This document shows positions 1 to 64,000 of a stretch of 64,000 nucleotides of DNA, piece by piece (within the stretch, counting starts at the first letter, position 1; each line of letters starts with the position of its first letter). The notes under the pieces were generated by a model. That model did no database searches and was not told the DNA's origin. It was given only the letters and a program-made list of their open reading frames with translations. The position numbers and the translations under genes are program-made. The stretch is from Propylenella binzhouense (GTDB lineage: Bacteria > Pseudomonadota > Alphaproteobacteria > Rhizobiales > Afifellaceae), in NCBI RefSeq assembly GCF_009866965.1, contig NZ_SPKJ01000002.1, forward strand, positions 1-64,000, read 5' to 3'.

Positions 1-387
1 GGCGGCGCGTCCGTCGCCGGCGGCGCGGTCGGCGCCTACCAGGCCGGATCGGCCGGCCAGAGCGGACTCGGCGGCGTGGCGGCCGGGACGAGAGGCGTGG
101 CGAAGGCCAGCGCGATGACCGCGACGAGCCCGCTGCGCCGCGCAGCCGCGTCGATGCGCGAGAGCTACGTCGCAGGCGGCCAAACCAGTGCCGCCTATGC
201 GGGTGGTCCACCGCCGGCCGCGGCCGCTTCCACCTCTTCTGCCGCCGCTGACGGTTCGCCCGCTTGGGCGCGGCGCATGCGCCAGAGCCAAGCCATGAGC
301 CACGGGGCGACCGCCGTCGCTCACGCACTTAAGTCCGGCGATGCCGGCGGCAGCGGCACCTCCATCAGCCTGTCTGAGAGGGACTGA
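1..387 (+). CDS. trbL: TrbL, conjugal transfer inner-membrane protein (C-terminal part)
   Basis: The reading frame is open from the first base of the window to a TGA at 385-387, so this is the 3' end of a gene that starts upstream. The visible residues are Gly/Ala/Ser-rich and low in complexity, as in the cytoplasmic tail of TrbL/VirB6-type proteins; no membrane segment is left in the visible part. TrbL is the polytopic inner-membrane subunit of the Trb mating channel. The identification rests mainly on position, 2 nt before trbF, in the canonical order trbL-F-G-I. The residues alone would not identify it. Confidence 0.75.
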   Translation, partial: GGASVAGGAVGAYQAGSAGQSGLGGVAAGTRGVAKASAMTATSPLRRAAASMRESYVAGGQTSAAYAGGPPPAAAASTSSAAADGSPAWARRMRQSQAMSHGATAVAHALKSGDAGGSGTSISLSERD

Positions 388-389
388 GG

Positions 390-1076
390 ATGTTCTTCAA
401 GCGAGCGAGCGTCCGCTACGGCAAGACGCCCGAACCCGAGACCCCGTATCAGCGCGCGGCGCAAGCCTGGGACGAGCGCATCGGCTCCGCCCGCGTCCAA
501 GCCAAGAACTGGCGGCTCATGGCCTTGGGCGAGCTCGCGCTCGTCGCCGGCCTCTCGGCCGCGCTCGTCTTCCAGTCCGCCCGCGGCACCGTCACGCCCT
601 GGGTGGTGCAGGTCGATCGGCTGGGCCAAGCCCAGGCCGTCAAACCGGCGGTCGCCGACTACCGCCCGACCGACCCGCAGATCGCCTGGCACCTCGCCCG
701 CTTCGTCGAGAACGTCCGCTCGATCCCGGCCGACCCGATCGTGCTCAGGCAGAACTGGCTCCGCGCTTACGACTTCACCACCGACCGCGGCGCGGCCGCG
801 CTCAACGACTTCGCCCGCGCCAACGATCCGTTCGCCAGGGTCGGCCGGGAGCAGGTCGCGGTCGAGATCTCGAGCGTCATCCGGGCGTCGGAAAACAGCT
901 TCCGCGTCGCCTGGATCGAGCGGCGCTACCAAGAGGGCCAGCTCGCCGCGACCGAGCGGTGGACGGCGATCCTGACGGTGGTGCTGCAGACCCCGCGCGA
1001 TGCCGAGCGGCTGCGCAAGAACCCGCTCGGCGTCTACGTCCACGCCCTCAACTGGTCCCGGGAACTCAGCCAATGA
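390..1076 (+). CDS. trbF: TrbF, VirB8-like conjugal transfer protein
   Basis: This 228-residue protein has the TrbF/VirB8 layout: a short cytoplasmic N-terminus (about 1-45), one membrane segment (about 46-63, LALVAGLSAALVF) and a periplasmic NTF2-like domain. TrbF is a periplasmic scaffold of the type IV secretion channel that contacts TrbG and TrbI. The stretch TPWVVQVDRLGQ just after the membrane segment and the C-terminal GVYVHALNWSREL are typical of the family. The start ATG lies 3 nt after the trbL stop, and the gene overlaps trbG by ATGA, so the genes are probably translationally coupled. Confidence 0.93.
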   Translation: MFFKRASVRYGKTPEPETPYQRAAQAWDERIGSARVQAKNWRLMALGELALVAGLSAALVFQSARGTVTPWVVQVDRLGQAQAVKPAVADYRPTDPQIAWHLARFVENVRSIPADPIVLRQNWLRAYDFTTDRGAAALNDFARANDPFARVGREQVAVEISSVIRASENSFRVAWIERRYQEGQLAATERWTAILTVVLQTPRDAERLRKNPLGVYVHALNWSRELSQ

Positions 1077-2047
1077 CCCCGCCGCACATCCGCCGAGCCG
1101 GAACGGCGGCTCTCCTCGTTTCCGGCTTTGCGCTTGGCGGTTGCCAGACCTTCAAGCCGCCCGCGATCGATTACGATGCCAGCGTCCCACCGCTACCAAC
1201 CCCAGTCGCCGCAACCGTGCAGGACACCGGCCCGCGTCCGCTGCACCGGCCACCCGCCGTGACGCCCTCGCGCGGCGGTGCGGGGAGCGAGGCGAGCGAC
1301 CCCTTGGAGCGGGTCGCGATCGCCAACCGCGCCGCCCGGATCGAACCGCGGCGCGAGGGCTATTACAACGCCGTCCAGGTCTACAGCTTCAGCCCCGGCG
1401 CGCTCTACCGAATTTATGCCTCGCCCGGGAAGGTCACCGACATCGCGCTCGAGTACGGCGAACAGCTCACCGGCACCGGGCCGATCGCGGCCGGCGACAC
1501 GGCGCGCTGGATCATCGGCGACACGACGAGCGGCGCAGGCGAGACCTGGCGCGTGCATGTGCTCATCAAGCCGACCCGGCCCGACATCGACACCAACCTC
1601 GTCATCAACACCGACCGGCGCACCTACCACCTTGAGCTCCTGTCGCGGGAGCGCACGCACATGCCGTCAGTCGCCTGGTTCTACCCGCAAGATCCGACGC
1701 GGCCCCGCACTGCCGTGCCGACCACGCCGGCGCCGCCCGATCCCGCCAACGTGCGCTTCCGCTACGCGATCGAGATCCAAGGCGAGGCGCCTCCGTGGCG
1801 GCCGCGGCGGGTCTTCGACGACGGGCGCAAGGTCTACATCGAGTTCGCGCCCGGCATCGTGCAGGGCGAGATGCCGCCGCTGTTCGTGATCGGCGCCGAC
1901 GGCAAGACTGAGGTCGTCAACTATCGCGCCTACGGCAACTACCTGATCGTCGACCGGCTGTTCGCGGCGGCCGAGCTGCGCCTCGGCGCCGGGAAGACCC
2001 AGCAGGTAGTGCGGATCGTGCGAACGGACGGGAGGCGGACATCGTGA
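1073..2047 (+). CDS. trbG: TrbG, VirB9-like outer-membrane-complex lipoprotein
   Basis: A 324-residue protein of the TrbG/VirB9/CagX family, the periplasmic/outer-membrane ring subunit of the conjugative channel. I place the start at the ATG overlapping the trbF stop (ATGA). This gives a signal sequence ending in the lipobox LGGC (Cys about residue 24), so the protein is probably a lipoprotein. The CagX-type beta-sandwich regions follow (YNAVQVYSFSPGALYRIY, and RPRRVFDDGRKVYIEF with VDRLF near the end). The same frame is open further upstream, but that part is a shadow of trbF. It ends in a GTGA overlap with trbI. Confidence 0.93.
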   Translation: MTPPHIRRAGTAALLVSGFALGGCQTFKPPAIDYDASVPPLPTPVAATVQDTGPRPLHRPPAVTPSRGGAGSEASDPLERVAIANRAARIEPRREGYYNAVQVYSFSPGALYRIYASPGKVTDIALEYGEQLTGTGPIAAGDTARWIIGDTTSGAGETWRVHVLIKPTRPDIDTNLVINTDRRTYHLELLSRERTHMPSVAWFYPQDPTRPRTAVPTTPAPPDPANVRFRYAIEIQGEAPPWRPRRVFDDGRKVYIEFAPGIVQGEMPPLFVIGADGKTEVVNYRAYGNYLIVDRLFAAAELRLGAGKTQQVVRIVRTDGRRTS

Positions 2048-3234
2048 GCGAAGAACGCCCGAAAGGGGAGAAGGAGATCGCGCAGGAGCTGCGCCTGCGG
2101 CCGGAGCCGCCGCGGGTCACCCGGCTGTCGCGCAAGGTGCTGACCGCGCTCGGCGCCGTGGCAGGTCTCGGGATTGGCGGGGCGCTCCTGTTCGCACTTC
2201 AGACGCGCGATGCGGACACGCCGGCCGAGCTCTACAACACGGATCGCAAGCCGACCGCGGATGGTTTGGTCACCTTGCCGCGGGATTATTCGGGGCTGCC
2301 AAGGGACGTGCCGCAGCTCGGGCCGCCGCTTCCGGGTGACCTCGGCCGTCCGATCGTCTCGGCTCAGAACCGGGGTCAGCCCGTGCCGGTCCCGCCCACG
2401 GCTGCCCCACCCGTACCGCAGATCGACCCGGCCGAGCAGCGTCGCCTCCAGGAGATGGAAGCAGCGCGGGTGAGCCGACTGTTCGCGCAGACGGAGGGCA
2501 TAACGCAGTCGGCGGTTCCGATCGGCGCTGCCGGCGGGGAGGGGACGCCATCCGCCGAACGCCGGACCTCCGACGACGCGATCGCGCAGAACGGCCAGGA
2601 TCGCAAGCTCGCGTTCCTGAACGCGGCCGTCGATCGCCGCACCGTCAGCCCGGATCGCGTCCGTGCGCCGGCGAGTCCCTACGTGCTGCAGGCCGGCAAC
2701 GTCATCCCGGCCGCGATGGTCACCGGCTTGCGCTCCGACCTGCCGGGCCAGGTGGTCGCGCAGGTGACTGAGAACGTCTACGACAGCCCAAGCGGCCGCT
2801 ATCTTTTGATCCCGCAGGGCTCGCGCCTAACCGGTCAGTACGACGCCCAGGTCTCGTTCGGGCAGTCGCGCGTCCTGCTCGTCTGGAACCGGCTGCTGCT
2901 CCCGAACGGCCGCTCGATCGTGCTGGAGCGCCAGCCGGGCACGGACGGCGGCGGCTACGCGGGGCTGGAGGACGGCGTGAACTACCACTGGGGCCGCCTG
3001 CTCATGGCCGCGGGCCTCGCCACGCTGCTCGGGGTCGCAACGGAGCTCGGTCAGGACGACGAGGACGAGATCGCCCGCGCCATCCGCGAGAGCGGCCAGG
3101 ACACGGTCGGGCGCGCCGGCGACCAGCTCGTGCGCCAGCAGATGAACGTGCAGCCGACGCTCACCGTCCGGCCTGGCTTCCCGGTGCGGGTGATCGTCAC
3201 CCGTGACCTCGTCCTCGAGCCATACAGGGGGTGA
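2044..3234 (+). CDS. trbI: TrbI, VirB10-like conjugal transfer protein
   Basis: A 396-residue TrbI/VirB10 protein, the energy-sensing subunit that spans from inner to outer membrane in the type IV secretion core. It has one membrane segment (about 34-52, VLTALGAVAGLGIGGALLF), a Pro-rich periplasmic linker (about 85-135) and a C-terminal VirB10 beta-barrel domain beginning near YVLQAGNVIPAAMVTGL, with the family signatures LLIPQGSRLTGQYDAQV and FPVRVIVTRDLVL. The GTG start overlaps the trbG stop (GTGA). It is the last canonical trb gene here. Confidence 0.95.
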   Translation: MSEERPKGEKEIAQELRLRPEPPRVTRLSRKVLTALGAVAGLGIGGALLFALQTRDADTPAELYNTDRKPTADGLVTLPRDYSGLPRDVPQLGPPLPGDLGRPIVSAQNRGQPVPVPPTAAPPVPQIDPAEQRRLQEMEAARVSRLFAQTEGITQSAVPIGAAGGEGTPSAERRTSDDAIAQNGQDRKLAFLNAAVDRRTVSPDRVRAPASPYVLQAGNVIPAAMVTGLRSDLPGQVVAQVTENVYDSPSGRYLLIPQGSRLTGQYDAQVSFGQSRVLLVWNRLLLPNGRSIVLERQPGTDGGGYAGLEDGVNYHWGRLLMAAGLATLLGVATELGQDDEDEIARAIRESGQDTVGRAGDQLVRQQMNVQPTLTVRPGFPVRVIVTRDLVLEPYRG

Positions 3235-3237
3235 TCC

Positions 3238-3522
3238 ATGGCGAAGCTGAAGCTCGGACCGCTGGTGGATGACAAGCCGATCAGGCTCACGATCGAGCTG
3301 CCGGCGCAGGTACATCGCGATCTTGCCGCCTATGCCGAGGTGCTGGGTCGGGAGGGCGGCCAGCCAGTGGAGCCGGCAAAGCTCGTTGCCCCGATGCTGG
3401 CGCGCTTTATGGCTACCGACAGGGCATTTAGGCGGCTCAAGCGCAGCGACACGAGCGCCCTATCGCGTGCTTCAGATAGCGCCGAACAGCATCGTGGAGA
3501 TCGACGCGAGCCAGGAGGCTAG
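3238..3522 (+). CDS. DUF2274 domain protein of the trb cluster
   Basis: A 94-residue protein starting 3 nt after trbI. Residues 1-66 match the DUF2274 pattern (KLKLGPL..DKPIRLTIELPA near the start, then APMLARFMATDRAF), a small protein regularly found just after trbI in alphaproteobacterial conjugation clusters; its role is unknown. The family normally ends soon after ATDRAF. Here about 25 extra polar residues follow, and the gene overlaps the convergent LysR gene by 51 bp. This suggests that the original 3' end was replaced or that the stop was lost. Confidence 0.85.
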   Translation: MAKLKLGPLVDDKPIRLTIELPAQVHRDLAAYAEVLGREGGQPVEPAKLVAPMLARFMATDRAFRRLKRSDTSALSRASDSAEQHRGDRREPGG

Positions 3523-4461
3523 CTTTCCGCTCGCCAGGCGGCCCTGCACCTTGAGGCGGTCGCGGAGCATGGCCACAAAGCGGTGCCGGACTGGATTGTC
3601 GTTTCCGACAAGCCAAACGGCGGTGACCGGAATGGACGCGTTGGCTTCTGCAATCGGCCGGAATGCCACGCCGGGATAACTCGCGCCTGCTGCCGAGATC
3701 CCGAGTACTGTGGCTCCAAATCCCAGCCCGATCATTCCGAGGAGCGCCTCGCGAGAGATGAAATGCTCCTCGGCCTGGAGATGGCTGTCGGGCGCGATTC
3801 GGCCAGCAAGAAGGGCTGTGAGCACCGAGCCACTTTCCCAAGTCCGCATCACCATTGAAGCCTTGGCGAGATCCGACCAGGTGACCGTGTCCTGGGAGGC
3901 TAACACGCAGTCTTCAGGAAGTGCCGCCACCAGCGGCTCGTCCCAGAGACGCAGTGTGGCGAACTCCGGCGAGCTAACCTCGAGCACCGTGAAAGCCAAG
4001 TCGATTCTGAGTTCGCGCAAGGCGGTCAGAAGATCGGACGGGCTGCCTTCGTAGAGCTCGATCATGACCTCCGGACTGGCGCGCCGGAAGGCAAGAAGGG
4101 CCTCGCGCAGTGGGCCGGCACTGAGGGAGAGGTAAAAGCCAAGCGGCAGTAGCCCAGCCTCCGCTCGCCCTACGCGCATTGCGAGACCGAGCACCTGATC
4201 AACCTCACGGATGATTCTCCGAGCGGCTCGGAGCAGGTGCCTGCCGACGAATGTTAGATGCACGCCGCGAGGGTGGCGCTCGAACAAGTTGGTGTGGAGC
4301 CGATCTTCAAGACGCTGAATATGTTGGCTCACTGTAGGTTGTAGCACGCCGAGTGCCGAAGCGGCGCCGCTGAAGCTCCCGGCGTCAGCCACCGCGATGA
4401 AGTAGCGGAGCTGGCGCAGTTCTATGCTCCTGTGCCGGTCAGGGCGCTGTCCCGGCACCAT
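3472..4461 (-). CDS. LysR-family transcriptional regulator
   Basis: A 329-residue LysR-type regulator. The N-terminal winged helix-turn-helix spans about residues 13-72 (LRQLRYFIAVADAGSFSGAA, then QPTVSQHIQRLE), followed by a periplasmic-binding-protein-like effector domain to about residue 300. It is convergent with the trb genes and overlaps the DUF2274 gene at their 3' ends. LysR genes are often found at this end of trb clusters in alphaproteobacteria, so it may control transfer or the cargo, but the sequence does not show the target or the inducer. The start could be the ATG of MVPGQ or a few codons downstream. Confidence 0.9.
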   Translation of the reverse strand: MVPGQRPDRHRSIELRQLRYFIAVADAGSFSGAASALGVLQPTVSQHIQRLEDRLHTNLFERHPRGVHLTFVGRHLLRAARRIIREVDQVLGLAMRVGRAEAGLLPLGFYLSLSAGPLREALLAFRRASPEVMIELYEGSPSDLLTALRELRIDLAFTVLEVSSPEFATLRLWDEPLVAALPEDCVLASQDTVTWSDLAKASMVMRTWESGSVLTALLAGRIAPDSHLQAEEHFISREALLGMIGLGFGATVLGISAAGASYPGVAFRPIAEANASIPVTAVWLVGNDNPVRHRFVAMLRDRLKVQGRLASGKLASWLASISTMLFGAI

Positions 4462-4464
4462 GGC

Positions 4465-4810
4465 TTAGCTAGCCTCGGAGAGGTAGCTGTGCAGCCGTCG
4501 GTACCGGAAGTACGAAGCAAGACGGAGCGCGCCCGATTGGCTCATTGCTCTGCCCTGGTGCAGTAAACCAGCCGAGGCTGAAGCAGGCGCTGGGGACGGA
4601 AGACCAACGCGCCTAGCCATCCGGGCCCCTCTGATACAGCCCAAAGAACAGGCCGCAGTCGACGAGCACGCGCCCGTCCGGCGTCCAGGAGGTTTTTCGA
4701 CCCGGCGACACGGCGCCGCCAAGGAAGGTGAGCGGCGGTGCCGCCGTGCGGCCCGCTTTCCGTCCTCGCGAGCGCCATTGCCGCGTCGGAGATGTGGTTT
4801 CAGTCGTCAT
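4465..4810 (-). pseudogene. Broken metallo-beta-lactamase-fold RNA hydrolase (N-terminal fragment)
   Basis: Reading all three minus-strand frames gives consecutive pieces of the N-terminus of an MBL-fold/RMMBL ribonuclease. One frame gives PLTFLGGAVS and GRVLVDCGLFFGLYQRG, a second gives VAGSKNLLDAG in the gap, and a third gives LPSPAPASASAGLLHQGRA, where the family has LP..PASIDAVLLTHAHIDH. At least two frameshifts are needed, and the zinc-binding HxHxDH motif is corrupted. The rest of the roughly 450-residue enzyme is missing. This family is often found with ppsA/glg-type stress islands. The assignment rests on motif memory only. Confidence 0.55.
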
Positions 4811-4924
4811 ACTTCATCTCACTGCGGCTCGCACCGGAACGCTCAAGGAACTCGGAGAGAGCCCCGCGGCGGATCATCAGGTTGTCACCAGCGACAGAAC
4901 GCTCGCGTTGACTGGGTCCAGGGT

Positions 4925-5158
4925 TCAGCGCCGTCGAGCCGGCTCTGGTTGACTTTCCTTCGCGGCCGGCTCTTCATCGGCGACACTTTCGGCGTCTTGC
5001 CCAGCCTCGATCTCCGCCTTCGCGGCAAACCAGTGATCGAGATGCTTCCCTTCGGGGCAGTTCTCGCGCTCCCAGAGCAAGTAGGCGCGCCGACGGATCC
5101 GCGATTCCACCTCCTCGTTCATCTCCGTGCCCTCGTTCATCTTGGTGCCCTTGTTCAT
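4925..5158 (-). CDS. DUF2934 domain protein
   Basis: A 77-residue soluble acidic protein whose ATG overlaps the glgX stop (ATGA), making it the last gene of the ppsA-ldh-glgX operon. Residues 14-45 carry the DUF2934 core (SRIRRRAYLLWERENCPEGK and then DHWFAAKAEIEA), a short helical motif very common in rhizobial and methylobacterial stress loci; its function is unknown. The rest is a Glu/Ala-rich tail. A longer upstream open frame exists, but it only shadows glgX. Confidence 0.85.
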   Translation of the reverse strand: MNKGTKMNEGTEMNEEVESRIRRRAYLLWERENCPEGKHLDHWFAAKAEIEAGQDAESVADEEPAAKESQPEPARRR

Positions 5159-7395
5159 GACATCTCTCCTGCTTTGCCGTCTTCCGCTCGGTTGTCCCAT
5201 GATGGCCCAGGTGGATCCCCCGTCCGCCGGGACACCAGGACCATCGTCGTTCCTGTTTCGAGGCCGATCTCGTGCACGGCGCCGAGGGAGGGCTCGTCGC
5301 CGAAGTCCGGTGCGTCGTCTGGGGCAGTTTTCGACGTATCGATGGCAACGCACCACGGCTCCGCCCGCGGCGTCGGCAGAACGAATCGGCAGGGCCCATG
5401 AGCGGCGTTGAAGAGCAGGCACAGGGTTGCGTGGCTGCCGCGGACAAGGCAGGCCAGCCGGTTGTCGGGCCCGTGCCAGTCCGGCGTACCGCCCTTGGCC
5501 CCGAGCCAGGCGACGTCCGCGTCGGTGTAGAAGCTCTCGGCGCGCAGAACCGGATGCGCGTTGCGGAAGGCGATCAGCCGTTGGACGAAGCGTACCAGCT
5601 CCGCGTTCCGCTCGACGAGCGACCAGTCGTACCAGGAGATCGCATTGTCCTGGCAGTAAGCGTTGTTGTTGCCGCTTTGCGTGCGACGGAACTCGTCGCC
5701 GCCGAGCAGCATCGGCACGCCGCGCGAGAGCAGAAGCGTGGCGAGCAGGTTCTTGATCTGCCGCAGGCGCATGGCCTCGACGCGCGGATCGTCCGTCGGG
5801 CCATCAGCGCCGTTGTTGTCGCTGTGATTCTCGTCGAGACCGTCCCGGCCTCCCTCGCCGTTGGCCGCGTTGTGCTTGCGCGCGTAGCTCACGAGGTCGT
5901 TGAGCGTGAAGCCGTCATGGCTCGTGACGAAGTTGACGCTGTTGAGCGGGCTTTCGCCCCCGCCGCGGTAAAGGTCGCTGCTGCCGGCCAGCCGGGTCGC
6001 GAAGGCTCCTGTCATACCAGGGTCGCCGCGCCAGAAGCGCCGCACGTCGTCGCGGTAGTGGCAATTCCACTCGGCCCAGCGCCGGCCGGGGAAATGTCCC
6101 ACCTGGAAGGCGCCCCCGGCGTCCCAGGCCTCGGCGATAAGCTTCACGTCGCGCAGGATCGGGTCCTCGGCGATCTGCTCCAGCAGCGGTGGGTTCGGCA
6201 AGAGATCGCCGCGGGAGTCTCGCCCGAGCACCGAGGCGAGGTCGAAGCGGAAGCCGTCGACGTGGTACTGCACCACCCAGTGCCGCAGGCAGTCCACGAT
6301 CATGCCGCGCACCACCGGATGATTGCAGTTCAATGTGTTGCCGCAGCCGGTGTAGTCCGCATACTCGCCGTCCGGTGTCAGGATGTAGTAGATCGCGTTG
6401 TCGAGCCCGCGGAAGCTGTAGGTCGGGCCGGTCCTTCCGCCTTCGCCCGTGTGGTTGAAGACGACGTCCAGGATGACCTCGATGCCCGCCCGGTGCAGCT
6501 CGCGCACCATGGTCTTGAAGGCGGCAAGCTCGCCGCCCGGCGCGACATCGCCCGCGTAGTCCGGCATCGGCGCGAACAGGGCAACGGGGTTGTAGCCCCA
6601 GTAGTCCCGCAGCACCTCGCCAGTGAGCGGGTTTCGTCGGTCTATTGCATCCGGGACGAAGGCCTGTACCGGCATCAGCTCGAGCGTGGTCACGCCCAGC
6701 GCCTGAAAGTAGGGGATCTTCTCGATCACGCCGAGATACTGGCCGGGATGGCGGACGCCGGACGAGGGATGGATCGTCAGCCCCCGGACGTGGGTCTCGT
6801 AGATGACGGTCTCGCTCCAGGGACGGCGCGGCGGATTGGCGTCCTCCCAATCGAACCGCTCGTCGGCGATCATGCACCGGATGCCCGGCGCCGGAGACGG
6901 CGTCGGGGCCGAAACCAGGCTGGACGCGCCGTTGCCGGGCAAGCCGGCGACGGCGCCGGCGTAGGGGTCGAGCAGAACCCGATTCGGATCGAACACATGC
7001 CCTGCGGCCGGGACGCGTGGACCATCGGCCTGGAGCGCATAGAATTTCCCGCGAAGGTCTCCCGATAGGCGGGTATGCCAGATGTCCCCGGTCCGATGAC
7101 GCCGCGGGTCGAAATTGATGCGGGCGGTCGGTTCGACCTGGGCGGCATCGTCGAACAGCAGCAGCGTCATGCGCGTGGCATGTCGGCTGAACACGGCGAG
7201 GTTCACGCCATTCCAGCATTCGTGCAGGCCAAGCGGCAGCGGTTCGCCGTCGCCGATTTGGACCGCATGAAGGCGACCGGTGGTCGGCGTGGCTGCCTCG
7301 TTCGCCGGCTTGCCTGAGCAGACGGATTTCACGGACTGACCCGCGGCGTCGGCCCGAGGCCGCTCAGGCACCAGTGCGGAGCCGCGCTTAGCCAT
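5155..7395 (-). CDS. glgX: Glycogen debranching enzyme GlgX (GH13)
   Basis: A 746-residue GH13 isoamylase-type enzyme that hydrolyses alpha-1,6 branches of phosphorylase-trimmed glycogen. An N-terminal CBM48-like domain (LPLGLHECWNGVNLAVFS) precedes the (beta/alpha)8 barrel. Barrel motifs are visible: VILDVVFNHT, DGFRFDLASVLGRD (nucleophile Asp), LIAEAWD (acid Glu) and NFVTSHDGFTLNDLVSY. I choose the ATG at 7395, which overlaps the end of the dehydrogenase by 8 nt, over an upstream extension inside that gene. Together with the phosphorylase at 49378 and the phosphoglucomutase at 51188 it would make a full glycogen-mobilising route. Confidence 0.95.
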   Translation of the reverse strand: MAKRGSALVPERPRADAAGQSVKSVCSGKPANEAATPTTGRLHAVQIGDGEPLPLGLHECWNGVNLAVFSRHATRMTLLLFDDAAQVEPTARINFDPRRHRTGDIWHTRLSGDLRGKFYALQADGPRVPAAGHVFDPNRVLLDPYAGAVAGLPGNGASSLVSAPTPSPAPGIRCMIADERFDWEDANPPRRPWSETVIYETHVRGLTIHPSSGVRHPGQYLGVIEKIPYFQALGVTTLELMPVQAFVPDAIDRRNPLTGEVLRDYWGYNPVALFAPMPDYAGDVAPGGELAAFKTMVRELHRAGIEVILDVVFNHTGEGGRTGPTYSFRGLDNAIYYILTPDGEYADYTGCGNTLNCNHPVVRGMIVDCLRHWVVQYHVDGFRFDLASVLGRDSRGDLLPNPPLLEQIAEDPILRDVKLIAEAWDAGGAFQVGHFPGRRWAEWNCHYRDDVRRFWRGDPGMTGAFATRLAGSSDLYRGGGESPLNSVNFVTSHDGFTLNDLVSYARKHNAANGEGGRDGLDENHSDNNGADGPTDDPRVEAMRLRQIKNLLATLLLSRGVPMLLGGDEFRRTQSGNNNAYCQDNAISWYDWSLVERNAELVRFVQRLIAFRNAHPVLRAESFYTDADVAWLGAKGGTPDWHGPDNRLACLVRGSHATLCLLFNAAHGPCRFVLPTPRAEPWCVAIDTSKTAPDDAPDFGDEPSLGAVHEIGLETGTTMVLVSRRTGDPPGPSWDNRAEDGKAGEMS

Positions 7396-8398
7396 GCGAC
7401 ACCACGTTCCGGGGTTCGCCTCGCGCGAAAGCCTCAATGTTGTCGAGCGTGGTCTCGATGATGCGGCCAACGGCGCTGTCGGTGTTGTAGGCGTTGTGCG
7501 GCGTCACGATCACGTTCGGGAAGCGGAGCAGCACGTGATTGGCCACGAGGGCTCGCAAGTCGTGGCCGTCCGCTGGCGCGTCGGCACGGAAGATCTGCGC
7601 CTCCTCGCGGATCAGCGGCTCCTGCGGCAGCACGTCGAGCCCGGCCGCCCTGAGCCGGCCATCCGCGAGCGCCCGCACCAGCGCGGGGATGTCGATTATG
7701 TTGCCCCGGGCCGTGTTGATCACCACCGCGCCCGGCTTCATCAGCCCAAACGCCCGGTCGGACAGCAGGCCCGCGGTCTCCGGCGTGGCAGGCACGTGCA
7801 GCGTCAGCACGTCGGCCGTCGCGAGCACAGCATCGACATCGGCGTAGCGGAAGCCGAGCCGCTGCGCCGCCGCCTCGTCGGGATGAAGATCGAAGGCAAG
7901 GACCGTCATGCCGAAGCCTTTGGCGATCTCGATGGCCCGGCGTCCGATGCGACCTGTCCCGATCACGCCGAGCGTCTTGTCCCGCAACTCGAAGCCGCGC
8001 AGGCCGGATTGTGAGAAGTTGCCGCGCCGCGTCCGCTCGACCGCCTCGACCAGGTGACGGGCCACCGCGAGCAGCAGGGCGAATGCGTGCTCCGCGACCG
8101 TCGAGTCGCCGTAGTCCGGAACGTTGCTGACGACGATTCCGCGGCTGCGGCAATAGTCTAGGTCAATGTGGTCGTATCCCGTCGAGCGCGTTGCGATGAG
8201 CTTCAGCTCTGGGAAGCGCATCAGGACGGCTGCACTCAGGGTCGAGTTGACGAAAGTGCTGATGGTTTCGGCCTCGGCGTGATTGGAAACTGCTTCCTCG
8301 TCGAGCGCGTCGCGGGTGCAGACCACCTGATGCTCCGGCTGCAGCCGCAGGCACGCCTGGTGCTCCCATTCCTCCGTTTCGAAGACCACGACCTTCAT
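7388..8398 (-). CDS. D-2-hydroxyacid dehydrogenase (D-lactate dehydrogenase-like)
   Basis: A 336-residue NAD-dependent D-isomer-specific 2-hydroxyacid dehydrogenase. The Rossmann motif is LGVIGTGRIGRRAIEIAKGFG (about 147-167). The catalytic Arg, Glu and His appear in NTARGNIID, EPLIREE and VIVTPHNAYNT. The N-terminal pattern (FVNSTLSAAVLMRFPELKLI, then RSTGYDHIDL) is that of fermentative D-lactate dehydrogenases of the LdhA type. It overlaps ppsA (ATGA) and glgX (8 nt). A lactate permease is encoded at 24307, which supports a role in lactate formation or use. Substrate not proven. Confidence 0.88.
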   Translation of the reverse strand: MKVVVFETEEWEHQACLRLQPEHQVVCTRDALDEEAVSNHAEAETISTFVNSTLSAAVLMRFPELKLIATRSTGYDHIDLDYCRSRGIVVSNVPDYGDSTVAEHAFALLLAVARHLVEAVERTRRGNFSQSGLRGFELRDKTLGVIGTGRIGRRAIEIAKGFGMTVLAFDLHPDEAAAQRLGFRYADVDAVLATADVLTLHVPATPETAGLLSDRAFGLMKPGAVVINTARGNIIDIPALVRALADGRLRAAGLDVLPQEPLIREEAQIFRADAPADGHDLRALVANHVLLRFPNVIVTPHNAYNTDSAVGRIIETTLDNIEAFARGEPRNVVSHG

Positions 8399-10821
8399 CG
8401 GGCACCTCGCGACCGGTCTGCTTTGCGACGGGACGCCGGCGCCTGCTGGCTTTCGACTTCGGCTACATGCCGGACCGTCGCGACGAAGCTGTCGGGATTG
8501 AGCGAGATGGAGTCGATCCCTTCCTCGACCAGGAAGGCGGCGAAGTCGGGGTAGTTGCTGGGGGCTTGGCCGCAGATGCCGATCTTGATCCCCGCCGCAT
8601 GCGCCTTGCCGATCGCCTCGCGGATGGCGCGCTTAACCGCCTCGCTGCGCTCGTCGAACAGCGGCGCGAGATCGCCCGAGTCGCGATCAACGCCGAGGAT
8701 CAGCTGGGTGAGGTCGTTCGAGCCGATCGAGAAGCCGTCGAAGCGCGTCGCGAACTCCTCGGCCAGGATCACGTTGGAGGGGATCTCGCACATCATGTAG
8801 ACTTGCAGCCCGTCCTCGCCGCGTCTCAGCCCGTACTCGGCCATGACCGCGAGCACCCGGTCGGCCTCCTCCGGCGTGCGGCAGAACGGCACCATGACGA
8901 TGACGTTGGGGAGGCCGATCTCGTCGCGGACCTTGCGCAGCGCCCGGCATTCGAGCGCGAAGCCCTCGCGATAGCGCGCGTCGTAATAGCGCGAAGCGCC
9001 GCGCCAGCCGAGCATCGGGTTCTCCTCCTTGGGCTCGAAGGCGGCGCCGCCGATGAGATGGGCGTACTCATTGGTTTTGAAGTCGCTGAGCCGCACGATC
9101 ACGGGATGGGGATGGAAGGGAGCGGCGATCTTGGCGATGCCGCGCGCGAGCTGTTCGACGAAATGGTCGCGCGGATCGCGATACCCGCGGGTCAGCTCTT
9201 CGATCTGGCGGCCGGCTTGACGATCCTCGACCCGGTCGGGGTGGACCAGCGCCATCGGATGGACCTTGATGATGTTGTTGATGATGAATTCCATCCGCGC
9301 CAGCCCGACGCCCTTCGCCGGCAGGCGCCACCATTGGAACGCAGCGCCCGGGCTGGCGATGTTCACCATCATGGTGGTGCGCGTTTCAGGCAGTTGCGAC
9401 AGATCGACTTCTGTCGCCTCAAAGGCGAGCTTACCCTCATAGACATGGCCCTCGTCGCCTTCGGCGCAGGACAGCGTGATCTCCTGTCCGTCGCGGAGGA
9501 TCTCCGTGGCATGACCGGTGCCGACGATTGCCGGCACTCCCAACTCGCGGCCGACGATGGCGGCATGGCTGGTCGTGCCGCCATGGTCGGTGATGATGCC
9601 GGCCGCCTGCTTCATGATCGGCACCCAGTCCGGGTCGGTGATCTCGGTCACCAGGATCGCGCCTGGCCGAAAGCGATCGATCTCCTCGGCGGTCTTGATC
9701 ACGCAGACCAAACCGGTTGCGATCGCCTGTCCGACCGCGGCGCCGGAGACAAGCCGCTTGCCCTTCTCCTTCAAGCGATAGACCTTCAGCGGCGCCGAGC
9801 CCTTGCTCGACTGCACCGTCTCCGGCCGCGCCTGGACGATGGCAAGCTCACCCGTCTCCCCGTCCTTGGCCCATTCCATGTCCATCGGCCGGCCGTAATG
9901 TTTCTCGATCACCACGGCCCATCGGGAGAGCTGCAGGATTTCCTCGTCAGCGAGCACGAACGATTCCCGTTCGCGCCGCGTAGTATCGAGGTTCTTGGTC
10001 CGCCCGCTGCCGCCCTCGGCATAGACCATCTTCTTTTCCTTCTCCCCCAGCGTCTTCTCGATGATCGGACGGAAGCGCGCCTCATCCAGCGCCGGCTTGA
10101 AGGCCAGGTACTTGTCGGGGTTGACCGCGCCCTGCACGACGTTCTCGCCGAGCCCCCAAGCTGCGCTGATGACGACCACGCCGGGAAAGCCGGTCTCGGT
10201 GTCGATGGAGAACATCACACCCGATCCCGCCTTGTCGGCGCGCACCATCTGCTGGATGCCAATCGAAAGGGCCACCTGCAGGTGGTCGAAACCCTTGGTC
10301 TCACGATAGCTGATGGCGCGGTCGGTGAAGAGCGAGGCGTAGCAGCGCCGGCAAGCCTCCAGGAGGGCCCGTTCGCCGCGCACGTTCAGGAATGTCTCCT
10401 GCTGCCCGGCGAAGCTGGCGTCGGGCAGGTCCTCGGCGGTGGCGCTCGAGCGCACGGCGACCGCTGCCTCGTCCCGACCGCTACGCCGAGAGAGCTCACG
10501 GTAGGAGGTCCGGATCGCCTCGGCGATCGGCTCGGGGAACTCGCCGTCGAGAAACAGCCGGCGAATCGCCGCGCCGGTTTCGTGCAGCGACGCCGCGCCG
10601 CTGTTCATCGCACCGAGGCGCTCGCGCAGACCCGCCTCGATGCCGTTCACCGCCACATACTCACGGTAGGCGGTCGCCGTGGTGGCAAACCCGTCCGGGA
10701 CGTACACGCCCTCGCCCTTGAGGCTGCGCACCATCTCACCGAGCGAGGCGTTCTTACCGCCCACCTGCGCGACGTCGCCCGCGGTCAGCTCGTCAAACCA
10801 GGCGGTATAGGCAGAGGTCAT
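8395..10821 (-). CDS. ppsA: Phosphoenolpyruvate synthase
   Basis: An 808-residue PEP synthase (pyruvate, water dikinase): pyruvate + ATP + water gives PEP + AMP + phosphate. An N-terminal ATP-grasp/PPDK domain (FDELTAGDVAQVGGKNASLGEM) is followed by the phosphohistidine domain with GGTTSHAAIVGRELG (catalytic His) and the C-terminal PEP-utilising barrel (FSIGSNDLTQLILGVDRDSG, then GICGQAPS). Length is normal for the family. I start at MTSAYTAWF; the upstream in-frame extension is intergenic. GGAG lies 8-12 nt before it. First gene of a four-gene overlapping operon preceded by the ECF-like signal at 10901-10927. Confidence 0.95.
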   Translation of the reverse strand: MTSAYTAWFDELTAGDVAQVGGKNASLGEMVRSLKGEGVYVPDGFATTATAYREYVAVNGIEAGLRERLGAMNSGAASLHETGAAIRRLFLDGEFPEPIAEAIRTSYRELSRRSGRDEAAVAVRSSATAEDLPDASFAGQQETFLNVRGERALLEACRRCYASLFTDRAISYRETKGFDHLQVALSIGIQQMVRADKAGSGVMFSIDTETGFPGVVVISAAWGLGENVVQGAVNPDKYLAFKPALDEARFRPIIEKTLGEKEKKMVYAEGGSGRTKNLDTTRRERESFVLADEEILQLSRWAVVIEKHYGRPMDMEWAKDGETGELAIVQARPETVQSSKGSAPLKVYRLKEKGKRLVSGAAVGQAIATGLVCVIKTAEEIDRFRPGAILVTEITDPDWVPIMKQAAGIITDHGGTTSHAAIVGRELGVPAIVGTGHATEILRDGQEITLSCAEGDEGHVYEGKLAFEATEVDLSQLPETRTTMMVNIASPGAAFQWWRLPAKGVGLARMEFIINNIIKVHPMALVHPDRVEDRQAGRQIEELTRGYRDPRDHFVEQLARGIAKIAAPFHPHPVIVRLSDFKTNEYAHLIGGAAFEPKEENPMLGWRGASRYYDARYREGFALECRALRKVRDEIGLPNVIVMVPFCRTPEEADRVLAVMAEYGLRRGEDGLQVYMMCEIPSNVILAEEFATRFDGFSIGSNDLTQLILGVDRDSGDLAPLFDERSEAVKRAIREAIGKAHAAGIKIGICGQAPSNYPDFAAFLVEEGIDSISLNPDSFVATVRHVAEVESQQAPASRRKADRSRGAR

Positions 10822-10900
10822 CAGCTTACTCCATTCGCTCAAGCTCGAGCACAGCGTCTCTCGCGCCACCTTTCCGGCGGGCGGCCTGGTGTTCCTTACA

Positions 10901-10927
10901 GACGCTATAGCTGCCGCGTCCTTACAC
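10901..10927 (-). promoter_or_regulatory. ECF-type promoter-like signal for the ppsA operon
   Basis: Read on the minus strand: GTGTAAGGA at the -35 position, then CGTC 17 nt after GTGTAA, then TAAGGA 2 nt further. The CGTC ends 80 nt before the ppsA start. The same layout precedes glgA and the GH65 fusion gene, including an 11-base identity with the glgA copy. The rest of the 320-bp gap between ppsA and the phospholipase D gene shows nothing else I can name. Confidence 0.6.
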
Positions 10928-11141
10928 TTGCAGCGACACCGGGGTGCTCTCGGACGCACCTCGGCCCATGAAGGGCCTAGCGGCTGGAAACCAGCAGCGC
11001 CTAGCGACACAAGACCCCTTCCCGAGTGCGAGTGCGATTCGAGGAACTGCCGTTCTGTCGTTTGAATTCTGACGGATCATGCCGTCCTGAGGCACGGGCC
11101 AAGGTCGACCATTGCGCGCGTGGCAAGCAGGACATTTCGTG

Positions 11142-12347
11142 ATGAGGATTGGAAACAGCGGCCCAGATCTCCTCGGAGGACGCGGCACCCGCGAACGTCA
11201 AGACCCGCAGAGACAGGCGGAGATTGCCCGTGATCTCGCCTTGATCTGCTTGCCTAGCCTTCGCGAGGGGCGGGGCGCTTTCCATCTCTTTGTGGAGGGC
11301 GACGATCTCTACGACGCAATGATTGCGGCAATTGATCGAGCCGAGCATCACATCCGCATGGAATCCTTCATCTTCGCGGCTGACGAGGTCGGACAACGGT
11401 TCGCATCTGCCCTTGGCCGCAAAGCCCGCGCTGGATTGGACGTACGTCTCCACCTCGACAGCTTCGGCTCCGCTTTCCGAGGGTTCCGGGACCTGCAGCG
11501 CGAGCTTGAAGGCGCGGGCGTGCGGTTCCAGTGGTTCCATCCCTTCCGACTCAGCCGTCCGCTCCAGTATCGTCAGCGCAACCATCGCAAGCTCCTTGTG
11601 GTCGACGAGCGGGAAGCGTTCCTGGGTGGCTTCAACATCCGGCGCTTGAACTCGCGCGCGCTCCACGGGGAAACACGCCAACGCGACAGCCATGTGCGCG
11701 TAGCCGGCGAGCTTGCGCCGCTGGCCGCTGTCTTGTTTGATCGGCTCTGGCACGACCACGGACAGCCTCGCGCTGAGGCTATTCCCGAAGACATGACGGG
11801 CCTGGAAGCCCTGCTCGTGCCCAGCTATTCCCACCACTGCCAGCAGCGGCTCGCCTGCCTACACGCGGGCCTGATCGAGAGCGCACGCCGGCACGTATAT
11901 CTCACCTCGCCGTACTTCGGACCGGGTACGATCGTTGAGGCTGCGCTGCGGGCCGCCGCCGGGCGGGGCGTCGACGTGCGCCTTCTGGTACCTCGCCGGG
12001 GCGATCCGCCAGCAGCAGGCTGGGCGACCCGCGCTGCCTACGAGCCGCTTCTCGCTGCAGGCGTGCGGATCTACGAGTACCTGCCGCGCAAGCTCCACGC
12101 CAAGACGTCTGTCATTGACGAGGAGTGGGCCGTCGTCGGGTCGGCGAACCTCGACTATCTCAGCCTGTTCCTAAACCAGGAGCTGGTCTTGATCGCCCGA
12201 GACCGCACCCTGGCCGAGGCGCTGCGGGTCCAGTATCAACGGGATCTCGAGTGCACGGCGGAAGTGAGCCTGCACCAGTGGCGCCGCCGCAGCTGGAGGA
12301 GCCGCGGTCTCGAGCTAATGGGCTGGGTGGCGCGCCGGCTGCTGTGA
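11142..12347 (+). CDS. Phospholipase D-family protein, cardiolipin synthase-like
   Basis: A 401-residue protein with two PLD domains. The first HKD motif is HRKLLVVDEREAFLGGFN (about 148-165) and the second is LHAKTSVIDEEWAVVGSANLD (about 317-337), so both catalytic His/Lys/Asp sets are present. It lacks the N-terminal membrane anchors of classical ClsA, so it resembles ClsB/soluble cardiolipin synthases that join phosphatidyl groups on the membrane face. A TTG 30 nt upstream is an alternative start. It is transcribed away from ppsA. Substrate is inferred from the family. Confidence 0.85.
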   Translation: MRIGNSGPDLLGGRGTRERQDPQRQAEIARDLALICLPSLREGRGAFHLFVEGDDLYDAMIAAIDRAEHHIRMESFIFAADEVGQRFASALGRKARAGLDVRLHLDSFGSAFRGFRDLQRELEGAGVRFQWFHPFRLSRPLQYRQRNHRKLLVVDEREAFLGGFNIRRLNSRALHGETRQRDSHVRVAGELAPLAAVLFDRLWHDHGQPRAEAIPEDMTGLEALLVPSYSHHCQQRLACLHAGLIESARRHVYLTSPYFGPGTIVEAALRAAAGRGVDVRLLVPRRGDPPAAGWATRAAYEPLLAAGVRIYEYLPRKLHAKTSVIDEEWAVVGSANLDYLSLFLNQELVLIARDRTLAEALRVQYQRDLECTAEVSLHQWRRRSWRSRGLELMGWVARRLL

Positions 12348-12379
12348 ACGAGGTGGAGAGGTCAGGCAGCCGGCAACCT

Positions 12380-13165
12380 TTACTTTTGCACGGCCCGACC
12401 CCAGTACTGGTCCAAGTTGCTGCGCCACGAATCGTCGGAAGTCTCCTCGAAACTTCCTCGCTCCACCTTGGGCGCCGACGCGAATGCGTCGATCGATGCA
12501 TCCAGCACGAAAATCTCATGGTCCGCAGTGGCACGCAGATCAGCCCAGCGGATGGCGACCAACTCCTCACCCAGTCCCAGGAAGCCGCCGCGGGAGGCGA
12601 GCACATAGGCGATCGCCTGGCGCTCAGGATCGATCACGACATCCTCGATCTCGCCCAGCTTCTCGTCATCCGGCGTGCGGATATCTGCACCAACGACGAC
12701 ATCGGCGCGCATCAGGCGACTCATTTCGGTCACCGGCGTGGTCCGAGCCAGATGGGCGCGCCGCCATGCGGTCCGCGCGTTCGGGTCGTCGCTCTCGAGC
12801 CCGACCAGCTCCTGGTGCTCCTGATAGATTTCGCGCATGGACGCGAGCACCCTTTGGCAGGACTGCTCGTCGCCGTCGAGGGCATAGACGTAGGCGGCGT
12901 CGCGCAACGACTGCATCTTCTGTCGTGGCGTTCCGGTCATCCCGAACACGCTGTACCCGGCCCCGTACCCACCCGGTGCGACAACGCCGAACCCGACGCT
13001 TGCGAGTTCGTCTTCGAAGGCGCGCAGGTCCGTGAGACACTGCTGCGCCACCTGTCTCTCCTGGCCCGCCCCGCCCGGCAGCCCTTCGACATCCGCGGCG
13101 CGAACAGCCACAGGCATACTCATCGTAACGACAAGCGTGCAGGCAAGGTGATAAGACACACGCAT
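12380..13165 (-). CDS. Secreted PRC-barrel domain protein
   Basis: A 261-residue protein starting with a signal peptide (MRVSYHLACTLVVTMSMPVAVRA). The middle part is helical. A PRC-barrel domain occupies about residues 145-205 (VVVGADIRTPDDEKLGEIEDVVID, then YVLASRGGFLGLGEELVAI). PRC-barrels are small adaptor beta-barrels; in secreted form they are common in Rhizobiales stress loci, with unknown ligand. The start is chosen because GGAGG stands just upstream of the ATG and the signal peptide begins there. The next gene upstream in the same direction is the EF-hand protein at 13357. Confidence 0.85.
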   Translation of the reverse strand: MRVSYHLACTLVVTMSMPVAVRAADVEGLPGGAGQERQVAQQCLTDLRAFEDELASVGFGVVAPGGYGAGYSVFGMTGTPRQKMQSLRDAAYVYALDGDEQSCQRVLASMREIYQEHQELVGLESDDPNARTAWRRAHLARTTPVTEMSRLMRADVVVGADIRTPDDEKLGEIEDVVIDPERQAIAYVLASRGGFLGLGEELVAIRWADLRATADHEIFVLDASIDAFASAPKVERGSFEETSDDSWRSNLDQYWGRAVQK

Positions 13166-13356
13166 CTTGCTCTTCCTCCGTTCAGGTGTTTCAAGGCGAG
13201 ATTCCGGAAGAGGGCCCGTGCAGAGGCCGGCATGAACCACCAGCCCCGTTTTCCAGTGTCCGCTGCACAGGGCAGGCGCAGCAGCGGCTTTCGAACCGCT
13301 GCACACCTCCCGCCAGCTCCTACCGTTCGGCCGCCAAGGGCGCGGCCGCGCCAGCA

Positions 13357-13869
13357 TCAGTCATCATCATCATCATCCCGACCGAAGCCGCCGCCATGGA
13401 AGAAGCTCTGCAGCTCTTCCCGGGTGAGCTTGCCGTCCTTATCGGTATCCGCATAGTTGAACATCCGCGCATGGGCGGCCTGAACCTCTTCCAGCGACAG
13501 CGCGCCATCGCCATCGGTGTCGACCAGGATCATCATCATGGTCATCATGCCAGGGCCCATCATGCGCGGGCCCATCCGATCAGGACGCCAGCCGTATCGA
13601 TCCCGCCTGTCGGAGTCGATCATTCCGCGGCGGTGACCAGGACCACCGCTAGGGTCCATCATTCCCGGCCCCCTCTCATCGGACCGTTGTCCGGACATCG
13701 GGCCGGCGCCCTGTTGGGGCCTCATCATGTCGGGCTGGCCTTGCTGCATCATCCCAGGGCGACCCTGCTGCATCATCGGGCCGCCGGGGCCCTGCTGGGT
13801 CTGTGCAACGGCGGTGCCGGCCGCCAGAGCGAAGGCGGAAGCGGCCAGGGCCAGAAGCGTCCTTCTCAC
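13357..13869 (-). CDS. Secreted Met/Gln-rich EF-hand protein
   Basis: A 170-residue protein with a signal peptide (about 1-22, ending AVAQ), a low-complexity Met/Gly/Pro/Gln region with MMQQG repeats (about 30-112) and two EF-hands (DTDGDGALSLEE, 117-128; DTDKDGKLTREE, 141-152), ending in six Asp. EF-hands bind calcium; the Met-rich part could bind copper(I), which is inference from composition and from the copper genes in the window. The start is GTG with AGGAG 8 nt upstream. The ECF-like signal at 14002-14028 precedes it. Confidence 0.85.
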   Translation of the reverse strand: MRRTLLALAASAFALAAGTAVAQTQQGPGGPMMQQGRPGMMQQGQPDMMRPQQGAGPMSGQRSDERGPGMMDPSGGPGHRRGMIDSDRRDRYGWRPDRMGPRMMGPGMMTMMMILVDTDGDGALSLEEVQAAHARMFNYADTDKDGKLTREELQSFFHGGGFGRDDDDDD

Positions 13870-14001
13870 GTCGATTCTCCTCTCGGTTGGTGGTCTGAAA
13901 ACCGGGTTGCGTTGGGCGTAAGTCGCTCTCGATCCGCCGCATATCCTCTGATCCCTTCAGGGCGGGAGCTTCATTCGTTTAGGATGCGCCCGGCCACCAA
14001 A

Positions 14002-14028
14002 GACGCACTCGTTGCCTAGTTGTTACAC
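14002..14028 (-). promoter_or_regulatory. ECF-type promoter-like signal for the EF-hand gene
   Basis: On the minus strand GTGTAA is followed after 17 nt by CGTC, 133 nt before the EF-hand protein start. The GTGTAA overlaps the last codons and the stop (GTG TAA) of the GH65 fusion gene, so the EF-hand gene would have its own promoter inside the end of its upstream neighbour. Confidence 0.5.
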
Positions 14029-17000
14029 CTCCACTTGGCTTTCACCGGCCAGGCTTGCCGGGCCTCGCTGGGGGCGCCAGCCGCCGTCCTCAAGGTGGCA
14101 AGGGATATCGAGACGGGCACCCGCGCCGAATGGATAGGTCTCGTCGCGGACCGTGATCCGGCCTGGTCCGGCCCAGCCGTCGAGGGCCGAGACGATCATC
14201 CGCTCGCAGCCGATGTCGATCTGCAGCCAGTACTGCCGATAGCGGATGCGAAAGCGCAAGCCCTTCAGCTCCTGCGGCAGGCAGGGGTTGAGGCGCAGCA
14301 CGTCGCCGCGGATCTCCAGACCCGTCTGGCCGCGCTGGACGAGGTCGACCGTGCCGGCCATGGCGCCGAGATGGATGCCCTCCGGCGTCGTGCCACCCTG
14401 CACGTCGGCGATGTCGCTCTCCAGCGCCTGCTTCAGCAGCGCCCAGGAGCGCGCCCGGTCTGAGCGCGCCAGCACCCAGGAATGGACGATCCCGCTCAAT
14501 GTGGAGCCATTTGAGGTGCGCTGGAGATAGTACTCCACCGTGCGCGGGATCAGGTCGGGGTCGAAGGGGAAACCAAGCCTCGCGAACAGGGAGCCGAGCT
14601 CCTCCGAGGAAAAGAGGTAGAAGAGCATCAGGGCGTCGGCCTGCTTGGAGGCTTTATAGCGGTTCACCGTGTCGCCTTCCGCCTCCAGGATGCGGTCGAG
14701 GCGGTGGATGTCGCCGTACTTCTCGCGATAGCCGGCCCAGTCGAACTCCTCCAGCCGCTCATAGCCCTCGAACTGACTCATCACGCCGTCGTGGAACGGC
14801 ACGAACATCGTCCGACTGATCTCCTCCCAGCGGGCGATCTCCTGCGGCCCGAGGGCGAGGGTCTCGTCCAACTCGGCGCGACGCTCCGGGTCGAGCAGCG
14901 TGCGCGCGTCCAGCGCCCGCAGCAGCACCCAGGCCGCCATGACGTTGGTGTAGGCGTTGTTGTCGAGGCCGGGCGCCTCGGCCCAGGGATAGCGGTCGTG
15001 GAACTCGTCCGGGCCCATCACGCCGCGGATCTCGTAGCGGCCGCGCTCGGGGTTGAAGGCGGCAATGCTGGCCCAGAAGCGGGCGATCTCGAACAGCATC
15101 TCGGCGCCGTAGAAGGCGAGGAACTCGCGGTCTTCGGTCGCCTCGTAGTAGCGCCAGACGTTGTAGGCGATGGCGGCGTTGACGTGGCGCTGCAAATGCG
15201 TGTTGTCAGGCAACCAGCGGCCGGACTTCGGGTTGAGGTGGAGGATCTGCGTCTCCTCGCGCCCGTCGCTGCCGCTCTGCCACGGGTACATCGCACCGCG
15301 ATAGCCCGCCGCGCGCGCCAGCTGCCGCGCCGCCGGCAGGCGGCGGTGGCGGTAGCGCAAGAGCGCGCGGGTCAGCTCGGGGATGCGCAGGTTGAGGAAC
15401 GGGAAGATGAACAGCTCGTCCCAGAAGATGTGGCCGCGATAGGCTTCGCCGTGCAACCCGCGCGCCGGCACGCCGGCGTCGAGTTCGACGGTGTTGAAGG
15501 AGACCGTCTGCAACAGGTGGAACACGTGCAGCCGCAGGATCATCTGCGTGCGTGGGTGGCCCTCCAGCACCAGGTCGCAGCGGCGCCACAGATGCGACCA
15601 CGCCAGGACGTGGCCGGCCAGGAGAGCGCCGAAGCGCCCGGCGGCATGCAGTGTCTGCTCGGCGGCGATTCCTGGTTCCGACATGGCGCGGTCGCGGGAG
15701 GTGTGCAGGGCAACGACCTTTTCGACCGCGACCGACTGCCCTTCGGCCACAGCGAAAGAGAGCGCATGGGCGATATAGCCCTCCTCCTGCCGGATCTGCC
15801 GCTCGGCCTCGACCGGCCCCCCGCCCGCGAACACGTTCGTCCGTGCGGCCTGGGCAATCCGGATATGCGACTGGCTGGTTTCGACGATCAGCAGGATGCC
15901 GTCACCGCCGATCTCTCGCGCTTCGAGCGGGACGAGGTGCTTGCCGTTGAGCTGGCGATAACGGGGCACGCCGGCGTTGATGACGCGCCCGTCGAGAGCG
16001 GAGAGGACTTCGATCCGCCCCGACCAGTTCTCGGGCGTCAGCGTCCATTCGATTGCGGCGAGGTGCGGCGCGCCCATGTGCACGACGCGCCGGCCGACCA
16101 ATGTCGTCTCCCGCCCTTGGCGGTCGCGCACGCGCATCGCGCGCCGCAGCACCCCCTGCTTCAAATCCAACTCCTGGCGGTAGGAGAGGATCTCGGCCGC
16201 CAGCAGATTGAGCCAGTCTCCGCCTTCCGGCCGGAAGGTGAGGGGCAGCCAGTTCGGCAGGTTGACGAGGTCCTCGTTCTCGATCACCCGCCCGGCGATC
16301 TCCGTCTCGATGCGGTTGTAGCCGCCCGCGAGGTAGGTGCCCGGATAATGGATGTCGTCGGCCTCCGCCTCCTCGGCGGCGCCGCGCGTGGCGAAATAGC
16401 CGTTGCCCAGGGTGCATAGCGCCTCGCGCAGCCCCTCACGGTCCGGCTCGAAGCCGTCGTAGCGAAGCGTCCAGTCGGTCGTCGCGCCGTCCAGCATGGC
16501 GGCCAGCTCGCCCAAAAAGCGGGCCGCCTCCTCGGTGTCGGACAGAACGTAATGCGCGACGGTCGGCTGCGGCGCCTCGGCGATGAGGATGCCGATGCCG
16601 CGGTTGGCAAGGGCGGCGAAGGCGTCCTCGTCGGTATCGTCATCGCCGAGATAGAGGGGCAGCACGTCCTCGTGGTCGAGCCCAAGCGCTGCCAGCAGCC
16701 ACAGCACTGCTTTCCCCTTGTCCCAGTCAAGGCGCGGTCGCAGCTCGAAGACCTTCTTGCCGGTGGTCCGGCGCAGCTCCGGGGTCTCGGCGGCGACAGT
16801 CGCGACGGCGGCATCGACACGCGGCACCTCGTCATCGGCGACCAGGCGGTAGTGGACTGCGATAGCAAACTTCTTGCGCTCGACCAGCGCGCCGGCGGCG
16901 CCGGCCAGCTCCCGGCGCAGCCGCTCTTCCGCCCGGTCGAGCGCCGGCAGGAACTCGGCGGCGCGCTCATGCTCCTTGCGCAAGCCGCCCGGTCCGGCGA

Positions 17001-18066
17001 TGTCGAAGCCGTGGCTGCCGGCATAGACGAGGCCGTCCAGCCCGACCAGCCGTTCGACCTCGGCGCGGTCGCGGCCGCTGACGATGGCCACCGTGCAGCG
17101 CTCCGCTAGCGCCTGCACGACGGCGCGCATCGCATCGGAGAGCACGGCGAGGTCGGGCCGGGCGACGATCGGGGTCAGCGTGCCGTCATAGTCGAGGAAG
17201 ACGGCCGGACGCCTGCCGGCAAGGCGGGCCCGGATCTCGGCGGCGCGCGCGAGCGCGTTTGGGAGCGCAGCCGCACCGGGACGCAGCTTGGCGTCGTCGC
17301 AAAGCTCGGCAAGGTCGCCGACCACGATGTCGGCGCCGTTGGCCCGCAGCACGGCGCCGTCGCCGGCGCGGGCAACGCCGATGACCAGCCCAAACCCGCC
17401 GGCCCTGCCAGCCGCGACCCCGGCGATCGCGTCCTCGACGACCGCCGCCCGCGCCGGATCGACGCCGAGACGCTGCGCCGCCTCGAGAAAGGTCTCCGGG
17501 TGCGGCTTCCCTCTGAGGCCGAGGCGCGCCGCCTCCACCCCGTCGACCCGCACCTCGAACAGGTCCGATAGGCCTGCCGATTCGAGGACCGCCGTCGTGT
17601 TCTTGCTGGACGATACGAGCGCCACCCTCACGCCTCGCGCTTGAAGGTGGCGAATGAAAGCGACCGAGCTCTCGAACACCTCGACGCCACCTTGCGCCAG
17701 CAGCTCTTGGAAGATCGCGTTCTTGCGGTTGCCGAGGCCGCAGACCGTCTCCGCCTCGGACGGGTCGGCGGGATCGCCATAGGGCAGGGCGATGCCGCGC
17801 GATTCGAGAAAGCTGCGTACCCCCTCGTAGCGCGGCTTGCCGTCGACGAAGCGCTGGTAGTCTCCCTCGGCGTCAAACGGCCGGAAGGGCTCCCCCTGCT
17901 GCGCCGCCCGCCGCCCGAGATAATCGTCGAAGAGCTGCTTCCAGGCGGCGGCATGGAGGCCGGCCGTGCGCGTCACCACGCCGTCGAGATCGAATATGAC
18001 GGCGTTGAGAGCGCTCTTGTCTCGCGCAGTCAGCTGGGCGTGGGTCATCGACATTCGTGCCTTCAT
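14023..18066 (-). CDS. Fusion of beta-phosphoglucomutase, trehalose-phosphatase and GH65 glycoside phosphorylase
   Basis: A 1347-residue three-module enzyme. Residues about 20-245 are a HAD beta-phosphoglucomutase (FDLDGVVTRTAGLH, VSSSKNTTAVLE, GKPHPETFLEAA). Residues about 285-530 are an OtsB-type trehalose-6-phosphate phosphatase (FLDYDGTLTP at 290-299, GDDDTDEDAF near 474). Residues about 540-1347 are a GH65 phosphorylase/hydrolase with the catalytic Glu in GVMGPDEFHD (about E1021). Together they could dephosphorylate trehalose-6-P, split trehalose (or maltose/kojibiose) with phosphate and isomerise beta-glucose-1-P to glucose-6-P. GH65 specificity cannot be read by eye. An ATG at 18054, better spaced from AAGG, is an alternative start. 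Confidence 0.93.
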   Translation of the reverse strand: MKARMSMTHAQLTARDKSALNAVIFDLDGVVTRTAGLHAAAWKQLFDDYLGRRAAQQGEPFRPFDAEGDYQRFVDGKPRYEGVRSFLESRGIALPYGDPADPSEAETVCGLGNRKNAIFQELLAQGGVEVFESSVAFIRHLQARGVRVALVSSSKNTTAVLESAGLSDLFEVRVDGVEAARLGLRGKPHPETFLEAAQRLGVDPARAAVVEDAIAGVAAGRAGGFGLVIGVARAGDGAVLRANGADIVVGDLAELCDDAKLRPGAAALPNALARAAEIRARLAGRRPAVFLDYDGTLTPIVARPDLAVLSDAMRAVVQALAERCTVAIVSGRDRAEVERLVGLDGLVYAGSHGFDIAGPGGLRKEHERAAEFLPALDRAEERLRRELAGAAGALVERKKFAIAVHYRLVADDEVPRVDAAVATVAAETPELRRTTGKKVFELRPRLDWDKGKAVLWLLAALGLDHEDVLPLYLGDDDTDEDAFAALANRGIGILIAEAPQPTVAHYVLSDTEEAARFLGELAAMLDGATTDWTLRYDGFEPDREGLREALCTLGNGYFATRGAAEEAEADDIHYPGTYLAGGYNRIETEIAGRVIENEDLVNLPNWLPLTFRPEGGDWLNLLAAEILSYRQELDLKQGVLRRAMRVRDRQGRETTLVGRRVVHMGAPHLAAIEWTLTPENWSGRIEVLSALDGRVINAGVPRYRQLNGKHLVPLEAREIGGDGILLIVETSQSHIRIAQAARTNVFAGGGPVEAERQIRQEEGYIAHALSFAVAEGQSVAVEKVVALHTSRDRAMSEPGIAAEQTLHAAGRFGALLAGHVLAWSHLWRRCDLVLEGHPRTQMILRLHVFHLLQTVSFNTVELDAGVPARGLHGEAYRGHIFWDELFIFPFLNLRIPELTRALLRYRHRRLPAARQLARAAGYRGAMYPWQSGSDGREETQILHLNPKSGRWLPDNTHLQRHVNAAIAYNVWRYYEATEDREFLAFYGAEMLFEIARFWASIAAFNPERGRYEIRGVMGPDEFHDRYPWAEAPGLDNNAYTNVMAAWVLLRALDARTLLDPERRAELDETLALGPQEIARWEEISRTMFVPFHDGVMSQFEGYERLEEFDWAGYREKYGDIHRLDRILEAEGDTVNRYKASKQADALMLFYLFSSEELGSLFARLGFPFDPDLIPRTVEYYLQRTSNGSTLSGIVHSWVLARSDRARSWALLKQALESDIADVQGGTTPEGIHLGAMAGTVDLVQRGQTGLEIRGDVLRLNPCLPQELKGLRFRIRYRQYWLQIDIGCERMIVSALDGWAGPGRITVRDETYPFGAGARLDIPCHLEDGGWRPQRGPASLAGESQVEV

Positions 18067-18129
18067 GTTCGATCCGTCACGGAGCCTAACCCTCGAGCTC
18101 CTCTCGCGTCTTGCCGTGACCTCCTTAGA

Positions 18130-18156
18130 GACGCGCCGCAGCCCGTCTGGTTACAC
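18130..18156 (-). promoter_or_regulatory. ECF-type promoter-like signal for the GH65 fusion gene
   Basis: Minus strand: GTGTAACC, 17 nt from GTGTAA to CGTC, then TAAGGA 2 nt later, ending 64 nt before the start codon. The layout, including the trailing TAAGGA, copies that of ppsA. The remaining intergenic DNA up to 18277 shows no other feature. Confidence 0.6.
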
Positions 18157-18277
18157 CTGTCCCGCCGTTCCCAGATCGGCGCCGGTGGCGGAAGTGTCCG
18201 GGGCACCGCAACGGCTGCGAAACACACCGGGGCCGCTGCCGCCTGCGTCCCTGACGCCCGGCTGAGGCATGACCTGC

Positions 18278-19519
18278 TCAACTGCCCTGATTCCCTCCAC
18301 CGCAAGACGGAACTGCCGCCAGGACGCGCCGCAAGCCGAGCGGCGTCACCAGGGTGGTGACCACGGCCATGATCACGAGGGCGGAGAATAGGTTCGCGAC
18401 AACGGGATCCGGCTGATCGAACAGGCCCGCTTCCAGGGCGATGCTGGCGATGATGAGCTCGACGGCGCCGCGCCCGCTCATCCCCACGCCGACTGCGACC
18501 GCCTCGCGCGAGGACAGCCCGGTGAGCCGCGCCGGTACCCCCGCCCCGATCAGCTTGCCGAGAAACGCTGTTGCCAGCAGCGCCAACAGGAAGCCTGGAA
18601 CCGCCGTGACGGCACCGAGGTCGACCCGAACCCCTATGGAGGCGAAGAACAGCGGTGCCAGCAGGCCGTTGGTGACGTCTCCGATACTCTGCTTGACGTC
18701 GACATAGGGCTCCTCACCGACCGCAGCGGGATCGAAGAACAGGCCTGCCATGAACGGGCCCAGGATGAAGTCCATGCCCAGGAGTTCCGCCAGGATGGCG
18801 AAGGCAAGCGCCACGGCCATGAGCGCACTGAAATGCGGCGCCGGGATGCGCAGCCGGTCAACCATCCGGGCGATCCGCGGATAGAGGAGGAGCCCGGCGG
18901 CCACACTGATGACGAAGAATGCGCCGACCTTACCAAGCAGCACCAGCATGGACCCAACATCGGGCGTGACCCCTGTCTCGATCACGCCGGTGAGGACCGC
19001 AAGCAGCATCAGCCCGATCACGTCGTCAAAGATCGCCGCCGAGACCACCGTGCGGCCCACCCGCGTATGTAGAAGCCCAAGCTCCATAAAGATCCGTACG
19101 GTCACGGGCACTGCCGAGATCGACAGCGCCACGCCGACAAGGAGTGCCTGCGCGAATTTCAGCGACGTCTCGGGCAGGAAGGCCCAGGCGAGGGCGAAGC
19201 CGCCGGCGAGCGGCAGGAGGACACCGCCGAGGGCGACGGCGAGTGACCCACCCGAATGCTCCGCAATCTCGCTCGGGCGCATCTCTATCCCGGCGAGCAG
19301 CAGGAGGAAGAAGATGCCGAACTCGGCGGCCACGTCGAGGAACGGACTCTCGGGCAAATCTGCGAGCAGTGGGAGCGGCAGGGCTGCGGCGGCACCCAGG
19401 GCGATGGCCACGCCGGCGACGATCTCGCCCATCGAGGCCGGCTGGCCGATACGCTCGGAGAATTCGCCGAAGAGTCGCGTCGTAACGAGGAGGAGGAAAA
19501 GGTGGAGGGCGTGTTCCAT
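18278..19519 (-). CDS. Cation:proton antiporter (CPA2/KefB type)
   Basis: A 413-residue membrane protein with about 12 hydrophobic segments and the Na+/H+ exchanger fold. Family features are IGQPASMGEIVAGVAIALG near the N-terminus, FGIFFLLLLAGIEM, and a well-conserved core SAAIFDDVIGLMLLAVL with the double Asp (FDD). It has no C-terminal RCK/TrkA-N domain, so it is a short CPA2-type exchanger of K+ or Na+ against protons. It starts 15 nt after the P-type ATPase stop, with GGGAG as ribosome site, so the two ion pumps are probably one operon. Confidence 0.9.
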   Translation of the reverse strand: MEHALHLFLLLVTTRLFGEFSERIGQPASMGEIVAGVAIALGAAAALPLPLLADLPESPFLDVAAEFGIFFLLLLAGIEMRPSEIAEHSGGSLAVALGGVLLPLAGGFALAWAFLPETSLKFAQALLVGVALSISAVPVTVRIFMELGLLHTRVGRTVVSAAIFDDVIGLMLLAVLTGVIETGVTPDVGSMLVLLGKVGAFFVISVAAGLLLYPRIARMVDRLRIPAPHFSALMAVALAFAILAELLGMDFILGPFMAGLFFDPAAVGEEPYVDVKQSIGDVTNGLLAPLFFASIGVRVDLGAVTAVPGFLLALLATAFLGKLIGAGVPARLTGLSSREAVAVGVGMSGRGAVELIIASIALEAGLFDQPDPVVANLFSALVIMAVVTTLVTPLGLRRVLAAVPSCGGGNQGS

Positions 19520-19534
19520 TACGCTCCCGTGCGC

Positions 19535-22282
19535 TTATCGTGAACGCGCAGTCGGACCAAGGCTCCGTCGAACGAGCTTCTCGACCTCCAGGATGACGAA
19601 CAGCGCGATTCCCACGCCCACCACTGCCAGCCCGTCCTGGAATGCGACGGGCCGCGTGTCGAACAGCGCCTGCATGAACGGCGCGTATGTGAAGAGAAAC
19701 TGCAGGACCGTGACCATGGCCACGCCGGCCAGCACCGCGCGCGTCCCGAACAGGCCGCGCCAGGTGAGCGACGAGCCGTGCCGGAAGCGCACGCTGAACA
19801 GATAGAAGATCTCCATTACGACGATGGTGTTGACCACCAGCGTTCGCGCCGTCTCCAGCGGTAGGCCGCGGGCGAGCGCCCAGAAGAACATCCCGGAGGC
19901 GCCGATCAGGAAAAGGACCGAGGCGAAGATGATCTGCCAGACCAGGAGGCCCGACAGGATAGGCTCGTCGGCGGCGCGCGGCGGGCGCCGCATGGCGTCC
20001 GGCTCGGTCGGCTCGAAGGCGAGGGTGAGGCCGAGCGTGACCGCGGTCGCCATATTGATCCATAGCACCTGGACCGGGGTGAGCGGCAATGTGAACCCGA
20101 GCAGGACGGCGGCGATAATGACGAGGGCCTCGCCCCCGTTCGTCGGCAGCGTCCATGTGATGACTTTCTTGAGGTTGTCGTAGACCGTCCGGCCCTCGCG
20201 GACCGCTGCCACGATCGAGGTGAAGTTGTCGTCGGCGAGCACCATTTCGGCCGCCTCCTTGGCTGCCTCGGTTCCCTTGCGGCCCATGGCGATGCCGACA
20301 TCCGCTCGTTTCAGCGCCGGCGCGTCGTTCACGCCGTCGCCGGTCATCGCCAGCACCGTGCCCTCGGCCTGGAGCGCCTCGACCAGGCGCAGCTTGTGCT
20401 CCGGCGCGGTGCGAGCGAAAACGTCGGTCTCGCGACCCACGCGCCGCAGGCCTTCGTCCTCAAGCCGGTCGAGCTCCGCGCCGGTGGCAATGGCGTCGGA
20501 ATTGGCGATCCCGATCTGCCGGGCGATCGCGCGGGCGGTCGCGGCGTGGTCGCCGGTGATCATCTTGACCCGGATTCCGGCCGCCTGGCAGTCGCGCACC
20601 GCCGCGATCGCCTCCTCGCGCGGCGGATCGATCAGGCCGAGCAGGCCGAGCAGCACCAGACCGCCCTCGACGTCGGCGAAGGCGAGGTCGCGCGTTCCGA
20701 GCGGCATTGGCTTGGTGGCGATCGCAAGCACCCGCTGTCCCTGCGCCGCCAGCCTCTCCACCAGCTCCTGCCACGCAGCTAAGTCAAGCGGCTCGTCGCC
20801 CGCCGGCCAGCGAGCGTGGTCGCACATCGCCAGCACACGCTCCGGCGCTCCCTTCAGGCAGGCGAAGGTCTCGCCGTCATGGCCGTGGTGCAGGGTCGCC
20901 ATGAAGCGGTGCTCGGCATCAAACGGAATCTCATCCGTCCGCGGGAACTGCTTGCGCAGGGATGCGGGGTCGAGCCCCGCCTTTGCGGTAAACGCGAGCA
21001 GCGCCCCCTCCATCGGGTCACCTTCCACGATCCAGCCGTGCTCGGTCCGCTGCAGCGCCGCGTCATTGCAGAGCAGCGCCGCGCGCGCCAGCTCGAGCAG
21101 CGGCGGATGCTCGGCCGCGTCCACCTCCTCTTCGTTCCGGCAAATGGCGCCGCGAGGCTCGTAACCGCCGCCGGTGACGTCGAAGATGCCCGTCGCGCTC
21201 ACCGCCGCGCCGATGGTCATCTCGTTGCGCGTGAGCGTGCCGGTCTTGTCGGTGCAAATGACCGAGACCGAGCCGAGGGTCTCGACCGCAGGCAGGCGGC
21301 GCACGATGGCGTTGCGCGCCGCCATGCGCTGCACGCCAATGGCGAGCGCGATCGTCATCACCGCCGGCAGGCCCTCGGGAATCGCCGAGACGGCCAGGCT
21401 GACCGAGATCAGGAAGGCGTCCTCTGCGGCGTAGTCGCGGACGAGCACCGCGAAGGCGAAGACCGCCGCGGCGCCGGCGAGAATCACGGCCGTGAGCTGC
21501 CGCGCGAAGACGCCCATCTGGCGCAAGAGCGGCGTCGTCAGCGTCTCGACCGTGCCGACCAAGGCGCTGACGCGGCCGATCTCGGTGGCGGCGCCGGTGG
21601 CCACCACCACGCCGGCGCCGTGCCCGGCCGCCACCAGCGTTCCCGAGAACGCCATCGAGGTCCGGTCCCCAAGCGAGGCCTCGGGCGGAGCAGGCGCGGG
21701 CGACTTCTCCACCGGCACAGATTCCCCCGTCAGCGCCGCCTCCTCGACCCGCAGGCTGCGGCTGCGGACCAGGCGCAAATCGGCCGCCACCCGGTCGCCG
21801 GCCTCCAGCAGAACCAGGTCGCCCGGAACCAGATCTTCCGCGGCGATGGTGCGACGGCGGCCGCTGCGAACGACTGAGGCCTGCGGGGCCAGCATGCCGC
21901 GGATGGCGTCCAGCGCTCTCTCTGCGCGGCCCTCCTGAACGAAGCCGACGACGGCGTTCACGAGCACAACGGCGAGGATGACGCCCGCGTCGATCAGGTG
22001 CCCGAGCGCGACGGTGATCCCGGCCGAGGCCAGCAGGACATAGATCAGCAAGTTATCGAACTGGGCGATGAAGCGGCGGAAAGCGCTGCGCGGCGCCGCG
22101 GCCGGCAGACGATTGGGGCCATGTGCCGTTAGTCGCCGCGCCGCATCGGCCTCGTCCAGCCCGTCGTGACCGGTCGCCAGCGCCTGCAGCGCCTCGTCGG
22201 CCGGAACGGCGTGCCAGGACCGGTCAAAAATCGCTCCGGTCGGCGCCGCGTGGTTTGCCTGCGTGTCGAGAGCGTCTGCCAT
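19535..22282 (-). CDS. Cation-translocating P2-type ATPase (Ca2+/Na+/Mg2+ type)
   Basis: A 915-residue P-type ATPase. It has the N-terminal cation_ATPase_N region (about 20-90), an actuator domain with LTGESVPVEK, SAIPEGLPAVMTIALAIG (PEGL of the P2 group), the phosphorylation motif [17 protein letters not shown], and [22 protein letters not shown], then about six C-terminal membrane segments with VLWINMATAVTLGL. This is the P2A/PMCA-like group rather than a heavy-metal pump. The ion cannot be assigned by eye. AGGAA precedes the ATG. It lies directly upstream of the antiporter at 18278. Confidence 0.93.
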   Translation of the reverse strand: MADALDTQANHAAPTGAIFDRSWHAVPADEALQALATGHDGLDEADAARRLTAHGPNRLPAAAPRSAFRRFIAQFDNLLIYVLLASAGITVALGHLIDAGVILAVVLVNAVVGFVQEGRAERALDAIRGMLAPQASVVRSGRRRTIAAEDLVPGDLVLLEAGDRVAADLRLVRSRSLRVEEAALTGESVPVEKSPAPAPPEASLGDRTSMAFSGTLVAAGHGAGVVVATGAATEIGRVSALVGTVETLTTPLLRQMGVFARQLTAVILAGAAAVFAFAVLVRDYAAEDAFLISVSLAVSAIPEGLPAVMTIALAIGVQRMAARNAIVRRLPAVETLGSVSVICTDKTGTLTRNEMTIGAAVSATGIFDVTGGGYEPRGAICRNEEEVDAAEHPPLLELARAALLCNDAALQRTEHGWIVEGDPMEGALLAFTAKAGLDPASLRKQFPRTDEIPFDAEHRFMATLHHGHDGETFACLKGAPERVLAMCDHARWPAGDEPLDLAAWQELVERLAAQGQRVLAIATKPMPLGTRDLAFADVEGGLVLLGLLGLIDPPREEAIAAVRDCQAAGIRVKMITGDHAATARAIARQIGIANSDAIATGAELDRLEDEGLRRVGRETDVFARTAPEHKLRLVEALQAEGTVLAMTGDGVNDAPALKRADVGIAMGRKGTEAAKEAAEMVLADDNFTSIVAAVREGRTVYDNLKKVITWTLPTNGGEALVIIAAVLLGFTLPLTPVQVLWINMATAVTLGLTLAFEPTEPDAMRRPPRAADEPILSGLLVWQIIFASVLFLIGASGMFFWALARGLPLETARTLVVNTIVVMEIFYLFSVRFRHGSSLTWRGLFGTRAVLAGVAMVTVLQFLFTYAPFMQALFDTRPVAFQDGLAVVGVGIALFVILEVEKLVRRSLGPTARSR

Positions 22283-22384
22283 GAGTTCCTGATATTTGCG
22301 TCGGACTGCTATCGGACATTGGCGCCGCGACGCCGGCGGCCAGCTTTCCGATTAGCCGCGAGTGCGGTCTCGCCGCTCCAGCCT

Positions 22385-23161
22385 CTATTGCGCCGTGTAG
22401 CCGCCGTCGATGACCAGCTCCGTGCCGGTCACGAACTTGGACTCGTCCGATGCCAGATAGAGGACTCCATAGGCGATGTCGTCCGGCTCGCCGACGTGAC
22501 CGACTGGATGCAGAGCATCAAGTGCCGTTCGGCCCTCCTCGACGCCTCCGTGCTCACGCAGATAGTTCTCCACCATGGGCGTCCAGATGTAGCCGGGATG
22601 GATCGAGTTGACCCGGATGCCCAGACCCTGCTTGGCGCAATAGAGCGCGACCGACTTGGTGTAGAGCCGCACGCCGCCCTTGGACGCGTTATACGCGCCG
22701 AGGTTCGGGTCGCCGACAAGGCCCTCGATCGAGGAGAGATTGATGATCGAGCCGCCCCTCGGCGGGATCCGCTTCATTGCCAGAATGGCGTGCTTGGTGC
22801 CGAGGAAGACGCCGTCGAGGTTGATGCTCATCAGCCGCCGCCAGCGCTCCAGCGTTTCCTCCTCCGGTGCGCCGCCCCAGCCAACTCCGGCATTGTTGAC
22901 CAGCACATCGAGCCGGCCGAAGTGGTCGAGACTGGTCTGGATCACGCGTTCCCAGGCGCTCTCGTCGGCAACATCGTGGTGGAGGTAGATCGCCTCGCCG
23001 CCCGCCTCGTGGATCGTCTGCGCCGCGCGCTCGCCCTCCTCGTCCTTGATGTCGGTCAGCACGACCTTGGCGCCCTCGCGCCCCAGCATCCGGGCCGAGG
23101 CCTCGCCGAGCCCCAGCGCGGCCCCGGTCACGATCGCAACCTTGTCCTGCACACGGTCCAC
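22385..23161 (-). CDS. Short-chain dehydrogenase/reductase (SDR)
   Basis: A 258-residue classical SDR. The nucleotide-binding motif is TGAALGLGEA (TGxxxGxG), followed by NNAG (VLVNNAGVGWGG), the active-site Ser in NLSSIEG and YNASKGG (YxxxK), and PGYIWTPM. It is probably an NAD(P)-dependent alcohol/ketone oxidoreductase of the cyclohexanol or 3-alpha-hydroxysteroid dehydrogenase-like group; substrate unknown. I choose the GTG start because AGGAGG stands 5 nt before it, and the result has normal SDR length. The much longer upstream open frame is noncoding DNA. A weak ECF-like site lies at 23272-23298. Confidence 0.92.
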   Translation of the reverse strand: MDRVQDKVAIVTGAALGLGEASARMLGREGAKVVLTDIKDEEGERAAQTIHEAGGEAIYLHHDVADESAWERVIQTSLDHFGRLDVLVNNAGVGWGGAPEEETLERWRRLMSINLDGVFLGTKHAILAMKRIPPRGGSIINLSSIEGLVGDPNLGAYNASKGGVRLYTKSVALYCAKQGLGIRVNSIHPGYIWTPMVENYLREHGGVEEGRTALDALHPVGHVGEPDDIAYGVLYLASDESKFVTGTELVIDGGYTAQ

Positions 23162-23271
23162 TGGCCTCCTCCTTCCCATAGCATCAATATCGTCCATGGC
23201 GAGCATCGGGTTGGCGGCCGCGAACTCTCCAAGGAAGCGGCAACTGCAACACGCCGCGACCTTCATCAATA

Positions 23272-23298
23272 GACGCCGCACGCGCACGCAAATTACCC
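23272..23298 (-). promoter_or_regulatory. Weak ECF-type promoter-like signal upstream of the SDR
   Basis: Minus strand GGGTAA, 17 nt, CGTC, ending 111 nt before the SDR start. The -35 half differs from the common TGTAA form, and GTAA-N17-CGTC alone is expected about once by chance in this window, so this site is only suggestive. Confidence 0.25.
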
Positions 23299-23387
23299 AG
23301 TGGCCGAGGCCGTCCGGCTGCGAGAGCAGACGATCGGCCGCAGTCCCGCCACCTAGCATCACCACGACCGGCGCTGCTCGGGTGCGT

Positions 23388-24296
23388 TCAACCCCGCGTA
23401 ACCTGTTGGATCCCGAGCAGGACCAAGCCGATCCCAACGAGCTGGAATGCGCCCAGATCCTCACTGAAGAGGCCGATCCCGATCGCAATGCCGAAGACCG
23501 GCGTCATGAAACTGAACGCGTTCGCTCGGGTCAGGGAGCTGCTCTGCAGCACCGCGAACCAGAGATAGAAGGCGAGAGCGGTGCCGAGGAGCGCGAGGGT
23601 CACGAGAACGGTCAGGAACCGCGGCGTCCACAGGCCTGAGGGGAGTGGCTCCAGGACAGCCGCGGCGATCAGCAGCGGCACGCCGCCAAACACCAACTGC
23701 CATCCCATGGCCATGAGCGGGTCCACGCCATTGGCGACCCGTTTCATGAGGATGTTGCCGATCGCAACGCCGATGGCGGCGAGCAGGACGTAGGCGGTGC
23801 CAAGCGAGTATGCGTTGCCGCCATCGGCCAGAACGCGCGGCAAGGTCATGATCGTCACGCCGGCAAAGCCGAGGAGCAGTCCTACACGGTCGCCCGCTCG
23901 GAGGCGCTCTCCCAATAGGACCGACGCGAGCACGCCGGCGATCAAGGGCTGCGTGTTCGCGACCACCGTGGCAAAACCCGGGGCAACGAACTGGCTCGCC
24001 AGAAACATGCCGAGAAATCCCAAACTGGTCGCCGTCAGGCCGATCCCGACCAGGGAAGCCCAGGTGCTGCATGCGGTCGGGAACGGCCGCCCCAGCGTCA
24101 TTGCGAACACCAGCAACGCGCCGCCAGCCATGAACGCCCGTGCCGCGGCGAAGTAGAACGGCGGCACCATTTCAAGGCCGACGGTGATCAGCGGAAAGCA
24201 CAGCGCCCAAAGCAGCATCACTGTGACGATCCGCAGGAGCACCGGGACTGACAGTCGGCCGGATGCAGAACCCTCGTGGGGAGCCTCGTTTACCAT
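23388..24296 (-). CDS. EamA/DMT-superfamily exporter
   Basis: A 302-residue membrane protein with ten predicted hydrophobic segments in two repeated EamA halves (about 15-145 and 160-298). Typical features are the first-segment WALCFPLI, VVANTQPLIAGVLASVLLGERL at the end of the first half, and FSFMTPVFGIAIG...LGAFQLVGIGLVLLG in the second. The family exports amino acids, nucleosides or other metabolites; substrate unknown. It starts 10 nt after the lactate permease stop and is probably co-transcribed with it. Confidence 0.9.
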   Translation of the reverse strand: MVNEAPHEGSASGRLSVPVLLRIVTVMLLWALCFPLITVGLEMVPPFYFAAARAFMAGGALLVFAMTLGRPFPTACSTWASLVGIGLTATSLGFLGMFLASQFVAPGFATVVANTQPLIAGVLASVLLGERLRAGDRVGLLLGFAGVTIMTLPRVLADGGNAYSLGTAYVLLAAIGVAIGNILMKRVANGVDPLMAMGWQLVFGGVPLLIAAAVLEPLPSGLWTPRFLTVLVTLALLGTALAFYLWFAVLQSSSLTRANAFSFMTPVFGIAIGIGLFSEDLGAFQLVGIGLVLLGIQQVTRG

Positions 24297-24306
24297 CGCG
24301 ACATGC

Positions 24307-25944
24307 TCACAACACGACCGTGAGGAGCAGGGCCACGATGCCCGCCGCTAGGCAGTAGTAGAGCATCGGCGCGAGCGTGAAGCGGATGATCGTTCCTTCC
24401 TGGCGAAGCAGGCCGACCACCGCCGCCGCCGCGACGACGTTGAGCACCGAGATCATGTTCCCCGCGTTGGCGCCGAGCATTTGCGCCGCCAGCACGACGG
24501 TGTCGGGGATTGCGGCGCGCTCGGCGGCGCCGAGCTGGAACAGCGCGAACATCATGTTGCTGAAGGTGGCGCTGCCCGACAGGAAGGCGCCGAGGGCGCC
24601 GACGAACGGGGCCAGCAGCGGCCAGCCGGCGCCGACCCAGTCAGCCGCGACCGTCGCCAGCTCCATCGGCATGCTGCCGAGGCCGGCCTGGTTGACGCCG
24701 GAATGGATGAAGATGCGCACCATTGGCACGGCTGTGCCCAGCGCCAGCGCGCTGGCGGCGAGGGCGAGACCCGTCTCGCGTAGCGCGGTGCCGGCCTGGC
24801 GGGCGCCCATCCCCTGCAGGGGGATGGTGGCCAGCACGACGACGACGAACACGGTCCCTGGCAGGTAGAGCGGTGCGAGCGAGACGGCGACCCCGGTGCC
24901 GAGAATTCCCGTCCAGGAGATCATCGCGGCCTGCAACCACTGCTTCAGCGGCAGGAACTCGACGCGGGTCGCGACCAGCAGGAGGGCCAGCAGCAGATAG
25001 GGCGCCCAGGCGCGGCCGAGCGGCATTCCGGGGGCCGGCGCGGCGGCGGGCCGATCATCCCCGCCCCGCGGCGGCAGGCGCGGCGGGAGCAGCAGCCCTT
25101 TGCGCGCGACCGGCACCACCACCGCGAGCCCGACCAGGGCGCCGATGAGCGAGGGGAACTCCGGCCCGAGCAGCACTGCCACCCCGAGCGCCGGCAGGGT
25201 GAAGGCGAGGCCGGCGAACATAGCGAAGCGCCAGGCGCGCAGCCCGTCCCGCCAGCTCCGCCGCGGATCGAAGAAGCGGGTCAGCACCAGCACCAGGATC
25301 AGCGGGATGAAGCTGCCGACGAACAGGTCGATGGTGATCGCCTGCACCGCCACAGACCGAAGAAAATCCGATAAGGATGCGTCGCCGATCACGTCGGCCG
25401 CGGCAGGGGCGAGATCGCCGCCCTCCTGCAGCCCCTGGGCGAGGCCGACCACGACCGGCGTGCCGATGGCGCCGAACGACACCGGACTGCTGTCGGCGAT
25501 CAGGGCGAGCACGACAGCGGCCATCGGCGCGAAGCCGAGCGCCACCAGCAGCGGCGCGGTGATCGCCGCCGGAGTCCCAAACCCGGCTGCCCCTTCGAGG
25601 AAGGCGCCGAACAGCCAGGCGATCAGGATCACCTGGGCGCGCGGATCGGGGGTGATGCGCTTGAACCCGCCGCGGATCGCCGCCATCGCGCCGCTCGCCG
25701 TCAGGGTCTTCAGCAGCAGGATGGCGCCGAACACGATCCACAGGATCGACGCCGCGATCACCACCCCCTCGATCGCCGCTGCGAGCACGTGCCGGACGGA
25801 AACGCTCCAGACGACGATGCTCACGGTGGCAGTGAGGGCGAGGCTGATCGGCATCGCTTGGGCGGCCGGCAGGCGCAGGACCACCAGCAGGCCGAGGACG
25901 GCGAGCAGGGGCGTCAGCGCGGCCAGAATTAATGGTGCGGACAT
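24307..25944 (-). CDS. lctP: L-lactate permease (LctP/LldP family)
   Basis: A 545-residue polytopic membrane protein of the lactate permease family, a proton symporter for lactate and glycolate. Family features are [44 protein letters not shown], and near the end [22 protein letters not shown] and [17 protein letters not shown]. Length matches the family. It is divergent from pfkB across a 375-bp gap that carries one ECF-like signal facing each gene. With the dehydrogenase at 7388 it makes a lactate-handling pair. Confidence 0.94.
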
Positions 25945-26039
25945 CGACGCTGGGCGGCCATGCGGTCTTGCTCCGGCTGAGGTGCTGTTGAATGCGCCAA
26001 CGAAGATCCAAAAGCGTATGTGAGGGCCTCGGTACCGAA

Positions 26040-26066
26040 GACGCTCAAGGGTGCGCCCGGTTACAG
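26040..26066 (-). promoter_or_regulatory. ECF-type promoter-like signal for lctP
   Basis: Minus strand CTGTAACC with CGTC 17 nt after CTGTAA, ending 96 nt before the lctP start. It sits back to back with the pfkB-facing site at 26171 in the same intergenic region. Confidence 0.55.
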
Positions 26067-26170
26067 CACCGCGCTGCCGTCACATCCCGGCTCCGCCGCT
26101 CGGTCTGCTCGCGTGCTTTGTCTCTCTAGCGTGGCGGACCAGTGGCGGACCAGGAATCGGCATCCAGCCA

Positions 26171-26197
26171 GCGTAAGGATGGGCAGCCTGTTACGTC
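26171..26197 (+). promoter_or_regulatory. ECF-type promoter-like signal for pfkB
   Basis: Plus strand GCGTAAGGA with CGTC 17 nt after GCGTAA, 122 nt before the pfkB start. The -35 half has CGTAA in place of TGTAA but keeps the following GGA seen at ppsA and glgA. Nothing else recognisable is in the 375-bp gap. Confidence 0.4.
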
Positions 26198-26319
26198 TTT
26201 TTGCTGTTGGCCCTCCTTTGCAGCGCTACGCGGTTGGCGACGCTTTGCCACAGCCGAGGGCTGCTCTGCCTTGCCTCGCACAGCTGTTCCGTTGAGCTTT
26301 GAACCAGAGGAGTTGCGCC

Positions 26320-27273
26320 GTGAAACCGATCGTAACGCTGACTTTGAACCCGTCGGTCGACGGCTCGGCCCAAGCGGAGGTGGTTCAGCCAATCCGAAAG
26401 GTCCGGACAACCGACGAACGGTATGATCCGGGCGGCGGCGGGATCAACGTGGCGCGGGTCGTCCAGGAACTCGGCGGCACGGCGCTCGCGGTCTATATGG
26501 CTGGCGGGGCCACTGGCGGCGTGCTCGACGAACTCTTAGATTCCGCAGCAATTCCGCGGCGGCGCATTGCCATCGGGGATCACACCCGTATCAGCCACGC
26601 CGTCTACGAACGGTCGAGCGGCCTCGAATACCGGTTCGTCCCCGAAGGTCCGTTGCTGAAGGAGTCCGAATGGCGGGCGTGTCTGGATGCGCTCGAGGAC
26701 CTCGACTGCGACTACCTCGTGGTCAGTGGCAGCCTGCCGCGCGGCGCTCCGGACGACTTCTATGCCAGAGTCATCGATGTGACCGACCGAAAAAAGGTGA
26801 AACTGGTCCTGGACACCTCCGGCCGGGCGCTCCGCCCTGCACTTGAGCGCGGCGTCCACCTGGTCAAGCCCAGCCTCGGGGAGTTCGAAGCGCTGGTCGG
26901 ACGGCAGCTGCCCCAGCCGGCGCTCCAGGAGGAGGCCGCGCGGGAGCTGGTACGAACGGGAGCGAGCGAAATGCTGGCCTTGACCATGGGCCGCGACGGC
27001 GCGCTGCTCGTCACCGCGGACAGCGCCCTCCGGCTGTCCGCCCCCGCAGTGCCGGTGAAGAGCGCCGTCGGCGCCGGCGACAGCTTCGTCGCGGCGATGA
27101 CGCTTGCGCTCGCACAGGGGCGCTCGTCAGAAGATTCGTTCGCATACGGCACGGCCGCGGGAGCCGCCGCCGTGATGTCGCCCGGAACCGAACTGTGCCG
27201 GCGGGAAGACGTCGAGCGCCTCTACGATGAGATGAAGAGGATCAGCGTGCCGTCCTCGATCGCAAGCGGCTGA
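26320..27273 (+). CDS. PfkB-family sugar-phosphate kinase (phosphofructokinase type)
   Basis: A 317-residue ribokinase-fold kinase of the 1-phosphofructokinase/6-phosphofructokinase-2 group. It has TLTLNPSVDGSAQ at the N-terminus, the GGGGINVARVVQELGG substrate loop and the catalytic signature GAGDSFVAAMTLALAQG (Asp base). It phosphorylates fructose-6-P, fructose-1-P or tagatose-6-P; which one cannot be told here. The GTG start is chosen because AGAGGAG lies 8 nt upstream. In this setting it would feed glycogen- or trehalose-derived sugar phosphate into glycolysis. Confidence 0.92.
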   Translation: MKPIVTLTLNPSVDGSAQAEVVQPIRKVRTTDERYDPGGGGINVARVVQELGGTALAVYMAGGATGGVLDELLDSAAIPRRRIAIGDHTRISHAVYERSSGLEYRFVPEGPLLKESEWRACLDALEDLDCDYLVVSGSLPRGAPDDFYARVIDVTDRKKVKLVLDTSGRALRPALERGVHLVKPSLGEFEALVGRQLPQPALQEEAARELVRTGASEMLALTMGRDGALLVTADSALRLSAPAVPVKSAVGAGDSFVAAMTLALAQGRSSEDSFAYGTAAGAAAVMSPGTELCRREDVERLYDEMKRISVPSSIASG

Positions 27274-27418
27274 GTGGAAGGATTGCCCGTCAGCGCACGG
27301 CCCACTGCGGGGCGCGCAGTGTCGATCGGTAATCAGGGCTCCCGTCGAGAATTTTCAGACGCCATGCTCGGTCACCCCGATCCCTTTCGGCGAGCAAGAC
27401 CTGATCTGTCGCGACAAC

Positions 27419-27432
27419 TTGATCCAGCTCAA
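27419..27432. promoter_or_regulatory. FNR/FixK-type box
   Basis: TTGATCCAGCTCAA fits TTG-N8-CAA, one mismatch from the FNR consensus TTGAT-N4-ATCAA. It lies 60 nt upstream of the small secreted protein gene, which precedes the first ECF sigma gene. A closely similar site stands at 34906. This suggests oxygen control; no FNR gene is in the window. Confidence 0.45.
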
Positions 27433-27492
27433 TGTGCGCCTAGACTCCCGCACGGATAATTCCATGATGATGAGGACTGCCACAGGTTCCTG

Positions 27493-27870
27493 ATGCGGGC
27501 GCGTACGACAAGGGCGGCACAGATCGGACCCGTGCGGCGGGTAGCGGTGGCGCTTGTCCTGTCGTTGCTTCTCGTGCTCAGCACGAACTTGCACGTCGCG
27601 TACGACACGCCGGCATTCGCCGGCGCGGACGTGACGGACATGGGGCAGGTGACGAACGCCGAGCACCAGCCCGACCGCTCGCTGCCGGATGCCCTTGATG
27701 GCGTGCACTGCCACTCGTCCGGCTCGTGTCCCTGTTGCGCGCCGGTGGCACTTGCGCCGTTTTTCTTACACCCGGGTCCGGACGACTGGCCATTCCGGCG
27801 GGCAACCTCTCTGGCACCGCCCGCTCTCCACTCGCACTTCCGCCCACCTCGTCTCCCTGCGCACGCCTGA
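27493..27870 (+). CDS. Small secreted His/Cys-containing protein
   Basis: A 125-residue protein with a signal peptide or N-terminal anchor (RRVAVALVLSLLLVLSTNLHVAYDTPAFA). A short Cys/His cluster (VHCHSSGSCPCC, about 72-83) is followed by a hydrophobic and Pro/Phe-rich tail. I do not recognise the family. It resembles in style the secreted peptides at 34231 and 62160, which also have a signal sequence and a few Cys and His residues next to copper genes, so metal binding is a guess. It precedes the ECF sigma gene by 76 nt. Confidence 0.55.
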   Translation: MRARTTRAAQIGPVRRVAVALVLSLLLVLSTNLHVAYDTPAFAGADVTDMGQVTNAEHQPDRSLPDALDGVHCHSSGSCPCCAPVALAPFFLHPGPDDWPFRRATSLAPPALHSHFRPPRLPAHA

Positions 27871-27946
27871 CGGACGCGTGGCGGCGCTCGATGCGCCGCC
27901 CGCTCCGTGAGCCCGAAGACGTTCTTCTGCGCATGGAGTCCCTACG

Positions 27947-28663
27947 ATGCCTGCATTGTCATGCAACCAATTTCCTGCCTCCGAGACGGCTGCCCTCGAT
28001 GACACGGTAAGCCGGCGACTGTCCGAGTGCCGGGGGGAGTTCTTCCGTTTTTTCCGCCGCCGCCTCGACCGGCGCGAGGACGCCGAGGATGCCTTGCAGG
28101 ATTTCTGCCTGAAGGTCATCCGCGCGGCACGGAAGCCCGATCACCACGAAAAGATCGATGCCTGGCTCGGCCGCATTCTGCGCAACACGCTGACCGACCA
28201 CTATCGGCGGCGCGCCGCGCGCCAGCGGGCCGAAGCCGCCTATCGGCGCGAGATCGAAGGCACGGTGTCGGAGGTCGACGCGGATCAGGACGGACTGCCG
28301 TGCTGCTGCCTCCACGATGCACTGCCGACGCTCAGGCCGGATTACGCCGAGATCTTGCGGCGCGCTGATCTCGACGAAGAGCCGCGCGAGCGGATTGCCG
28401 CCGACCTCGGGCTCACCGCCAACAATCTCGGGGTGCGCCTGCATCGGGCGCGGCGCGCCCTCAGGAAGAAGCTTGAGGACTGCTGCCCGACTTGCCGCGA
28501 TGGCGGCTTCGGTGACTGCAGCTGCGACGCGGCGCGCGAGAACGACGGCCCGACTCCTTGCGCCGGCGGGCGTAATGGCAACGCTGCCGCTGCGTCTGTA
28601 TCGGAGACGGCTATCCGCCCCGCCTCCGGCTCGGTGGTCGGCTCGAACGCGGCGCTTCCATGA
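27947..28663 (+). CDS. ECF sigma factor with C-terminal cysteine-rich domain (CorE/ECF44-like)
   Basis: A 238-residue ECF sigma factor. Region 2 is at about 25-90 (RRLDRREDAEDALQDFCLKV) and region 4 at about 125-175 (PTLRPDYAEILRR, then LGLTANNLGVRLHRARRAL). Cys119/121 form a CxC in the linker, and Cys180/183 plus Cys191/193 form CxxC-x7-CxC just after region 4. The second sigma gene (36464) has the same cysteines at the same spacing. In Myxococcus CorE-type factors such cysteines sense copper or other metals without an anti-sigma factor, and none is seen here. A polar tail of about 40 residues follows. Metal identity is inferred. Confidence 0.88.
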   Translation: MPALSCNQFPASETAALDDTVSRRLSECRGEFFRFFRRRLDRREDAEDALQDFCLKVIRAARKPDHHEKIDAWLGRILRNTLTDHYRRRAARQRAEAAYRREIEGTVSEVDADQDGLPCCCLHDALPTLRPDYAEILRRADLDEEPRERIAADLGLTANNLGVRLHRARRALRKKLEDCCPTCRDGGFGDCSCDAARENDGPTPCAGGRNGNAAAASVSETAIRPASGSVVGSNAALP

Positions 28664-28687
28664 CTCGAACCCGAAAGAGGTAAAGCG

Positions 28688-29740
28688 ATGAAACTCCGTC
28701 TCTCGATTGTCGCGGCGCTTGCTGCAATGCCTGCGGTGGCGCTGGCCGATCCGGTCTACGTCCCGCAGGGACACGCCAACTCTATCCTCGTCATCGACGG
28801 TGCCGCCGACCGGGTCATCGGCAGCATCGAAGGCGTTCCCGCCGTGCATGGCCTCGCATCGACACCCGATGGCCGGCACCTCGTCGCCGGGAGCGCGGAC
28901 GAGCGCCCGGCCGGCGCCGGTGCGCCCGACAAGCCCGAAGCCGTCCCCGACGCCGAGCATGCCGCCCACCACCCGGCTGCCGGCGCCGAGGTCGCGCCGC
29001 CCTCGGCAACGGTGAGCACGGTCTCGATCATCGACACGGCGGCGGCGGCGGTCATCCGCCGCGTCGATGTCCCGGGCGACGTCCACCATGTCGCGGTGGA
29101 TCCGACCGGCCGCTTCGCCGCGGTCACCCACCCGGGCCTCGGCGGCGTCACGGCGCTCGATCTCTCCAGCTTCGAGATCGCGGCGACCGTCGCCACGGGG
29201 CCGTACGCCAATTACGCCGCCTTCTCGCCGGACGGCCGCCGGCTTTACGTGAGCAACGCCGGCAACGGGACGGTGAGCGAGCTCGACGTCGAGCGCTGGA
29301 TCGTGCGCCGCAATGTGATCGTCGGGGAGACCCCCGAGCACCTCGTGCTCTCCCGCGACGGCGGCAGGCTCTATGTGAACAACGTGGACGCGGGTACCGT
29401 GTCGGTGGTGGACACGCCGACATTCGAGGTCGTCGACAATCTGGCCGCCGGTGCGCCGCTGCACGGCCTCGAGCTGGCTGACGATGGCGATACGATTTTC
29501 GTGGCCGTAATGGGCGAGGATCGCGTCGTCGCGTTCGATCTCGCCGGCCGCCAGCGGCGCGATGTCGCGCTGGCGCCCGCGCCCTATCACGTCGCGGCAA
29601 TAGCCGGGACCGGCAAGCTCTACGTCTCCAGCGACGTGGAGCCGAAGCTCTGGGTTGTCGACGGGGAGACGCTCGCCGTCCTGCACGAGATCGAGATCGA
29701 CGGCAAAGGCCATCAGATCGCCCAGCCGGCTCGGCGGTAG
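28688..29740 (+). CDS. Periplasmic YVTN/YncE-like beta-propeller protein
   Basis: A 350-residue protein with a signal peptide (about 1-20, ending AVALA) and repeated beta-propeller blades. Each blade carries motifs such as ILVIDGAADRVIGSIEGVP, RLYVSNAGNGTVSELDV and RLYVNNVDAGTVSVVDT. A Pro/Ala/His-rich insertion (about 75-105, with HAAHHPAAG) interrupts the second blade and might bind metal. Such propellers are usually scaffold or binding proteins. It starts 24 nt after the sigma gene with AAGAGG upstream, so it is likely co-transcribed with it. Confidence 0.88.
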   Translation: MKLRLSIVAALAAMPAVALADPVYVPQGHANSILVIDGAADRVIGSIEGVPAVHGLASTPDGRHLVAGSADERPAGAGAPDKPEAVPDAEHAAHHPAAGAEVAPPSATVSTVSIIDTAAAAVIRRVDVPGDVHHVAVDPTGRFAAVTHPGLGGVTALDLSSFEIAATVATGPYANYAAFSPDGRRLYVSNAGNGTVSELDVERWIVRRNVIVGETPEHLVLSRDGGRLYVNNVDAGTVSVVDTPTFEVVDNLAAGAPLHGLELADDGDTIFVAVMGEDRVVAFDLAGRQRRDVALAPAPYHVAAIAGTGKLYVSSDVEPKLWVVDGETLAVLHEIEIDGKGHQIAQPARR

Positions 29741-29797
29741 CGCCGGAACGAAGGTTCAGGCCGAGCATGTTCGAGTCGCAAAGGTGAAGGTCGAGCC

Positions 29798-29986
29798 ATG
29801 GACTGGCTTTCGGAGAACTGGCTTTGGGTCGTGATCGGCCTGGCCTTCATCGCCATGCACATGTTCGGCCATGGCGGTCACGGCGGCCATGGACATCGCG
29901 GCCGGCGTAATCGTGCCGGCAGGGAAGATCGTTCCGGGCCTGTCGATAGGCCTGACGACAATGCCCCGCCCGCTCATCGCCACTAG
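29798..29986 (+). CDS. Small DUF2933-type membrane protein
   Basis: A 62-residue protein with one N-terminal membrane segment (WLWVVIGLAFIAMHMFG) followed by a Gly/His repeat (HGGHGGHGHRG) and a polar tail ending HRH. This is the DUF2933 layout; members are found with copper and other heavy-metal resistance genes, and the His repeat suggests metal binding at the membrane surface. A second, longer member is at 40623. GAAGG lies upstream of the ATG. Confidence 0.75.
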   Translation: MDWLSENWLWVVIGLAFIAMHMFGHGGHGGHGHRGRRNRAGREDRSGPVDRPDDNAPPAHRH

Positions 29987-30115
29987 GGGAATGCAGCTGG
30001 GGTGAGGCCGGCCTGCCGTCGTTCCGGCGGAGCAACAAGCGCCCGGAGCATGGGCCAGAGTTCCCGAGCCTGCGAATAAAGTTCCATCCCCACGCCAACG
30101 CAAACGGAGACTGCG

Positions 30116-30391
30116 ATGCTGAACACGAAGCTGGTGACCTGGGCCCTCGGCCTCTGGGCCGCAATCACCTTCGTGGTTTGCGTGGTCTATGGCTTGGTGA
30201 CGCCGCAAAGCCTGGGTATGCAAGGATTTCTCGAAATGGTGCTGCCGGCCTTCACGTGGCTGACTTGGTGGGGATTTCTGTTGGGCCTCGTCGAGAGCTT
30301 CCTGTACGGCGCTTATGCCGGTCTCGTGTTCTGTCCAATTTACAATTGGTTGCAGAGGCGCTGGGGTGGCGTGAAAGATCGGACGGTCTGA
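30116..30391 (+). CDS. Small DUF5676-like membrane protein
   Basis: A 91-residue protein with two hydrophobic segments (VTWALGLWAAITFVVCVVYGLV and WWGFLLGLVESFLYGAYAGLVFCPIYNWL). The second segment and the ending IYNWL resemble the DUF5676 family of small inner-membrane proteins found beside DUF2933 and copper-resistance genes. Function unknown. GGAGA lies upstream of the ATG. It is the last plus-strand gene before the convergent glycogen synthase. Confidence 0.65.
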   Translation: MLNTKLVTWALGLWAAITFVVCVVYGLVTPQSLGMQGFLEMVLPAFTWLTWWGFLLGLVESFLYGAYAGLVFCPIYNWLQRRWGGVKDRTV

Positions 30392-30485
30392 GGGGGCGCA
30401 GAGGGAGGGCCGAAACAGCGCGTCAACCAGTCTTACGAAAGATGCGCAGCCGCGCTTCCGCCTACCCCGACAGACGAGGGATGCC

Positions 30486-32036
30486 CTACGCCCTTCCGGG
30501 CCGCGCTCGCAGCGGAGTAGACAGTCGCGTGGGATCTTCGCCCGGTTGCGCAGCGCGCCGGCGCTCCGATTCTCCTGATCCGAACGCAGCGCGGCTTCCG
30601 ACGAGCGACCGGTAAAGTGCAAGATATTGCTCGGCTGGCTTCTGCCATCCAAAGTCCTGCCGCATGGCATTGCGTTGCATCCGGCGCCATGCGAGGGGCT
30701 GCTGGAAGCCGGTCAGGGCGCGCTCCAGACCGGCCAGCATCTCCTCCAGAGACTCGCCGGAGAAGGCAAAGCCCGTCGCATTGCGCTCGTTCCGGGCGGA
30801 GCTGTCGACCACGGTGTCAGCCAGCCCGCCGACCGCCCGGACCACCGGCAGGGTCCCGTAGCGCATGGCGTAGATTGGGACGAGGCCGAAAGGTTCGAAG
30901 CGCGACGGATGCAGCAGGATGTCGCATCCGGCCAGCAGACGTCGGGCGCATCGTTCCTCGTAGCCGATCCGCACCGCGACGCGGCCGGGATAACGCTCCG
31001 CCAGAGTCAGCAGGCGGCTCTCCAACCCCCGGTCGCCCTGCCCGTGCAAGGCGAGCTGGGCGCCGGCCCCGACGAGCCACGGCACGGCCTCGGCGACCGT
31101 GTCGGCCATCTTTTGTTCGGTCAGGCGGCTCAGGAAGGCGACGACGGGCGTATCCGGTTCGACGGCGAGGCCGAGCTCGCGCTGGAGAGTTTCCTTGCAG
31201 ACGCGCTTGCCGCCGGTCTCGGCCAGATTGTACCGCCGGGGCAAAGTCGGATCATTGGCAGGATCCCAGACGCCGTAATCGGCTCCGTTCGGAATACCGG
31301 CGAGATGCCCGGCCCGGTGACGGAGCAGGCCATCGAGACCGCAGCCGAATTCCGGCGTCTGTATCTCGCGCGCGTAGGTGTGGCTGACCGTTGTCAGACG
31401 ATCCGCGTAGCGGATTCCCGCCTTCAGGAAGGAGATCCGGCCATGGAACTCGATCCCATCCGGCGAGAAGCACTCCGCCGGGATGCCCAGGCGCGGCAGC
31501 CGGTCGGCACCAAACAGCCCTTGGAAGGCGAGGTTATGGATCGTGAAGACGCTTGCCGGACGTTGCGCGGAGTGGTGGTCGAGCAGCAGCGGCACCAGCC
31601 CCGCATGCCAGTCGTTTGCGTGGACGACGTCCGCGCGCCAATCCAGCCCCAGCTCGCCTTGCGAGACCCGCGCGGCAGCACGGCTCAGCAGACAGAATCG
31701 CACGTCGTTGTCGGGCCAGTCGCGACCATCCGGGTCCTGGTACGGTCCACCCGCTCGGCGATAGAGCGGGGGACAGTCGATCAGCAAGAGCGGCAGATCG
31801 GAACCGGGGCTTCGGGCGGGGAGGAGCCGCGCCGGACCTGCGCCCGGCACCTCACCGAGCGGAACCGCACTGCCGAGATGGACCGCGCAGTCCATGACCT
31901 CGGGATAGCCGGGAAGCATTACGCGGATGTCGAGACCGAGCTCGCTCAGTGCAGCCGGGAGGGCGGCCGAGGCGTCGGCGAGTCCGCCCGTCTTGACCAG
32001 GGGGTAGAATTCGGAGGTGACGAACAGGACCCGCAT
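30486..32036 (-). CDS. glgA: Glycogen synthase (GT5, ADP-glucose)
   Basis: A 516-residue GT5 glycogen synthase that transfers glucose from ADP-glucose to the glycogen chain. The N-terminus has the ADP-glucose motif KTGGL (residues 15-19) in FVTSEFYPLVKTGGLADA. Further motifs are DVVHANDWHAGLVPLLL, FTIHNLAFQGLF and the C-terminal GT-B site SRFEPFGLVPIYAMRYGTLPVV...GGLADTV. I start at MRVLF with AGGAAA upstream. glgB and glgC are not in the window. An ECF-like signal lies 104 nt upstream, and a divergent one faces the other way. Confidence 0.94.
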   Translation of the reverse strand: MRVLFVTSEFYPLVKTGGLADASAALPAALSELGLDIRVMLPGYPEVMDCAVHLGSAVPLGEVPGAGPARLLPARSPGSDLPLLLIDCPPLYRRAGGPYQDPDGRDWPDNDVRFCLLSRAAARVSQGELGLDWRADVVHANDWHAGLVPLLLDHHSAQRPASVFTIHNLAFQGLFGADRLPRLGIPAECFSPDGIEFHGRISFLKAGIRYADRLTTVSHTYAREIQTPEFGCGLDGLLRHRAGHLAGIPNGADYGVWDPANDPTLPRRYNLAETGGKRVCKETLQRELGLAVEPDTPVVAFLSRLTEQKMADTVAEAVPWLVGAGAQLALHGQGDRGLESRLLTLAERYPGRVAVRIGYEERCARRLLAGCDILLHPSRFEPFGLVPIYAMRYGTLPVVRAVGGLADTVVDSSARNERNATGFAFSGESLEEMLAGLERALTGFQQPLAWRRMQRNAMRQDFGWQKPAEQYLALYRSLVGSRAAFGSGESERRRAAQPGEDPTRLSTPLRARPGRA

Positions 32037-32139
32037 GATCTTAGCCTGTTTCCTTCTGAGGAGTGCGCGGCAGCCAGCGAGGTGCCAAGCGCCGGCACAA
32101 ACCGCGCCCTGCCTCTGATTCGGCGTATCTGTCCTAAAG

Positions 32140-32167
32140 GACGTTCGAGCCAGGCTCGTCCTTACAC
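32140..32167 (-). promoter_or_regulatory. ECF-type promoter-like signal for glgA
   Basis: Minus strand GTGTAAGGACG, CGTC 18 nt after GTGTAA, then TTAGGA 2 nt later. GTGTAAGGACG is identical over 11 bases to the ppsA copy. It ends 104 nt before the glgA start. A short inverted repeat (GTCCT-AA-AGGAC) overlaps the CGTC end. Confidence 0.6.
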
Positions 32168-32253
32168 CGTCACGGTCCGTACCGCTGCGGCGGCGCCAGT
32201 CAACGACCGGTCCGAACCCCACGCCGTATCGGTATCCTGTGCGGGGGCTGTGC

Positions 32254-32280
32254 GTGTAACGAGGGCGCAAGCTGTGCGTC
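32254..32280 (+). promoter_or_regulatory. ECF-type promoter-like signal, divergent from glgA
   Basis: Plus strand GTGTAAC with CGTC 17 nt after GTGTAA. It is followed 20 nt later by a start codon with GGAGGTG upstream (see 32301). Apart from this pair of signals and the short open frame, the 464 bp between glgA and the DUF411 gene hold nothing I recognise. Confidence 0.5.
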
Positions 32281-32300
32281 CGATAGGCTGGAGGTGGACG

Positions 32301-32390
32301 ATGTCGGACGATGATCCGAAACATGCGACATCAGGTATAAGCGTCCACCAAACGAGCCGTATGGCGTTCACGGAAAAATCGAGAACTTAG
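32301..32390 (+). other. Possible micro-ORF or truncated copy of an ECF sigma 5' end
   Basis: A 29-codon frame (starting MSDDDPKH) has a good ribosome site (GGAGGTG, 5-6 nt) and the ECF-like signal 20 nt upstream. Promoter, spacing, ribosome site and the first codons resemble those of the sigma gene at 36464 (MSDDPER); after that the similarity stops. It may be a promoter-proximal scrap of a duplicated sigma gene, a leader peptide, or chance. Confidence 0.3.
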
Positions 32391-32500
32391 CTCCACTGTC
32401 CCAAGAATGCGCCGATCCGCGACGGGCGGCGCGGGTGTACTGTGTCATCGCGGATCGGCTCGTCTCGGGCACCGGCCAGGACTGGCGGCCGAAGGCCCGT

Positions 32501-32953
32501 TCAGTGTCGGGCGTAAACGTCAGTCGTTCCATCTCCGTGAGCGAGCAGGACATCATAAGGCTCGCTGCCCATGTCCATACCCGGTGACGCAGCTGGCATC
32601 CCCGGAGCGGTCAGCCCGACCGCCTCGGGCCGTTCCGACAGTAACCGCCGGACATCCTCCGCGGGGACATGGCCCTCGATCACGTAGCCACCGACGAAAG
32701 CCGTGTGACAGGAGGCATGCTCGTCGGCGATCCCGGCCTCAGCCTTCTTCGCCGACAGAGCCTCGTATGAAAGGTTCGTGGCTTCCACGTCGAACCCGGA
32801 GGTTCGCATGTGGTCGATCCATCCGCCGCAGCAGCCGCAGTTGGCGTCCTTGTAGACCTGGACCGTCTCGTCCGAAGCAACCGAGGCCATGGACGCCAAA
32901 GACACCGGGACGAGGACGGCCGCAGCGGCCGCGAGTGCGATTTTGAGCTTCAT
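32501..32953 (-). CDS. Periplasmic DUF411 metal-binding protein
   Basis: A 150-residue protein with a signal peptide (about 1-27, ending ASMASVAS). The DUF411 core begins VQVYKDANCGCCGGWIDHM, with Cys39, Cys41 and Cys42, and continues to HASCHTAFVGGYVIEGHVP (another Cys/His pair). DUF411 proteins have a CxCC metal site and are encoded near copper oxidases and copper pumps; a copper chaperone role is the common proposal. A Met-rich tail (PGMPAASPGMDMGSEP) supports Cu(I) affinity. GGAAAGG precedes the ATG. It lies 53 nt downstream of nirK in the same direction. Confidence 0.88.
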   Translation of the reverse strand: MKLKIALAAAAAVLVPVSLASMASVASDETVQVYKDANCGCCGGWIDHMRTSGFDVEATNLSYEALSAKKAEAGIADEHASCHTAFVGGYVIEGHVPAEDVRRLLSERPEAVGLTAPGMPAASPGMDMGSEPYDVLLAHGDGTTDVYARH

Positions 32954-33006
32954 GACAGAGTACCTTTCCACAGTCAGCGTTGCAGCTCTGGCGCGACTTC
33001 GAGCGC

Positions 33007-34068
33007 TCAGTGAGCCTCGTGCGCCGTCTGCTCCGTTGCCTGGTGAGGAGTGAACAGGTCCGCCTGATCAGGTCCTTCGACGACGAGCTTGCCGACCAAC
33101 CCCCGGGCTGCCCGCGAAAGCGCATGGTCGACGAGCACGTATTCGCCCGGGACCTCCAGCTTCAGGTCGACAACCGCCGCAGCGCCCGGAGGCACCGAGA
33201 TAGTCTGAACGTCCCTGAGCGGTTCGGTTGCCAGAGATGCAAGCTCGTATACTGCGTCGAAGATCTCACCGATAACGTGGAAGCTCGACGTCTTGTTCGG
33301 TCCGCCCACGCCGAAATAGATCCTGACCGTCTCGCCGACCTCTGCCGTGAGAGCGTTCTCGCCCGCAAGAGCACCCACGGCGCCGTTGAACACGTAGTAC
33401 TCCGGGGCTTCGCTCAGGAGCTTCGCCTCGCTCTCCGCGAGCATGCCCTGCGAGCCAAACGCCTCCTGGGTATAGATCTCCCCCTGCATCACGTAGAACT
33501 CGCGGTCGACAGCCGGGAGTCCGCCCTCCGGCTCCACGAGAATCAGGCCGTACATCCCGTTGGCGATGTGCGAAGCGGCCGTCGGCACTGCGCAGTGGTA
33601 GACATACAGTCCCGGCTTCGTGGCCTTGAAGGCGAAGCCCTTCGTCTCGCCCGGCTCCGCATCGGTGGCATGGGCGCCGCCGCCCGGTCCGGTCACGGCG
33701 TGGAAATCGACGTTGTGCTTCATGGCGCTGTCGGCTCGGTTCGCCAGCGTCACCTCAACTGTGTCGCCGACGCGCACGCGCACGAAAGGGCCCGGGACCT
33801 TCCTGTTGAAGGTCCAGTAGTGGTAGGTGGCGCCCTCTGCGAGCTGCCCCGTCACCTCAACCGTCTCCAAGCCGATCTTCACCGTCCGGGGCCCGCGGTC
33901 GTCAACGGATCCCGGGAGATCGTCTGGAGCACGGATGACGTTGAGCGGGGCGTCTGCCGTCCCGTTCTCGGCCGGGTGGTCATGCGCGTGGCTGCCCGCC
34001 GAGAAGGCTGGGGCTGTCGAACCAATGATGAGGACTGCCGCAGCGGCAGTGATCGTGAACCTTTTCAT
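33007..34068 (-). CDS. nirK: Copper-containing nitrite reductase (NirK/AniA-like)
   Basis: A 353-residue secreted two-cupredoxin protein with a signal peptide (about 1-24) and a His-rich start. Type-1 copper ligands are seen in KHNVDFH (His118), VYHCAVP (Cys159) and SHIANGMYG (His167, Met172). Type-2 ligands are His123, His158 and a His in the second domain (DHALSRAARGL). SFHVIGEIFD holds the second-shell catalytic His. The pattern is the AniA/NirK group reducing nitrite to nitric oxide in the periplasm. It ends in a His-rich tail. AGGAG stands 8 nt before the ATG. No nor, nos or nirV genes are nearby. Confidence 0.88.
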   Translation of the reverse strand: MKRFTITAAAAVLIIGSTAPAFSAGSHAHDHPAENGTADAPLNVIRAPDDLPGSVDDRGPRTVKIGLETVEVTGQLAEGATYHYWTFNRKVPGPFVRVRVGDTVEVTLANRADSAMKHNVDFHAVTGPGGGAHATDAEPGETKGFAFKATKPGLYVYHCAVPTAASHIANGMYGLILVEPEGGLPAVDREFYVMQGEIYTQEAFGSQGMLAESEAKLLSEAPEYYVFNGAVGALAGENALTAEVGETVRIYFGVGGPNKTSSFHVIGEIFDAVYELASLATEPLRDVQTISVPPGAAAVVDLKLEVPGEYVLVDHALSRAARGLVGKLVVEGPDQADLFTPHQATEQTAHEAH

Positions 34069-34230
34069 GTCTTTGAGCTCCTGGCGCCGCGGGACGGAGA
34101 TCGGTTTCTCTCAAAGAGAGTCCCTGCGCCTGTTCTGAATTCCTGCTGGTGGTCTCGCACAGTCCGCGCTGGCGCGCCGGCCGTGCTCAGGATCAGATGC
34201 CGCGTGGAGGGCGGCGGAGCCCCGGAACTG

Positions 34231-34557
34231 TCACCCCGGCCGGAGCTGGCGGGCGACATCTGCAAAAGACTGCCTCGTCGCGGTGATCGCGACAGCACCC
34301 TCGGACATTACCGCCGACCACAAGCAGGCACTTACGCAGGGCATGGTGTCGGCGCTGTAGCCATGGCCGCCGTGATGGGAATGGTCTGCTGCCAGCGAGT
34401 GATCGGTCTTTCCGTCGCAGTCAATTCCGGCGTGGAGGTGGTGCTGGGCTGGCGACGCCGTTGCCATCGACGCGGCATGAACAGGCCCCTGAAGGAGGAG
34501 CCCCGCGGCTGCTCCTAACACGAGGACCAGAGCAATGAATCGGGCCAGCGATGCCAT
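34231..34557 (-). CDS. Small secreted His-rich protein
   Basis: A 108-residue protein with a signal peptide (MASLARFIALVLVLGAAAGLLLQGPVHAA), a His/Asp-rich stretch (about 40-70, including HHLHAGIDCDG and DHSHHGGHGYS) and a CVSAC motif. I do not recognise a named family; composition and position next to nirK and DUF411 suggest periplasmic metal binding. It is similar in plan to the protein at 62160 (signal peptide, then Cys pairs with CFALC). The longer upstream frame has no support. Confidence 0.6.
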   Translation of the reverse strand: MASLARFIALVLVLGAAAGLLLQGPVHAASMATASPAQHHLHAGIDCDGKTDHSLAADHSHHGGHGYSADTMPCVSACLWSAVMSEGAVAITATRQSFADVARQLRPG

Positions 34558-34671
34558 TCCTAAACAGCCATATGCCCTTGTTTCACCCGATCGTCTGCCC
34601 GGCAATGACCATGACAGAGGACTGACGCCACCCACGGGTAGAGCATGATGGGCACGAGTTCCAGACCGAGG

Positions 34672-34697
34672 GTGTAACCCAGGCATCCAGAGACGTC
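34672..34697 (+). promoter_or_regulatory. ECF-type promoter-like signal facing the insertion sequence
   Basis: Plus strand GTGTAACC with CGTC 16 nt after GTGTAA. No gene follows before the insertion sequence at 35059, so it is either a leftover promoter whose gene is gone or chance. Confidence 0.3.
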
Positions 34698-34905
34698 GGT
34701 GGCGCTTTCCCTCCCGTGCGGAGACCATTCTTGACCATGCGCTCAGATCTCTCTGCGAAAACCATCGGTTGATATTCATTCACCATGCCTGCCGCATCTC
34801 CCGCAGCGCTGCTGTGCTGGCGCCCGATGCCGTGCTGTCAAACGCCCGCTCGCATAGTTGAATCGCGCTGAGACACCACATATGCGGAGTCCGCGGGTAC
34901 CGACA

Positions 34906-34919
34906 TTGCGCTGGATCAA
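34906..34919. promoter_or_regulatory. FNR/FixK-type box
   Basis: TTGCGCTGGATCAA fits TTG-N8-CAA. Read on the opposite strand, the site at 27419 is TTGAGCTGGATCAA, one base different, and the flanks (ACA before, GTT after) also match. It lies 140 bp before the insertion sequence, which separates it from the sigma gene at 36464. Confidence 0.45.
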
Positions 34920-35130
34920 GTTCAGACCCGAAGCACCTTGGCCAGGCTTCCCTAATCGCCAACGAGCCGTCCGCGATTGTAGCCTCTTATACGACGGCGT
35001 TCGGGTGCATCGTTAGTTCGCGGCTCCTGGTGAATTCACCACCACTTATTTAGCACCCTGAAGTGCTCCCCGTTTCGACCGGACAGGCGGCGTAAGCAGG
35101 GGACCCAGGCATAGACCTGGGGCTACGCCT

Positions 35131-35520
35131 ATGTCCGAGGAGTTCTCCCGCGCGGAGGTGATCAGCGGCGTCGCCCGGCGGCGTCGGTTCACGGCCGAGC
35201 AGAAGCTCGCGATCGTCGCCGAGACGATGCAGCCGGGCATGTCGATCAGCTACGTTGCCCGCAGCCACGGGCTCTCGCCGAGCCTCGTGTTCCGGTGGAG
35301 GCGGCTGATGACCGATGGCGGCCGCGAGGCGGTGCGTGCGGACGACGACGTGGTGCCGGCCGCCGAGGCGCGCCGGCTCGAGGAGCGCGTCCGCGCGCTC
35401 GAGCGCCAGCTCGGGCGCAAGACGCTCGAGGTGGAGATCCTGAAAGAGGCGCTGGACCTCGCCCGGGCAAAAAAACCGACCTTGCTGTCCAGCTCGCGGC
35501 CGGGGGACGGTTCCCGGTGA
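35131..35520 (+). CDS. IS2-group transposase subunit OrfA
   Basis: A 129-residue OrfA with the InsC/IS2-type helix-turn-helix (RRRFTAEQKLAIVAETMQPG, then SYVARSHGLSPSLVFRWRRL) and a leucine-zipper-like coiled coil (EERVRALERQLGRKTLEVEILKEAL, about 88-112). It binds the element ends and acts as the N-terminal part of the OrfAB transposase. A run of seven A at 35469-35475, in the phase GCA AAA AAA C, is a classic -1 slippage site leading into orfB. Confidence 0.93.
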   Translation: MSEEFSRAEVISGVARRRRFTAEQKLAIVAETMQPGMSISYVARSHGLSPSLVFRWRRLMTDGGREAVRADDDVVPAAEARRLEERVRALERQLGRKTLEVEILKEALDLARAKKPTLLSSSRPGDGSR

Positions 35521-36359
35521 AGGCGGTGACCGAGACCCTCGGCGTCGCCCGCTCGAACGTCGTCGAGCGCGTGAAGGCGGCTCGGCCGAAGCGCGGCCCC
35601 CAGATCCGCGAGGGCGATCTGGAGCTCACGGCCGACATCCGGCGCCCCGTCGACGAGAGGCCGACCTACGGGTACCGGCGGATCGCCGCGCTTCTCAGGC
35701 GCGAGCGGCGGACCGCCGAAGAGCCGTCCGTCAACGCGAAGCGCGTCTACCGGCTGATGAAGAAGAACGGGCTGCTCCTCGCCCGGCACAGCGGGCGCCG
35801 CTTGGCACGGCGGCACGAGGGAGAGGTCGCGACGCCGCGTTCGAACATCCGCTGGTGCTCCGACGCGCTCGAGTTCTCGTGCTGGAACGGCGAGGTGGTG
35901 CGCGTCGCCTTCGCGCTCGACTGTCACGACCGCGAGGTCATCGGGTGGACGGCGACAACCGCCGGCATCTCGGGCGAGATGATCCGCGACATGATGGTCG
36001 AGTGCGTCGAGACCAGGTTCGGCTCGCCACGGGCGCCGGAGCGCATCCAGTGGCTGACCGACAATGGCTCGACCTACGCCGCGGCGAAGACGATCGACAT
36101 GGCGCTCGCGCTGAACCTCGAGCCCTGCTTCACGCCCGTCGAGAGCCCCGAGAGCAATGGTCTCGCCGAAGCCTTCGTGAAGACGTTCAAGCGCGACTAC
36201 GTCCGCGTGAACCCGATCCCCGACGCGGCGACCGCCATCGCCGCCGTCAGGGACTGGATGGAGGACTACAACACCGTCCATCCTCACAGCCGGCTCGGAT
36301 ATCGCTCGCCCCGCGAGTACCTCCGGGCCATGTCGCAGCCTACCGCGTGTCCGGTCTGA
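35517..36359 (+). CDS. IS2-group transposase OrfB (DDE catalytic part)
   Basis: A 280-residue frame starting at a GTG overlapping the orfA stop; the functional protein is probably the OrfAB fusion made by -1 frameshifting near 35475. It matches IS2 InsD: RPTYGYRRIAALLRRE, NAKRVYRLMKKNGLLL, and the catalytic triad in WCSDALEF (Asp), WLTDNGSTY (Asp) and SPESNGLAEAFVKTFKRDY (Glu), ending HPHSRLGYRSPREYLR. All three acidic residues are present. Confidence 0.93.
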   Translation: MKAVTETLGVARSNVVERVKAARPKRGPQIREGDLELTADIRRPVDERPTYGYRRIAALLRRERRTAEEPSVNAKRVYRLMKKNGLLLARHSGRRLARRHEGEVATPRSNIRWCSDALEFSCWNGEVVRVAFALDCHDREVIGWTATTAGISGEMIRDMMVECVETRFGSPRAPERIQWLTDNGSTYAAAKTIDMALALNLEPCFTPVESPESNGLAEAFVKTFKRDYVRVNPIPDAATAIAAVRDWMEDYNTVHPHSRLGYRSPREYLRAMSQPTACPV

Positions 36360-36416
36360 CAGGGTCAACACCACACCCGCCCTAGCATTGTGCTTCGAGG
36401 TCTTCATAGATAGCGC

Positions 36417-36443
36417 ATGTAAGAACTTGACAAGCCCCGCGTC
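36417..36443 (+). promoter_or_regulatory. ECF-type promoter-like signal for the second ECF sigma gene
   Basis: ATGTAAG with CGTC 17 nt after ATGTAA, 20 nt before the sigma start codon. The sigma gene thus seems to carry the same signal as its supposed targets, which points to autoregulation. It lies 44 bp downstream of the insertion sequence end, so the promoter itself was spared. Confidence 0.55.
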
Positions 36444-36463
36444 GGAAAGAACCGGAGATGACG

Positions 36464-37120
36464 ATGTCTGATGATCCGGAACGCGCTGGCGAGGCAGAGA
36501 GCGAGCCGAAAGGAGCTACGTTGCGGGCGGACGCTGCCGTGCGCCGAGCTCTCGTGGAAAGTCGCTGTCAGATGCTCGGCTTCCTTCGGCGGCGGCTGGG
36601 GAGCGCGGAAGAAGCGGAAGACGTGCTTCAGGCCTTCATGCTTCGGGCGCTCGAGCGCTCGGCCGAGCTGCGCGACGTGCGGACGGTCCGCGGCTGGTTA
36701 AGCCGGATCCTTGCCACGACCATCGTCGACCATCAGCGTCGCGCCGCCAGACGGCGGCAGCGGGAGGCGGTCATGAGCCCTGACGATCTCGAAGCCTTGT
36801 CGATCGAGCCCGATGCCGAGCTGGACGAGGCGGTCTGCAACTGCCTTTACAAGCTCCTTCCAACGATAAAGCCGGAATATGCCGAGGTGATCTGGCGGAT
36901 CGACCTGCTGGGAGAGCCACGGGACCGTGTGGCCGCAAGCCTCGGCGTTAGCTTGAACAACATCACCGTGAGGCTGCACCGCGGTCGGCAGGCGCTGAAG
37001 AAGCGGTTGGAGGAGATGTGCGAGATCTGCCCGGTGCACGGCTTTCTCGACTGCCGCTGCGAGGAGGCGGAGCGCGCCCGCCGCCAGCGCGAGGAAGCGG
37101 CTGCTGCCTTGGACCTGTAA
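36464..37120 (+). CDS. ECF sigma factor with C-terminal cysteine-rich domain (CorE/ECF44-like)
   Basis: A 218-residue ECF sigma factor, paralogue of the one at 27947. Region 2 is LGFLRRRLGSAEEAEDVLQAF and region 4 is LPTIKPEYAEVIWRIDLLGE to NNITVRLHRGRQALKKRL. Cysteines: CxC (Cys125/127) in the linker, CxxC (186/189) and CxC (197/199) in the tail, the same spacing as in the paralogue. No anti-sigma gene follows. I start at the second ATG because GGAG directly abuts the first one (36458). Its promoter carries the ECF-like signal. Probably metal-responsive; copper is inferred from the downstream P1B ATPase. Confidence 0.88.
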   Translation: MSDDPERAGEAESEPKGATLRADAAVRRALVESRCQMLGFLRRRLGSAEEAEDVLQAFMLRALERSAELRDVRTVRGWLSRILATTIVDHQRRAARRRQREAVMSPDDLEALSIEPDAELDEAVCNCLYKLLPTIKPEYAEVIWRIDLLGEPRDRVAASLGVSLNNITVRLHRGRQALKKRLEEMCEICPVHGFLDCRCEEAERARRQREEAAAALDL

Positions 37121-37141
37121 TGCGGGAGACCTTGCCGCGTC
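37115..37141 (+). promoter_or_regulatory. ECF-type promoter-like signal for the metal-ATPase operon
   Basis: CTGTAA (its last three bases are the sigma gene stop codon), 17 nt, CGTC, 105 nt before the Cys-rich peptide gene that opens the P1B ATPase operon. Confidence 0.55.
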
Positions 37142-37246
37142 CATATTCGCAGACGCCGAGAACTCCGGTCCCGCCTGGGGCTCTGCTGCACGGAGCCGGC
37201 GGTCCTTCAACAGTGCAGCGCATCCGGCACCAAGAGGAGACATACG

Positions 37247-37459
37247 ATGAAGCCAGACACCAACACCCCGATGGCGGGTCCATCCGCTCGCAGCGGAGAT
37301 TCCTGTTGTGGCCACGGCGCGCGTGAGGCGACCGAGGAGACTCGGCCGCCGGTGGCGGCCGAGAAGCCCGTTGCGGATCGGCAAGCAGCGGCCGCACCAG
37401 AGACCGCACGTGCACAGACCACGGGTGCCAAGTCGAGGGGCTGCTGTTGCGGCGGCTAA
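37247..37459 (+). CDS. Small Cys-rich peptide, putative metal binder
   Basis: A 70-residue protein with AGGAG well placed upstream of its ATG. It has a CCGHG near the middle-N-terminus (residues 20-24) and ends GCCCGG, with a charged Ala/Pro-rich linker between and no signal peptide. No family is recognised. Position 126 nt before the P1B ATPase and the two Cys clusters suggest a cytosolic metal-sequestering or delivery peptide. Confidence 0.6.
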   Translation: MKPDTNTPMAGPSARSGDSCCGHGAREATEETRPPVAAEKPVADRQAAAAPETARAQTTGAKSRGCCCGG

Positions 37460-37585
37460 CCACCGGCGGGCGTGCGGGAACAGGACCAAGTGCCGCGTTC
37501 CCGCACGCCCGTACGGCGCAGCTTTCGGGCGGCGTCCGTCCGGCATCACCCGACCATTCCTGATTAGCATCCCAGGAGGCTCGCA

Positions 37586-39994
37586 TTGCAGACAGTGACG
37601 CTTGAGGTCGGCGGCCTCTTCGAAGAGCTCGATCATCTTGGTGTCGAGAAGCAGCTCAACGGAGAGAAGGGCGTCATTAGGGCAAGCGCCAACCCTGCCT
37701 CCGGCAGCGTCACGGTCGATTATGACGAGGCGGTGACGAGCGCCGAGGCACTGCGGAGGACGGTGAAGTCCTGCGGCTTCCGCTGCCGCGGTAAGGTGGT
37801 GCCACGACACGTCTGCAGACCAGACAGCGCCACAGTGCCGCCGCAGACCCCGACGCACTGTGGACATGCCCAAACGTCGAGAACCGGCGCACCGGGGCCA
37901 GGCGCTTCGACGCGCCAGGCCTCCGCGCCTGCGCATGACGAAATGGCGCACGAGATGGGCCATGACGTCGGCATGGACATGCAGGACATGGTCCGCGACA
38001 TGCGGAACCGCTTCTGGATCGCGCTCGTCTTTACAATCCCGATCTTCGTCTATTCGCCGATGGGCGGGATGTTCACCCCGCCGGCGCCGCCCTTTGGCCT
38101 TGACCTCGACCTCTGGCTGTTCTTCCTCGCCAGCGCCGCAGTGCTCTATCCGGTCTGGCCGTTCGTGGTCGCCGCCTGGCGGGCGCTCAAGAACGGCGTG
38201 CTCAACATGGCCGTCCTCGTCGTGCTCTCCGTCGGCACCGGCTACATCTTCAGCGTCGGCTCGACCTTCTTCTTCCCCGGCGTGCAATTCTATGAAGCCG
38301 TTGCGGTGCTGCTGGTGTTCATCCTGCTCGGCCACTGGCTGGAGATGCGGGCGCGCGCCGGCGCCTCGGCGGCGATCCGGGCGTTGCTCGATCTCGCTCC
38401 GCCGATGGCCACCGTGCTGCGCGACGGCCGCGAGGTCGAACTGCCCACCGCCGAGGTTCAGGCCGGCGACACCGTCGTCATTCGGCCGGGCAACAAGATC
38501 CCGGTCGACGGTGAGATTATCGAGGGCGAGTCCCTCGTCGACGAGTCGATGCTCACCGGCGAGTCCATGCCGGTGCAGAAGGCGCCGGGCGACGAGGTGA
38601 TCGGCGCCACCATCAACAAGAGCGGCAGCTTCAAGTACCGGGCCACCAAGGTGGGCGCCGACACGGCGCTGGCGCAGATCGTCAAGCTGGTGCAGGAGGC
38701 GCAGAACTCCAAGGCGCCGGCCCAGCTCCTCGCCGACAAGGCCTCCCAATGGCTGGTGCTGATCGCGATTGTCATCGGTCTAGTCACCTTCGCCGTGTGG
38801 TTCTGGTGGATCGGCGAGCCGCTGCTGTTCGCGCTGACCCTCACCATCACGGTCTTCGTCATCGCCTGCCCTGACGCGCTCGGGCTCGCGACCCCTATGG
38901 CGGTGATGGTCGGCACCGGGCTCGGCGCCACGCACGGCATCCTGTTCAAGAACGCGAGCGCGCTCGAGGAAGCGACCAAGCTCGACGTCATCGTCTTCGA
39001 CAAGACCGGCACGCTCACCATGGGCCAGCCCAAGGTCGTCGAGGTCGTGCCGGCGCCCGACCGCACAGAAGATGACGTGCTGCGTGCGGCGGCGGCGGTT
39101 GAGCGCGGCTCCGACCACCCGCTCGCCCTGGCGATCGTCGAGCGCGCCGAAAGTCTCGACGTCCCTGAGACGCGCGCTTTCCTCAACCTCGAAGGCAAGG
39201 GCGCACGCGCGGAGATCCGTGGTCGCACAGTGCTGATCGGCAATCGCCGCCTCATGGACGACGAGCGGGTCGACCTCGGCGGCCTCGCTGACGAGGCGGA
39301 ACGGCTGAAGGGCGCCGGTCGCACCGTGGTCCATGTCGCCGAAGGCGGCGTTGCTGCCGGTCTGATCGCCATTGCCGACGCGCCACGACCGTCGGCGGCC
39401 AGGACGCTCGCGGCCCTGCGCCAGCGCGGGCTACAGGTTGCGATGCTGACCGGCGACAATGCCGGCACGGCAAGACGGATCGCGGAGGAGCTCGGCGGCA
39501 TCGATATCGTGCTGGCCGATGTGCTTCCCGGCCAGAAGGCCGAGAAGGTCAAGGAGCTACAAGCCCAGGGCAAGCGCGTCGGCATGGTCGGCGACGGCGT
39601 CAACGATGCGCCGGCGCTGACGCAGGCCGATGTCGGCTTCGCCATCGGCGCCGGCACGGACGTGGCGATGGAGAGCGCCGACGTGGTGCTGATGAAGAGC
39701 GATCCCTACGACGTGGTCGGCGCCATCGAGCTTTCGCGCGCCACCCTGCGCAAGATGCGCCAGAACCTGTTCTGGGCGGTCGCCTACAATGTCGTCGCCT
39801 TCCCGATGGCGGCCGGCGTCTTCTATCCCCTGGTGATCAGCCCCGAGGTCGCGGCCTTGGCGATGTCGGGCAGCTCGGCGCTGGTCGCCGTCAACGCCCT
39901 ACTCCTGAAGCGCACGCGCCTGGAAGGGATCGGTCGCGCCGATGCCCCGCCGCCGGAACTGGCCACCACCGAGCCCGTCGGAGCAGCAGCGTGA
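37586..39994 (+). CDS. P1B-type heavy-metal ATPase with CPD motif
   Basis: An 802-residue metal pump. Residues 1-70 look like an HMA fold whose CxxC is missing (GGLFEELD where GMTCxxC is expected), followed by a His/Met-rich segment ([19 protein letters not shown]). About eight membrane segments follow, with actuator [16 protein letters not shown] (CPD at 428-430 in place of CPC or CPH), DKTGTLT (Asp472), HP locus [10 protein letters not shown] and [16 protein letters not shown]. The CPD variant leaves the exported metal uncertain; copper is favoured by the neighbours. The TTG start is supported by AGGAGG 6 nt upstream. A GTGA overlap links it to the next reading frame. Confidence 0.93.
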
Positions 39995-40083
39995 CGGCCG
40001 CGGCGCTTGCAAACGACTGCGGCGGCGCGTCTCGGCTGTCCCGCGCCTCCGCCGCACGTTTTTCCGTCGGAGGGGCTTTGACC

Positions 40084-40587
40084 ATGAGCAACGGCTCGCG
40101 CCAAGCAGCAAGCGGCTGGATCGCCAGGATCTCCGCCCTGTTCGTCCTCGCCTTCCTGACGGCGCTCAGTCCTCCGGCTGGAGCGGCGCAGGATGAGGCC
40201 TACAGGAGGGCCGGCGACCTCGCCGCCTATCTCGGCGTACTGCCTGCCGCAGTGGTTCGCGGCCATCCGGCTGGGCATCCGGAGGGCGCTATGCACGGCG
40301 GCGCTCCGCGTGGACGTCATGATTACCACCTGGTGGTCGCGCTGTTCGACGCCGCGTCAGGCGCCCGGATCGAGGACGCCGCGGTGACGGCGACGATCTC
40401 AGGCCTGGGCCATGTCGGCGGAAGGCGGCTCCAGCTCGAACCGATGCGCATCGCGGGTACGATCACCTATGGCGAGTTTGTGAGCCTGCCGGGTAGCGAC
40501 CGCTACACCATCACGGTCGAGATCCGGCGGCCGAACCAGGCGGTGCCGACGCGGGTCGATTTCACCTACCAGCACCCCGCGCGGTGA
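40084..40587 (+). CDS. Secreted protein with an Ig/YtkA-like beta domain
   Basis: A 167-residue protein with a signal peptide (about 1-38, ending SPPAGAAQ). The C-terminal half (about 78-167) is beta-rich: HDYHLVVALFDAASGARIEDAAV, GLGHVGGRRLQLEPM and YGEFVSLPGSDRYTITVEI. It resembles small periplasmic YtkA/FixH-like domains encoded beside copper pumps and cytochrome oxidases, but I cannot name the family firmly. A GTG overlapping the ATPase stop is an alternative start; the ATG has GGAGGGG upstream and gives a clean signal peptide. Confidence 0.7.
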   Translation: MSNGSRQAASGWIARISALFVLAFLTALSPPAGAAQDEAYRRAGDLAAYLGVLPAAVVRGHPAGHPEGAMHGGAPRGRHDYHLVVALFDAASGARIEDAAVTATISGLGHVGGRRLQLEPMRIAGTITYGEFVSLPGSDRYTITVEIRRPNQAVPTRVDFTYQHPAR

Positions 40588-40622
40588 CGGACGTGCCGGC
40601 GCGGCAAGCGGAGGACCACGGC

Positions 40623-40886
40623 ATGGACCATCACGGCCACCCGAGGCAGCGGGGGTTCTTCGCCTCGCGCGCCAACCTGGTACTCCTGGTGTTTCTCGCG
40701 GTGGCGGGTTTCTACCTGATGTCCGAGCACTGGGCTCACCTCGTGGGCGCGGGGCCGCTGCTCCTGCTCCTCGGTCTCTGCGTCGGCATGCATCTCTTCA
40801 TGCACGCTGGTCACGGCGGGCACGGATCGGGCAGCGATGACGATCCTCCGCCTGGCGGCCGGGCACCCGACGGTCACCGCCACTGA
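40623..40886 (+). CDS. DUF2933-type small membrane protein
   Basis: An 87-residue protein starting MDHHGHP, with a hydrophobic region of two short helices (LVLLVFLAVAGFYLM and LVGAGPLLLLLGLCVGMHLFM) followed by HAGHGGHGSG and a tail ending GHRH. It is the longer type of DUF2933 protein, paralogous in plan to the one at 29798. GGAGG lies 8 nt before the chosen ATG; a GTG overlapping the previous stop at 40584 is an alternative. It overlaps no later start codon. Confidence 0.8.
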   Translation: MDHHGHPRQRGFFASRANLVLLVFLAVAGFYLMSEHWAHLVGAGPLLLLLGLCVGMHLFMHAGHGGHGSGSDDDPPPGGRAPDGHRH

Positions 40887-40908
40887 GCCACCGAACGAGA
40901 GATCCGCG

Positions 40909-41583
40909 ATGACCGACGACGCCCCCGCCTACGGCCTCTGGTTCCTGGTCGTGCTCAATTCGGCGATCTTCATCCTGTTCGCCTTCAGCTTCTTCAAGCC
41001 GAACACCGCGCGGGATTGGCGTTCCTTCGGCGCTTTCAGCGCCTTCCTCGTGGCGCTGTTCACCGAGATGTACGGCTTTCCGCTGACCATCTATCTTCTT
41101 TCCGGCTGGCTACAGAGCCGCTATCCGGGCGTGGACTGGCTGTCGCACGACGCCGGTCACCTGCTCGAGATGCTGTTCGGCTGGAAGGCCAACCCGCATT
41201 TCGGGCCGTTCCACCTCCTCAGCTTCGCCTTCATCGGCGGCGGTTTCGTCGTGATCGCGGCGGCATGGAAGGTGCTGTACGAGGCGCAGCGCCGGCATGC
41301 GCTGGCGACCACCGGACCATACGCCCATGTCCGCCACCCGCAATATGTCGGCTTCATCCTGGTGCTGTTCGGGTTCCTGCTGCAGTGGCCGACGCTGCTG
41401 ACCTTGCTCATGTTCCCGGTGCTCGTCTTCATGTATGTGCGGCTTGCCCGTACCGAGGAGCGCGAGGCGCTGGCCGAGTTCGGTGAAGCCTATCGCCGCT
41501 ACATGGCGAATGTGCCGGGATTCATCCCGAACCTATCCAGACTCGCCGGCCGCGCATCGCGCGGCGGCAAACAGCATCCGTGA
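40909..41583 (+). CDS. Isoprenylcysteine carboxyl methyltransferase-like membrane protein
   Basis: A 224-residue membrane protein with about five hydrophobic segments. The C-terminal signature GPYAHVRHPQYVGFILVLFGFLLQWP plus RLARTEEREALAEFGEAYRRYM is that of the ICMT/PEMT-like family, which methylates membrane-bound substrates with S-adenosylmethionine. Bacterial members often sit beside copper ATPases and DUF2933 genes, where their substrate is unknown. The in-frame upstream codons overlap the previous gene and are not needed. Confidence 0.85.
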   Translation: MTDDAPAYGLWFLVVLNSAIFILFAFSFFKPNTARDWRSFGAFSAFLVALFTEMYGFPLTIYLLSGWLQSRYPGVDWLSHDAGHLLEMLFGWKANPHFGPFHLLSFAFIGGGFVVIAAAWKVLYEAQRRHALATTGPYAHVRHPQYVGFILVLFGFLLQWPTLLTLLMFPVLVFMYVRLARTEEREALAEFGEAYRRYMANVPGFIPNLSRLAGRASRGGKQHP

Positions 41584-41592
41584 AGCCGGAAC

Positions 41593-43499
41593 ATGAAACG
41601 CGAGCACCAGATCAACTTCTGGTACGTCATCGCTGCGACTCTCGCGGTCATCTGGATCCAGCAACTGCTTTTCCAGCCGACCCACATCAAGACGATCCCC
41701 TACAGCGAATTTCAGCGGCTCGTCGACTAGGGCAAGGTCACCGACGTCGTCATCGGCCCCGACCAGATCACCGGCACCTACAAGACGCCGGAAGGCCAAG
41801 CCGCGCCGCAGGAAGGCCAGCCGCAGCATTTCAGGGCGGAGCGCGTGCCGCAGGACTTGGCCGAGTCCTTGGCCAGCAAGGGTGTTTCCTTTTCCGGTCA
41901 GGCGGGCCCGGGCCTTCTACAGAGCGTGCTGAGCTGGCTCATGCCCATGCTGGGCTTCGTTCTGCTCTGGATGTTCTTGGTCAAGCCGATGGCGATGGGC
42001 CACGGGGCCGGGCTGATGACTATCGGCAAGTCCAAGGCCAAGGTCTATGTCGAGAAGGACACGAAGGTCACCTTCGCCGACGTGGCCGGCGTCGACGAGG
42101 CGAAGGACGAGCTCCGAGAGATCGTCGCCTTCCTCAAGGACCCCCAGGGGTATGGCCGGCTCGGTGCGCGCATGCCGAAGGGCGTGCTGCTGGTGGGACC
42201 GCCGGGAACCGGCAAGACCCTTCTGGCTCGGGCCGTTGCGGGCGAGGCCGGCGTGCAATTCTTTTCGATCTCAGGCTCCGAGTTCGTCGAGATGTTCGTC
42301 GGCGTTGGCGCCGCCCGCGTCCGCGACCTCTTCGAGCAGGCGCGCAAGCAGGCGCCCGCGATCATTTTCATCGACGAGCTCGATGCGCTCGGACGTGCCC
42401 GTGGCGCGATGCTACCGGGCGGCGGTCATGACGAGAAGGAGCAGACGCTCAATCAGCTCCTGACCGAGATGGACGGCTTCGATCCGAGCGTCGGCACCGT
42501 CTTGCTGGCGGCGACGAACCGCCCGGAGATCCTCGATCCGGCCCTGCTGCGCGCCGGACGCTTTGATCGCCAGGTGCTGGTCGACAGGCCCGACAAGCAG
42601 GGCCGTGTCGATATCCTGAAAGTCCACCTGCAGAAGGTGAAGCTGGCGCCGGGTGTCCCCGTGGAGGAACTGGCGGCGCTCACGCCCGGCTTCACCGGAG
42701 CCGATCTGGCAAACCTGGTCAACGAGGCTGCGTTGCTGGCGACGCGCCGCGCCGCGGAGAGCATAGAGCTGGAGGACTTCACGCAAGCGATCGAGCGCAT
42801 CGTTGCCGGCCTCGAGAAGAAGAACCGCCTGCTCAACCCGCACGAGCGAGACGTGGTCGCCCATCACGAGATGGGACACGCTTTGGTGGCGATGGCCCTG
42901 CCGGGCGTAGACCCGGTGCAGAAGGTCTCGATCATCCCCCGCGGCGTCGCGGCTCTCGGCTACACGATCCAGCGGCCGCTCGATTCGAGGACCGCTTCCT
43001 GATGGACCGGAATGAGCTGATGAACCGCATGGCCGTCCTCCTCGGCGGGCGGGCGGCCGAAAGCCTGGTCTACGACGAAGTGTCAACCGGCGCGGCCGAC
43101 GACCTTGTGAAGGCCACCGACATCGCGCGGAGCATGGTGGCACGGTTCGGCATGGACCCGAAGCTGGGGCAGGTCGCTTATGAGACGGATGCTGCGCCCT
43201 TCCTGGGAGGGCCGGGCGGAGCGAGTTGGCAGCCGCGGCGCTACGGCGAGGAAACCGCGTCGGGGATCGATGCTGCCGTTCGCGAGCTGGTCGAGACGGC
43301 GTTCCAACGCGCCGTCTCGATCCTTACGGCGAACCGAGACCTGCTCGGCCGTGCGGCGGAAAGCCTGCTACGCCGGGAGACGCTCTCATCGCAAGAGCTG
43401 GAGACGATCGGCCGATCCGTGATTCGTGACGCGGCGGACCGGGCAGCGGTGCCATCCGGCGTCGGCTGGGCCGCAGCCACTGCGGTCCCGCAGAGATGA
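41593..43499 (+). pseudogene. ftsH: Disrupted FtsH-like AAA+ zinc metalloprotease
   Basis: Homology to FtsH runs over the whole interval but is broken twice. The frame starts MKREHQINFWYVI and stops at an in-frame TAG (41728-41730), where FtsH has a residue before [11 protein letters not shown] to TAG is the simplest change. The AAA+ part is then intact: [46 protein letters not shown] and the zinc site HHEMGHA. Near 42972-42984 the frame changes within IQRPL/EDRFL because of about 5 extra bases (an imperfect TCGAT-TCGAG repeat). The C-terminal protease part then follows in another frame. Sequencing error could explain either lesion, less easily both. Confidence 0.85.
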
Positions 43500-43556
43500 A
43501 GGTCGCGGAGTCGAGGAAGCGAGCCTCGCTCGTGCTTTGGGCCTCGACGATCCAAC

Positions 43557-44123
43557 TCATTTCATTAAACTTGGTGATCGTGCGCTGACGGCCTCGGGCA
43601 GGAGCCCAAAGTGGCCGGCGATGCCAGCCAAAGAAGTCGATAGCGCTACCGGATCCTCATCCGTCCCGATGCGCGTGGCGCGCCGGAACAGCATGCCCGC
43701 CGAGGGGCCGACCCGCTCGCGCGCCATCTTGCGACCGAGAAGCAGCATCTGAGCATCTGACTGGAGGCGACCCCGAGCAACCATCGCCCCATGGCTGGGA
43801 AGTCGCTCAGGCGCTGTCCGAGGCTCCTGCGGAGAGCCTGCGGCAGCGCACGCGCGTGACCGTCTCGGCGCTCTGCCATGTGCAGCGATGCGCCAAGGAG
43901 GAGGCCGAGAAAATCGTTTGCCGTGCAGGAACCCGGTGATCCGCTGCCGGCCATCGGCCGGCAGCTTGTCGGCCCTTACCGGTGCCCCTCGAAGCCAAGC
44001 ATCGCCCATCTGTCGTAAGCCCCGCCGCAGCGCAGTGACCCGCTTCTCATCTGTAAGAGATCGGCTGCTCACGCGTCTCTTCTGGTAACCGCGCCTGCGT
44101 ACGGAGCTTGCGTCCGAACGCAA
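43557..44123 (-). other. Doubtful minus-strand region, possibly a decayed gene
   Basis: A 188-codon open frame runs here, but residue patterns that look protein-like hop between the three minus-strand frames (RQRITGFLH in one, TANDFLGLLLGASLHMAE in the next, SDAQMLLLGRKMARERVGPSAGML in the first again). It might be a frameshifted phasin-type or other helical protein. I cannot assign a family with confidence, and the ECF-like signal at 44051 overlaps its 5' part on the other strand. Confidence 0.2.
44051..44077 (+). promoter_or_regulatory. ECF-type promoter-like signal for the YHS-to-pgm operon
   Basis: CTGTAAG with CGTC 17 nt after CTGTAA. The next supported plus-strand gene is the YHS protein at 44390, about 310 nt away; a doubtful short frame lies between. 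The downstream genes overlap or follow closely as far as 52834. Confidence 0.45.
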
Positions 44124-44174
44124 TGCGAAATCGCGCGGCCGAGTGGGTCAGTTGAGGCTTGAGAGGCACCAGAG

Positions 44175-44378
44175 TTGAAGGACGGAGCGGGAACCAGCTG
44201 CGGGCCCCAGCACACTCACGACCATGCGGCCGAGGCAATGTGCTGCTGCCGGCGTGCCGTTGGGGCAGGGCGGGCTGGGCGTCGCTCGGCATTCCTCGCG
44301 AATGGCTGCTTCGCTGCGTCACCGCGGTCTGATGTTTTCGACGCAGCCTTCCGTCGCGAAGGCGTCGCGTCCCATTGA
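44175..44378 (+). other. Doubtful short Cys/His-containing frame
   Basis: A 67-codon frame from a TTG with GAGAGG upstream begins MKDGAGTSCGPQHTHDHAAE and has CCC shortly after, a style seen at the N-terminus of YHS-containing copper proteins. The second half looks noncoding. It could be a leader frame or the frameshifted start of a longer YHS protein. Confidence 0.25.
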
Positions 44379-44389
44379 GGAGGTCCCAC

Positions 44390-44590
44390 ATGCAGGTAAC
44401 CGATCCGGTCTGCGGAAAGACGATCGACCTCGGAGTGGCGGAGCCGACCGAGTATCTGGGGTGGGCATACTTCTTCTGCTCCGACGCTTGCCGCAGCGCG
44501 TTCCTGACGGCGCCGGATCGCTATGCCCCCTCGCACCGTCCGCCAATGTCCCGTGACCATGTTTCCGGGCCGCCTCGATCTGCGCAATGA
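44390..44590 (+). CDS. YHS domain protein
   Basis: A 66-residue protein made of one YHS domain: VTDPVCGKTIDLG at the N-terminus (Cys8) and YFFCSDACRSAFLTAPDRYA (Cys30, Cys34), the usual pattern of a small metal-binding TRASH-like fold. YHS proteins are linked to copper handling and are often fused to or encoded next to P1B ATPases. AGGAGG stands just before the ATG. Its stop overlaps the CFA synthase start (ATGA), so it leads a tightly packed operon. Confidence 0.88.
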   Translation: MQVTDPVCGKTIDLGVAEPTEYLGWAYFFCSDACRSAFLTAPDRYAPSHRPPMSRDHVSGPPRSAQ

Positions 44591-45933
44591 GCGAACACGA
44601 CACGACGGATATGTCCACGCAACCCCTATCGGAACGTTGGGACGTCCGTTCCGAGGGAATGGTCTGCGCTCCTCTGCCGTTCCTGTCCCCCCTTCTTGGC
44701 CAGCTGATCCGAACCGGCCGGTTGACGGTCGTCGATGCGGCCGGCCGGATCTGTCGCTTCGGCCCTGGAAGAGGCGGCCCACACGTGACGGTGCGGCTGC
44801 GCAGCCCGACGCTCCCGCTGCGCATCCTGCTTCGTCCGTCGCTCGCCTTGGGCGAAGCCTACATGGATGGGACGTTCACGATCGAGGAGGGGACGTTGCG
44901 TGACCTTCTCCATCTCTGTACGACCAATCTCGAGGCCCTCGACCGGCATCCAGTAGGGGCTCTGCGCGGTGAGCTCGACCGGCTGTTACGCCGGTCCCAC
45001 CAGAAAAATCGCCTCCGGCGGGCACGCGTCAACGTCGCGCACCACTACGATCTTTCGGGTGGGCTGTTCGACCTGTTCCTCGACGAGGACCGGCAATATT
45101 CCTGCGCCTACTTTCAGACGGGCAACGAAACTCTCGAGGAAGCGCAGGAGAAGAAAAAGCGCCACATCAGGGCGAAGCTCCTGCTCGCGCCCGGCATGCG
45201 CGTGCTCGACATCGGCTCAGGCTGGGGCGGACTGGCGCTCGACCTGGCCCGGACCGCCAAGGCGAACGTCACCGGCCTCACGCTCTCCCAGGAGCAACTC
45301 ACAGCCGCAAGTGAGCGCGCCGCGATCGCGGGACTGAAGGATTGCGTCCGTTTCGTCCTGCGCGACTATCGCGAGGAGCAGGAGACCTACGACCGGATCG
45401 TGTCCGTGGGCATGTTCGAGCATGTCGGCGTGGCGGACTACCGCACGTTTTTCGACACGCTCCGCCAGCGTCTGAACCCGGACGGCGTCGCCCTCGTGCA
45501 CGCGATCGGGCGGGCCGATCCGCCCGGATCCACCGAACCCTGGTTGCGCAAGTACATCTTCCCGGGCGGCTACTGCCCGGCCCTGTCGGAGGTCCTCGCC
45601 GCCGTTGAGCGGTCCGGGCTCTGGGTGACTGACATCGAGATCCTGCGGCTGCACTATGCCGAGACGCTGCGTCACTGGTTCGAGCGCTTCCAGGCGAATC
45701 GACATCGCGCGAAGGAAATCTACGACGAGCGCTTCTGCCGTATGTGGGAGTTCTACCTCGCGGCCTGCGAGGCTGCCTTCCGGCACGGCCCGATGATGGT
45801 GTTCCAGATCCAGCTCGCGCGTCGGCGCGATGCAGTGCCGTTGACGCGCGACTACATCGCCGACCGGGAACGCTCGGCTACCCGTGCCGCCGGCCGTCGG
45901 GACGTGCGCATCGGCTGGACTCCGGGTCCATGA
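44587..45933 (+). CDS. cfa: Cyclopropane-fatty-acyl-phospholipid synthase
   Basis: A 448-residue CFA synthase family enzyme that transfers a methylene group from S-adenosylmethionine to double bonds of membrane lipids. Residues about 150-420 are the catalytic domain: NVAHHYDLSGGLFDLFLD, YSCAYF, VLDIGSGWGGLALDLA (SAM site), VGMFEHVG, KYIFPGGYCPALSE and HYAETLRHWFERF. The N-terminal part (about 25-140) is the usual lipid-binding SCP-like domain. It overlaps the YHS gene and the UbiB gene by ATGA at each end. Such enzymes harden membranes under stress. Confidence 0.93.
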   Translation: MSEHDTTDMSTQPLSERWDVRSEGMVCAPLPFLSPLLGQLIRTGRLTVVDAAGRICRFGPGRGGPHVTVRLRSPTLPLRILLRPSLALGEAYMDGTFTIEEGTLRDLLHLCTTNLEALDRHPVGALRGELDRLLRRSHQKNRLRRARVNVAHHYDLSGGLFDLFLDEDRQYSCAYFQTGNETLEEAQEKKKRHIRAKLLLAPGMRVLDIGSGWGGLALDLARTAKANVTGLTLSQEQLTAASERAAIAGLKDCVRFVLRDYREEQETYDRIVSVGMFEHVGVADYRTFFDTLRQRLNPDGVALVHAIGRADPPGSTEPWLRKYIFPGGYCPALSEVLAAVERSGLWVTDIEILRLHYAETLRHWFERFQANRHRAKEIYDERFCRMWEFYLAACEAAFRHGPMMVFQIQLARRRDAVPLTRDYIADRERSATRAAGRRDVRIGWTPGP

Positions 45934-47528
45934 TCGGCAGCCGTCTGCCCCGGATCGGCGCAGCCGTGGCTGGCCTTCTCTGGCTGGCGGCGCAAGAGCG
46001 CTTCCGCGGAACTCCCGCCGATGCCTCGCGGCTGCCATGGCGTCTTCGCGTGACGCTCGAAGGGCTCGGACCGACATTCGTCAAGCTCGGGCAGACACTC
46101 AGCTTGCGCCGCGACCTGCTACCCGATGCCTGGCTCGCGGAGCTCCGGCAGCTGCAGGACCGTGTCGCGCCCTTCCCGCGCGCCGAGGCGAGGCGAACCG
46201 TGGAAGCAGCGCTCGGGCGCCCTGTTGAGGCGATCTTCGCAACCTTTGAGCAAGAACCAATGGCGGCGGCGTCGATTGCCCAGGTACATCGGGCGCGCCT
46301 GGCCGACGGGCGCGCCGTGATCGTCAAGATTCGCCGGCCTGGCATCCGCGCCCAGATCGATCGCGACATGCGAGCGCTCGTCAGCGTCGGCCGCCTCGCC
46401 CTGGCTGTGGCGCCGCGCCTTCGCCGCTTTCAGCCGCTCCGCCTCATCGACGAGATCTGGATCAACCTCCTCAGGGAAAGTGATTTCCGCCAGGAGGCGC
46501 GCAGCATTCGCCGCTTCGGCGAAGCGTTCCGAACGTGGCCGGCGCTCTACATCCCGGATGTCATCGACGAGCTCTATACCGAGGCCGTGCTGGTGCAGGA
46601 GATGAGCGGGGGGCTCGGCATCGGCGATCCTTCGGTAGACGGTCCAACGCTCGCGCAAACGCTTGTCGACGCCTACCTCCACCAATTCTTCGTCCTTGGC
46701 CTGTTCCACGGTGATCCCCACCCGGGCAACCTGTTCGTCATGCCCGACGGGCGGCTCTGCTTCCATGATTTCGGCCTCGTCGGCTATCTCGACGGGCGAA
46801 CCCGCCGCGCGCTTGCCGTCTACCTGCAGGCATTCGTGCAACAAGATGCCGTCTGGCTGCTTGACGCGGCCGTCGATCTGGGCCTGCTCGGCGGCCCGAT
46901 GGACCGCTCCGTCTTCGTCCGCGGAATCGAGCAGATCCTCGCCGACTACGCGTCCTTGCCGCTCAAGGACTGGTCGCTGGCCGAGGCCGCGCTGCGCGTC
47001 GCGCGGTTGGGATCGGGCGAGAACTTCCTCATTCCGCAGAATCTCGTCGTGCTGATGCGCACGCTGTTCCTGGTCGAAAATGCGCTGCGCACGCTGGATC
47101 CGGATTTCAAGATCCTCGATACCCTGCTGACGCGCGGCCGCGAAACCATGGAAGGCGCTCTCCGCGCGAATGTGGCCACGGCGGCCGCTGCCCGACTGAA
47201 GACGGAAGTCGCGCTGACCGCCCAGGATCTGCCGGGACTACTCGCAGCCTGGCTCCACCGGGCGCAGCGCGAGAGCGGCGGGCCGTTCCTCGTCATGCGG
47301 CACGAGGGCCTGGAGAGCCTGGAGGCTCATCTCGACCGCACCGGCAACCGCCTCGCCTTGGCGATGATCATCCTGGGTCTGTACGTCGCAGCCTCGCTGC
47401 TCATGCTGCACAGCGTCGGACCGCGGGTGTTCGGAGATATGCCGCTGCTGGCGTTGTTCGGCTACGCGCTCGCGTTGTGGCTGTCATTCCGCCTGGTGCG
47501 GGCGATCGCCCGCTCGGGGCGGCTGTAG
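45930..47528 (+). CDS. ABC1/UbiB-family atypical kinase
   Basis: A 532-residue ABC1/ADCK-type protein. It has the KxGQ motif in LGPTFVKLGQTLSLRRDLLP, the Ala-rich nucleotide loop AAASIAQVHRARL, VIVKIRRPGI, QEARSIRRFGEAF, and HGDPHPGNLFVMPDGRLCFHDFGLVG (catalytic and metal Asp). Two C-terminal hydrophobic segments (about 475-530) anchor it in the membrane. UbiB supports ubiquinone synthesis through ATPase activity; other members influence lipid stores, so the partner here is open. Start chosen by the ATGA overlap with the CFA gene. Confidence 0.9.
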   Translation: MIGSRLPRIGAAVAGLLWLAAQERFRGTPADASRLPWRLRVTLEGLGPTFVKLGQTLSLRRDLLPDAWLAELRQLQDRVAPFPRAEARRTVEAALGRPVEAIFATFEQEPMAAASIAQVHRARLADGRAVIVKIRRPGIRAQIDRDMRALVSVGRLALAVAPRLRRFQPLRLIDEIWINLLRESDFRQEARSIRRFGEAFRTWPALYIPDVIDELYTEAVLVQEMSGGLGIGDPSVDGPTLAQTLVDAYLHQFFVLGLFHGDPHPGNLFVMPDGRLCFHDFGLVGYLDGRTRRALAVYLQAFVQQDAVWLLDAAVDLGLLGGPMDRSVFVRGIEQILADYASLPLKDWSLAEAALRVARLGSGENFLIPQNLVVLMRTLFLVENALRTLDPDFKILDTLLTRGRETMEGALRANVATAAAARLKTEVALTAQDLPGLLAAWLHRAQRESGGPFLVMRHEGLESLEAHLDRTGNRLALAMIILGLYVAASLLMLHSVGPRVFGDMPLLALFGYALALWLSFRLVRAIARSGRL

Positions 47529-47598
47529 CAATGCGCGGGAGTCGCCCGAGAGCCTCCGCGCGAAAGAACTGGTTCCATTCTCACCGGAGGAGCAAGAC

Positions 47599-48654
47599 AT
47601 GAACGCAAGCAGCAGGACCCGTGTCGCGGTCAATGGTTACGGCGTGATCGGCAAACGTGTGGCCGACGCGGTGGTCCGGCAAGAGGACATGGAACTCGCT
47701 GGAGTCTCGGACATCAGTGCCGACTGGCGGTCGCGCATCGTGACGCAGAAGGGCTATCGACTCTATGGAGCCGCAAGCGAGCACGCTGAGGCGATGCAGA
47801 ATGCCGGCCTCGCAGTCGCCGGAACGCTTGAGGATCTCCTTGGTGCTGCCGATGTCGTCGTCGACTGCACGCCGAAGCGCGTGGCAGCGAAAAACGTGGA
47901 CCTCTACCGGCAGAAGGGCGTCAAGTTCATCGTGCAGGGTGGCGAAAAGCACGCGGTGACCGGCCACTCCTTCGTGGCGGAGGCGAGTTACAAGGATGCC
48001 CTCGGCCGAGACAGCACGCGCGTCGTCTCCTGCAACACGACCTCGATCGTTCGTACCCTCACGGCGCTGAAGCACGCCGGCCTGCTCCGCCGGGCCCGCG
48101 GCACGCTGCTGCGCCGCGCGACCGACCCTTGGGAGAGCCATCTCGGCGGCATCATGAACACGCTGGTCCCCGAGCCCGAGATCCCCAGTCACCAAGGCCC
48201 CGATGCCCAGAGCGTCGATCCCGCGCTCGACGTGGTGACGATGGCGGTCAAGGTGCCGGAAACCCTGGCACACCTGCACTATTGGGCGGTGCAACTGACG
48301 CGCGCGGCAGACAAGGAGGAGATCCTCGACGCTTTCCGCTCGTCCCCCCGCATCGCGCTCATCCGCATGGCGGACGGCCTGACGGCGATCAATACGGTCA
48401 AGGAGCTGATGGCCGATCTCGGCCGACCGCACGACAACCTTTACGAGGTGGCGCTGTGGGCCGACATGCTGAAGGTCGAGGGCGACGAGCTCTTCTACGC
48501 CTACATGGTCGACAACCAGGCGATCGTCATACCGGAGACGATCGACGCCATCCGCGCCCTCGCCGGGCACGTGCAGGATCCGCACGAGTCGATTGCCACG
48601 ACCAACGCTGCGCTGGGCATCGGCTTGCTCACCGAAGCGCTGGGAGGGCGATGA
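47599..48654 (+). CDS. Type II (archaeal-type) glyceraldehyde-3-phosphate dehydrogenase
   Basis: A 351-residue GAPDH of the archaeal type: VAVNGYGVIGKRVADAV at the N-terminus (Rossmann fold), DCTPKRVAAKN, FIVQGGEKH, and the catalytic Cys145 in SCNTTSIVRTL, with HAGLLRRARGTLLRRATDPWES after it. It oxidises glyceraldehyde-3-P to 1,3-bisphosphoglycerate with NAD(P)+. It is unrelated in subfamily to the usual bacterial GapA, so it is probably an acquired extra enzyme. GGAGG precedes the ATG. It overlaps the CBS/BON gene. Confidence 0.93.
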   Translation: MNASSRTRVAVNGYGVIGKRVADAVVRQEDMELAGVSDISADWRSRIVTQKGYRLYGAASEHAEAMQNAGLAVAGTLEDLLGAADVVVDCTPKRVAAKNVDLYRQKGVKFIVQGGEKHAVTGHSFVAEASYKDALGRDSTRVVSCNTTSIVRTLTALKHAGLLRRARGTLLRRATDPWESHLGGIMNTLVPEPEIPSHQGPDAQSVDPALDVVTMAVKVPETLAHLHYWAVQLTRAADKEEILDAFRSSPRIALIRMADGLTAINTVKELMADLGRPHDNLYEVALWADMLKVEGDELFYAYMVDNQAIVIPETIDAIRALAGHVQDPHESIATTNAALGIGLLTEALGGR

Positions 48655-49349
48655 TGAAGACGAAGGACATCATGACGACGCCCGTCATCTCGGTGACGCC
48701 GGAGACGAGCGTTCCGGAGGTCGCGCGGCTTCTTCTCGAACGGCATATCAGCGCCGTGCCGGTGATCGAGCCGGGCGGCCGACTGGTGGGGATGGTGAGC
48801 GAGGGCGACTTCCTGCGCCGCGCCGAGGACGGAAGCCATCGGCACGGCTCCTGGTGGCTGCGGCTGCTGTCGGATTCCGGCGCCAGCGCAGCGGACTATG
48901 TGAATACGCACGGCCGCACCGCTGCCGCCGTGATGACCCGCGACGTGATCACCGTCACCGAGGATATGCCGGTCGGGGACACGGCACACCTCCTGGAAAC
49001 CAAACGGATCAAGCGCGTGCCCGTCCTGCGCGACGGAAAGCTCGTCGGCATCGTCAGTCGCGCCGATCTCCTGCGTGGCCTGGCCGCCAGCCGCGACATC
49101 GCACCCGCCCAGACCTCCGTCGGCGACGAGACGATCCGAAAGCAGCTTCTCGACGAGATCGCACACGCAGATTGGGCCCCGACCTACGGATTGAGCGTGG
49201 TGGTGGCGGACGGGACCGTGCGGATCTGGGGAATCGTCGAGTCGCCTGAACAGGGCGAAGCCCTCCGGGTTGCCGCCGAGAACGTCCCGGGGGTGAAGGC
49301 CGTGGAATTGAACGTCAGCAGCATTCCCGCTTACGCGTGGGGTGAATGA
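48651..49349 (+). CDS. CBS-pair and BON domain protein
   Basis: A 232-residue protein with two CBS domains (about 8-60, MTTPVISVTPETSVPEVARLLLE; about 95-150, VMTRDVITVTEDMPVGDTAHLL) and a C-terminal BON domain (about 165-225, LSVVVADGTVRIWGIVESPEQ). CBS pairs bind adenine nucleotides and thus sense energy charge; BON domains contact membranes or lipids. It overlaps GAPDH by ATGA. Two adjacent ATGs (48651, 48654) can serve as start. It probably links energy state to the surrounding glycogen enzymes. Confidence 0.92.
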   Translation: MMKTKDIMTTPVISVTPETSVPEVARLLLERHISAVPVIEPGGRLVGMVSEGDFLRRAEDGSHRHGSWWLRLLSDSGASAADYVNTHGRTAAAVMTRDVITVTEDMPVGDTAHLLETKRIKRVPVLRDGKLVGIVSRADLLRGLAASRDIAPAQTSVGDETIRKQLLDEIAHADWAPTYGLSVVVADGTVRIWGIVESPEQGEALRVAAENVPGVKAVELNVSSIPAYAWGE

Positions 49350-49377
49350 GGCTGCCCTCCGGCCTGAGGAACGAGCG

Positions 49378-51072
49378 ATGATGTCGCCAATTGATCCCTT
49401 CTTGCCGCGCACCCGGATCGCCTATTTCTCAATGGAGGTGGCGCTCCGTCCGGAGATGCACACCTACTCGGGCGGGCTCGGCGTGCTGGCCGGCGACACC
49501 GCGCGGTCCTGCGCCGACCTGGAGCTGCCGGTCGTGTTCGTCACGCTCGCCAGCCGCGAAGGCTATCTGCGCCAGGAGATCGACGCGGAGGGACGCCAGG
49601 TCGACCATGCCGATCCCTGGGAGCCGGCGGACTGGGCGACGCCGCTCGACGCCATGGTCGCCGTCCGGATCGAGGGCCGCCCGGTCTGGGTGCGGCCGTG
49701 GCTTCGTGTGCTGACCTGCCCGATCGGCCGCGAGATCCCGATCCTGTTGCTTGACACCCGGCTCGAGCACAACGACGCCGCTGACCGCGCGATCACCGAC
49801 CGCCTCTACGGCGGCGATGACGTGTACCGGCTGAAGCAGGAGATCGTGCTCGGCATCGGCGGCGAGCGGCTGCTGCACGCCCTCGGTTTCGAGATCGAGA
49901 CCTATCACCTGAATGAAGGCCACGCCGCGCTCCTCGCGGCGGCGCTGCTGCGGCGGCATCCTCGACCGCCCGGGCGGCCCGCCAACGGCGGCCTGCGCTA
50001 CGACGATGACCGCGTGCGCGAGCGCTGCGTCTTTACCACGCATACCCCGGTCGAAGCTGGGCACGACCGCTTCGACTACGCCGACGTGGCGCGGCTGCTC
50101 GGCGACTTTATCGAAATCGACCAGCTGAAGCTGCTGGCCGGGGCCGACCGGCTCAACATGACGCGGCTGGCGCTGTACCTGAGCGGCTACGTGAACGGGG
50201 TGGCGCGCCGCCATGCCGAAACCGCCCGGCAGATGTTTCCGGGCTATGCGATCCGGGCGGTCACGAATGGCGTGCATGTCCCGACCTGGACGCACCCGGC
50301 CTTGGCCCGGTTGTTCCAGACCGTCGCGCCGGACTGGGGGCACGACCCCGAGGCGCTGGCCGTCGCCGACCAGTTGCCGGACGAGGCGCTGTGGGCGGCC
50401 CACCAGGAGGCCAAGGCGGGGCTGCTGGCCGAGGTGGAGCGGCTGACCGGCGTCGCGATGCGGCCGGACCTGCCGCTGCTTACCTTCGCCCGCCGCATGA
50501 CCGGCTACAAGCGACCCGACCTGCTGTTCGCGGATGTCGAGCGGCTGCGGGCGATCTCTCGCGGGCAGCCGTTCCAGGTCGTGATGGCGGGCAAGGCGCA
50601 TCCGCGGGACGATGGCGGCAAGGCGCTGATCCATGCCCTTTCCGGCCACATGCGCCGGCTCGCGGACGAGATCCCGATGGCCTTCCTGCCGAACTACGAC
50701 ATGGCGCTGGCGAAGCTGCTGGTCGCTGGCGCCGACGTGTGGCTCAACACGCCGCTGCCGCCCTACGAAGCCTCGGGCACCAGCGGCATGAAGGCGGCGC
50801 TGAACGGCGTCCTGAACCTCAGCGTGCTCGACGGCTGGTGGATCGAGGGCTGCATCGAGGGAGTCACCGGCTGGGCGATCGGCCGCGATCGCGACGGCGG
50901 CGACCACGCCGGCGCCCTCTACGACAAGCTCGAAGGCACAGTCCTGCCGCTCTACCACGGCGACCTCGGCCGCTGGATCTGGATGATGAAGGAGTCGATC
51001 AGCAAGATCGCCGCCCGCTTCAACAGTCAGCGCATGATGCGCCGCTACGCCGCCGAGGCCTACCTGCGATAG
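49378..51072 (+). CDS. glgP: Alpha-glucan (glycogen) phosphorylase, short GT35 type
   Basis: A 564-residue GT35 phosphorylase that releases glucose-1-P from glycogen or maltodextrin. It begins [28 protein letters not shown], contains [55 protein letters not shown] and [25 protein letters not shown] (PLP Lys region). At this length it is the short bacterial/archaeal subgroup, lacking the extra regions of 800-residue enzymes. A GTG at 49342 overlapping the CBS gene is an alternative start; GAGG lies before the chosen ATG. A scrap of a second copy lies at 52967. Confidence 0.94.
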
Positions 51073-51187
51073 CTACGCGCAGTTTCAGCCCGCGCTGGCC
51101 ACGACCGCCGGCTTGGGATGCGGCCGGAGAGCCAGCCAGGCTCATATCGGCAAAAGACTTCGTCGCACCGTGTTGGGGAGAAACGAG

Positions 51188-52834
51188 GTGGCTCAGACGG
51201 TAAGCCCGGAAGCTGGAAAACCGCTCGACCCGTCCCAACTGGTCAACGTGCCGCGGTTAGTGACCGCGTACTTCGCCGCCGAGCCCGACCCAGTCGTGGC
51301 GTCCCAGCGCGTGGCGTTTGGCACCTCCGGTCATCGCGGCTCCGCCTTCGCCATTTCCTTCAACGAGGCTCATATCCTGGCGATTGCCCAGGCAATCTGC
51401 CTCTACCGGAGGCGCGCCGGCGTCGGCGGCCCGCTGTTTCTCGGGATCGACACGCATGCGCTTTCCGAGCCCGCGCGCGCGAGCGCGCTTGAGGTCCTCG
51501 CCGCGAACGAGGTCGATACGATGGTCGACGCCCACGACGGCTACACGCCGACCCCGGTCATCTCCCACGCGATCCTGACGCATAACCGGAATCGCACGAG
51601 CGGCCTTTCCGATGGAATCGTGATCACGCCATCGCACAACCCGCCGGAAGATGGCGGCTTCAAGTACAACCCGCCGCATGGCGGCCCGGCGGATACAGAA
51701 ACCACCGGCTGGATCGAACAGACAGCCAATGAGATTCTCGCGCGGTCGCTCGACGGCGTGCGGCGCATGCCCTACGAGCGCGCCCTGCGTTCGCCCTGCG
51801 TTCATCGGCACGATTTCACTACGCCCTATATCGAAGCGCTGAGTGAGGTCATCGATCTGGAGGCGATCCGCGCATCCGGCGTCACTCTCGGCATCGATCC
51901 GCTGGGCGGCGCGGCCGTCGGCGTGTGCGCGGCGCTGGTCGATCGCTACAAGCTCACCGCGACAATCGTCAGCGACGAGGTGGATCCGACGTTCCGGTTC
52001 ATGCCGGCCGATTGGGACGGACGCATCCGCATGGACTGCTCATCGCCTCACGCGATGGCTCGGCTCGTGGACCTGCGCGACCGGTTCGACGTGGCTTTCG
52101 CGAACGACCCGGACGCCGATCGTCATGGGATCGTCACCCGCTCGGCGGGGCTGATGAATCCGAATCACTACCTGGCTGCGGCAATCTCGTACCTCCTCGA
52201 CAGCCGCCATCTCTGGCGAAAGGACTGCGCGGTCGGAAAGACGTTGGTCAGCAGCAGCATGATCGACCGCGTCGCCGCAAGGCACGGCCACCGGCTGCTC
52301 GAGGTCCCCGTCGGGTTCAAATGGTTCGTCGAGGGCCTGATCGACGGCTCGGTCGGGTTCGGCGGCGAGGAGAGCGCCGGCGCCTCGTTCCTGAGGCGGG
52401 ACGGGTCTGTTTGGACGACCGACAAGGACGGGATCATCCTCGGTCTGCTTGCCGCCGAGATCACGGCGCGCACGGGTCACGACCCGAGCGAGGCTTACGA
52501 CCGTCTCACTCGCGAGCTGGGCACGGCCTACTATGCGAGGTTTGACGCGCCGGCGACGGCCGATCAGAAGAGGATTCTGAGGAACGTCACTCCCGATCAG
52601 CTCGACGCCCGTGAGCTCGCCGGCGAGCCGATCGGCGCGACGCTGGCCGCCGCGCCCGGCAACGGACAGCTCTTCGGCGGCATCAAGGCCATTGCCGCGA
52701 GCGGCTGGTTTGCGGCGCGGCCCTCCGGCACCGAAGATGTTTACAAGATCTATGCCGAGAGTTTCCGCAGCGAAGCCCACTTGCGAAAGATCCAGAACGA
52801 CGCCCAGGACATGATCAGCCGCCTGTTTCACTAG
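51188..52834 (+). CDS. pgm: Alpha-D-phosphoglucomutase
   Basis: A 548-residue phosphohexomutase interconverting glucose-1-P and glucose-6-P. Motifs in order: [31 protein letters not shown] with the phospho-Ser149, DPDADRHGI (metal loop), [17 protein letters not shown] and [10 protein letters not shown] (sugar loop), ending [16 protein letters not shown] (phosphate loop). Length fits the Pgm of E. coli type. The GTG start has GGAG 9-12 nt upstream. It would convert the product of the phosphorylase just upstream. Confidence 0.94.
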
Positions 52835-52966
52835 CGAAATGCGGGTACATCAGGTTGGCGACAGCCTCGGCTGCCTCGCCCGTGCGCCCACCGGCCTTCG
52901 TGGCGGCGATCAGCTCACAGTGCAGCTCTTCGTGCTCGGGCTTCAGCGCCGGCGGTATTTGGCCCG
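52830..52966 (-). pseudogene. Hemerythrin-domain protein fragment
   Basis: A minus-strand piece reads IPPALKPEHEELHCELIAAT and then GGRTGEAAEAVANLMYPHF, which matches the start of small hemerythrin (HHE) domain proteins, with the first iron-ligand pattern HxxxH (EHEELH) and a later PHF His. It has no start codon, breaks off at the glgP scrap on one side and is cut by the pgm 3' end on the other, so only about 45 residues survive. Confidence 0.6.
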
Positions 52967-53008
52967 CGCATGATGCGCCGCTATGCCGCCAAGGCGTATC
53001 TGCGATAG
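52967..53008 (+). pseudogene. Scrap of a second glgP gene (last 14 codons)
   Basis: The 14 codons [13 protein letters not shown] plus stop are nearly identical to the end of the phosphorylase at 49378 ([13 protein letters not shown]), about 39 of 42 bases. Similarity stops right before and right after. It marks a lost duplicate or a recombination endpoint. Confidence 0.75.
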
Positions 53009-53060
53009 ATCCGCGGCGGCTCCGTCGCGGCACGAACCGCCCGGGCACAACGACTTTCTT

Positions 53061-53687
53061 CTACTTTGTCGATTCTATCGGCTCTGCGTCCGACCTGACG
53101 AAGATCGCGCCGTAATGATACGGCGGCAGTTCGATGACGCGGAGCAGCCGGAAGCCCGCCGGCTCGATAATTGCCCGTACCTGATCCGGTGACATGCGCA
53201 TCTCGGTGCGCGGCCCGCGCGGCTGGTCGAGCACCGTCGTCTGTTCCCGCGGTATGGGATGCCAGTTCACGACCGCGAAGCAGCCGCCGGGCTTGAGCAC
53301 TTGGGCCACGGCCTGGGCGAGACCCGTCTGGTCCGGAACGCCATGGAAGGTGTTTGCGATCAGGACGTAATCCACCCGCTCGGGGATGAGCTTGGCGACG
53401 TCGCGCGCATCGGCACAGATCCACTCGGCGACGGAGGCGCCCTGCCGTGCGGCCTCGGCCCGCGCCTGCTCCAGCATCTGCGGGTCGATGTCGAGGGCAT
53501 AGAGCTTCCCGCCGACAATCTTGGCCAAGGGCGCGGTGAAATATCCATCCCCGCAGCAGAGATCGACCGCGGTCATGCCGGGCCGAATGCCCAGCGACCG
53601 CAGGACGTCCTCCGGCTTTGGCCAGAGCGCCGCCCACCAGTCGCGATCCGGCATTGCGGTGGCGGGAAAGAATCCGTGGAGGCCCAT
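53061..53687 (-). CDS. Class I SAM-dependent methyltransferase
   Basis: A 208-residue methyltransferase with the SAM-binding motif TAVDLCCGDGYFTAPLA (about 43-59), the acidic loop LYALDIDP, and VLKPGGCFAVVNWHP before the last strands. The N-terminus (MGLHGFFPATAMPDRDWWAALWPKPEDVLRSLG) is typical of a small group of methyltransferases found in metal and arsenic neighbourhoods; substrate unknown. GGAGGG precedes the ATG. It lies downstream of DUF302, which is transcribed in the same direction. Confidence 0.88.
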   Translation of the reverse strand: MGLHGFFPATAMPDRDWWAALWPKPEDVLRSLGIRPGMTAVDLCCGDGYFTAPLAKIVGGKLYALDIDPQMLEQARAEAARQGASVAEWICADARDVAKLIPERVDYVLIANTFHGVPDQTGLAQAVAQVLKPGGCFAVVNWHPIPREQTTVLDQPRGPRTEMRMSPDQVRAIIEPAGFRLLRVIELPPYHYGAIFVRSDAEPIESTK

Positions 53688-53751
53688 GCTGCCCTCCGCT
53701 CGTGGCAGCGCCGGAGAGAAGCCCGGCGTTGCCCACAGCGCTCGAACCGCC

Positions 53752-54141
53752 TCAGCCGAGGCCCTCGACCACCCGCTGCAAACCCTCGCGCACCTGCCCG
53801 GCAATGTCGCGGAGCCCCGCATTCTCGACGGCAGTCATCGACGCGACGGGATCGACCGCGGCGACCTCGACCGCTCCGGAGTCCACTTCCTGCACGATGA
53901 CGTTGCAGGGCAGCATCGTGCCGATCTTGTCCTCGCGCCGCAGCGCCTCATGCGCGAGCGTCGGATTGCAGGCGCCGAGAATGCGGTAATTCCGGAAATC
54001 GGCGCCCAGCTTCTGTTGCAGCGTGCGAGCGACGTCGATCTCGGTCAGGACGCCGAATCCCTCGTCCTGGAGTGCCCCCTTGACGCGGCTCACCGCCGCC
54101 TCGAACGGTCCCGTAATCGTCTTGGCGAAATAGTAGGTCAT
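53752..54141 (-). CDS. DUF302 domain protein
   Basis: A 129-residue soluble protein of the DUF302 family: MTYYFAKTITGPFEAAVSRVKGALQDEGFGVLTEIDVARTL at the start, then FRNYRILGACNPTLAHEALR and MLPCNVIVQE. The conserved Cys residues (GACNP and LPCNV) are kept. DUF302 proteins are small two-layer proteins often encoded with copper oxidases and sulfur or metal stress genes; no activity is established. It lies 70 nt downstream of the multicopper oxidase, same strand. Confidence 0.92.
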   Translation of the reverse strand: MTYYFAKTITGPFEAAVSRVKGALQDEGFGVLTEIDVARTLQQKLGADFRNYRILGACNPTLAHEALRREDKIGTMLPCNVIVQEVDSGAVEVAAVDPVASMTAVENAGLRDIAGQVREGLQRVVEGLG

Positions 54142-54211
54142 TGATCGTCCTCCGGACTGGAAAAGCAGTTGAGGCAGTTCTGGCTTGCGGGCCAGCGATT
54201 GCGTCGGCGGC

Positions 54212-55723
54212 TCAAACCACCACGAACTGCCCCATCATCCCATTATCCTCGTGCTCGAGGATGTGGCAGTGGTACATGAACGGCGCCTCCGGGGCGGGTT
54301 GGGTGAACCGCACGAGCAGCTCGACCGGCTCGCGGACGAGCAGGGTGTCCTTGGCGCCCTGATCAGCGCCGCCCCCCAGCACCTCGAAATGGACGCCGTG
54401 GATGTGGAAGGGGTGGGCCATCATCTCGCCCGCGACCTCCCAGATCTCGACATCGCCCAGGCGCACACGCTGGTCGATGCGCTCCATGGCGAAGGGACGG
54501 CCGTCGATGCCGAGCCTCATCATGCCGCTCATTCCCATGCCGCGCCCCATCATGCCCGGCCCCATCATGGTGCCCATGCGGCCGCCCATCATTTCGCCCA
54601 TGCCCATTCCCCCCATGCCCATGGTGAGGACGAGCCGTCGGCGGCGCACCGCCTGGGCGGGGTCGAGTCGCTCCCGCGCGACCAGGCGCTCCGGGACGGT
54701 CACGGCGACGGCACCGCGGCCGGCCGGCGCGAACCGGAGGACCGGCGCGGCGCCTCCGCCATCGTCCCCGAAGCGGGCCATCATGCCCATTCCCATCATC
54801 GGGCCGTTGCGGTCCGGCCGAGTCAGCATCGCCACCGGCCGCCCATCGGAGAAATCGACCAGGATCTCGGCCCGCTCGCCTGGCGCCAGCAGCAGCGCGC
54901 GCTGCGCGACCGGACCTTCCAGCAGACCCGCGTCGCTGGCGACGCGGTGGAAGACGCGGCTGTCGTCGAACGACAGCTCGAAGATGCGGGCGTTGGCCGC
55001 GTTGGCGAGCCGCAGCCGTACCAGGCGCGCGGGCACGCGGGCGACCGGGTTGGGCGTGCCGTTAACCAGGATCGCGCCGCCGCGCGCGCCGTGCATCATC
55101 GCCATCGGGCCGCCGGGATAGACCAACTCGCCCTCGGTCGTGAAAGCGCGGTCCTGCAGCACCAGCGGCAGGTCGTCGACCCCGTACTCGGACGGCAGGC
55201 CGAGCGCCCGCTCCTCGTCATCGGCGATCAGCAGCAGCCCCGCCAGCCCGCTATAGACCTGCTCGGCGGTGCGGCCGTGCACGTGCGAATGGTAGAGCAG
55301 CGTCGCCGCCGGCTGGCGGACCGGCAGCACTGGCCGCCAAGTCGCGCCCGGCCGGATCGGCTGGTGCGGGCCGCCGTCGAGGTGGCCGGGGATCAGCAGC
55401 CCGTGCCAGTGGACCGTCGTGTCCTCGGCCAGCGCGTTGGTGACGGCGACCTCCACCTCGTCGCCGCGGTGGAGGCGCAGCGTCGGGCCGAGATAGCTCC
55501 CGTTGTAGCCGAGCGTCGGCGTCGGCCGGTCGGGGAAGAAGGCGGTGCGCCCGCGCTGGACCCTGAGCGCGATGGACTGGCCTTGGCTCCGGGCGTCGAT
55601 CAGCTCGGGGATGCGCAGCGGCTGCGGCTCGGCGGCCTTCGCCGCGCGCAACAGGGCGCGGCCGCCGAGGGCGGCGGCGCCGAGCCCGGCGGTGGCGGCG
55701 ATGAACGTGCGGCGGGTGAGCAT
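54212..55723 (-). CDS. Tat-exported multicopper oxidase (CueO-like)
   Basis: A 503-residue three-cupredoxin oxidase with a twin-arginine signal (LTRRTFIAATAGLGAAALG). Copper motifs are TVHWHG (105-108), YHSHVHG (145-147), HPFHIHGVHFEVL and FMYHCHILEHEDNGMM near the C-terminus, so all four conserved regions are present. A Met/Gly-rich loop (about 390-425, many MGM/MMG units) is like the copper-binding insert of CueO. It would oxidise Cu(I) in the periplasm and protect the cell. An ArsR regulator gene lies just upstream. Confidence 0.94.
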   Translation of the reverse strand: MLTRRTFIAATAGLGAAALGGRALLRAAKAAEPQPLRIPELIDARSQGQSIALRVQRGRTAFFPDRPTPTLGYNGSYLGPTLRLHRGDEVEVAVTNALAEDTTVHWHGLLIPGHLDGGPHQPIRPGATWRPVLPVRQPAATLLYHSHVHGRTAEQVYSGLAGLLLIADDEERALGLPSEYGVDDLPLVLQDRAFTTEGELVYPGGPMAMMHGARGGAILVNGTPNPVARVPARLVRLRLANAANARIFELSFDDSRVFHRVASDAGLLEGPVAQRALLLAPGERAEILVDFSDGRPVAMLTRPDRNGPMMGMGMMARFGDDGGGAAPVLRFAPAGRGAVAVTVPERLVARERLDPAQAVRRRRLVLTMGMGGMGMGEMMGGRMGTMMGPGMMGRGMGMSGMMRLGIDGRPFAMERIDQRVRLGDVEIWEVAGEMMAHPFHIHGVHFEVLGGGADQGAKDTLLVREPVELLVRFTQPAPEAPFMYHCHILEHEDNGMMGQFVVV

Positions 55724-55760
55724 GATCTGCCTTTCTGCTGGCGTTCAGGTCGGACCGGGC

Positions 55761-56105
55761 CTATGCGGGTTCGACTTCCCGCCCACGAGCGGCGGAGGGG
55801 TCGGGCTGCTCGGCGGCGCAGTAGAGCCGGTAGAGGGTGGCGATCACGGCGGCGGCGTCGGGGCTGGCGAGCGTGTAATAAATGGTCTGGCCGTCGCGCC
55901 GCGTGCTCACGAGGCCTTGCGCGCGTAGCAGCGCCAATTGCTGCGACACCGCGGTCTCGCGCGCGCCGATAAGGCGGGCCAGTTCCCCGACCGACCGCTC
56001 GCCCTCGACGAGCTGACACAGGATCATCAGCCGGTTGCGGCCGGCGAGCGCCTTGAGGAGGGCGGTGGCCCGGTCCGCCGCCTGCTGCAGATCGCTTACC
56101 TTCAT
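55761..56105 (-). CDS. ArsR-family transcriptional regulator
   Basis: A 114-residue ArsR/SmtB winged-helix repressor: LLKALAGRNRLMILCQLVEGERSVGELARLIGARETAVSQQLALLRAQGLVSTRRDGQTIYYTL. Only isolated Cys residues occur (CQL and YCAAE); the classical ELCVCDL metal motif is replaced by ERSVGELA, so it may respond to a signal other than arsenic or cadmium. It is followed on the same strand by the multicopper oxidase, 38 nt away, which it may control. Confidence 0.92.
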   Translation of the reverse strand: MKVSDLQQAADRATALLKALAGRNRLMILCQLVEGERSVGELARLIGARETAVSQQLALLRAQGLVSTRRDGQTIYYTLASPDAAAVIATLYRLYCAAEQPDPSAARGREVEPA

Positions 56106-56187
56106 ATCTGCGGAAGTAGGAAGAAAGCGGCTGTCGTCAAGACGATGGTGGCGAGAGCGCTACTGAGCCATGCCCTGCGGCCGACGA

Positions 56188-56799
56188 TCAGGTCGCGCGG
56201 GCGCACCCCTCATACATGAAGGTCAGCGGCTTCGGCCCTTTGCCCAAATAGCCGGTATTGAGCCGTTCGATCGAGAAGCCCGCCTCGCGGAGTAGGCGGT
56301 CGACCGGATTGTCGAGGTGGCAGCTGATGCGGCTCCAGAGCGGATCCAGCCGGCGCTGCCAGGCGGCGACCTGCCGTTCCGGCGCAAGACCGTGCTCGAC
56401 GAACAGGAGCTCGCCTCCCGGCCTCAGCACCCGCCGCATCTCGCGCAGCCCCGCTCGCGCATCGGCGATCGAGCACAGCGTCCAGGTCATCAGCACCGTA
56501 TCGACGCTTGCGTCTCGGAGCGGCATCGCCTCGGCGGAGGCGCGGACCAAGTGGACCGGCAGCGCGGCGCCGCACGCCCGTGCCGCGGCCCTTGCCAACA
56601 GCTCGAAGGAAGGATCAAGGCCGATCACCCGCTCGACGGCGGGGCCGTAGAGCGGCAGGTTGAGCCCCGAGCCGACGCCGACCTCGAGCACGAACCCGCG
56701 GGCGCGCGGCGCCAGCCGCCGGCGGTAGGCGGCGAGATCCTCGTCCCGCATCGTCCAGTCGATCAGAAGCGGCAGAACCCAGCGCGCATAAACGCCCAA
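56188..56799 (-). CDS. Class I SAM-dependent methyltransferase (UbiE-like)
   Basis: A 203-residue methyltransferase with GFVLEVGVGSGLNLPLYG (SAM site, about 35-52), VIGLDPS, ASVDTVLMTWTLCSIAD and LREMRRVLRPGGELLFVEHGLAPE. The C-terminal DPLWSRISCHLDNPVDRLLREAGF is typical of a group annotated as phospholipid or menaquinone methyltransferases; substrate unknown. The start is a TTG with AGGAGA upstream. It ends 82 nt before the ArsR gene on the same strand. Confidence 0.88.
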   Translation of the reverse strand: MGVYARWVLPLLIDWTMRDEDLAAYRRRLAPRARGFVLEVGVGSGLNLPLYGPAVERVIGLDPSFELLARAAARACGAALPVHLVRASAEAMPLRDASVDTVLMTWTLCSIADARAGLREMRRVLRPGGELLFVEHGLAPERQVAAWQRRLDPLWSRISCHLDNPVDRLLREAGFSIERLNTGYLGKGPKPLTFMYEGCARAT

Positions 56800-56816
56800 C
56801 CCTCTCTCCTAGACGC

Positions 56817-57386
56817 TCATCGCCGACGCTGCGCCCCGGCGCTTGCGGCAGCGCGTCCAGCCAGCGCGAACGCGACGGCGGGCACAACGATCCACTGCAA
56901 CAGCGGCGACAGCCCGACCTCCACGCCGAACAGCGACAGGATGGGCATCAATTCCGAATAGTCCCAGGCCGCGCGCACGACGACGTTCAGCCATTCGCTG
57001 AAGGCCGTGTACCCCACCCCAAGCGCGATGGCGAGCGCCGCCACCGGGCGGAAGCGCTCGCGCGGCCAAGTCTCGTTCCCGAGCAGCAGCAGCGCAAGCA
57101 TCAACGAGGTCAGGGCGATGAGGACATCGCCGCCGGTGCAGTGAAGGGCAGCGAAGGCAACCTCACCCCAGGTGCCTTCACGCCAGATCGTGTAGAGAGG
57201 CATGTGGAGGAATTCCCAGGCGAGATGGCCGACCGCGGTCGCGATCAGATAGCGACGGAGCGCGGCGTGCCAGCCGCCGGACACGGCCCCGCGGCGCGTC
57301 GCACGAGGGTGCCTCCGATCACCGGCCGAGCCGCCCGCGACCTGCCCGTCGGACTCAAAGAACGCCAAATTTGGATCATACGACAT
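56817..57386 (-). CDS. Multi-pass membrane protein of unknown function
   Basis: A 189-residue protein with a polar N-terminus (about 1-45) and four or five hydrophobic segments, beginning YLIATAVGHLAWEFLHMPLYTIW and including GGDVLIALTSLMLALLLLG and ALAIALGVGYTAFSEWLNV. The conserved-looking WEFLHMPLYTIWREG and CTGGDVLIA are familiar from hypothetical alphaproteobacterial proteins, but I cannot give a function. It overlaps the SPW gene upstream by 11 nt, so it is co-translated with it. Confidence 0.8.
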   Translation of the reverse strand: MSYDPNLAFFESDGQVAGGSAGDRRHPRATRRGAVSGGWHAALRRYLIATAVGHLAWEFLHMPLYTIWREGTWGEVAFAALHCTGGDVLIALTSLMLALLLLGNETWPRERFRPVAALAIALGVGYTAFSEWLNVVVRAAWDYSELMPILSLFGVEVGLSPLLQWIVVPAVAFALAGRAAASAGAQRRR

Positions 57387-57801
57387 AGCGATCCCAGGAA
57401 CCGTAGTGCTCGTCACTGCGCCGGCCGCGCGGCAGGCTCAGGCCGACCACCAGCAGGCCGATGACCACGTCGTTCCAGCTTGCCGCGATAGTCGCGCCCG
57501 AGAGCAGCCACGGCGACGCGATCAGCCACAGCCCGAACAGGATGTTGAGGAAACGCAAGGGGCGCCCGACCTCGGCCATGGCGCACACGGCGACGGTGAT
57601 GATCATGGCGCCGACCAAATGGTCGCTGTCGGCCATCGCCCCTTCGGTGCCAAGCACGCCGCGCGCAAGCATCAGCCAAGCGCCGAGGGCGCAGCTGGCG
57701 ACCAGCGTCCACGGCAGCGTGACGCCCCAGACCGCCGCCTCCGCCTGCCGGGCGAGCGGCGCGCCGAAGCCCGGATCATTCGTCCGGCTGGCCGCCGACA
57801 T
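57376..57801 (-). CDS. SPW-repeat membrane protein
   Basis: A 141-residue membrane protein with about four hydrophobic segments and the SPW signature (GLWLIASPWLLSG, then ASWNDVVIGLLVVGLSL). SPW repeats are two-helix membrane units of unknown function. The same repeat occurs inside the fusion protein encoded just upstream, and the two genes overlap by 26 nt, which suggests that they work together. Confidence 0.88.
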   Translation of the reverse strand: MSAASRTNDPGFGAPLARQAEAAVWGVTLPWTLVASCALGAWLMLARGVLGTEGAMADSDHLVGAMIITVAVCAMAEVGRPLRFLNILFGLWLIASPWLLSGATIAASWNDVVIGLLVVGLSLPRGRRSDEHYGSWDRYVV

Positions 57802-59909
57802 CCGGGCCGCCGTGGAAGAAGGTGCGCCAGAACGGCCGCCCGGCGCGTACGGAGCGAAGCATGTATTGGCCCATCGCGACCACCTCGTCGAGCGTGAGCG
57901 GAATCATCACCAGCATTGCCGCCGCGGCGATCAGGCAGAGCGTGCAATAGGTGCCGATGACGATCGGCTGAATGATGATGAAGAAGATCGAGACGCCGCC
58001 GAGAGGCACCACCAGGATGAAGAAGAAGGTCACCATCCAGGGCATGGTGCGCCAGCGCTTGGCCGAGCCCATCGCGCCCATCAGCGCCTCGATCATGTAG
58101 CTGGTGGCACCGAGGCCGGCATCGGCGATCGGCCAGGCGCGCGACACGTCGGAGGTGATGATGTACTCGGTTCCGTTCCTGCCGCTCCCGCCGGAGAAGA
58201 ACGGCTCCCACACCGCGTCGATATGGCCGAGCTGGTAGGCGGCCATGTAGCGGGCGATCAGGAACCCGAAGAAGCCGAGCGCGATGATCGGCAGGCGCTG
58301 GAGCCAGCTCGACGGGGAATAGGTCCAGCCCGGCGGAATCTCGCTTTCGTCCATCATGCCTTCGTGGCTCATCCCCGGCATCATCGGCACGAGCACCGAG
58401 AAGATGACGGCGAGTGCGCCGACAATGGTGTCGTTGGCGTAGGCCGCAGCGCTCGGCGTCCACAGGAACAAGGGCGCGAACAGCAGCCACAGGCCGACCG
58501 CCGTGGTGCCCCATTGCGCCCAGGCGAAGCGCGGCGACAGGGCGAGCGCGCCGAACAGCATCAGCAGCAGCCCGCTCGCGATGTCGCTCCAGCCGGTGAG
58601 CGCATTGCGCAAGGCCGGATCCCACAGCCCGCGCTCCTGCGTCACGTCGCGTACCGTGCCTGCCGCCGCGGGATCGAACAAGGCGAACTGAAACGGGCTG
58701 GTGAGGAGCCAGGCGCCGAGCGCGACCACCAGGAAGTGCACCCAGAGCATGCGCTGGCGCATCGCCGCCATTTCGGCGTGATGCTCCTGCATCGCGTCGC
58801 CGTGCATCGGCGCGTCGTGTTCCGCGGCGCGGCGCGGCGCCGCGCTGCCCCCCGCCACCTTGGCGGCATTGAGCTTGTTCGCCGCATACCAGCCGGCCGG
58901 ATCGGCCTTCAGCGCCTCAACCATCCTGGGGAGCGTCTCGCGCAGGCTGTGCTTCGGTTCCCAGCCGATCAGCGTCCGCGCGCGGCCGGTGTCGAGCGCG
59001 TAATGGTCGTCGGCGATGTCGACCATCCAGGGCTTGATAAAGGGATCCCTCGTCCAGGACCGTGTTCTCAACCCAGGCGCCGGCCTTGGCGAGCGCCTTC
59101 GGTACCTCCCAGGTTTCCCATGCCTCGCCGTGGAGCAGCCGTCCGATCTCGCGCTGCAGTTCACCGTAACCCATGACGTCCGGCTCCCCCAGCAGGAGCG
59201 GAAACTCCGGCGGGAGCGTTGCGCGGCGTTCGATCAGCCGGACGATGGCGTCGATAAGATCGTCCAGGTGCAGGAAGGATTGCCCGGTGCGCAGGTCGCC
59301 GGGATAGACGCGAGCCTTGGGACTGCGCTCATAAATCCGGGCGATCTGGCGGGCGAGGAAGGCGTTGCGGCAACCATCGTTATACACGCCGGCGGGGCGG
59401 AGGTAGACCACCGGGATCTCGCCCCGCCGCTTGTGGATCAGCCGCTCGGTTTCGATCTTCGAGGCCCGATAAGGCAGCTTGGGATCGAGCGGCCGGTCCT
59501 CGTCAATGTGCTCGCCAGGCGTGCCGGCTGCGTGTACCAGCATCGTGCTGGCAAACACGAACTGCTCGACCTCGAAGGATTGCAGCGCGTGCAGCAACCG
59601 TTCGGTGCCGTGTAGCGTGATCGCCTGGTATTTGGGGCTGGGCTCGCCCGAGAGATCGAAGTAGGCGGCGAGATGCACCACCGAGGTGATCCGGTTCCCG
59701 TGCCGCTCGCGCACGCAAGCCAGCGCCTCGCGGACGCTCTCGTCCGAGGTGAGATCGATCCGCTCGAAGCTCGCGGACGGTGGCAGTTCGCCCGGCGGAT
59801 GCAGGTCCAGACCGACGACCGCGAAGCGCTCAGCCAGCCGGCCGACGATCGCCCGGCCGATAAAGCCGCTGCTGCCGGTCACGAGAACGGTTTCTCTTTC
59901 CGTGGCCAT
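57776..59909 (-). pseudogene. Epimerase/dehydratase - SPW - vitamin K epoxide reductase fusion, frameshifted
   Basis: Two overlapping frames join into one protein of about 710 residues if one base is removed from the CCC at 59047-59049. Part one (from MATERETVLVTGSSGFIGRA) is an extended SDR/NAD-dependent epimerase with a TGxxGxxG site and YRASKIETE active site. It continues in the second frame as DPFIKPWMVDIADDHYALDT...LIGWEPKHSLRETLP. Part two is membrane-bound: SPW-like segments (GAWLLTSPF, GLWLLFAPLFLW), then a VKOR-type domain with GTYCTLCLIAAAAML (CxxC). An indel of exactly one base in otherwise clean code means recent inactivation or a sequencing error. Confidence 0.8.
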
Positions 59910-59939
59910 TGTCCTCCCCTTTTCCGCACCAGCGCCCGC

Positions 59940-60080
59940 TCATCTGCGGCCGGAGATCAGGTACTTCACGAGCGCGGCGACCCCCAGGATCAGCAGGACG
60001 AGGAGCAGCAGTCCGATCAGGCCCATGCCACCCATCCCCCAACCCATGCCCTCCATCATGCCCTCCATCATGCGATCCAT
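59940..60080 (-). CDS. Very small Met-rich membrane protein
   Basis: A 46-residue protein: a Met/Gly-rich start (MDRMMEGMMEGMGWGMGGMG) then one membrane helix (LIGLLLLVLLILGVAALVKYL) and ISGRR. A second gene with nearly the same ending (GIAALLKYLSGGRR) runs off the window at 63930. Neither has a named family I recognise. The Met-rich head may bind copper(I). The F510_1955-type gene ends 33 nt upstream. Confidence 0.65.
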   Translation of the reverse strand: MDRMMEGMMEGMGWGMGGMGLIGLLLLVLLILGVAALVKYLISGRR

Positions 60081-60112
60081 CACGAGCCCCGGCGGTCGCG
60101 TTGCCCCGACCC

Positions 60113-61021
60113 CTAGCTGAGCCGCGTCCAGGTCCGGCCGCCGTCGGCGCTGGCGAGGATTTCGCTGTGCTGCGTCACGACGAACAGCCGATCGCGATCC
60201 GCTGGATCGGCGGCAAGATGCAGCAGGAAGCGATCGCCGAAGCCGTCGCTCACTGTCTCCCAGCTTCCAATTGGGCCCGACCGCTTCACCAGGCCGGCGC
60301 CGACGACGAAGGCATAGACCGTCCCGTCCGGCGTGCCCTGGACCAGGCTCGCCGGACGAGTCCACACCGTAGCCGCCCGCCAGGTTCTGGCCCCATCGCG
60401 GCTCACCATCAGGCCATTGCGGCTCGCAGCATAGACGGTGTCCGGCTCCTGCGGATCGGCCGCGAGGTCGAATATGTCGGCCGGCGGCGTCCCGGTAATC
60501 GTCCAACTCGTGCCGCCGTCGCGGCTCACCTGGATGCCGCGGTAGAGCCAGTAGATCACGTGCGGGTCCGCCGGGCTCACATCCATGGCGTGAAAGTCGA
60601 CCGAGCCGTTCGCGCCCCTGGCGACCTGCGTCCAGCTTCGGCCGCCGTCGCGCGAGACGAGCACGCCGAGATTGCCGCCGCCCTCCGGATGGCCGCTGGC
60701 GTAGAAGGTCGCGGGCTCGATCGGGTGCGGCGTGAAGCCCATGTAGTCGCTGCGGTCGGCCGAGATGCGCTCGGCCATGCCGTCCGGCGCCGTGCGCCAC
60801 ACGCCATGGTGCGTGGCGAGGTAGAGCCAGGACGGCTCCTGCCGATCCACCGCGATGCCGTGGATATGCGACACCCTGGAGAGCGGCACGGTTTCCGAGG
60901 CATCGGCCTGCCACATCAGGACAACGCCGAGCACCGCCGTCACGGCGCCGGCAGCCAAGATCAACCTGATCGGCCGCTTCATCGCGCGTCCGTCGGTGGT
61001 CCTCTTCAAAGCTTTGGTCAT
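60113..61021 (-). CDS. F510_1955-type sialidase-like beta-propeller protein
   Basis: A 302-residue protein with an N-terminal membrane anchor or signal (IRLILAAGAVTAVLGVVLMW) and repeated BNR/Asp-box motifs: SRDGGRSWTQV, SRDGGTSWTIT, SRDGARTWRAA and SADGGRTWTRL. This is the pattern of the F510_1955 family of sialidase-fold proteins found in heavy-metal resistance clusters; no substrate is known. HIHGIAVD and FHAMDVSP are probably blade strands. An internal ATG (MKRPIRL, 60982) is an equally good start. Confidence 0.85.
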   Translation of the reverse strand: MTKALKRTTDGRAMKRPIRLILAAGAVTAVLGVVLMWQADASETVPLSRVSHIHGIAVDRQEPSWLYLATHHGVWRTAPDGMAERISADRSDYMGFTPHPIEPATFYASGHPEGGGNLGVLVSRDGGRSWTQVARGANGSVDFHAMDVSPADPHVIYWLYRGIQVSRDGGTSWTITGTPPADIFDLAADPQEPDTVYAASRNGLMVSRDGARTWRAATVWTRPASLVQGTPDGTVYAFVVGAGLVKRSGPIGSWETVSDGFGDRFLLHLAADPADRDRLFVVTQHSEILASADGGRTWTRLS

Positions 61022-61056
61022 GAGTTCCTCGATCGCTTGAAGGAATGACTACGCTG

Positions 61057-61443
61057 CTAGGGCCGGGATGGCGCCTCGTCCCCAACCGGGGCGCCGCAAC
61101 AAGCTCGGCTGGAGTTTGTCACCGCAGCCGCCGGCGATGCGGAAAGGATCTGTCTAGGCGACAGGGTGGCGCCGTTCGCGGCCTGCTCGTGCTTGGAACA
61201 TGAGCGCGTCATGCAGAGGCCGAGGCCGCACATGATCAGGCAAGGCGCGAGCGACAGCAGCAGCGGCGCGACGCCAACCGCGACGAGCCAGCCCCAGTTG
61301 AACGCCGCTCCGCCTGCGATCAGCGCGGCCGCGACGCCGATCAGCACGCGGCGATCGCGTAGCGCCCGTTGCGCGGCCCGCCCCAAGCTTGGGCCGATAA
61401 CCGGTGCGGTTGTTGACGTGTCCACGAAGTCCTCTCCTTTCAT
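61057..61443 (-). CDS. Small membrane protein with Cys clusters
   Basis: A 128-residue protein with two hydrophobic segments (LIGVAAALIAGGAAFNWGWLVAVGVAPLLLSLAPCLIMCGLGLCM), Cys residues within and just after the second (CLIMCGLGLCMTRSCS) and a CC pair near the C-terminus. I do not know the family; similar small Cys-rich membrane proteins occur beside copper and mercury genes. It starts 21 nt after the cytochrome gene and precedes the F510_1955-type gene on the same strand. Confidence 0.7.
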   Translation of the reverse strand: MKGEDFVDTSTTAPVIGPSLGRAAQRALRDRRVLIGVAAALIAGGAAFNWGWLVAVGVAPLLLSLAPCLIMCGLGLCMTRSCSKHEQAANGATLSPRQILSASPAAAVTNSSRACCGAPVGDEAPSRP

Positions 61444-61464
61444 GAGGGGCGGTTTTCCCCCCGG

Positions 61465-61920
61465 CTAGGGTTGGGTCCGGCTGCGGGCGTCCTGGCGGGC
61501 GCGGATGTCGGGCGGCCAGGTGCTCTTGATGAAGGCGAGGACAGCCGCGATCTGCTCGTCCGTGAGCGTGCCCTCGAAGGCGGGCATATCGCTCTGATAG
61601 CCGGGCACGACGCCGGACAAGCCCTTCTTCGTGAGCTCAAAGAGCTGCTGGTCGGCATGGTGCCAGGTGTGCCCCGAAGCGTCGTGCGGCGGCGCCGGCA
61701 GGCGGCCGTCGGGCCGGCGTTCACGCCAGTCCGGCTGGCCTTCGAGATTGGCGCCGTGACAGCTTGCGCAGTGCGCGGCGTAGATCTCGCGGCCGAGCGC
61801 ACCCTGGGCCGGGTCGTCCGGGTCGATCGCCCCTCGTGACGAGAACCCGAACCAGCCCAGCGCCGCAGCGCCCGCCGCCAGGGCGACGAGGGTAGTGAGG
61901 ATCGCGACATGGCGGCGCAT
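61465..61920 (-). CDS. Membrane-anchored c-type cytochrome
   Basis: A 151-residue cytochrome c with an N-terminal membrane anchor or signal (VAILTTLVALAAGAAALGWFGF). The heme motif is CASCH (51-55), and a Met in SDMPAFEGTLTDEQIAAVLAFIKSTWP is the likely sixth ligand. It is a single-heme class I protein, probably passing electrons in the periplasm, perhaps to copper oxidases. A GTG one codon upstream (61923) is an alternative start. Confidence 0.9.
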   Translation of the reverse strand: MRRHVAILTTLVALAAGAAALGWFGFSSRGAIDPDDPAQGALGREIYAAHCASCHGANLEGQPDWRERRPDGRLPAPPHDASGHTWHHADQQLFELTKKGLSGVVPGYQSDMPAFEGTLTDEQIAAVLAFIKSTWPPDIRARQDARSRTQP

Positions 61921-62133
61921 CACCGCCGGCCCCCGGCGCTCTTGCTTCCGGCCGGCGGTCGGTATGCTGCAAGGTCGAGGATTCGGCGGCTGACAGCCGG
62001 ACCGCGTGACGGAGTCATTTTCTGGAGTTTCGTCGAGTGGGTTACGCTGCGCGGAACCGGAGCAGCCGCGAAGTGGCTCGGATCCGCAGCGGGAGCGAGC
62101 CCGCCTGAACGCGAGCTCGCCCGGCGACGGCTC

Positions 62134-62152
62134 ACCGCCCGCGTAGCGGGCG
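62134..62152. terminator. GC-rich hairpin after the secreted Cys peptide gene
   Basis: CCGCCCGC and GCGGGCGG form a perfect 8-bp stem around a GTA loop, 7 nt beyond the minus-strand stop at 62160. There is no T run, so intrinsic termination is uncertain; it may protect the 3' end of the mRNA. Confidence 0.4.
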
Positions 62153-62159
62153 GACGCCG

Positions 62160-62513
62160 TCAGCTCAGATCGGGTCTGGGAGGATAAGGGTCAGGCGGAC
62201 CGGTACGGCCCAGGCTGAAGCTTGCGACCAGCGGGACCGGCTGCTCGGCCGGAGATGAATGGACAGCGGCCACGACGGGCGGCAGCGCGGTCGTGGCGCC
62301 GCATAGGGCGAAGCAGGCTTCCATCACCATGCCGCCTTGCTCATCCCCGCCCGGACAGCCGCCACAGTTTTCCGGCGCCGGCATGTCCAGGGAAGCGGCC
62401 GCCGCCATGCTCGCGCCCATGCTGACCGCCTGGACGCCATGCGCCACCAATCCCAGCGTCACCGCGAGAATGGTGAGCAATGCAAAGAGACGGCGGGACA
62501 GGACTAGGCACAT
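62160..62513 (-). CDS. Small secreted Cys-containing protein
   Basis: A 117-residue protein with a signal peptide (SRRLFALLTILAVTLGLVAHGVQA), Met-rich after cleavage, then NCGGCPGGDEQGG and ACFALCGATTALPP (two Cys pairs). This plan resembles the secreted protein at 34231 (CVSAC) and DUF2946-like copper-locus peptides; no firm family. The upstream in-frame extension is noncoding. Confidence 0.6.
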   Translation of the reverse strand: MCLVLSRRLFALLTILAVTLGLVAHGVQAVSMGASMAAAASLDMPAPENCGGCPGGDEQGGMVMEACFALCGATTALPPVVAAVHSSPAEQPVPLVASFSLGRTGPPDPYPPRPDLS

Positions 62514-62731
62514 AAAATAAAAATAACAGGTTGTCGCCGCGCCGGCAACGACCGCTCCGGCTGATCCGCGCCGCCGCCTGACGGCCCCGTTCCACCCGAC
62601 GGCCAAGAACCCAGGGAACACCATCCAGGCCGCCAGCCGCCCCGCGCGGAAACCGCGGCCCGTGCCCGCACATCGGGATCGCAAAATCGGCAACCACAAT
62701 CACGGACCACGCCGCTCACGAAAGAGACCCG

Positions 62732-63087
62732 GTGAGAAATCCGGGCTAGGCGCGGCCGCGAGACGCGCTCCATCACAAGGAGGAGAGGCGTGAGGTAACA
62801 GGCGAGCAATCGCAGCGCCCGGGCCGGGACCGGTAGGGTGTGCATCCGGCGCGGCAGTCCGGCCTGCTCTCCAAAGAAGACTAGATGGCCCGCAATCATG
62901 ATGATGGGCATTCCAAAGATCATCGAGGCGCTGGGGATCGGGAGAGGCACCGCCTCGGGTACGGACAGGATGAAGAGAGCGGTCCCATGGACGCGCGTCC
63001 CCACGGCCGCCAGAACGGATTGCAGGGGCACATGCTCTCGTTCGGTTTCGCCGAGCTGCTGTAGAATCCCGGAGAGAAGCTGTTCTT
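62732..63087 (-). pseudogene. ExoD-like membrane protein remnant
   Basis: The minus-strand frame directly after a TAA at 63088-63090 reads QLLSGILQQLGETEREHVPL and continues with TALFILSVPEAVPLPIPSAS, IIMIAGHLVFFGEQAGLPRR and MERVSRPRLARI. This follows the N-terminal half of ExoD (exopolysaccharide synthesis) proteins. There is no good start codon (a GTG at 63031 is inside the homology), and the C-terminal half turns into unrelated sequence, so it looks truncated. The rest of the 735-bp stretch between the genes at 62160 and 63249 shows nothing else. Confidence 0.45.
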
Positions 63088-63248
63088 AATGGCACCTCTC
63101 GGCGCGCAGGTGGCGACACCGCCAGTGTGCGCAAGGCGGCGGCAGGCGCGCAGGGCTCCTCAGCGGTGCTGTGCAAGAAGACCCGTTCCGTCCGCACCGC
63201 CACCCCGTCCCGCGGCGCAGCAAATTACTGCGCCGGCGTGAGCGAGGC

Positions 63249-63806
63249 CTACTCGAGCGCCTTCCTGGCTTCGCTCACGACTTCGGGGGTCACATCGGCC
63301 GACTTCGCCGGAAGCTCGGTCGTTCCTCGCAAGCCGTTCTCTTCGATGTCGGCGATAAGCAGCTTCATTTCGGTTATCTCAAGCACCTGAGATTCGATGA
63401 TCTTGTCAGCGAGTTCGCGCACGCGCGGGTCACTGATGCTCGACTTGCGTGCATTGTTGATGGCAATCGAGTGATGAGGGATCATCGAGCGCATGAACTT
63501 CAGGTCGTCTACCAGAAGCTGGCTCCTATTCACGTAGAGCAAGCCGATGCTGGCCAGAGCGGCCAAGGCCAGTACTGCAACTTTGGCGGCTATACCCTTG
63601 TACATGGACCACATGAACGCCAGCATGACGAGCATCATCACGCTGCCCATAACCAGAGAGGCCACGAACCGGTTGATGCTGAAGAAAGCGTGGTCGAACG
63701 AATAGACAAGATGATACATCAGGAAGAACATGATGAAGGTCGAGGTCGCGATCATCGCCGCGAACCGGCCCCAGTTCATGCCCATCGTCTCTTTGTGCTG
63801 CTTCAT
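63249..63806 (-). CDS. DUF305 membrane protein
   Basis: A 185-residue protein with three hydrophobic segments in its first half ([59 protein letters not shown]) and a DUF305 domain in the second: [21 protein letters not shown] and [26 protein letters not shown]305 is a ferritin-like helical fold with conserved His residues (IPHHS), often beside copper genes. The start [10 protein letters not shown] is the usual one for this group. Confidence 0.9.
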
Positions 63807-63929
63807 AACGGAATCCTCATCCTGCAAAGCTCGTCTTCAAGCGGCTCCGAAGCATTTTGGCGCGGGCAGGGTCTCCCAAGCCGTCGCTGAACCGGCGCGG
63901 CCAGGCCCGATATGAGTCCGTCTCCGTCT

Positions 63930-64000
63930 TCATCGGCGGCCGCCGGACAGGTATTTGAGAAGCGCGGCAATCCCGAGGACGAGCAGGATGGCGACAAGGA
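63930..64000 (-). CDS. Very small membrane protein, C-terminal end
   Basis: The last 22 codons before a TGA read LVAILLVLGIAALLKYLSGG and then RR, the same ending as the 46-residue protein at 59940 (LILGVAALVKYLISGRR). The gene begins beyond the window edge. It is a paralogue or second member of that small single-helix family. Confidence 0.6.
   Translation of the reverse strand, partial: LVAILLVLGIAALLKYLSGGRR

Follow-up and report, generated by a model that had tools for sequence, protein, structure and literature searches.

The sigma factors of the island and the CorE family

The closest described regulator is CorE of Myxococcus xanthus, which responds to copper by controlling P1B ATPases and a multicopper oxidase, carries four invariant Cys residues (181, 184, 192 and 194; PMC3107203) and is the founding member of the former ECF44 group, most of which is now placed in ECF238 (PMC3107203, PMC8999054). 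Members from alphaproteobacteria, including one on a plasmid of Phenylobacterium zucineum, were listed when CorE was described (PMC3107203).

The stretch of DNA analysed here (the window) covers positions 1-64000 of a contig of 153,470 bases from a 4.7 Mb genome, and it holds a 33-kb island with two ECF sigma genes, sigma1 and sigma2 (Table 1). Their products contain sigma-70 regions 2 and 4 only (PF04542 and PF08281; Pfam), and both end in a C-x2-C-x7-C-x-C tail (CEICPVHGFLDCRC and CPTCRDGGFGDCSC), which has the spacing of the four invariant CorE residues. Both also have a CxC linker as defined in PMC8999054, CNC in P0001 and CCC in P0002, and no anti-sigma domain was found among the Pfam-scanned neighbours of the sigma genes. 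In all of these features, as well as in a promoter spacing of 16-18 nt and a P1B metal ATPase among the targets predicted here, the island resembles the CorE system, and judged by sequence both proteins belong with the CorE-like metal sensors (former ECF44). The P. zucineum plasmid homologue is 68% identical over the aligned part. Of the full-length homologues from the loci collected below only one, a sigma2-like protein, is without the Cys tail. A tree places sigma1 and most sigma2 proteins in separate groups, the position of some long branches being unsure. The initial annotation had not identified the type of regulator. A 125-aa protein of no family (P0003) is encoded ahead of sigma2.

The island differs from the CorE system in having two paralogues, many predicted targets in carbon metabolism and a location on a mobile element. 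Furthermore both sigma1 and sigma2 have Phe in place of Cys189, the residue through which copper mainly activates CorE, so that copper is uncertain as the inducer and the inducing metal may be a different one. The cadmium/zinc-responsive CorE2 of M. xanthus has the same C-terminal sensing design, with the metal set by the arrangement of the Cys residues (reviewed in PMC8999054). The regulator family is thus already known, while literature searches, a weak guide as subscription papers lay outside their scope, returned no previous account of such a regulon or of its motif.

Distribution and shape of the promoter motif

The initial annotation had listed ten occurrences of TGTAA-N16-18-CGTC and estimated that fewer than one would be expected by chance. 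A pattern search of the window recovers all ten places, five of them with start coordinates shifted by 1 nt because the preceding n had been included, and dinucleotide shuffles of the window give an expectation of 0.33, none of 100 shuffles reaching ten matches. Across the genome, which was scanned with IUPAC patterns, there are 17 matches, ten in the 33-kb island and 7 in the remaining 4.64 Mb. With the stricter pattern BGTAA-N17-CGTC-YNW all nine matches of the whole 4.7 Mb genome lie inside the island, compared with 5 genome matches for the reversed control. The seven outside matches were rejected as regulon members: three were followed up, one being without a close downstream sense gene and two lying within coding-like ORFs, and the others score below 15. 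Matrix scans covered the window, plasmid regions and the 20 kb of contig beyond the window, and found no sites in the last of these. The window contains no Rfam families or tRNAs.

To define the motif we collected relatives of the island's second sigma factor and counted the same pattern across their loci, which hold 95 matches (some overlapping or near-copies) versus 7.7 expected. In an alignment of 76 nonredundant sites, window sites included, the spacer is 17 nt in 67, a G precedes CGTC in 75%, a T follows it in 63%, and the third and fourth positions past CGTC are A or T in 89% and 71%, respectively. As these conserved letters fall outside the search pattern they are not an artefact of the search. 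The resulting consensus reads TGTAA-N17-CGTC; in most cases CGTC is preceded by G and followed by T-n-W. The conserved G in the -10 and the spacing agree with the CorE promoter, whose -35 is described as containing AAC, whereas the base after TGTAA varies in the aligned sites and AAC is not fixed. The additional (T/A)AGGA that the initial annotation had pointed out proved to be a local case of the general CGTC-T-n-W-W extension.

A position weight matrix (PWM) was trained on the relatives alone, leaving out the window. In the window 12 sites score at least 16, versus ∼0.15 in Markov sequence, and in four held-out plasmid regions there are 21 sites versus 0.25 expected, although some of this sequence is closely related to the training loci. 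The recurrence reported from reading the window by eye thus withstands comparison with randomized sequence, and the list itself is largely upheld: nine of the ten sites are recovered, together with the variants suggested at pfkB and SDR, which score 18.5 and 17.7 and have sites at the same genes in another family, and with a site at 28571 that had been missed. The match at 34673 is rejected as a promoter and probably arose by chance or is a relic, given its score of 10.3, its 16-nt spacer, the missing T-n-W extension and the lack of any gene ahead of an insertion sequence.

The site at 32255 faces nothing but a sigma-gene remnant. Its right flank is 52-57% identical to the sigma1 starts of relatives and then runs into a stop codon, which suggests a former sigma1 promoter with the beginning of its gene. 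At 37116 the sigma1 stop codon sits inside the -35, and the same overlap is kept in L029, L043, L046-L048, L050 and L077, some of which are near-identical.

Table 1. Predicted promoter sites, with matrix (PWM) scores, and genes of the island; positions are those of the window.
Feature	Position	Strand	Basis or score
Box pair before ppsA, 2-hydroxyacid dehydrogenase and isoamylase genes	10901..10926	-	PWM 25.5
Site before EF-hand / PRC-barrel genes	14002..14027	-	PWM 23.5
Site before HAD-trehalose phosphatase-GH65 fusion	18130..18155	-	PWM 22.3
GGTAA variant before SDR	23272..23297	-	PWM 17.7
Site before lctP (L-lactate permease) and EamA transporter	26040..26065	-	PWM 18.1
CGTAA variant before pfkB and, by gene order, sigma2 gene	26172..26197	+	PWM 18.5
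CGTAA variant in 3' end of sigma2 gene, before beta-propeller gene	28571..28596	+	PWM 20.9
Site before glgA, 18-nt spacer	32140..32166	-	PWM 19.0
Site followed by sigma1 5'-end remnant (~29 codons, then stop)	32255..32280	+	PWM 21.4
Pattern match, probably not a promoter	34673..34697	+	PWM 10.3, within null
Site of second sigma gene, sigma1 (autoregulation)	36418..36443	+	PWM 17.6
Site before small Cys-rich protein and copper ATPase	37116..37141	+	PWM 24.6
Site before YHS, cyclopropane synthase, AarF, type II GAPDH, CBS, glgP, pgm	44052..44077	+	PWM 23.9
Isoamylase/GlgX-like and 2-hydroxyacid dehydrogenase genes	5155..8398	-	Pfam
ppsA, PEP synthase, start uncertain	8395..10866	-	Pfam
HAD/beta-PGM, trehalose phosphatase, GH65 triple fusion	14023..18066	-	Pfam, NCBIfam
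lctP	24307..25944	-	Pfam
pfkB	26299..27273	+	Pfam
sigma2 (P0002), CorE-like ECF sigma factor, 238 aa, 44% identical to sigma1	27947..28663	+	
glgA	30486..32036	-	Pfam; tblastn
sigma1 (P0001), CorE-like ECF sigma factor, 220 aa	36458..37120	+	Pfam, Cys tail, CNC linker
P1B-type copper/heavy-metal ATPase	37586..39994	+	Pfam, NCBIfam
YHS, cyclopropane synthase, AarF/UbiB, type II GAPDH, CBS, glgP, pgm	44390..52834	+	Pfam

Conservation of the sites in other genera

Related loci in other alphaproteobacterial genera keep sites upstream of the same genes, a check that the initial annotation had proposed and that turns out positive for the sigma, copper ATPase, ppsA, glgA, GH65/otsB, lctP, pfkB, SDR, EF-hand and YHS/cyclopropane synthase genes. 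Eleven other loci have a site before the sigma1 gene, and the P1B ATPase is preceded by one in the window as well as in eight further loci. The same sites recur in Devosia pacifica and Martelella mediterranea with almost unchanged offsets. In one clade (L051-L053, L058, L060, L061 and L063) the sigma gene is without a site and the site is kept before a Crp/Fnr-type gene.

The sites of sigma1 and sigma2 are indistinguishable from each other; we regard sigma1 as the likelier regulator, and sigma2 may share its sites. If instead the two sigma factors divided the sites, sigma2 would use the CGTAA variants (26172 and 28571) and sigma1 the TGTAA sites. Both CGTAA variants do flank the sigma2 gene, and the genome G100, from another family, keeps CGTAA after its own sigma2 gene. 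However, the sites preceding pfkB in the loci L030 (of G100) and L077 (L030:3977 and L077:10671) are TGTAA, as are several of the post-sigma2 sites in relatives (L030, L046, L048, L077 and L079 have counterparts of 28571 at the sigma2 gene end or close to it), which makes such a division unlikely.

The CorE targets demonstrated to date are copper-handling genes (PMC3107203), and it could be argued that only the metal and sigma promoters are true CorE-type sites, those at carbon genes being coincidence or relics. Conservation speaks against this. Sites are found with the orthologues of ppsA in three loci (L030, L045 and L055), of glgA in two (L048:4181 and L077:17852) and of cyclopropane synthase in eight other loci; the GH65 site has a counterpart at L044:6781, and an otsB site lies on a Croceicoccus plasmid (L078:16747). 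L030 alone has a site at lctP (L030:4126), pfkB, SDR, the EF-hand gene and ppsA, the SDR site (L030:6855) being of the consensus form before a 90% identical protein and L030:11993 standing before the EF-hand orthologue. The site at 44052 has counterparts at L077:27369 and L046:15406. Between orthologous pairs the two boxes are identical save for the named variants, whereas flanks and spacers mostly have identities of 0.2-0.5, near chance; greater similarity is seen in a few spacers and on the coding side of sites at sigma genes. This indicates that the sites are conserved promoters, as the boxes are kept at the same genes within mostly unrelated flanks. With boxes retained at the ppsA, glgA, GH65/otsB, lctP, pfkB, SDR, EF-hand and cyclopropane-synthase orthologues despite this divergence, it is very improbable that the carbon-gene sites are accidental or relics.

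The sites might also be read by a sigma factor of the host and not by the island's own. The island's genes have to work in many hosts, and one candidate would be EcfG, the general stress ECF sigma factor of alphaproteobacteria, which has a bipartite promoter, is under partner-switch control and is likely to be present in most of these hosts. The EcfG regulon and the island have an ECF sigma factor and a bipartite promoter in common, but the -35 differs, and the EcfG pattern GGAAC-N16-18-CGTT has no match in the window. Moreover, confinement of all extended-motif matches to the island and the travelling of the sites with the sigma genes across orders both argue against a host sigma, leaving this explanation scarcely credible. 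In 144 relatives lacking a clear sigma1 homologue the tight motif occurs 47 times versus 178 for a control that is the reversed motif rather than a dinucleotide-matched one, with at most four occurrences per genome. The regulon would accordingly be portable, with promoters appearing only where the sigma factor travels. Finally, the idea that the boxes are copies of a repeat dispersed across the island, for which ten copies within 33 kb might be cited, can be dismissed, as spacers and flanks vary between sites and conservation is limited to the two boxes and a short extension downstream of them, in promoter orientation.

Proposed regulon and its mobility

The initial annotation had proposed that an ECF-style promoter common to the island makes it one regulon, and genome-wide confinement, the held-out plasmids and the conserved boxes all speak for this view. 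On sequence evidence we put a probability of roughly 0.85 on a single autoregulated CorE-like sigma regulon that joins copper export to carbon genes on a conjugative element. As the same start signal stands at copper-export and carbon genes, metal stress probably turns on both together. In such a model sigma1, and perhaps sigma2, would bind metal through its Cys-rich tail and CxC linker, and the metal-bound sigma factor would gain competence for DNA without an anti-sigma factor, as in Myxococcus CorE. It would then join RNA polymerase, read TGTAA-N17-CGTC and raise its own synthesis, while copper export would be switched on at once with the genes for glycogen, trehalose, lactate/pyruvate/PEP and triose-phosphate metabolism, lower glycolysis included, and for membrane cyclopropanation. 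Their purpose could be to provide a carbon reserve and substrate-level energy while the metal damages respiration.

The genes concerned cover glycogen synthesis and breakdown, trehalose, pfkB, GAPDH, PEP synthase and lactate transport. We give even odds to the broader proposition that a metal-gated sigma factor on conjugative elements brings its own kit for reserve carbon and substrate-level energy, turned on together with copper export. If true, metal stress would be met by a transferable change in central metabolism as well as by efflux. It becomes testable whether metal poisoning is an energy crisis in the way bacteria respond to it. The analysis further provides a promoter consensus for a branch that is large and mainly alphaproteobacterial, and a predicted target list that extends into central carbon metabolism.

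Genes for VirB8/TrbF, TrbG and TrbI open the window, and much of the island is syntenic with the conjugative plasmid NZ_CP030129 of Indioceanicola profundi, mostly at 62-91% protein identity. Common to both are trb, pfkB, sigma2, glgA, sigma1, DUF2933 and FtsH genes as well as those for YHS, cyclopropane synthase, GAPDH, CBS and glgP, and the genes preceded by the motif are the same as in the island. The plasmid differs in carrying another pgm gene (28% identity) and in that neither ppsA nor GH65 occurs in the stretch read. Indioceanicola profundi belongs to the Rhodospirillales, a different order from that of the island's host. In the best explanation the island is part of a conjugative element and retains its regulation on transfer between orders. 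The block at 44390..52834 is syntenic with the plasmid L077 at 75-88% identity, pgm excepted, and related islands are found on plasmids of Croceicoccus and Sulfitobacter.

Junction of the second sigma gene and the copper ATPase

The second (CorE-like ECF) sigma gene, sigma1, ends in a TAA stop codon that is part of the TGTAA at –35 in the promoter of the copper ATPase, and the same overlap recurs in seven loci of relatives (L029, L043, L046, L047, L048, L050 and L077, the last on an Indioceanicola profundi plasmid). The joining of coding end and promoter is a repeated arrangement across loci. Among these, L048 belongs to an actinobacterial bin (Acidimicrobiaceae MAG, NZZV01000023.1), and its island sites are near-identical to those of the alphaproteobacterial loci; the presence of the island in this bin is probably a binning error.

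Remnant and sites in related loci

A remnant of the start of a further sigma1 gene (MSDDDPKHA...) lies downstream of an intact-looking promoter. IS3-type transposase genes are found immediately 5′ of the promoter of the second sigma gene. One clade of sigma1 (L051–L053, L058, L060, L061 and L063) has no site at the sigma gene and carries a conserved site upstream of a putative Crp/Fnr-type regulator gene. In relatives the motif also precedes putative polyphosphate kinase 2 genes (L046:7394, L069:8306 and L070:8318); all these products were read by eye.

Other island genes

The island also holds a gene for NirK (copper nitrite reductase), with no motif upstream of it. ftsH is disrupted by a frameshift relative to the intact plasmid orthologue. 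A single 1347-aa protein fuses a beta-phosphoglucomutase-like HAD domain, a trehalose phosphatase and GH65; the Croceicoccus plasmid carries otsB and GH65 as distinct genes.

Window coordinates of the features discussed
Feature	Position	Detail
GH65 fusion protein	14023-18066	
Sigma gene-start remnant	32301-32390	
NirK gene	33007-34068	
IS3-type transposase genes	35131-36359	
–35 TGTAA with stop codon	37116-37120	
ftsH	41593-43499	frameshift near 42990

Follow-up and report, generated by a model that had tools for sequence, protein, structure and literature searches.

A conserved pair of CorE-like sigma factors linked to one promoter motif and a putative mobile copper and energy regulon in Propylenella binzhouense

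The window analysed here, a 64,000-nucleotide stretch of the Propylenella binzhouense genome, encodes two ECF sigma factors, type B (P0001) and type A (P0002), which by their sequence are members of the CorE-like group (CRD, former ECF44), in which the metal sensor resides in the sigma factor's own Cys and not in an anti-sigma factor. We consider it likely, from sequence comparisons, that they form an ancient pair in which B would be the metal sensor and A an autoregulated amplifier, and that their single regulon would be the mobile island that carries them. The kind of sigma factor is already known. What appears to be new here is the conserved A/B pair on what is probably one promoter, the presence of the motif before A only, and the putative mobile regulon of copper and energy genes, which we have not found described.

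Two sigma factors with one cysteine layout

Both proteins match Pfam Sigma70_r2 and Sigma70_r4_2, i.e., regions 2 and 4 only. The original prediction of a CxC in the linker, a CxxC-x7-CxC in the tail and a common 59-residue interval between the second linker Cys and the first tail Cys proved exact by residue positions, the six Cys being located at positions 119, 121, 180, 183, 191 and 193 of P0001 and 127, 129, 188, 191, 199 and 201 of P0002. A CxC in the sigma2-sigma4 linker is the hallmark of ECF44 (PMC8999054), and the CorE paper gives four invariant Cys in the CorE tail, at 181, 184, 192 and 194, thus also CxxC-x7-CxC (PMC3107203).

The pattern appeared in 1 of 200,000 composition-preserving shuffles of P0001 and in none of 200,000 of P0002. 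Among 48 aligned proteins, 33 of type A and 15 of type B, the six Cys are invariant (48/48) and no other Cys is; the type B proteins contain variable extra Cys without counterpart in type A. Every intact CorE-like factor found in a scan of 80 loci measures 75 residues from its linker CxC to its tail CxC. The 59-residue spacing is therefore not peculiar to P0001 and P0002 but reflects the fixed region-4 length of the family. Three diverged relatives located beside CRD sigma factors (L030, L133 and L141) have an incomplete six-Cys layout, with CxxC-x4-C only or without the linker CxC.

As had been noted originally, no anti-sigma gene comes after either factor: a recognisable anti-sigma domain was not seen among the following genes. 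The downstream neighbour of the type B gene is a YncE-like propeller gene, as in Hoeflea, and that of the type A gene is a 70-aa Cys-rich ORF followed by a P-type ATPase gene. No third CRD factor was found in the P. binzhouense genome.

Phylogeny and distribution of the two types

Public genomes were scanned with an alignment of seven relatives, yielding the 80 loci, nearly all of them alphaproteobacterial, and trees were built with FastTree and with IQ-TREE in quick mode. The CRD-bearing factors form one clade against the outgroups (SH-aLRT 99 in IQ-TREE), which also holds the factors of Roseovarius sp. 217, TM1035, Chelativorans and the P. zucineum plasmid. This single clade, the Cys signature and its invariance bear out the CorE-like (ECF44-type) identity proposed at the outset. 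Within it, the type A clade, with P0002, has an SH-aLRT of 98 and the type B subclade with P0001 one of 95, while the node joining the latter to the roseobacter type B factors has 86; FastTree also separates type A from type B. The two types lie within 10 kb of each other in about 32 of the 80 loci. These two deep clades and their co-occurrence argue that the A/B pair is old and has been kept together. The cysteine layout might otherwise be a chance resemblance or the product of a recent tandem duplication. We found no point in support of either and give them practically no credence: the shuffles and the 48/48 invariance rule out chance, and the two deep clades rule out recent duplication.

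In an even draw across the class, CorE-like factors were found in 5 of 385 genomes, this one included, and are thus sparse. The annotated relatives are mostly plasmid-borne, many on conjugative plasmids, and the genes of the window, trb genes included, stand in an order closely similar to that on Indioceanicola plasmid 3. A contig filed under the Acidimicrobiaceae MAG NAT239 (L036) bears the alphaproteobacterial island, its sigma domains being identical to those of an Indioceanicola plasmid, likely by binning contamination or plasmid transfer.

A promoter motif clustered around the sigma genes

The window holds 10 matches to the motif TGTAA-N16..18-CGTC where 0.33 would be expected, and none of 100 shuffles reached the observed count (Table 1). 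Of the 11 sites of the exact N17 form in the complete 4.7-Mb genome, 8 fall in the window (binomial P about 2e-13) and none in the remaining 89 kb of the same contig. The shared promoter signal of the original prediction is thus real, with none of its copies before the first sigma gene. An N16 site at 34673-34697 was set aside; it lies inside an opposite-strand ORF beside an insertion element.

Across the 80 related loci (1.51 Mb), the N17 spacing gave 210 matches, and each other spacing gave 0 to 10. Paired loci contain 129 N17 matches versus a mean of 1.5, A-only loci 81 versus a mean of 2.1, and plasmid segments with type B and without type A 22 versus a mean below 0.5. In 8 of 10 B-only plasmid segments of roseobacters and Roseibium, the motif lies ahead of the next operon, 9 to 23 bp past the stop codon of the sigma gene; the same cell may hold a type A gene on another replicon. 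Two copies are also found downstream of the factor of Ca. Manganitrophus (Nitrospirota). G is favoured before CGTC, and T or A after it. Whole-genome counts overlap between genomes with and without the sigma factors, arguing against a genome-wide enrichment, so that the evidence for the motif is its clustering near the sigma genes and not its total number.

The exact motif is absent near the sigma gene in the A-only loci of Hyphomicrobium. A single motif without an obvious gene after it is conserved in five Bradyrhizobium loci (L105 9013-9038, minus strand, and its orthologues). In many A-only loci (L116 21586-22501, L047, L060 and others), the sole motif precedes a gene for a Crp/Fnr-family regulator, which suggests a sigma-to-Fnr relay.

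The motif found ahead of the second sigma gene, as had been claimed, is conserved upstream of type A in 46 loci, and through this site type A would be autoregulated. By contrast, no TGTAA-type site of any kind was found upstream of the type B genes (0/27). Nor was a second, type B-specific motif identified in these 27 upstream regions, by inspection and not by formal motif discovery; a separate type B promoter motif is disfavoured by the lack of TGTAA-type sites upstream together with the same N17 motif downstream in B-only loci. Since A-only, B-only and paired loci all carry the motif, types A and B probably read one promoter. The -35 recognition helix is the segment in which A and B are most alike (65% versus 13-44% elsewhere), which is weak evidence on this point because conservation of region 4.2 is general among ECF factors. 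The promoters of the group are defined by a -35 AAC and a -10 G separated by 16-18; the spacing of TGTAA[T/G/C]-N17-CGTC fits, and only about one site in four has C after TGTAA.

Table 1. Sigma genes, motif sites and neighbouring genes in the window
Feature	Coordinates	Strand	Remarks
TGTAA-N17-CGTC site	10901..10926	-	before PEP synthase/PPDK-type gene (8395-11010 ORF, internal start)
TGTAA-N17-CGTC site	14002..14027	-	before EF-hand protein (13357-13869) and PRC-barrel protein
HAD hydrolase, trehalose-phosphatase and GH65 fused in a single ORF	14023-18066	-	domain match
TGTAA-N17-CGTC site	18130..18155	-	before HAD/trehalose-phosphatase/GH65 fusion (14023-18066)
TGTAA-N17-CGTC site	26040..26065	-	before lactate permease (24307-25944)
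Small membrane-anchored protein	27493..27870	+	125 aa; just before the type B gene
Type B CorE-like ECF sigma factor P0001	27947..28663	+	238 aa; first gene
YncE/cytochrome-D1-like beta-propeller	28688..29740	+	after type B sigma
Promoter-like N18 site	32140..32166	-	about 104 bp upstream of probable glgA start (about 32036)
TGTAA-N17-CGTC site	32255..32280	+	no obvious downstream gene
TGTAA-N17-CGTC site	36418..36443	+	immediately upstream of type A sigma
Type A CorE-like ECF sigma factor P0002	36458..37120	+	220 aa; second gene
TGTAA-N17-CGTC site	37116..37141	+	before Cys-rich ORF and P-type ATPase
Cys-rich ORF (SCCGHG...RGCCCGG)	37247..37459	+	70 aa; no Pfam match
HMA-containing P1B-type ATPase	37586..39994	+	domain match
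TGTAA-N17-CGTC site	44052..44077	+	before YHS ORF (44375-44590) and CFA synthase (44587-45933)

Gene content of the island and of related loci

When the first genes after the motif are counted by locus, the most frequent, besides the type A sigma gene itself (46), encode CFA synthase (30), DUF3141 (19), DUF5676 (15) and Crp/Fnr (15) proteins, followed by P-ATPases (11) and multicopper oxidases (6). The neighbours of the relatives include genes for copper ATPases, multicopper oxidases, DUF2933 and ICMT proteins, and the same loci contain genes of glycogen breakdown, lower glycolysis, arginine deiminase, phosphoketolase and acetate kinase. Copper-resistance genes are neighbours on the B-only plasmids, and genes for copper export or copper binding are those most widely common to the loci, Nitrospirota included.

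The glgA gene, preceded in the window by an N18 site, carries the N17 form of the motif in other loci. The positional counterpart of the 32255 site in Indioceanicola is upstream of a hypothetical gene. The Cys-rich ORF before the P-type ATPase gene possibly encodes a small copper chaperone or a metallothionein-like protein.

Several further features of the window were recorded. The phosphatase and GH65 parts that are fused here are separate genes in Croceicoccus. FtsH appears to be split (41580-43499, plus strand), with the AAA domain and part of M41 in 41845-43002 and the remaining M41 in 43002-43499; it is a single ORF in Indioceanicola, and a frameshift, a true split or an assembly error may account for this. 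SPW repeat and VKOR domains are combined in one ORF at 57776-59164 (minus strand). An IS3-type element at about 35131-36359, just ahead of the type A gene, is adjoined by copper-type cargo at 32501-34068 (minus strand), consisting of a DUF411 protein and a cupredoxin/multicopper-oxidase-type protein.

The small membrane protein upstream of type B

The protein encoded immediately 5' of the type B gene, which had not been remarked on originally, has an N-terminal hydrophobic stretch, a CHSxxSC sequence and a C-terminal FRPPRLPAHA sequence, and no Pfam match. At least 12 further loci show the same architecture just 5' of type B, with near-constant spacing, and a similar small His/Cys-rich protein is encoded upstream of a type A gene in Bradyrhizobium. 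We considered that type B might be controlled by this protein, acting as an unusual anti-sigma factor or as a periplasmic metal sensor. The conservation of the tandem over several families and the two conserved Cys within the His/Cys patch speak for such control. However, its predicted cytoplasmic part comprises only about 15-20 residues and appears insufficient for any known anti-sigma domain, no protein of this type was found beside the roseobacter type B clade, no domain match places it, and CorE-like factors are known to work without anti-sigma factors. We therefore regard control by the membrane protein as unlikely.

A possible circuit and its alternatives

In the arrangement that we favour, type B would be expressed independently, from a promoter unlike TGTAA-N17-CGTC, together with the membrane protein, which may be an accessory sensor, and type A would be expressed from the shared promoter. 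Binding of metal by the linker CxC and the tail CxxC and CxC would render the sigma factor active and bring RNA polymerase to this shared promoter. As an analogy with CorE suggests, metal binding by the six Cys would alter the shape of the sigma factor. The location of the motif before A only suggests that B acts first and A as an amplifier. Thus, B probably fires first, and A would then boost its own expression and keep the regulon on. The latter would be the mobile island, comprising copper export (the P-type ATPase with its small Cys-rich partner), membrane lipid genes and carbon metabolism, with glycogen, trehalose, PEP and lactate metabolism presumably yielding ATP while the metal poisons respiration.

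A more specific version, which we put forward tentatively and rate at somewhat below an even chance, is a mobile two-sigma circuit in which the non-autoregulated B, with its membrane partner, would turn on the autoregulated A, and one promoter would link copper export with a route around respiration that is encoded on plasmids (from glycogen to lactate or acetate, with arginine deiminase in relatives), so that poisoning by metal would be answered by fermentative ATP production. Such a regulon would connect, on conjugative elements, the defence against copper with central carbon metabolism; we found no earlier description of this connection in the searchable literature.

Two copies in one island had originally been taken to suggest two signals or a cascade. 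A cascade or feed-forward arrangement agrees with the architecture, i.e., with a motif upstream of A and of none of the 27 B genes. There is no indication of two regulons, one for each signal, because the motif of the A-only loci is also that of the B-only loci. The two factors may nevertheless sense different metals, for instance Cu versus Zn or Cd, and work side by side on a single set of promoters, without forming a cascade. The related CorE and CorE2 of M. xanthus do differ in metal (PMC8999054), the extra Cys of type B have no equivalent in type A, and loci with only one of the two types exist with the same motif; this arrangement is a possible one. It does not readily account for the asymmetry of the motif, and in most annotated loci the neighbours of both factors are of copper type.

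A more distant alternative is that the Cys are redox or structural zinc sites and that the factors respond to a shortage of oxygen or to thiol stress, the copper genes being one part of an anoxia regulon. Fermentative functions are indeed frequent among targets and neighbours, from glycogen to lactate, acetate kinase/Pta, arginine deiminase, phosphoketolase and the Crp/Fnr regulator, and the Cys189 of CorE is missing. On the other hand, copper export and copper-binding genes are the most shared neighbours, even in Nitrospirota, and the six-Cys layout fits a group in which the only characterised members named in reviews, CorE and CorE2, both respond to metals. We consider this explanation improbable, and the arrangement of a B sensor and an A amplifier remains our preferred one.

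Comparison with known systems

SigZ (TIGR02959) is among the best curated NCBIfam matches of the two sigma factors, but at 79-85 bits they score under the curated cut-off of 168.65, and membership was rejected. Among solved structures, the best matches are ordinary ECF factors (SigL, SigE and SigH), whose alignments stop at about position 177 of 200. In AlphaFold2 models, the linker and the CRD have a low confidence (pLDDT about 38-58), and joint coordination of metal by the six Cys thus finds no support there.

The 2011 list of CRD factors contains Roseovarius sp. 217 (03265, 03275, 03325), Roseovarius TM1035 (00365, 00375), Roseobacter litoralis, Mesorhizobium BNC1 and a Phenylobacterium zucineum plasmid (PMC3107203). 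Two of our pairs (L046 and L113) are very probably the listed Roseovarius genes because their one-gene interval matches the listed numbers, an identity deduced from gene order and not from tags. The Roseovarius pairs (ROS217_03265/03275 and RTM1035_00365/00375) are thus apparent orthologues of the B/A pair, with arginine deiminase genes there in place of the glycogen and lactate genes here. In the accessible part of the 2011 paper, we found neither their pairing nor a common promoter discussed.

CorE2 of Myxococcus xanthus, which responds to Cd and Zn, shares the group and, according to review descriptions, the plan of linker and tail Cys; it was compared by description only, and the neighbours of P0001 and P0002 differ in being of copper type.

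The closest system is CorE of M. xanthus (MXAN_3426), which was left unclassified in the 2021 ECF classification (PMC8999054). It is likewise a sigma2-sigma4 factor with a linker CxC and a tail CxxC-x7-CxC at equal spacing, with no recognisable anti-sigma gene after it and copper genes around it, and the 16-18 spacing of its -35 AA and -10 G elements agrees with that of the motif here. As reported in the CorE paper, CorE requires metal for DNA binding and acts without an anti-sigma factor; the C189A substitution nearly abolishes activation by copper, and C184A causes constitutive activity (PMC3107203). By the published residue numbers, on which this comparison rests, the equivalent of C184 is kept in P0001 and P0002, but Cys189, the chief residue for copper activation, is replaced by Phe in both; a Cys is present at this position in the Ca. 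Manganitrophus relative. Although the neighbouring genes are of copper type, the copper gating of CorE is therefore not transferable to the two factors, and the copper-redox switch that had been invoked by reference to CorE is not supported for them in that form. The system described here differs further in that two paralogues probably share one promoter, with far broader targets on largely mobile DNA. The pair offers a natural comparison, as two sisters have the same six Cys and the same putative promoter in different surrounding residues, and both lack the Cys required for copper activation of CorE. The determinant of metal choice in a CorE-like sensor thus becomes directly testable by comparing A with B.
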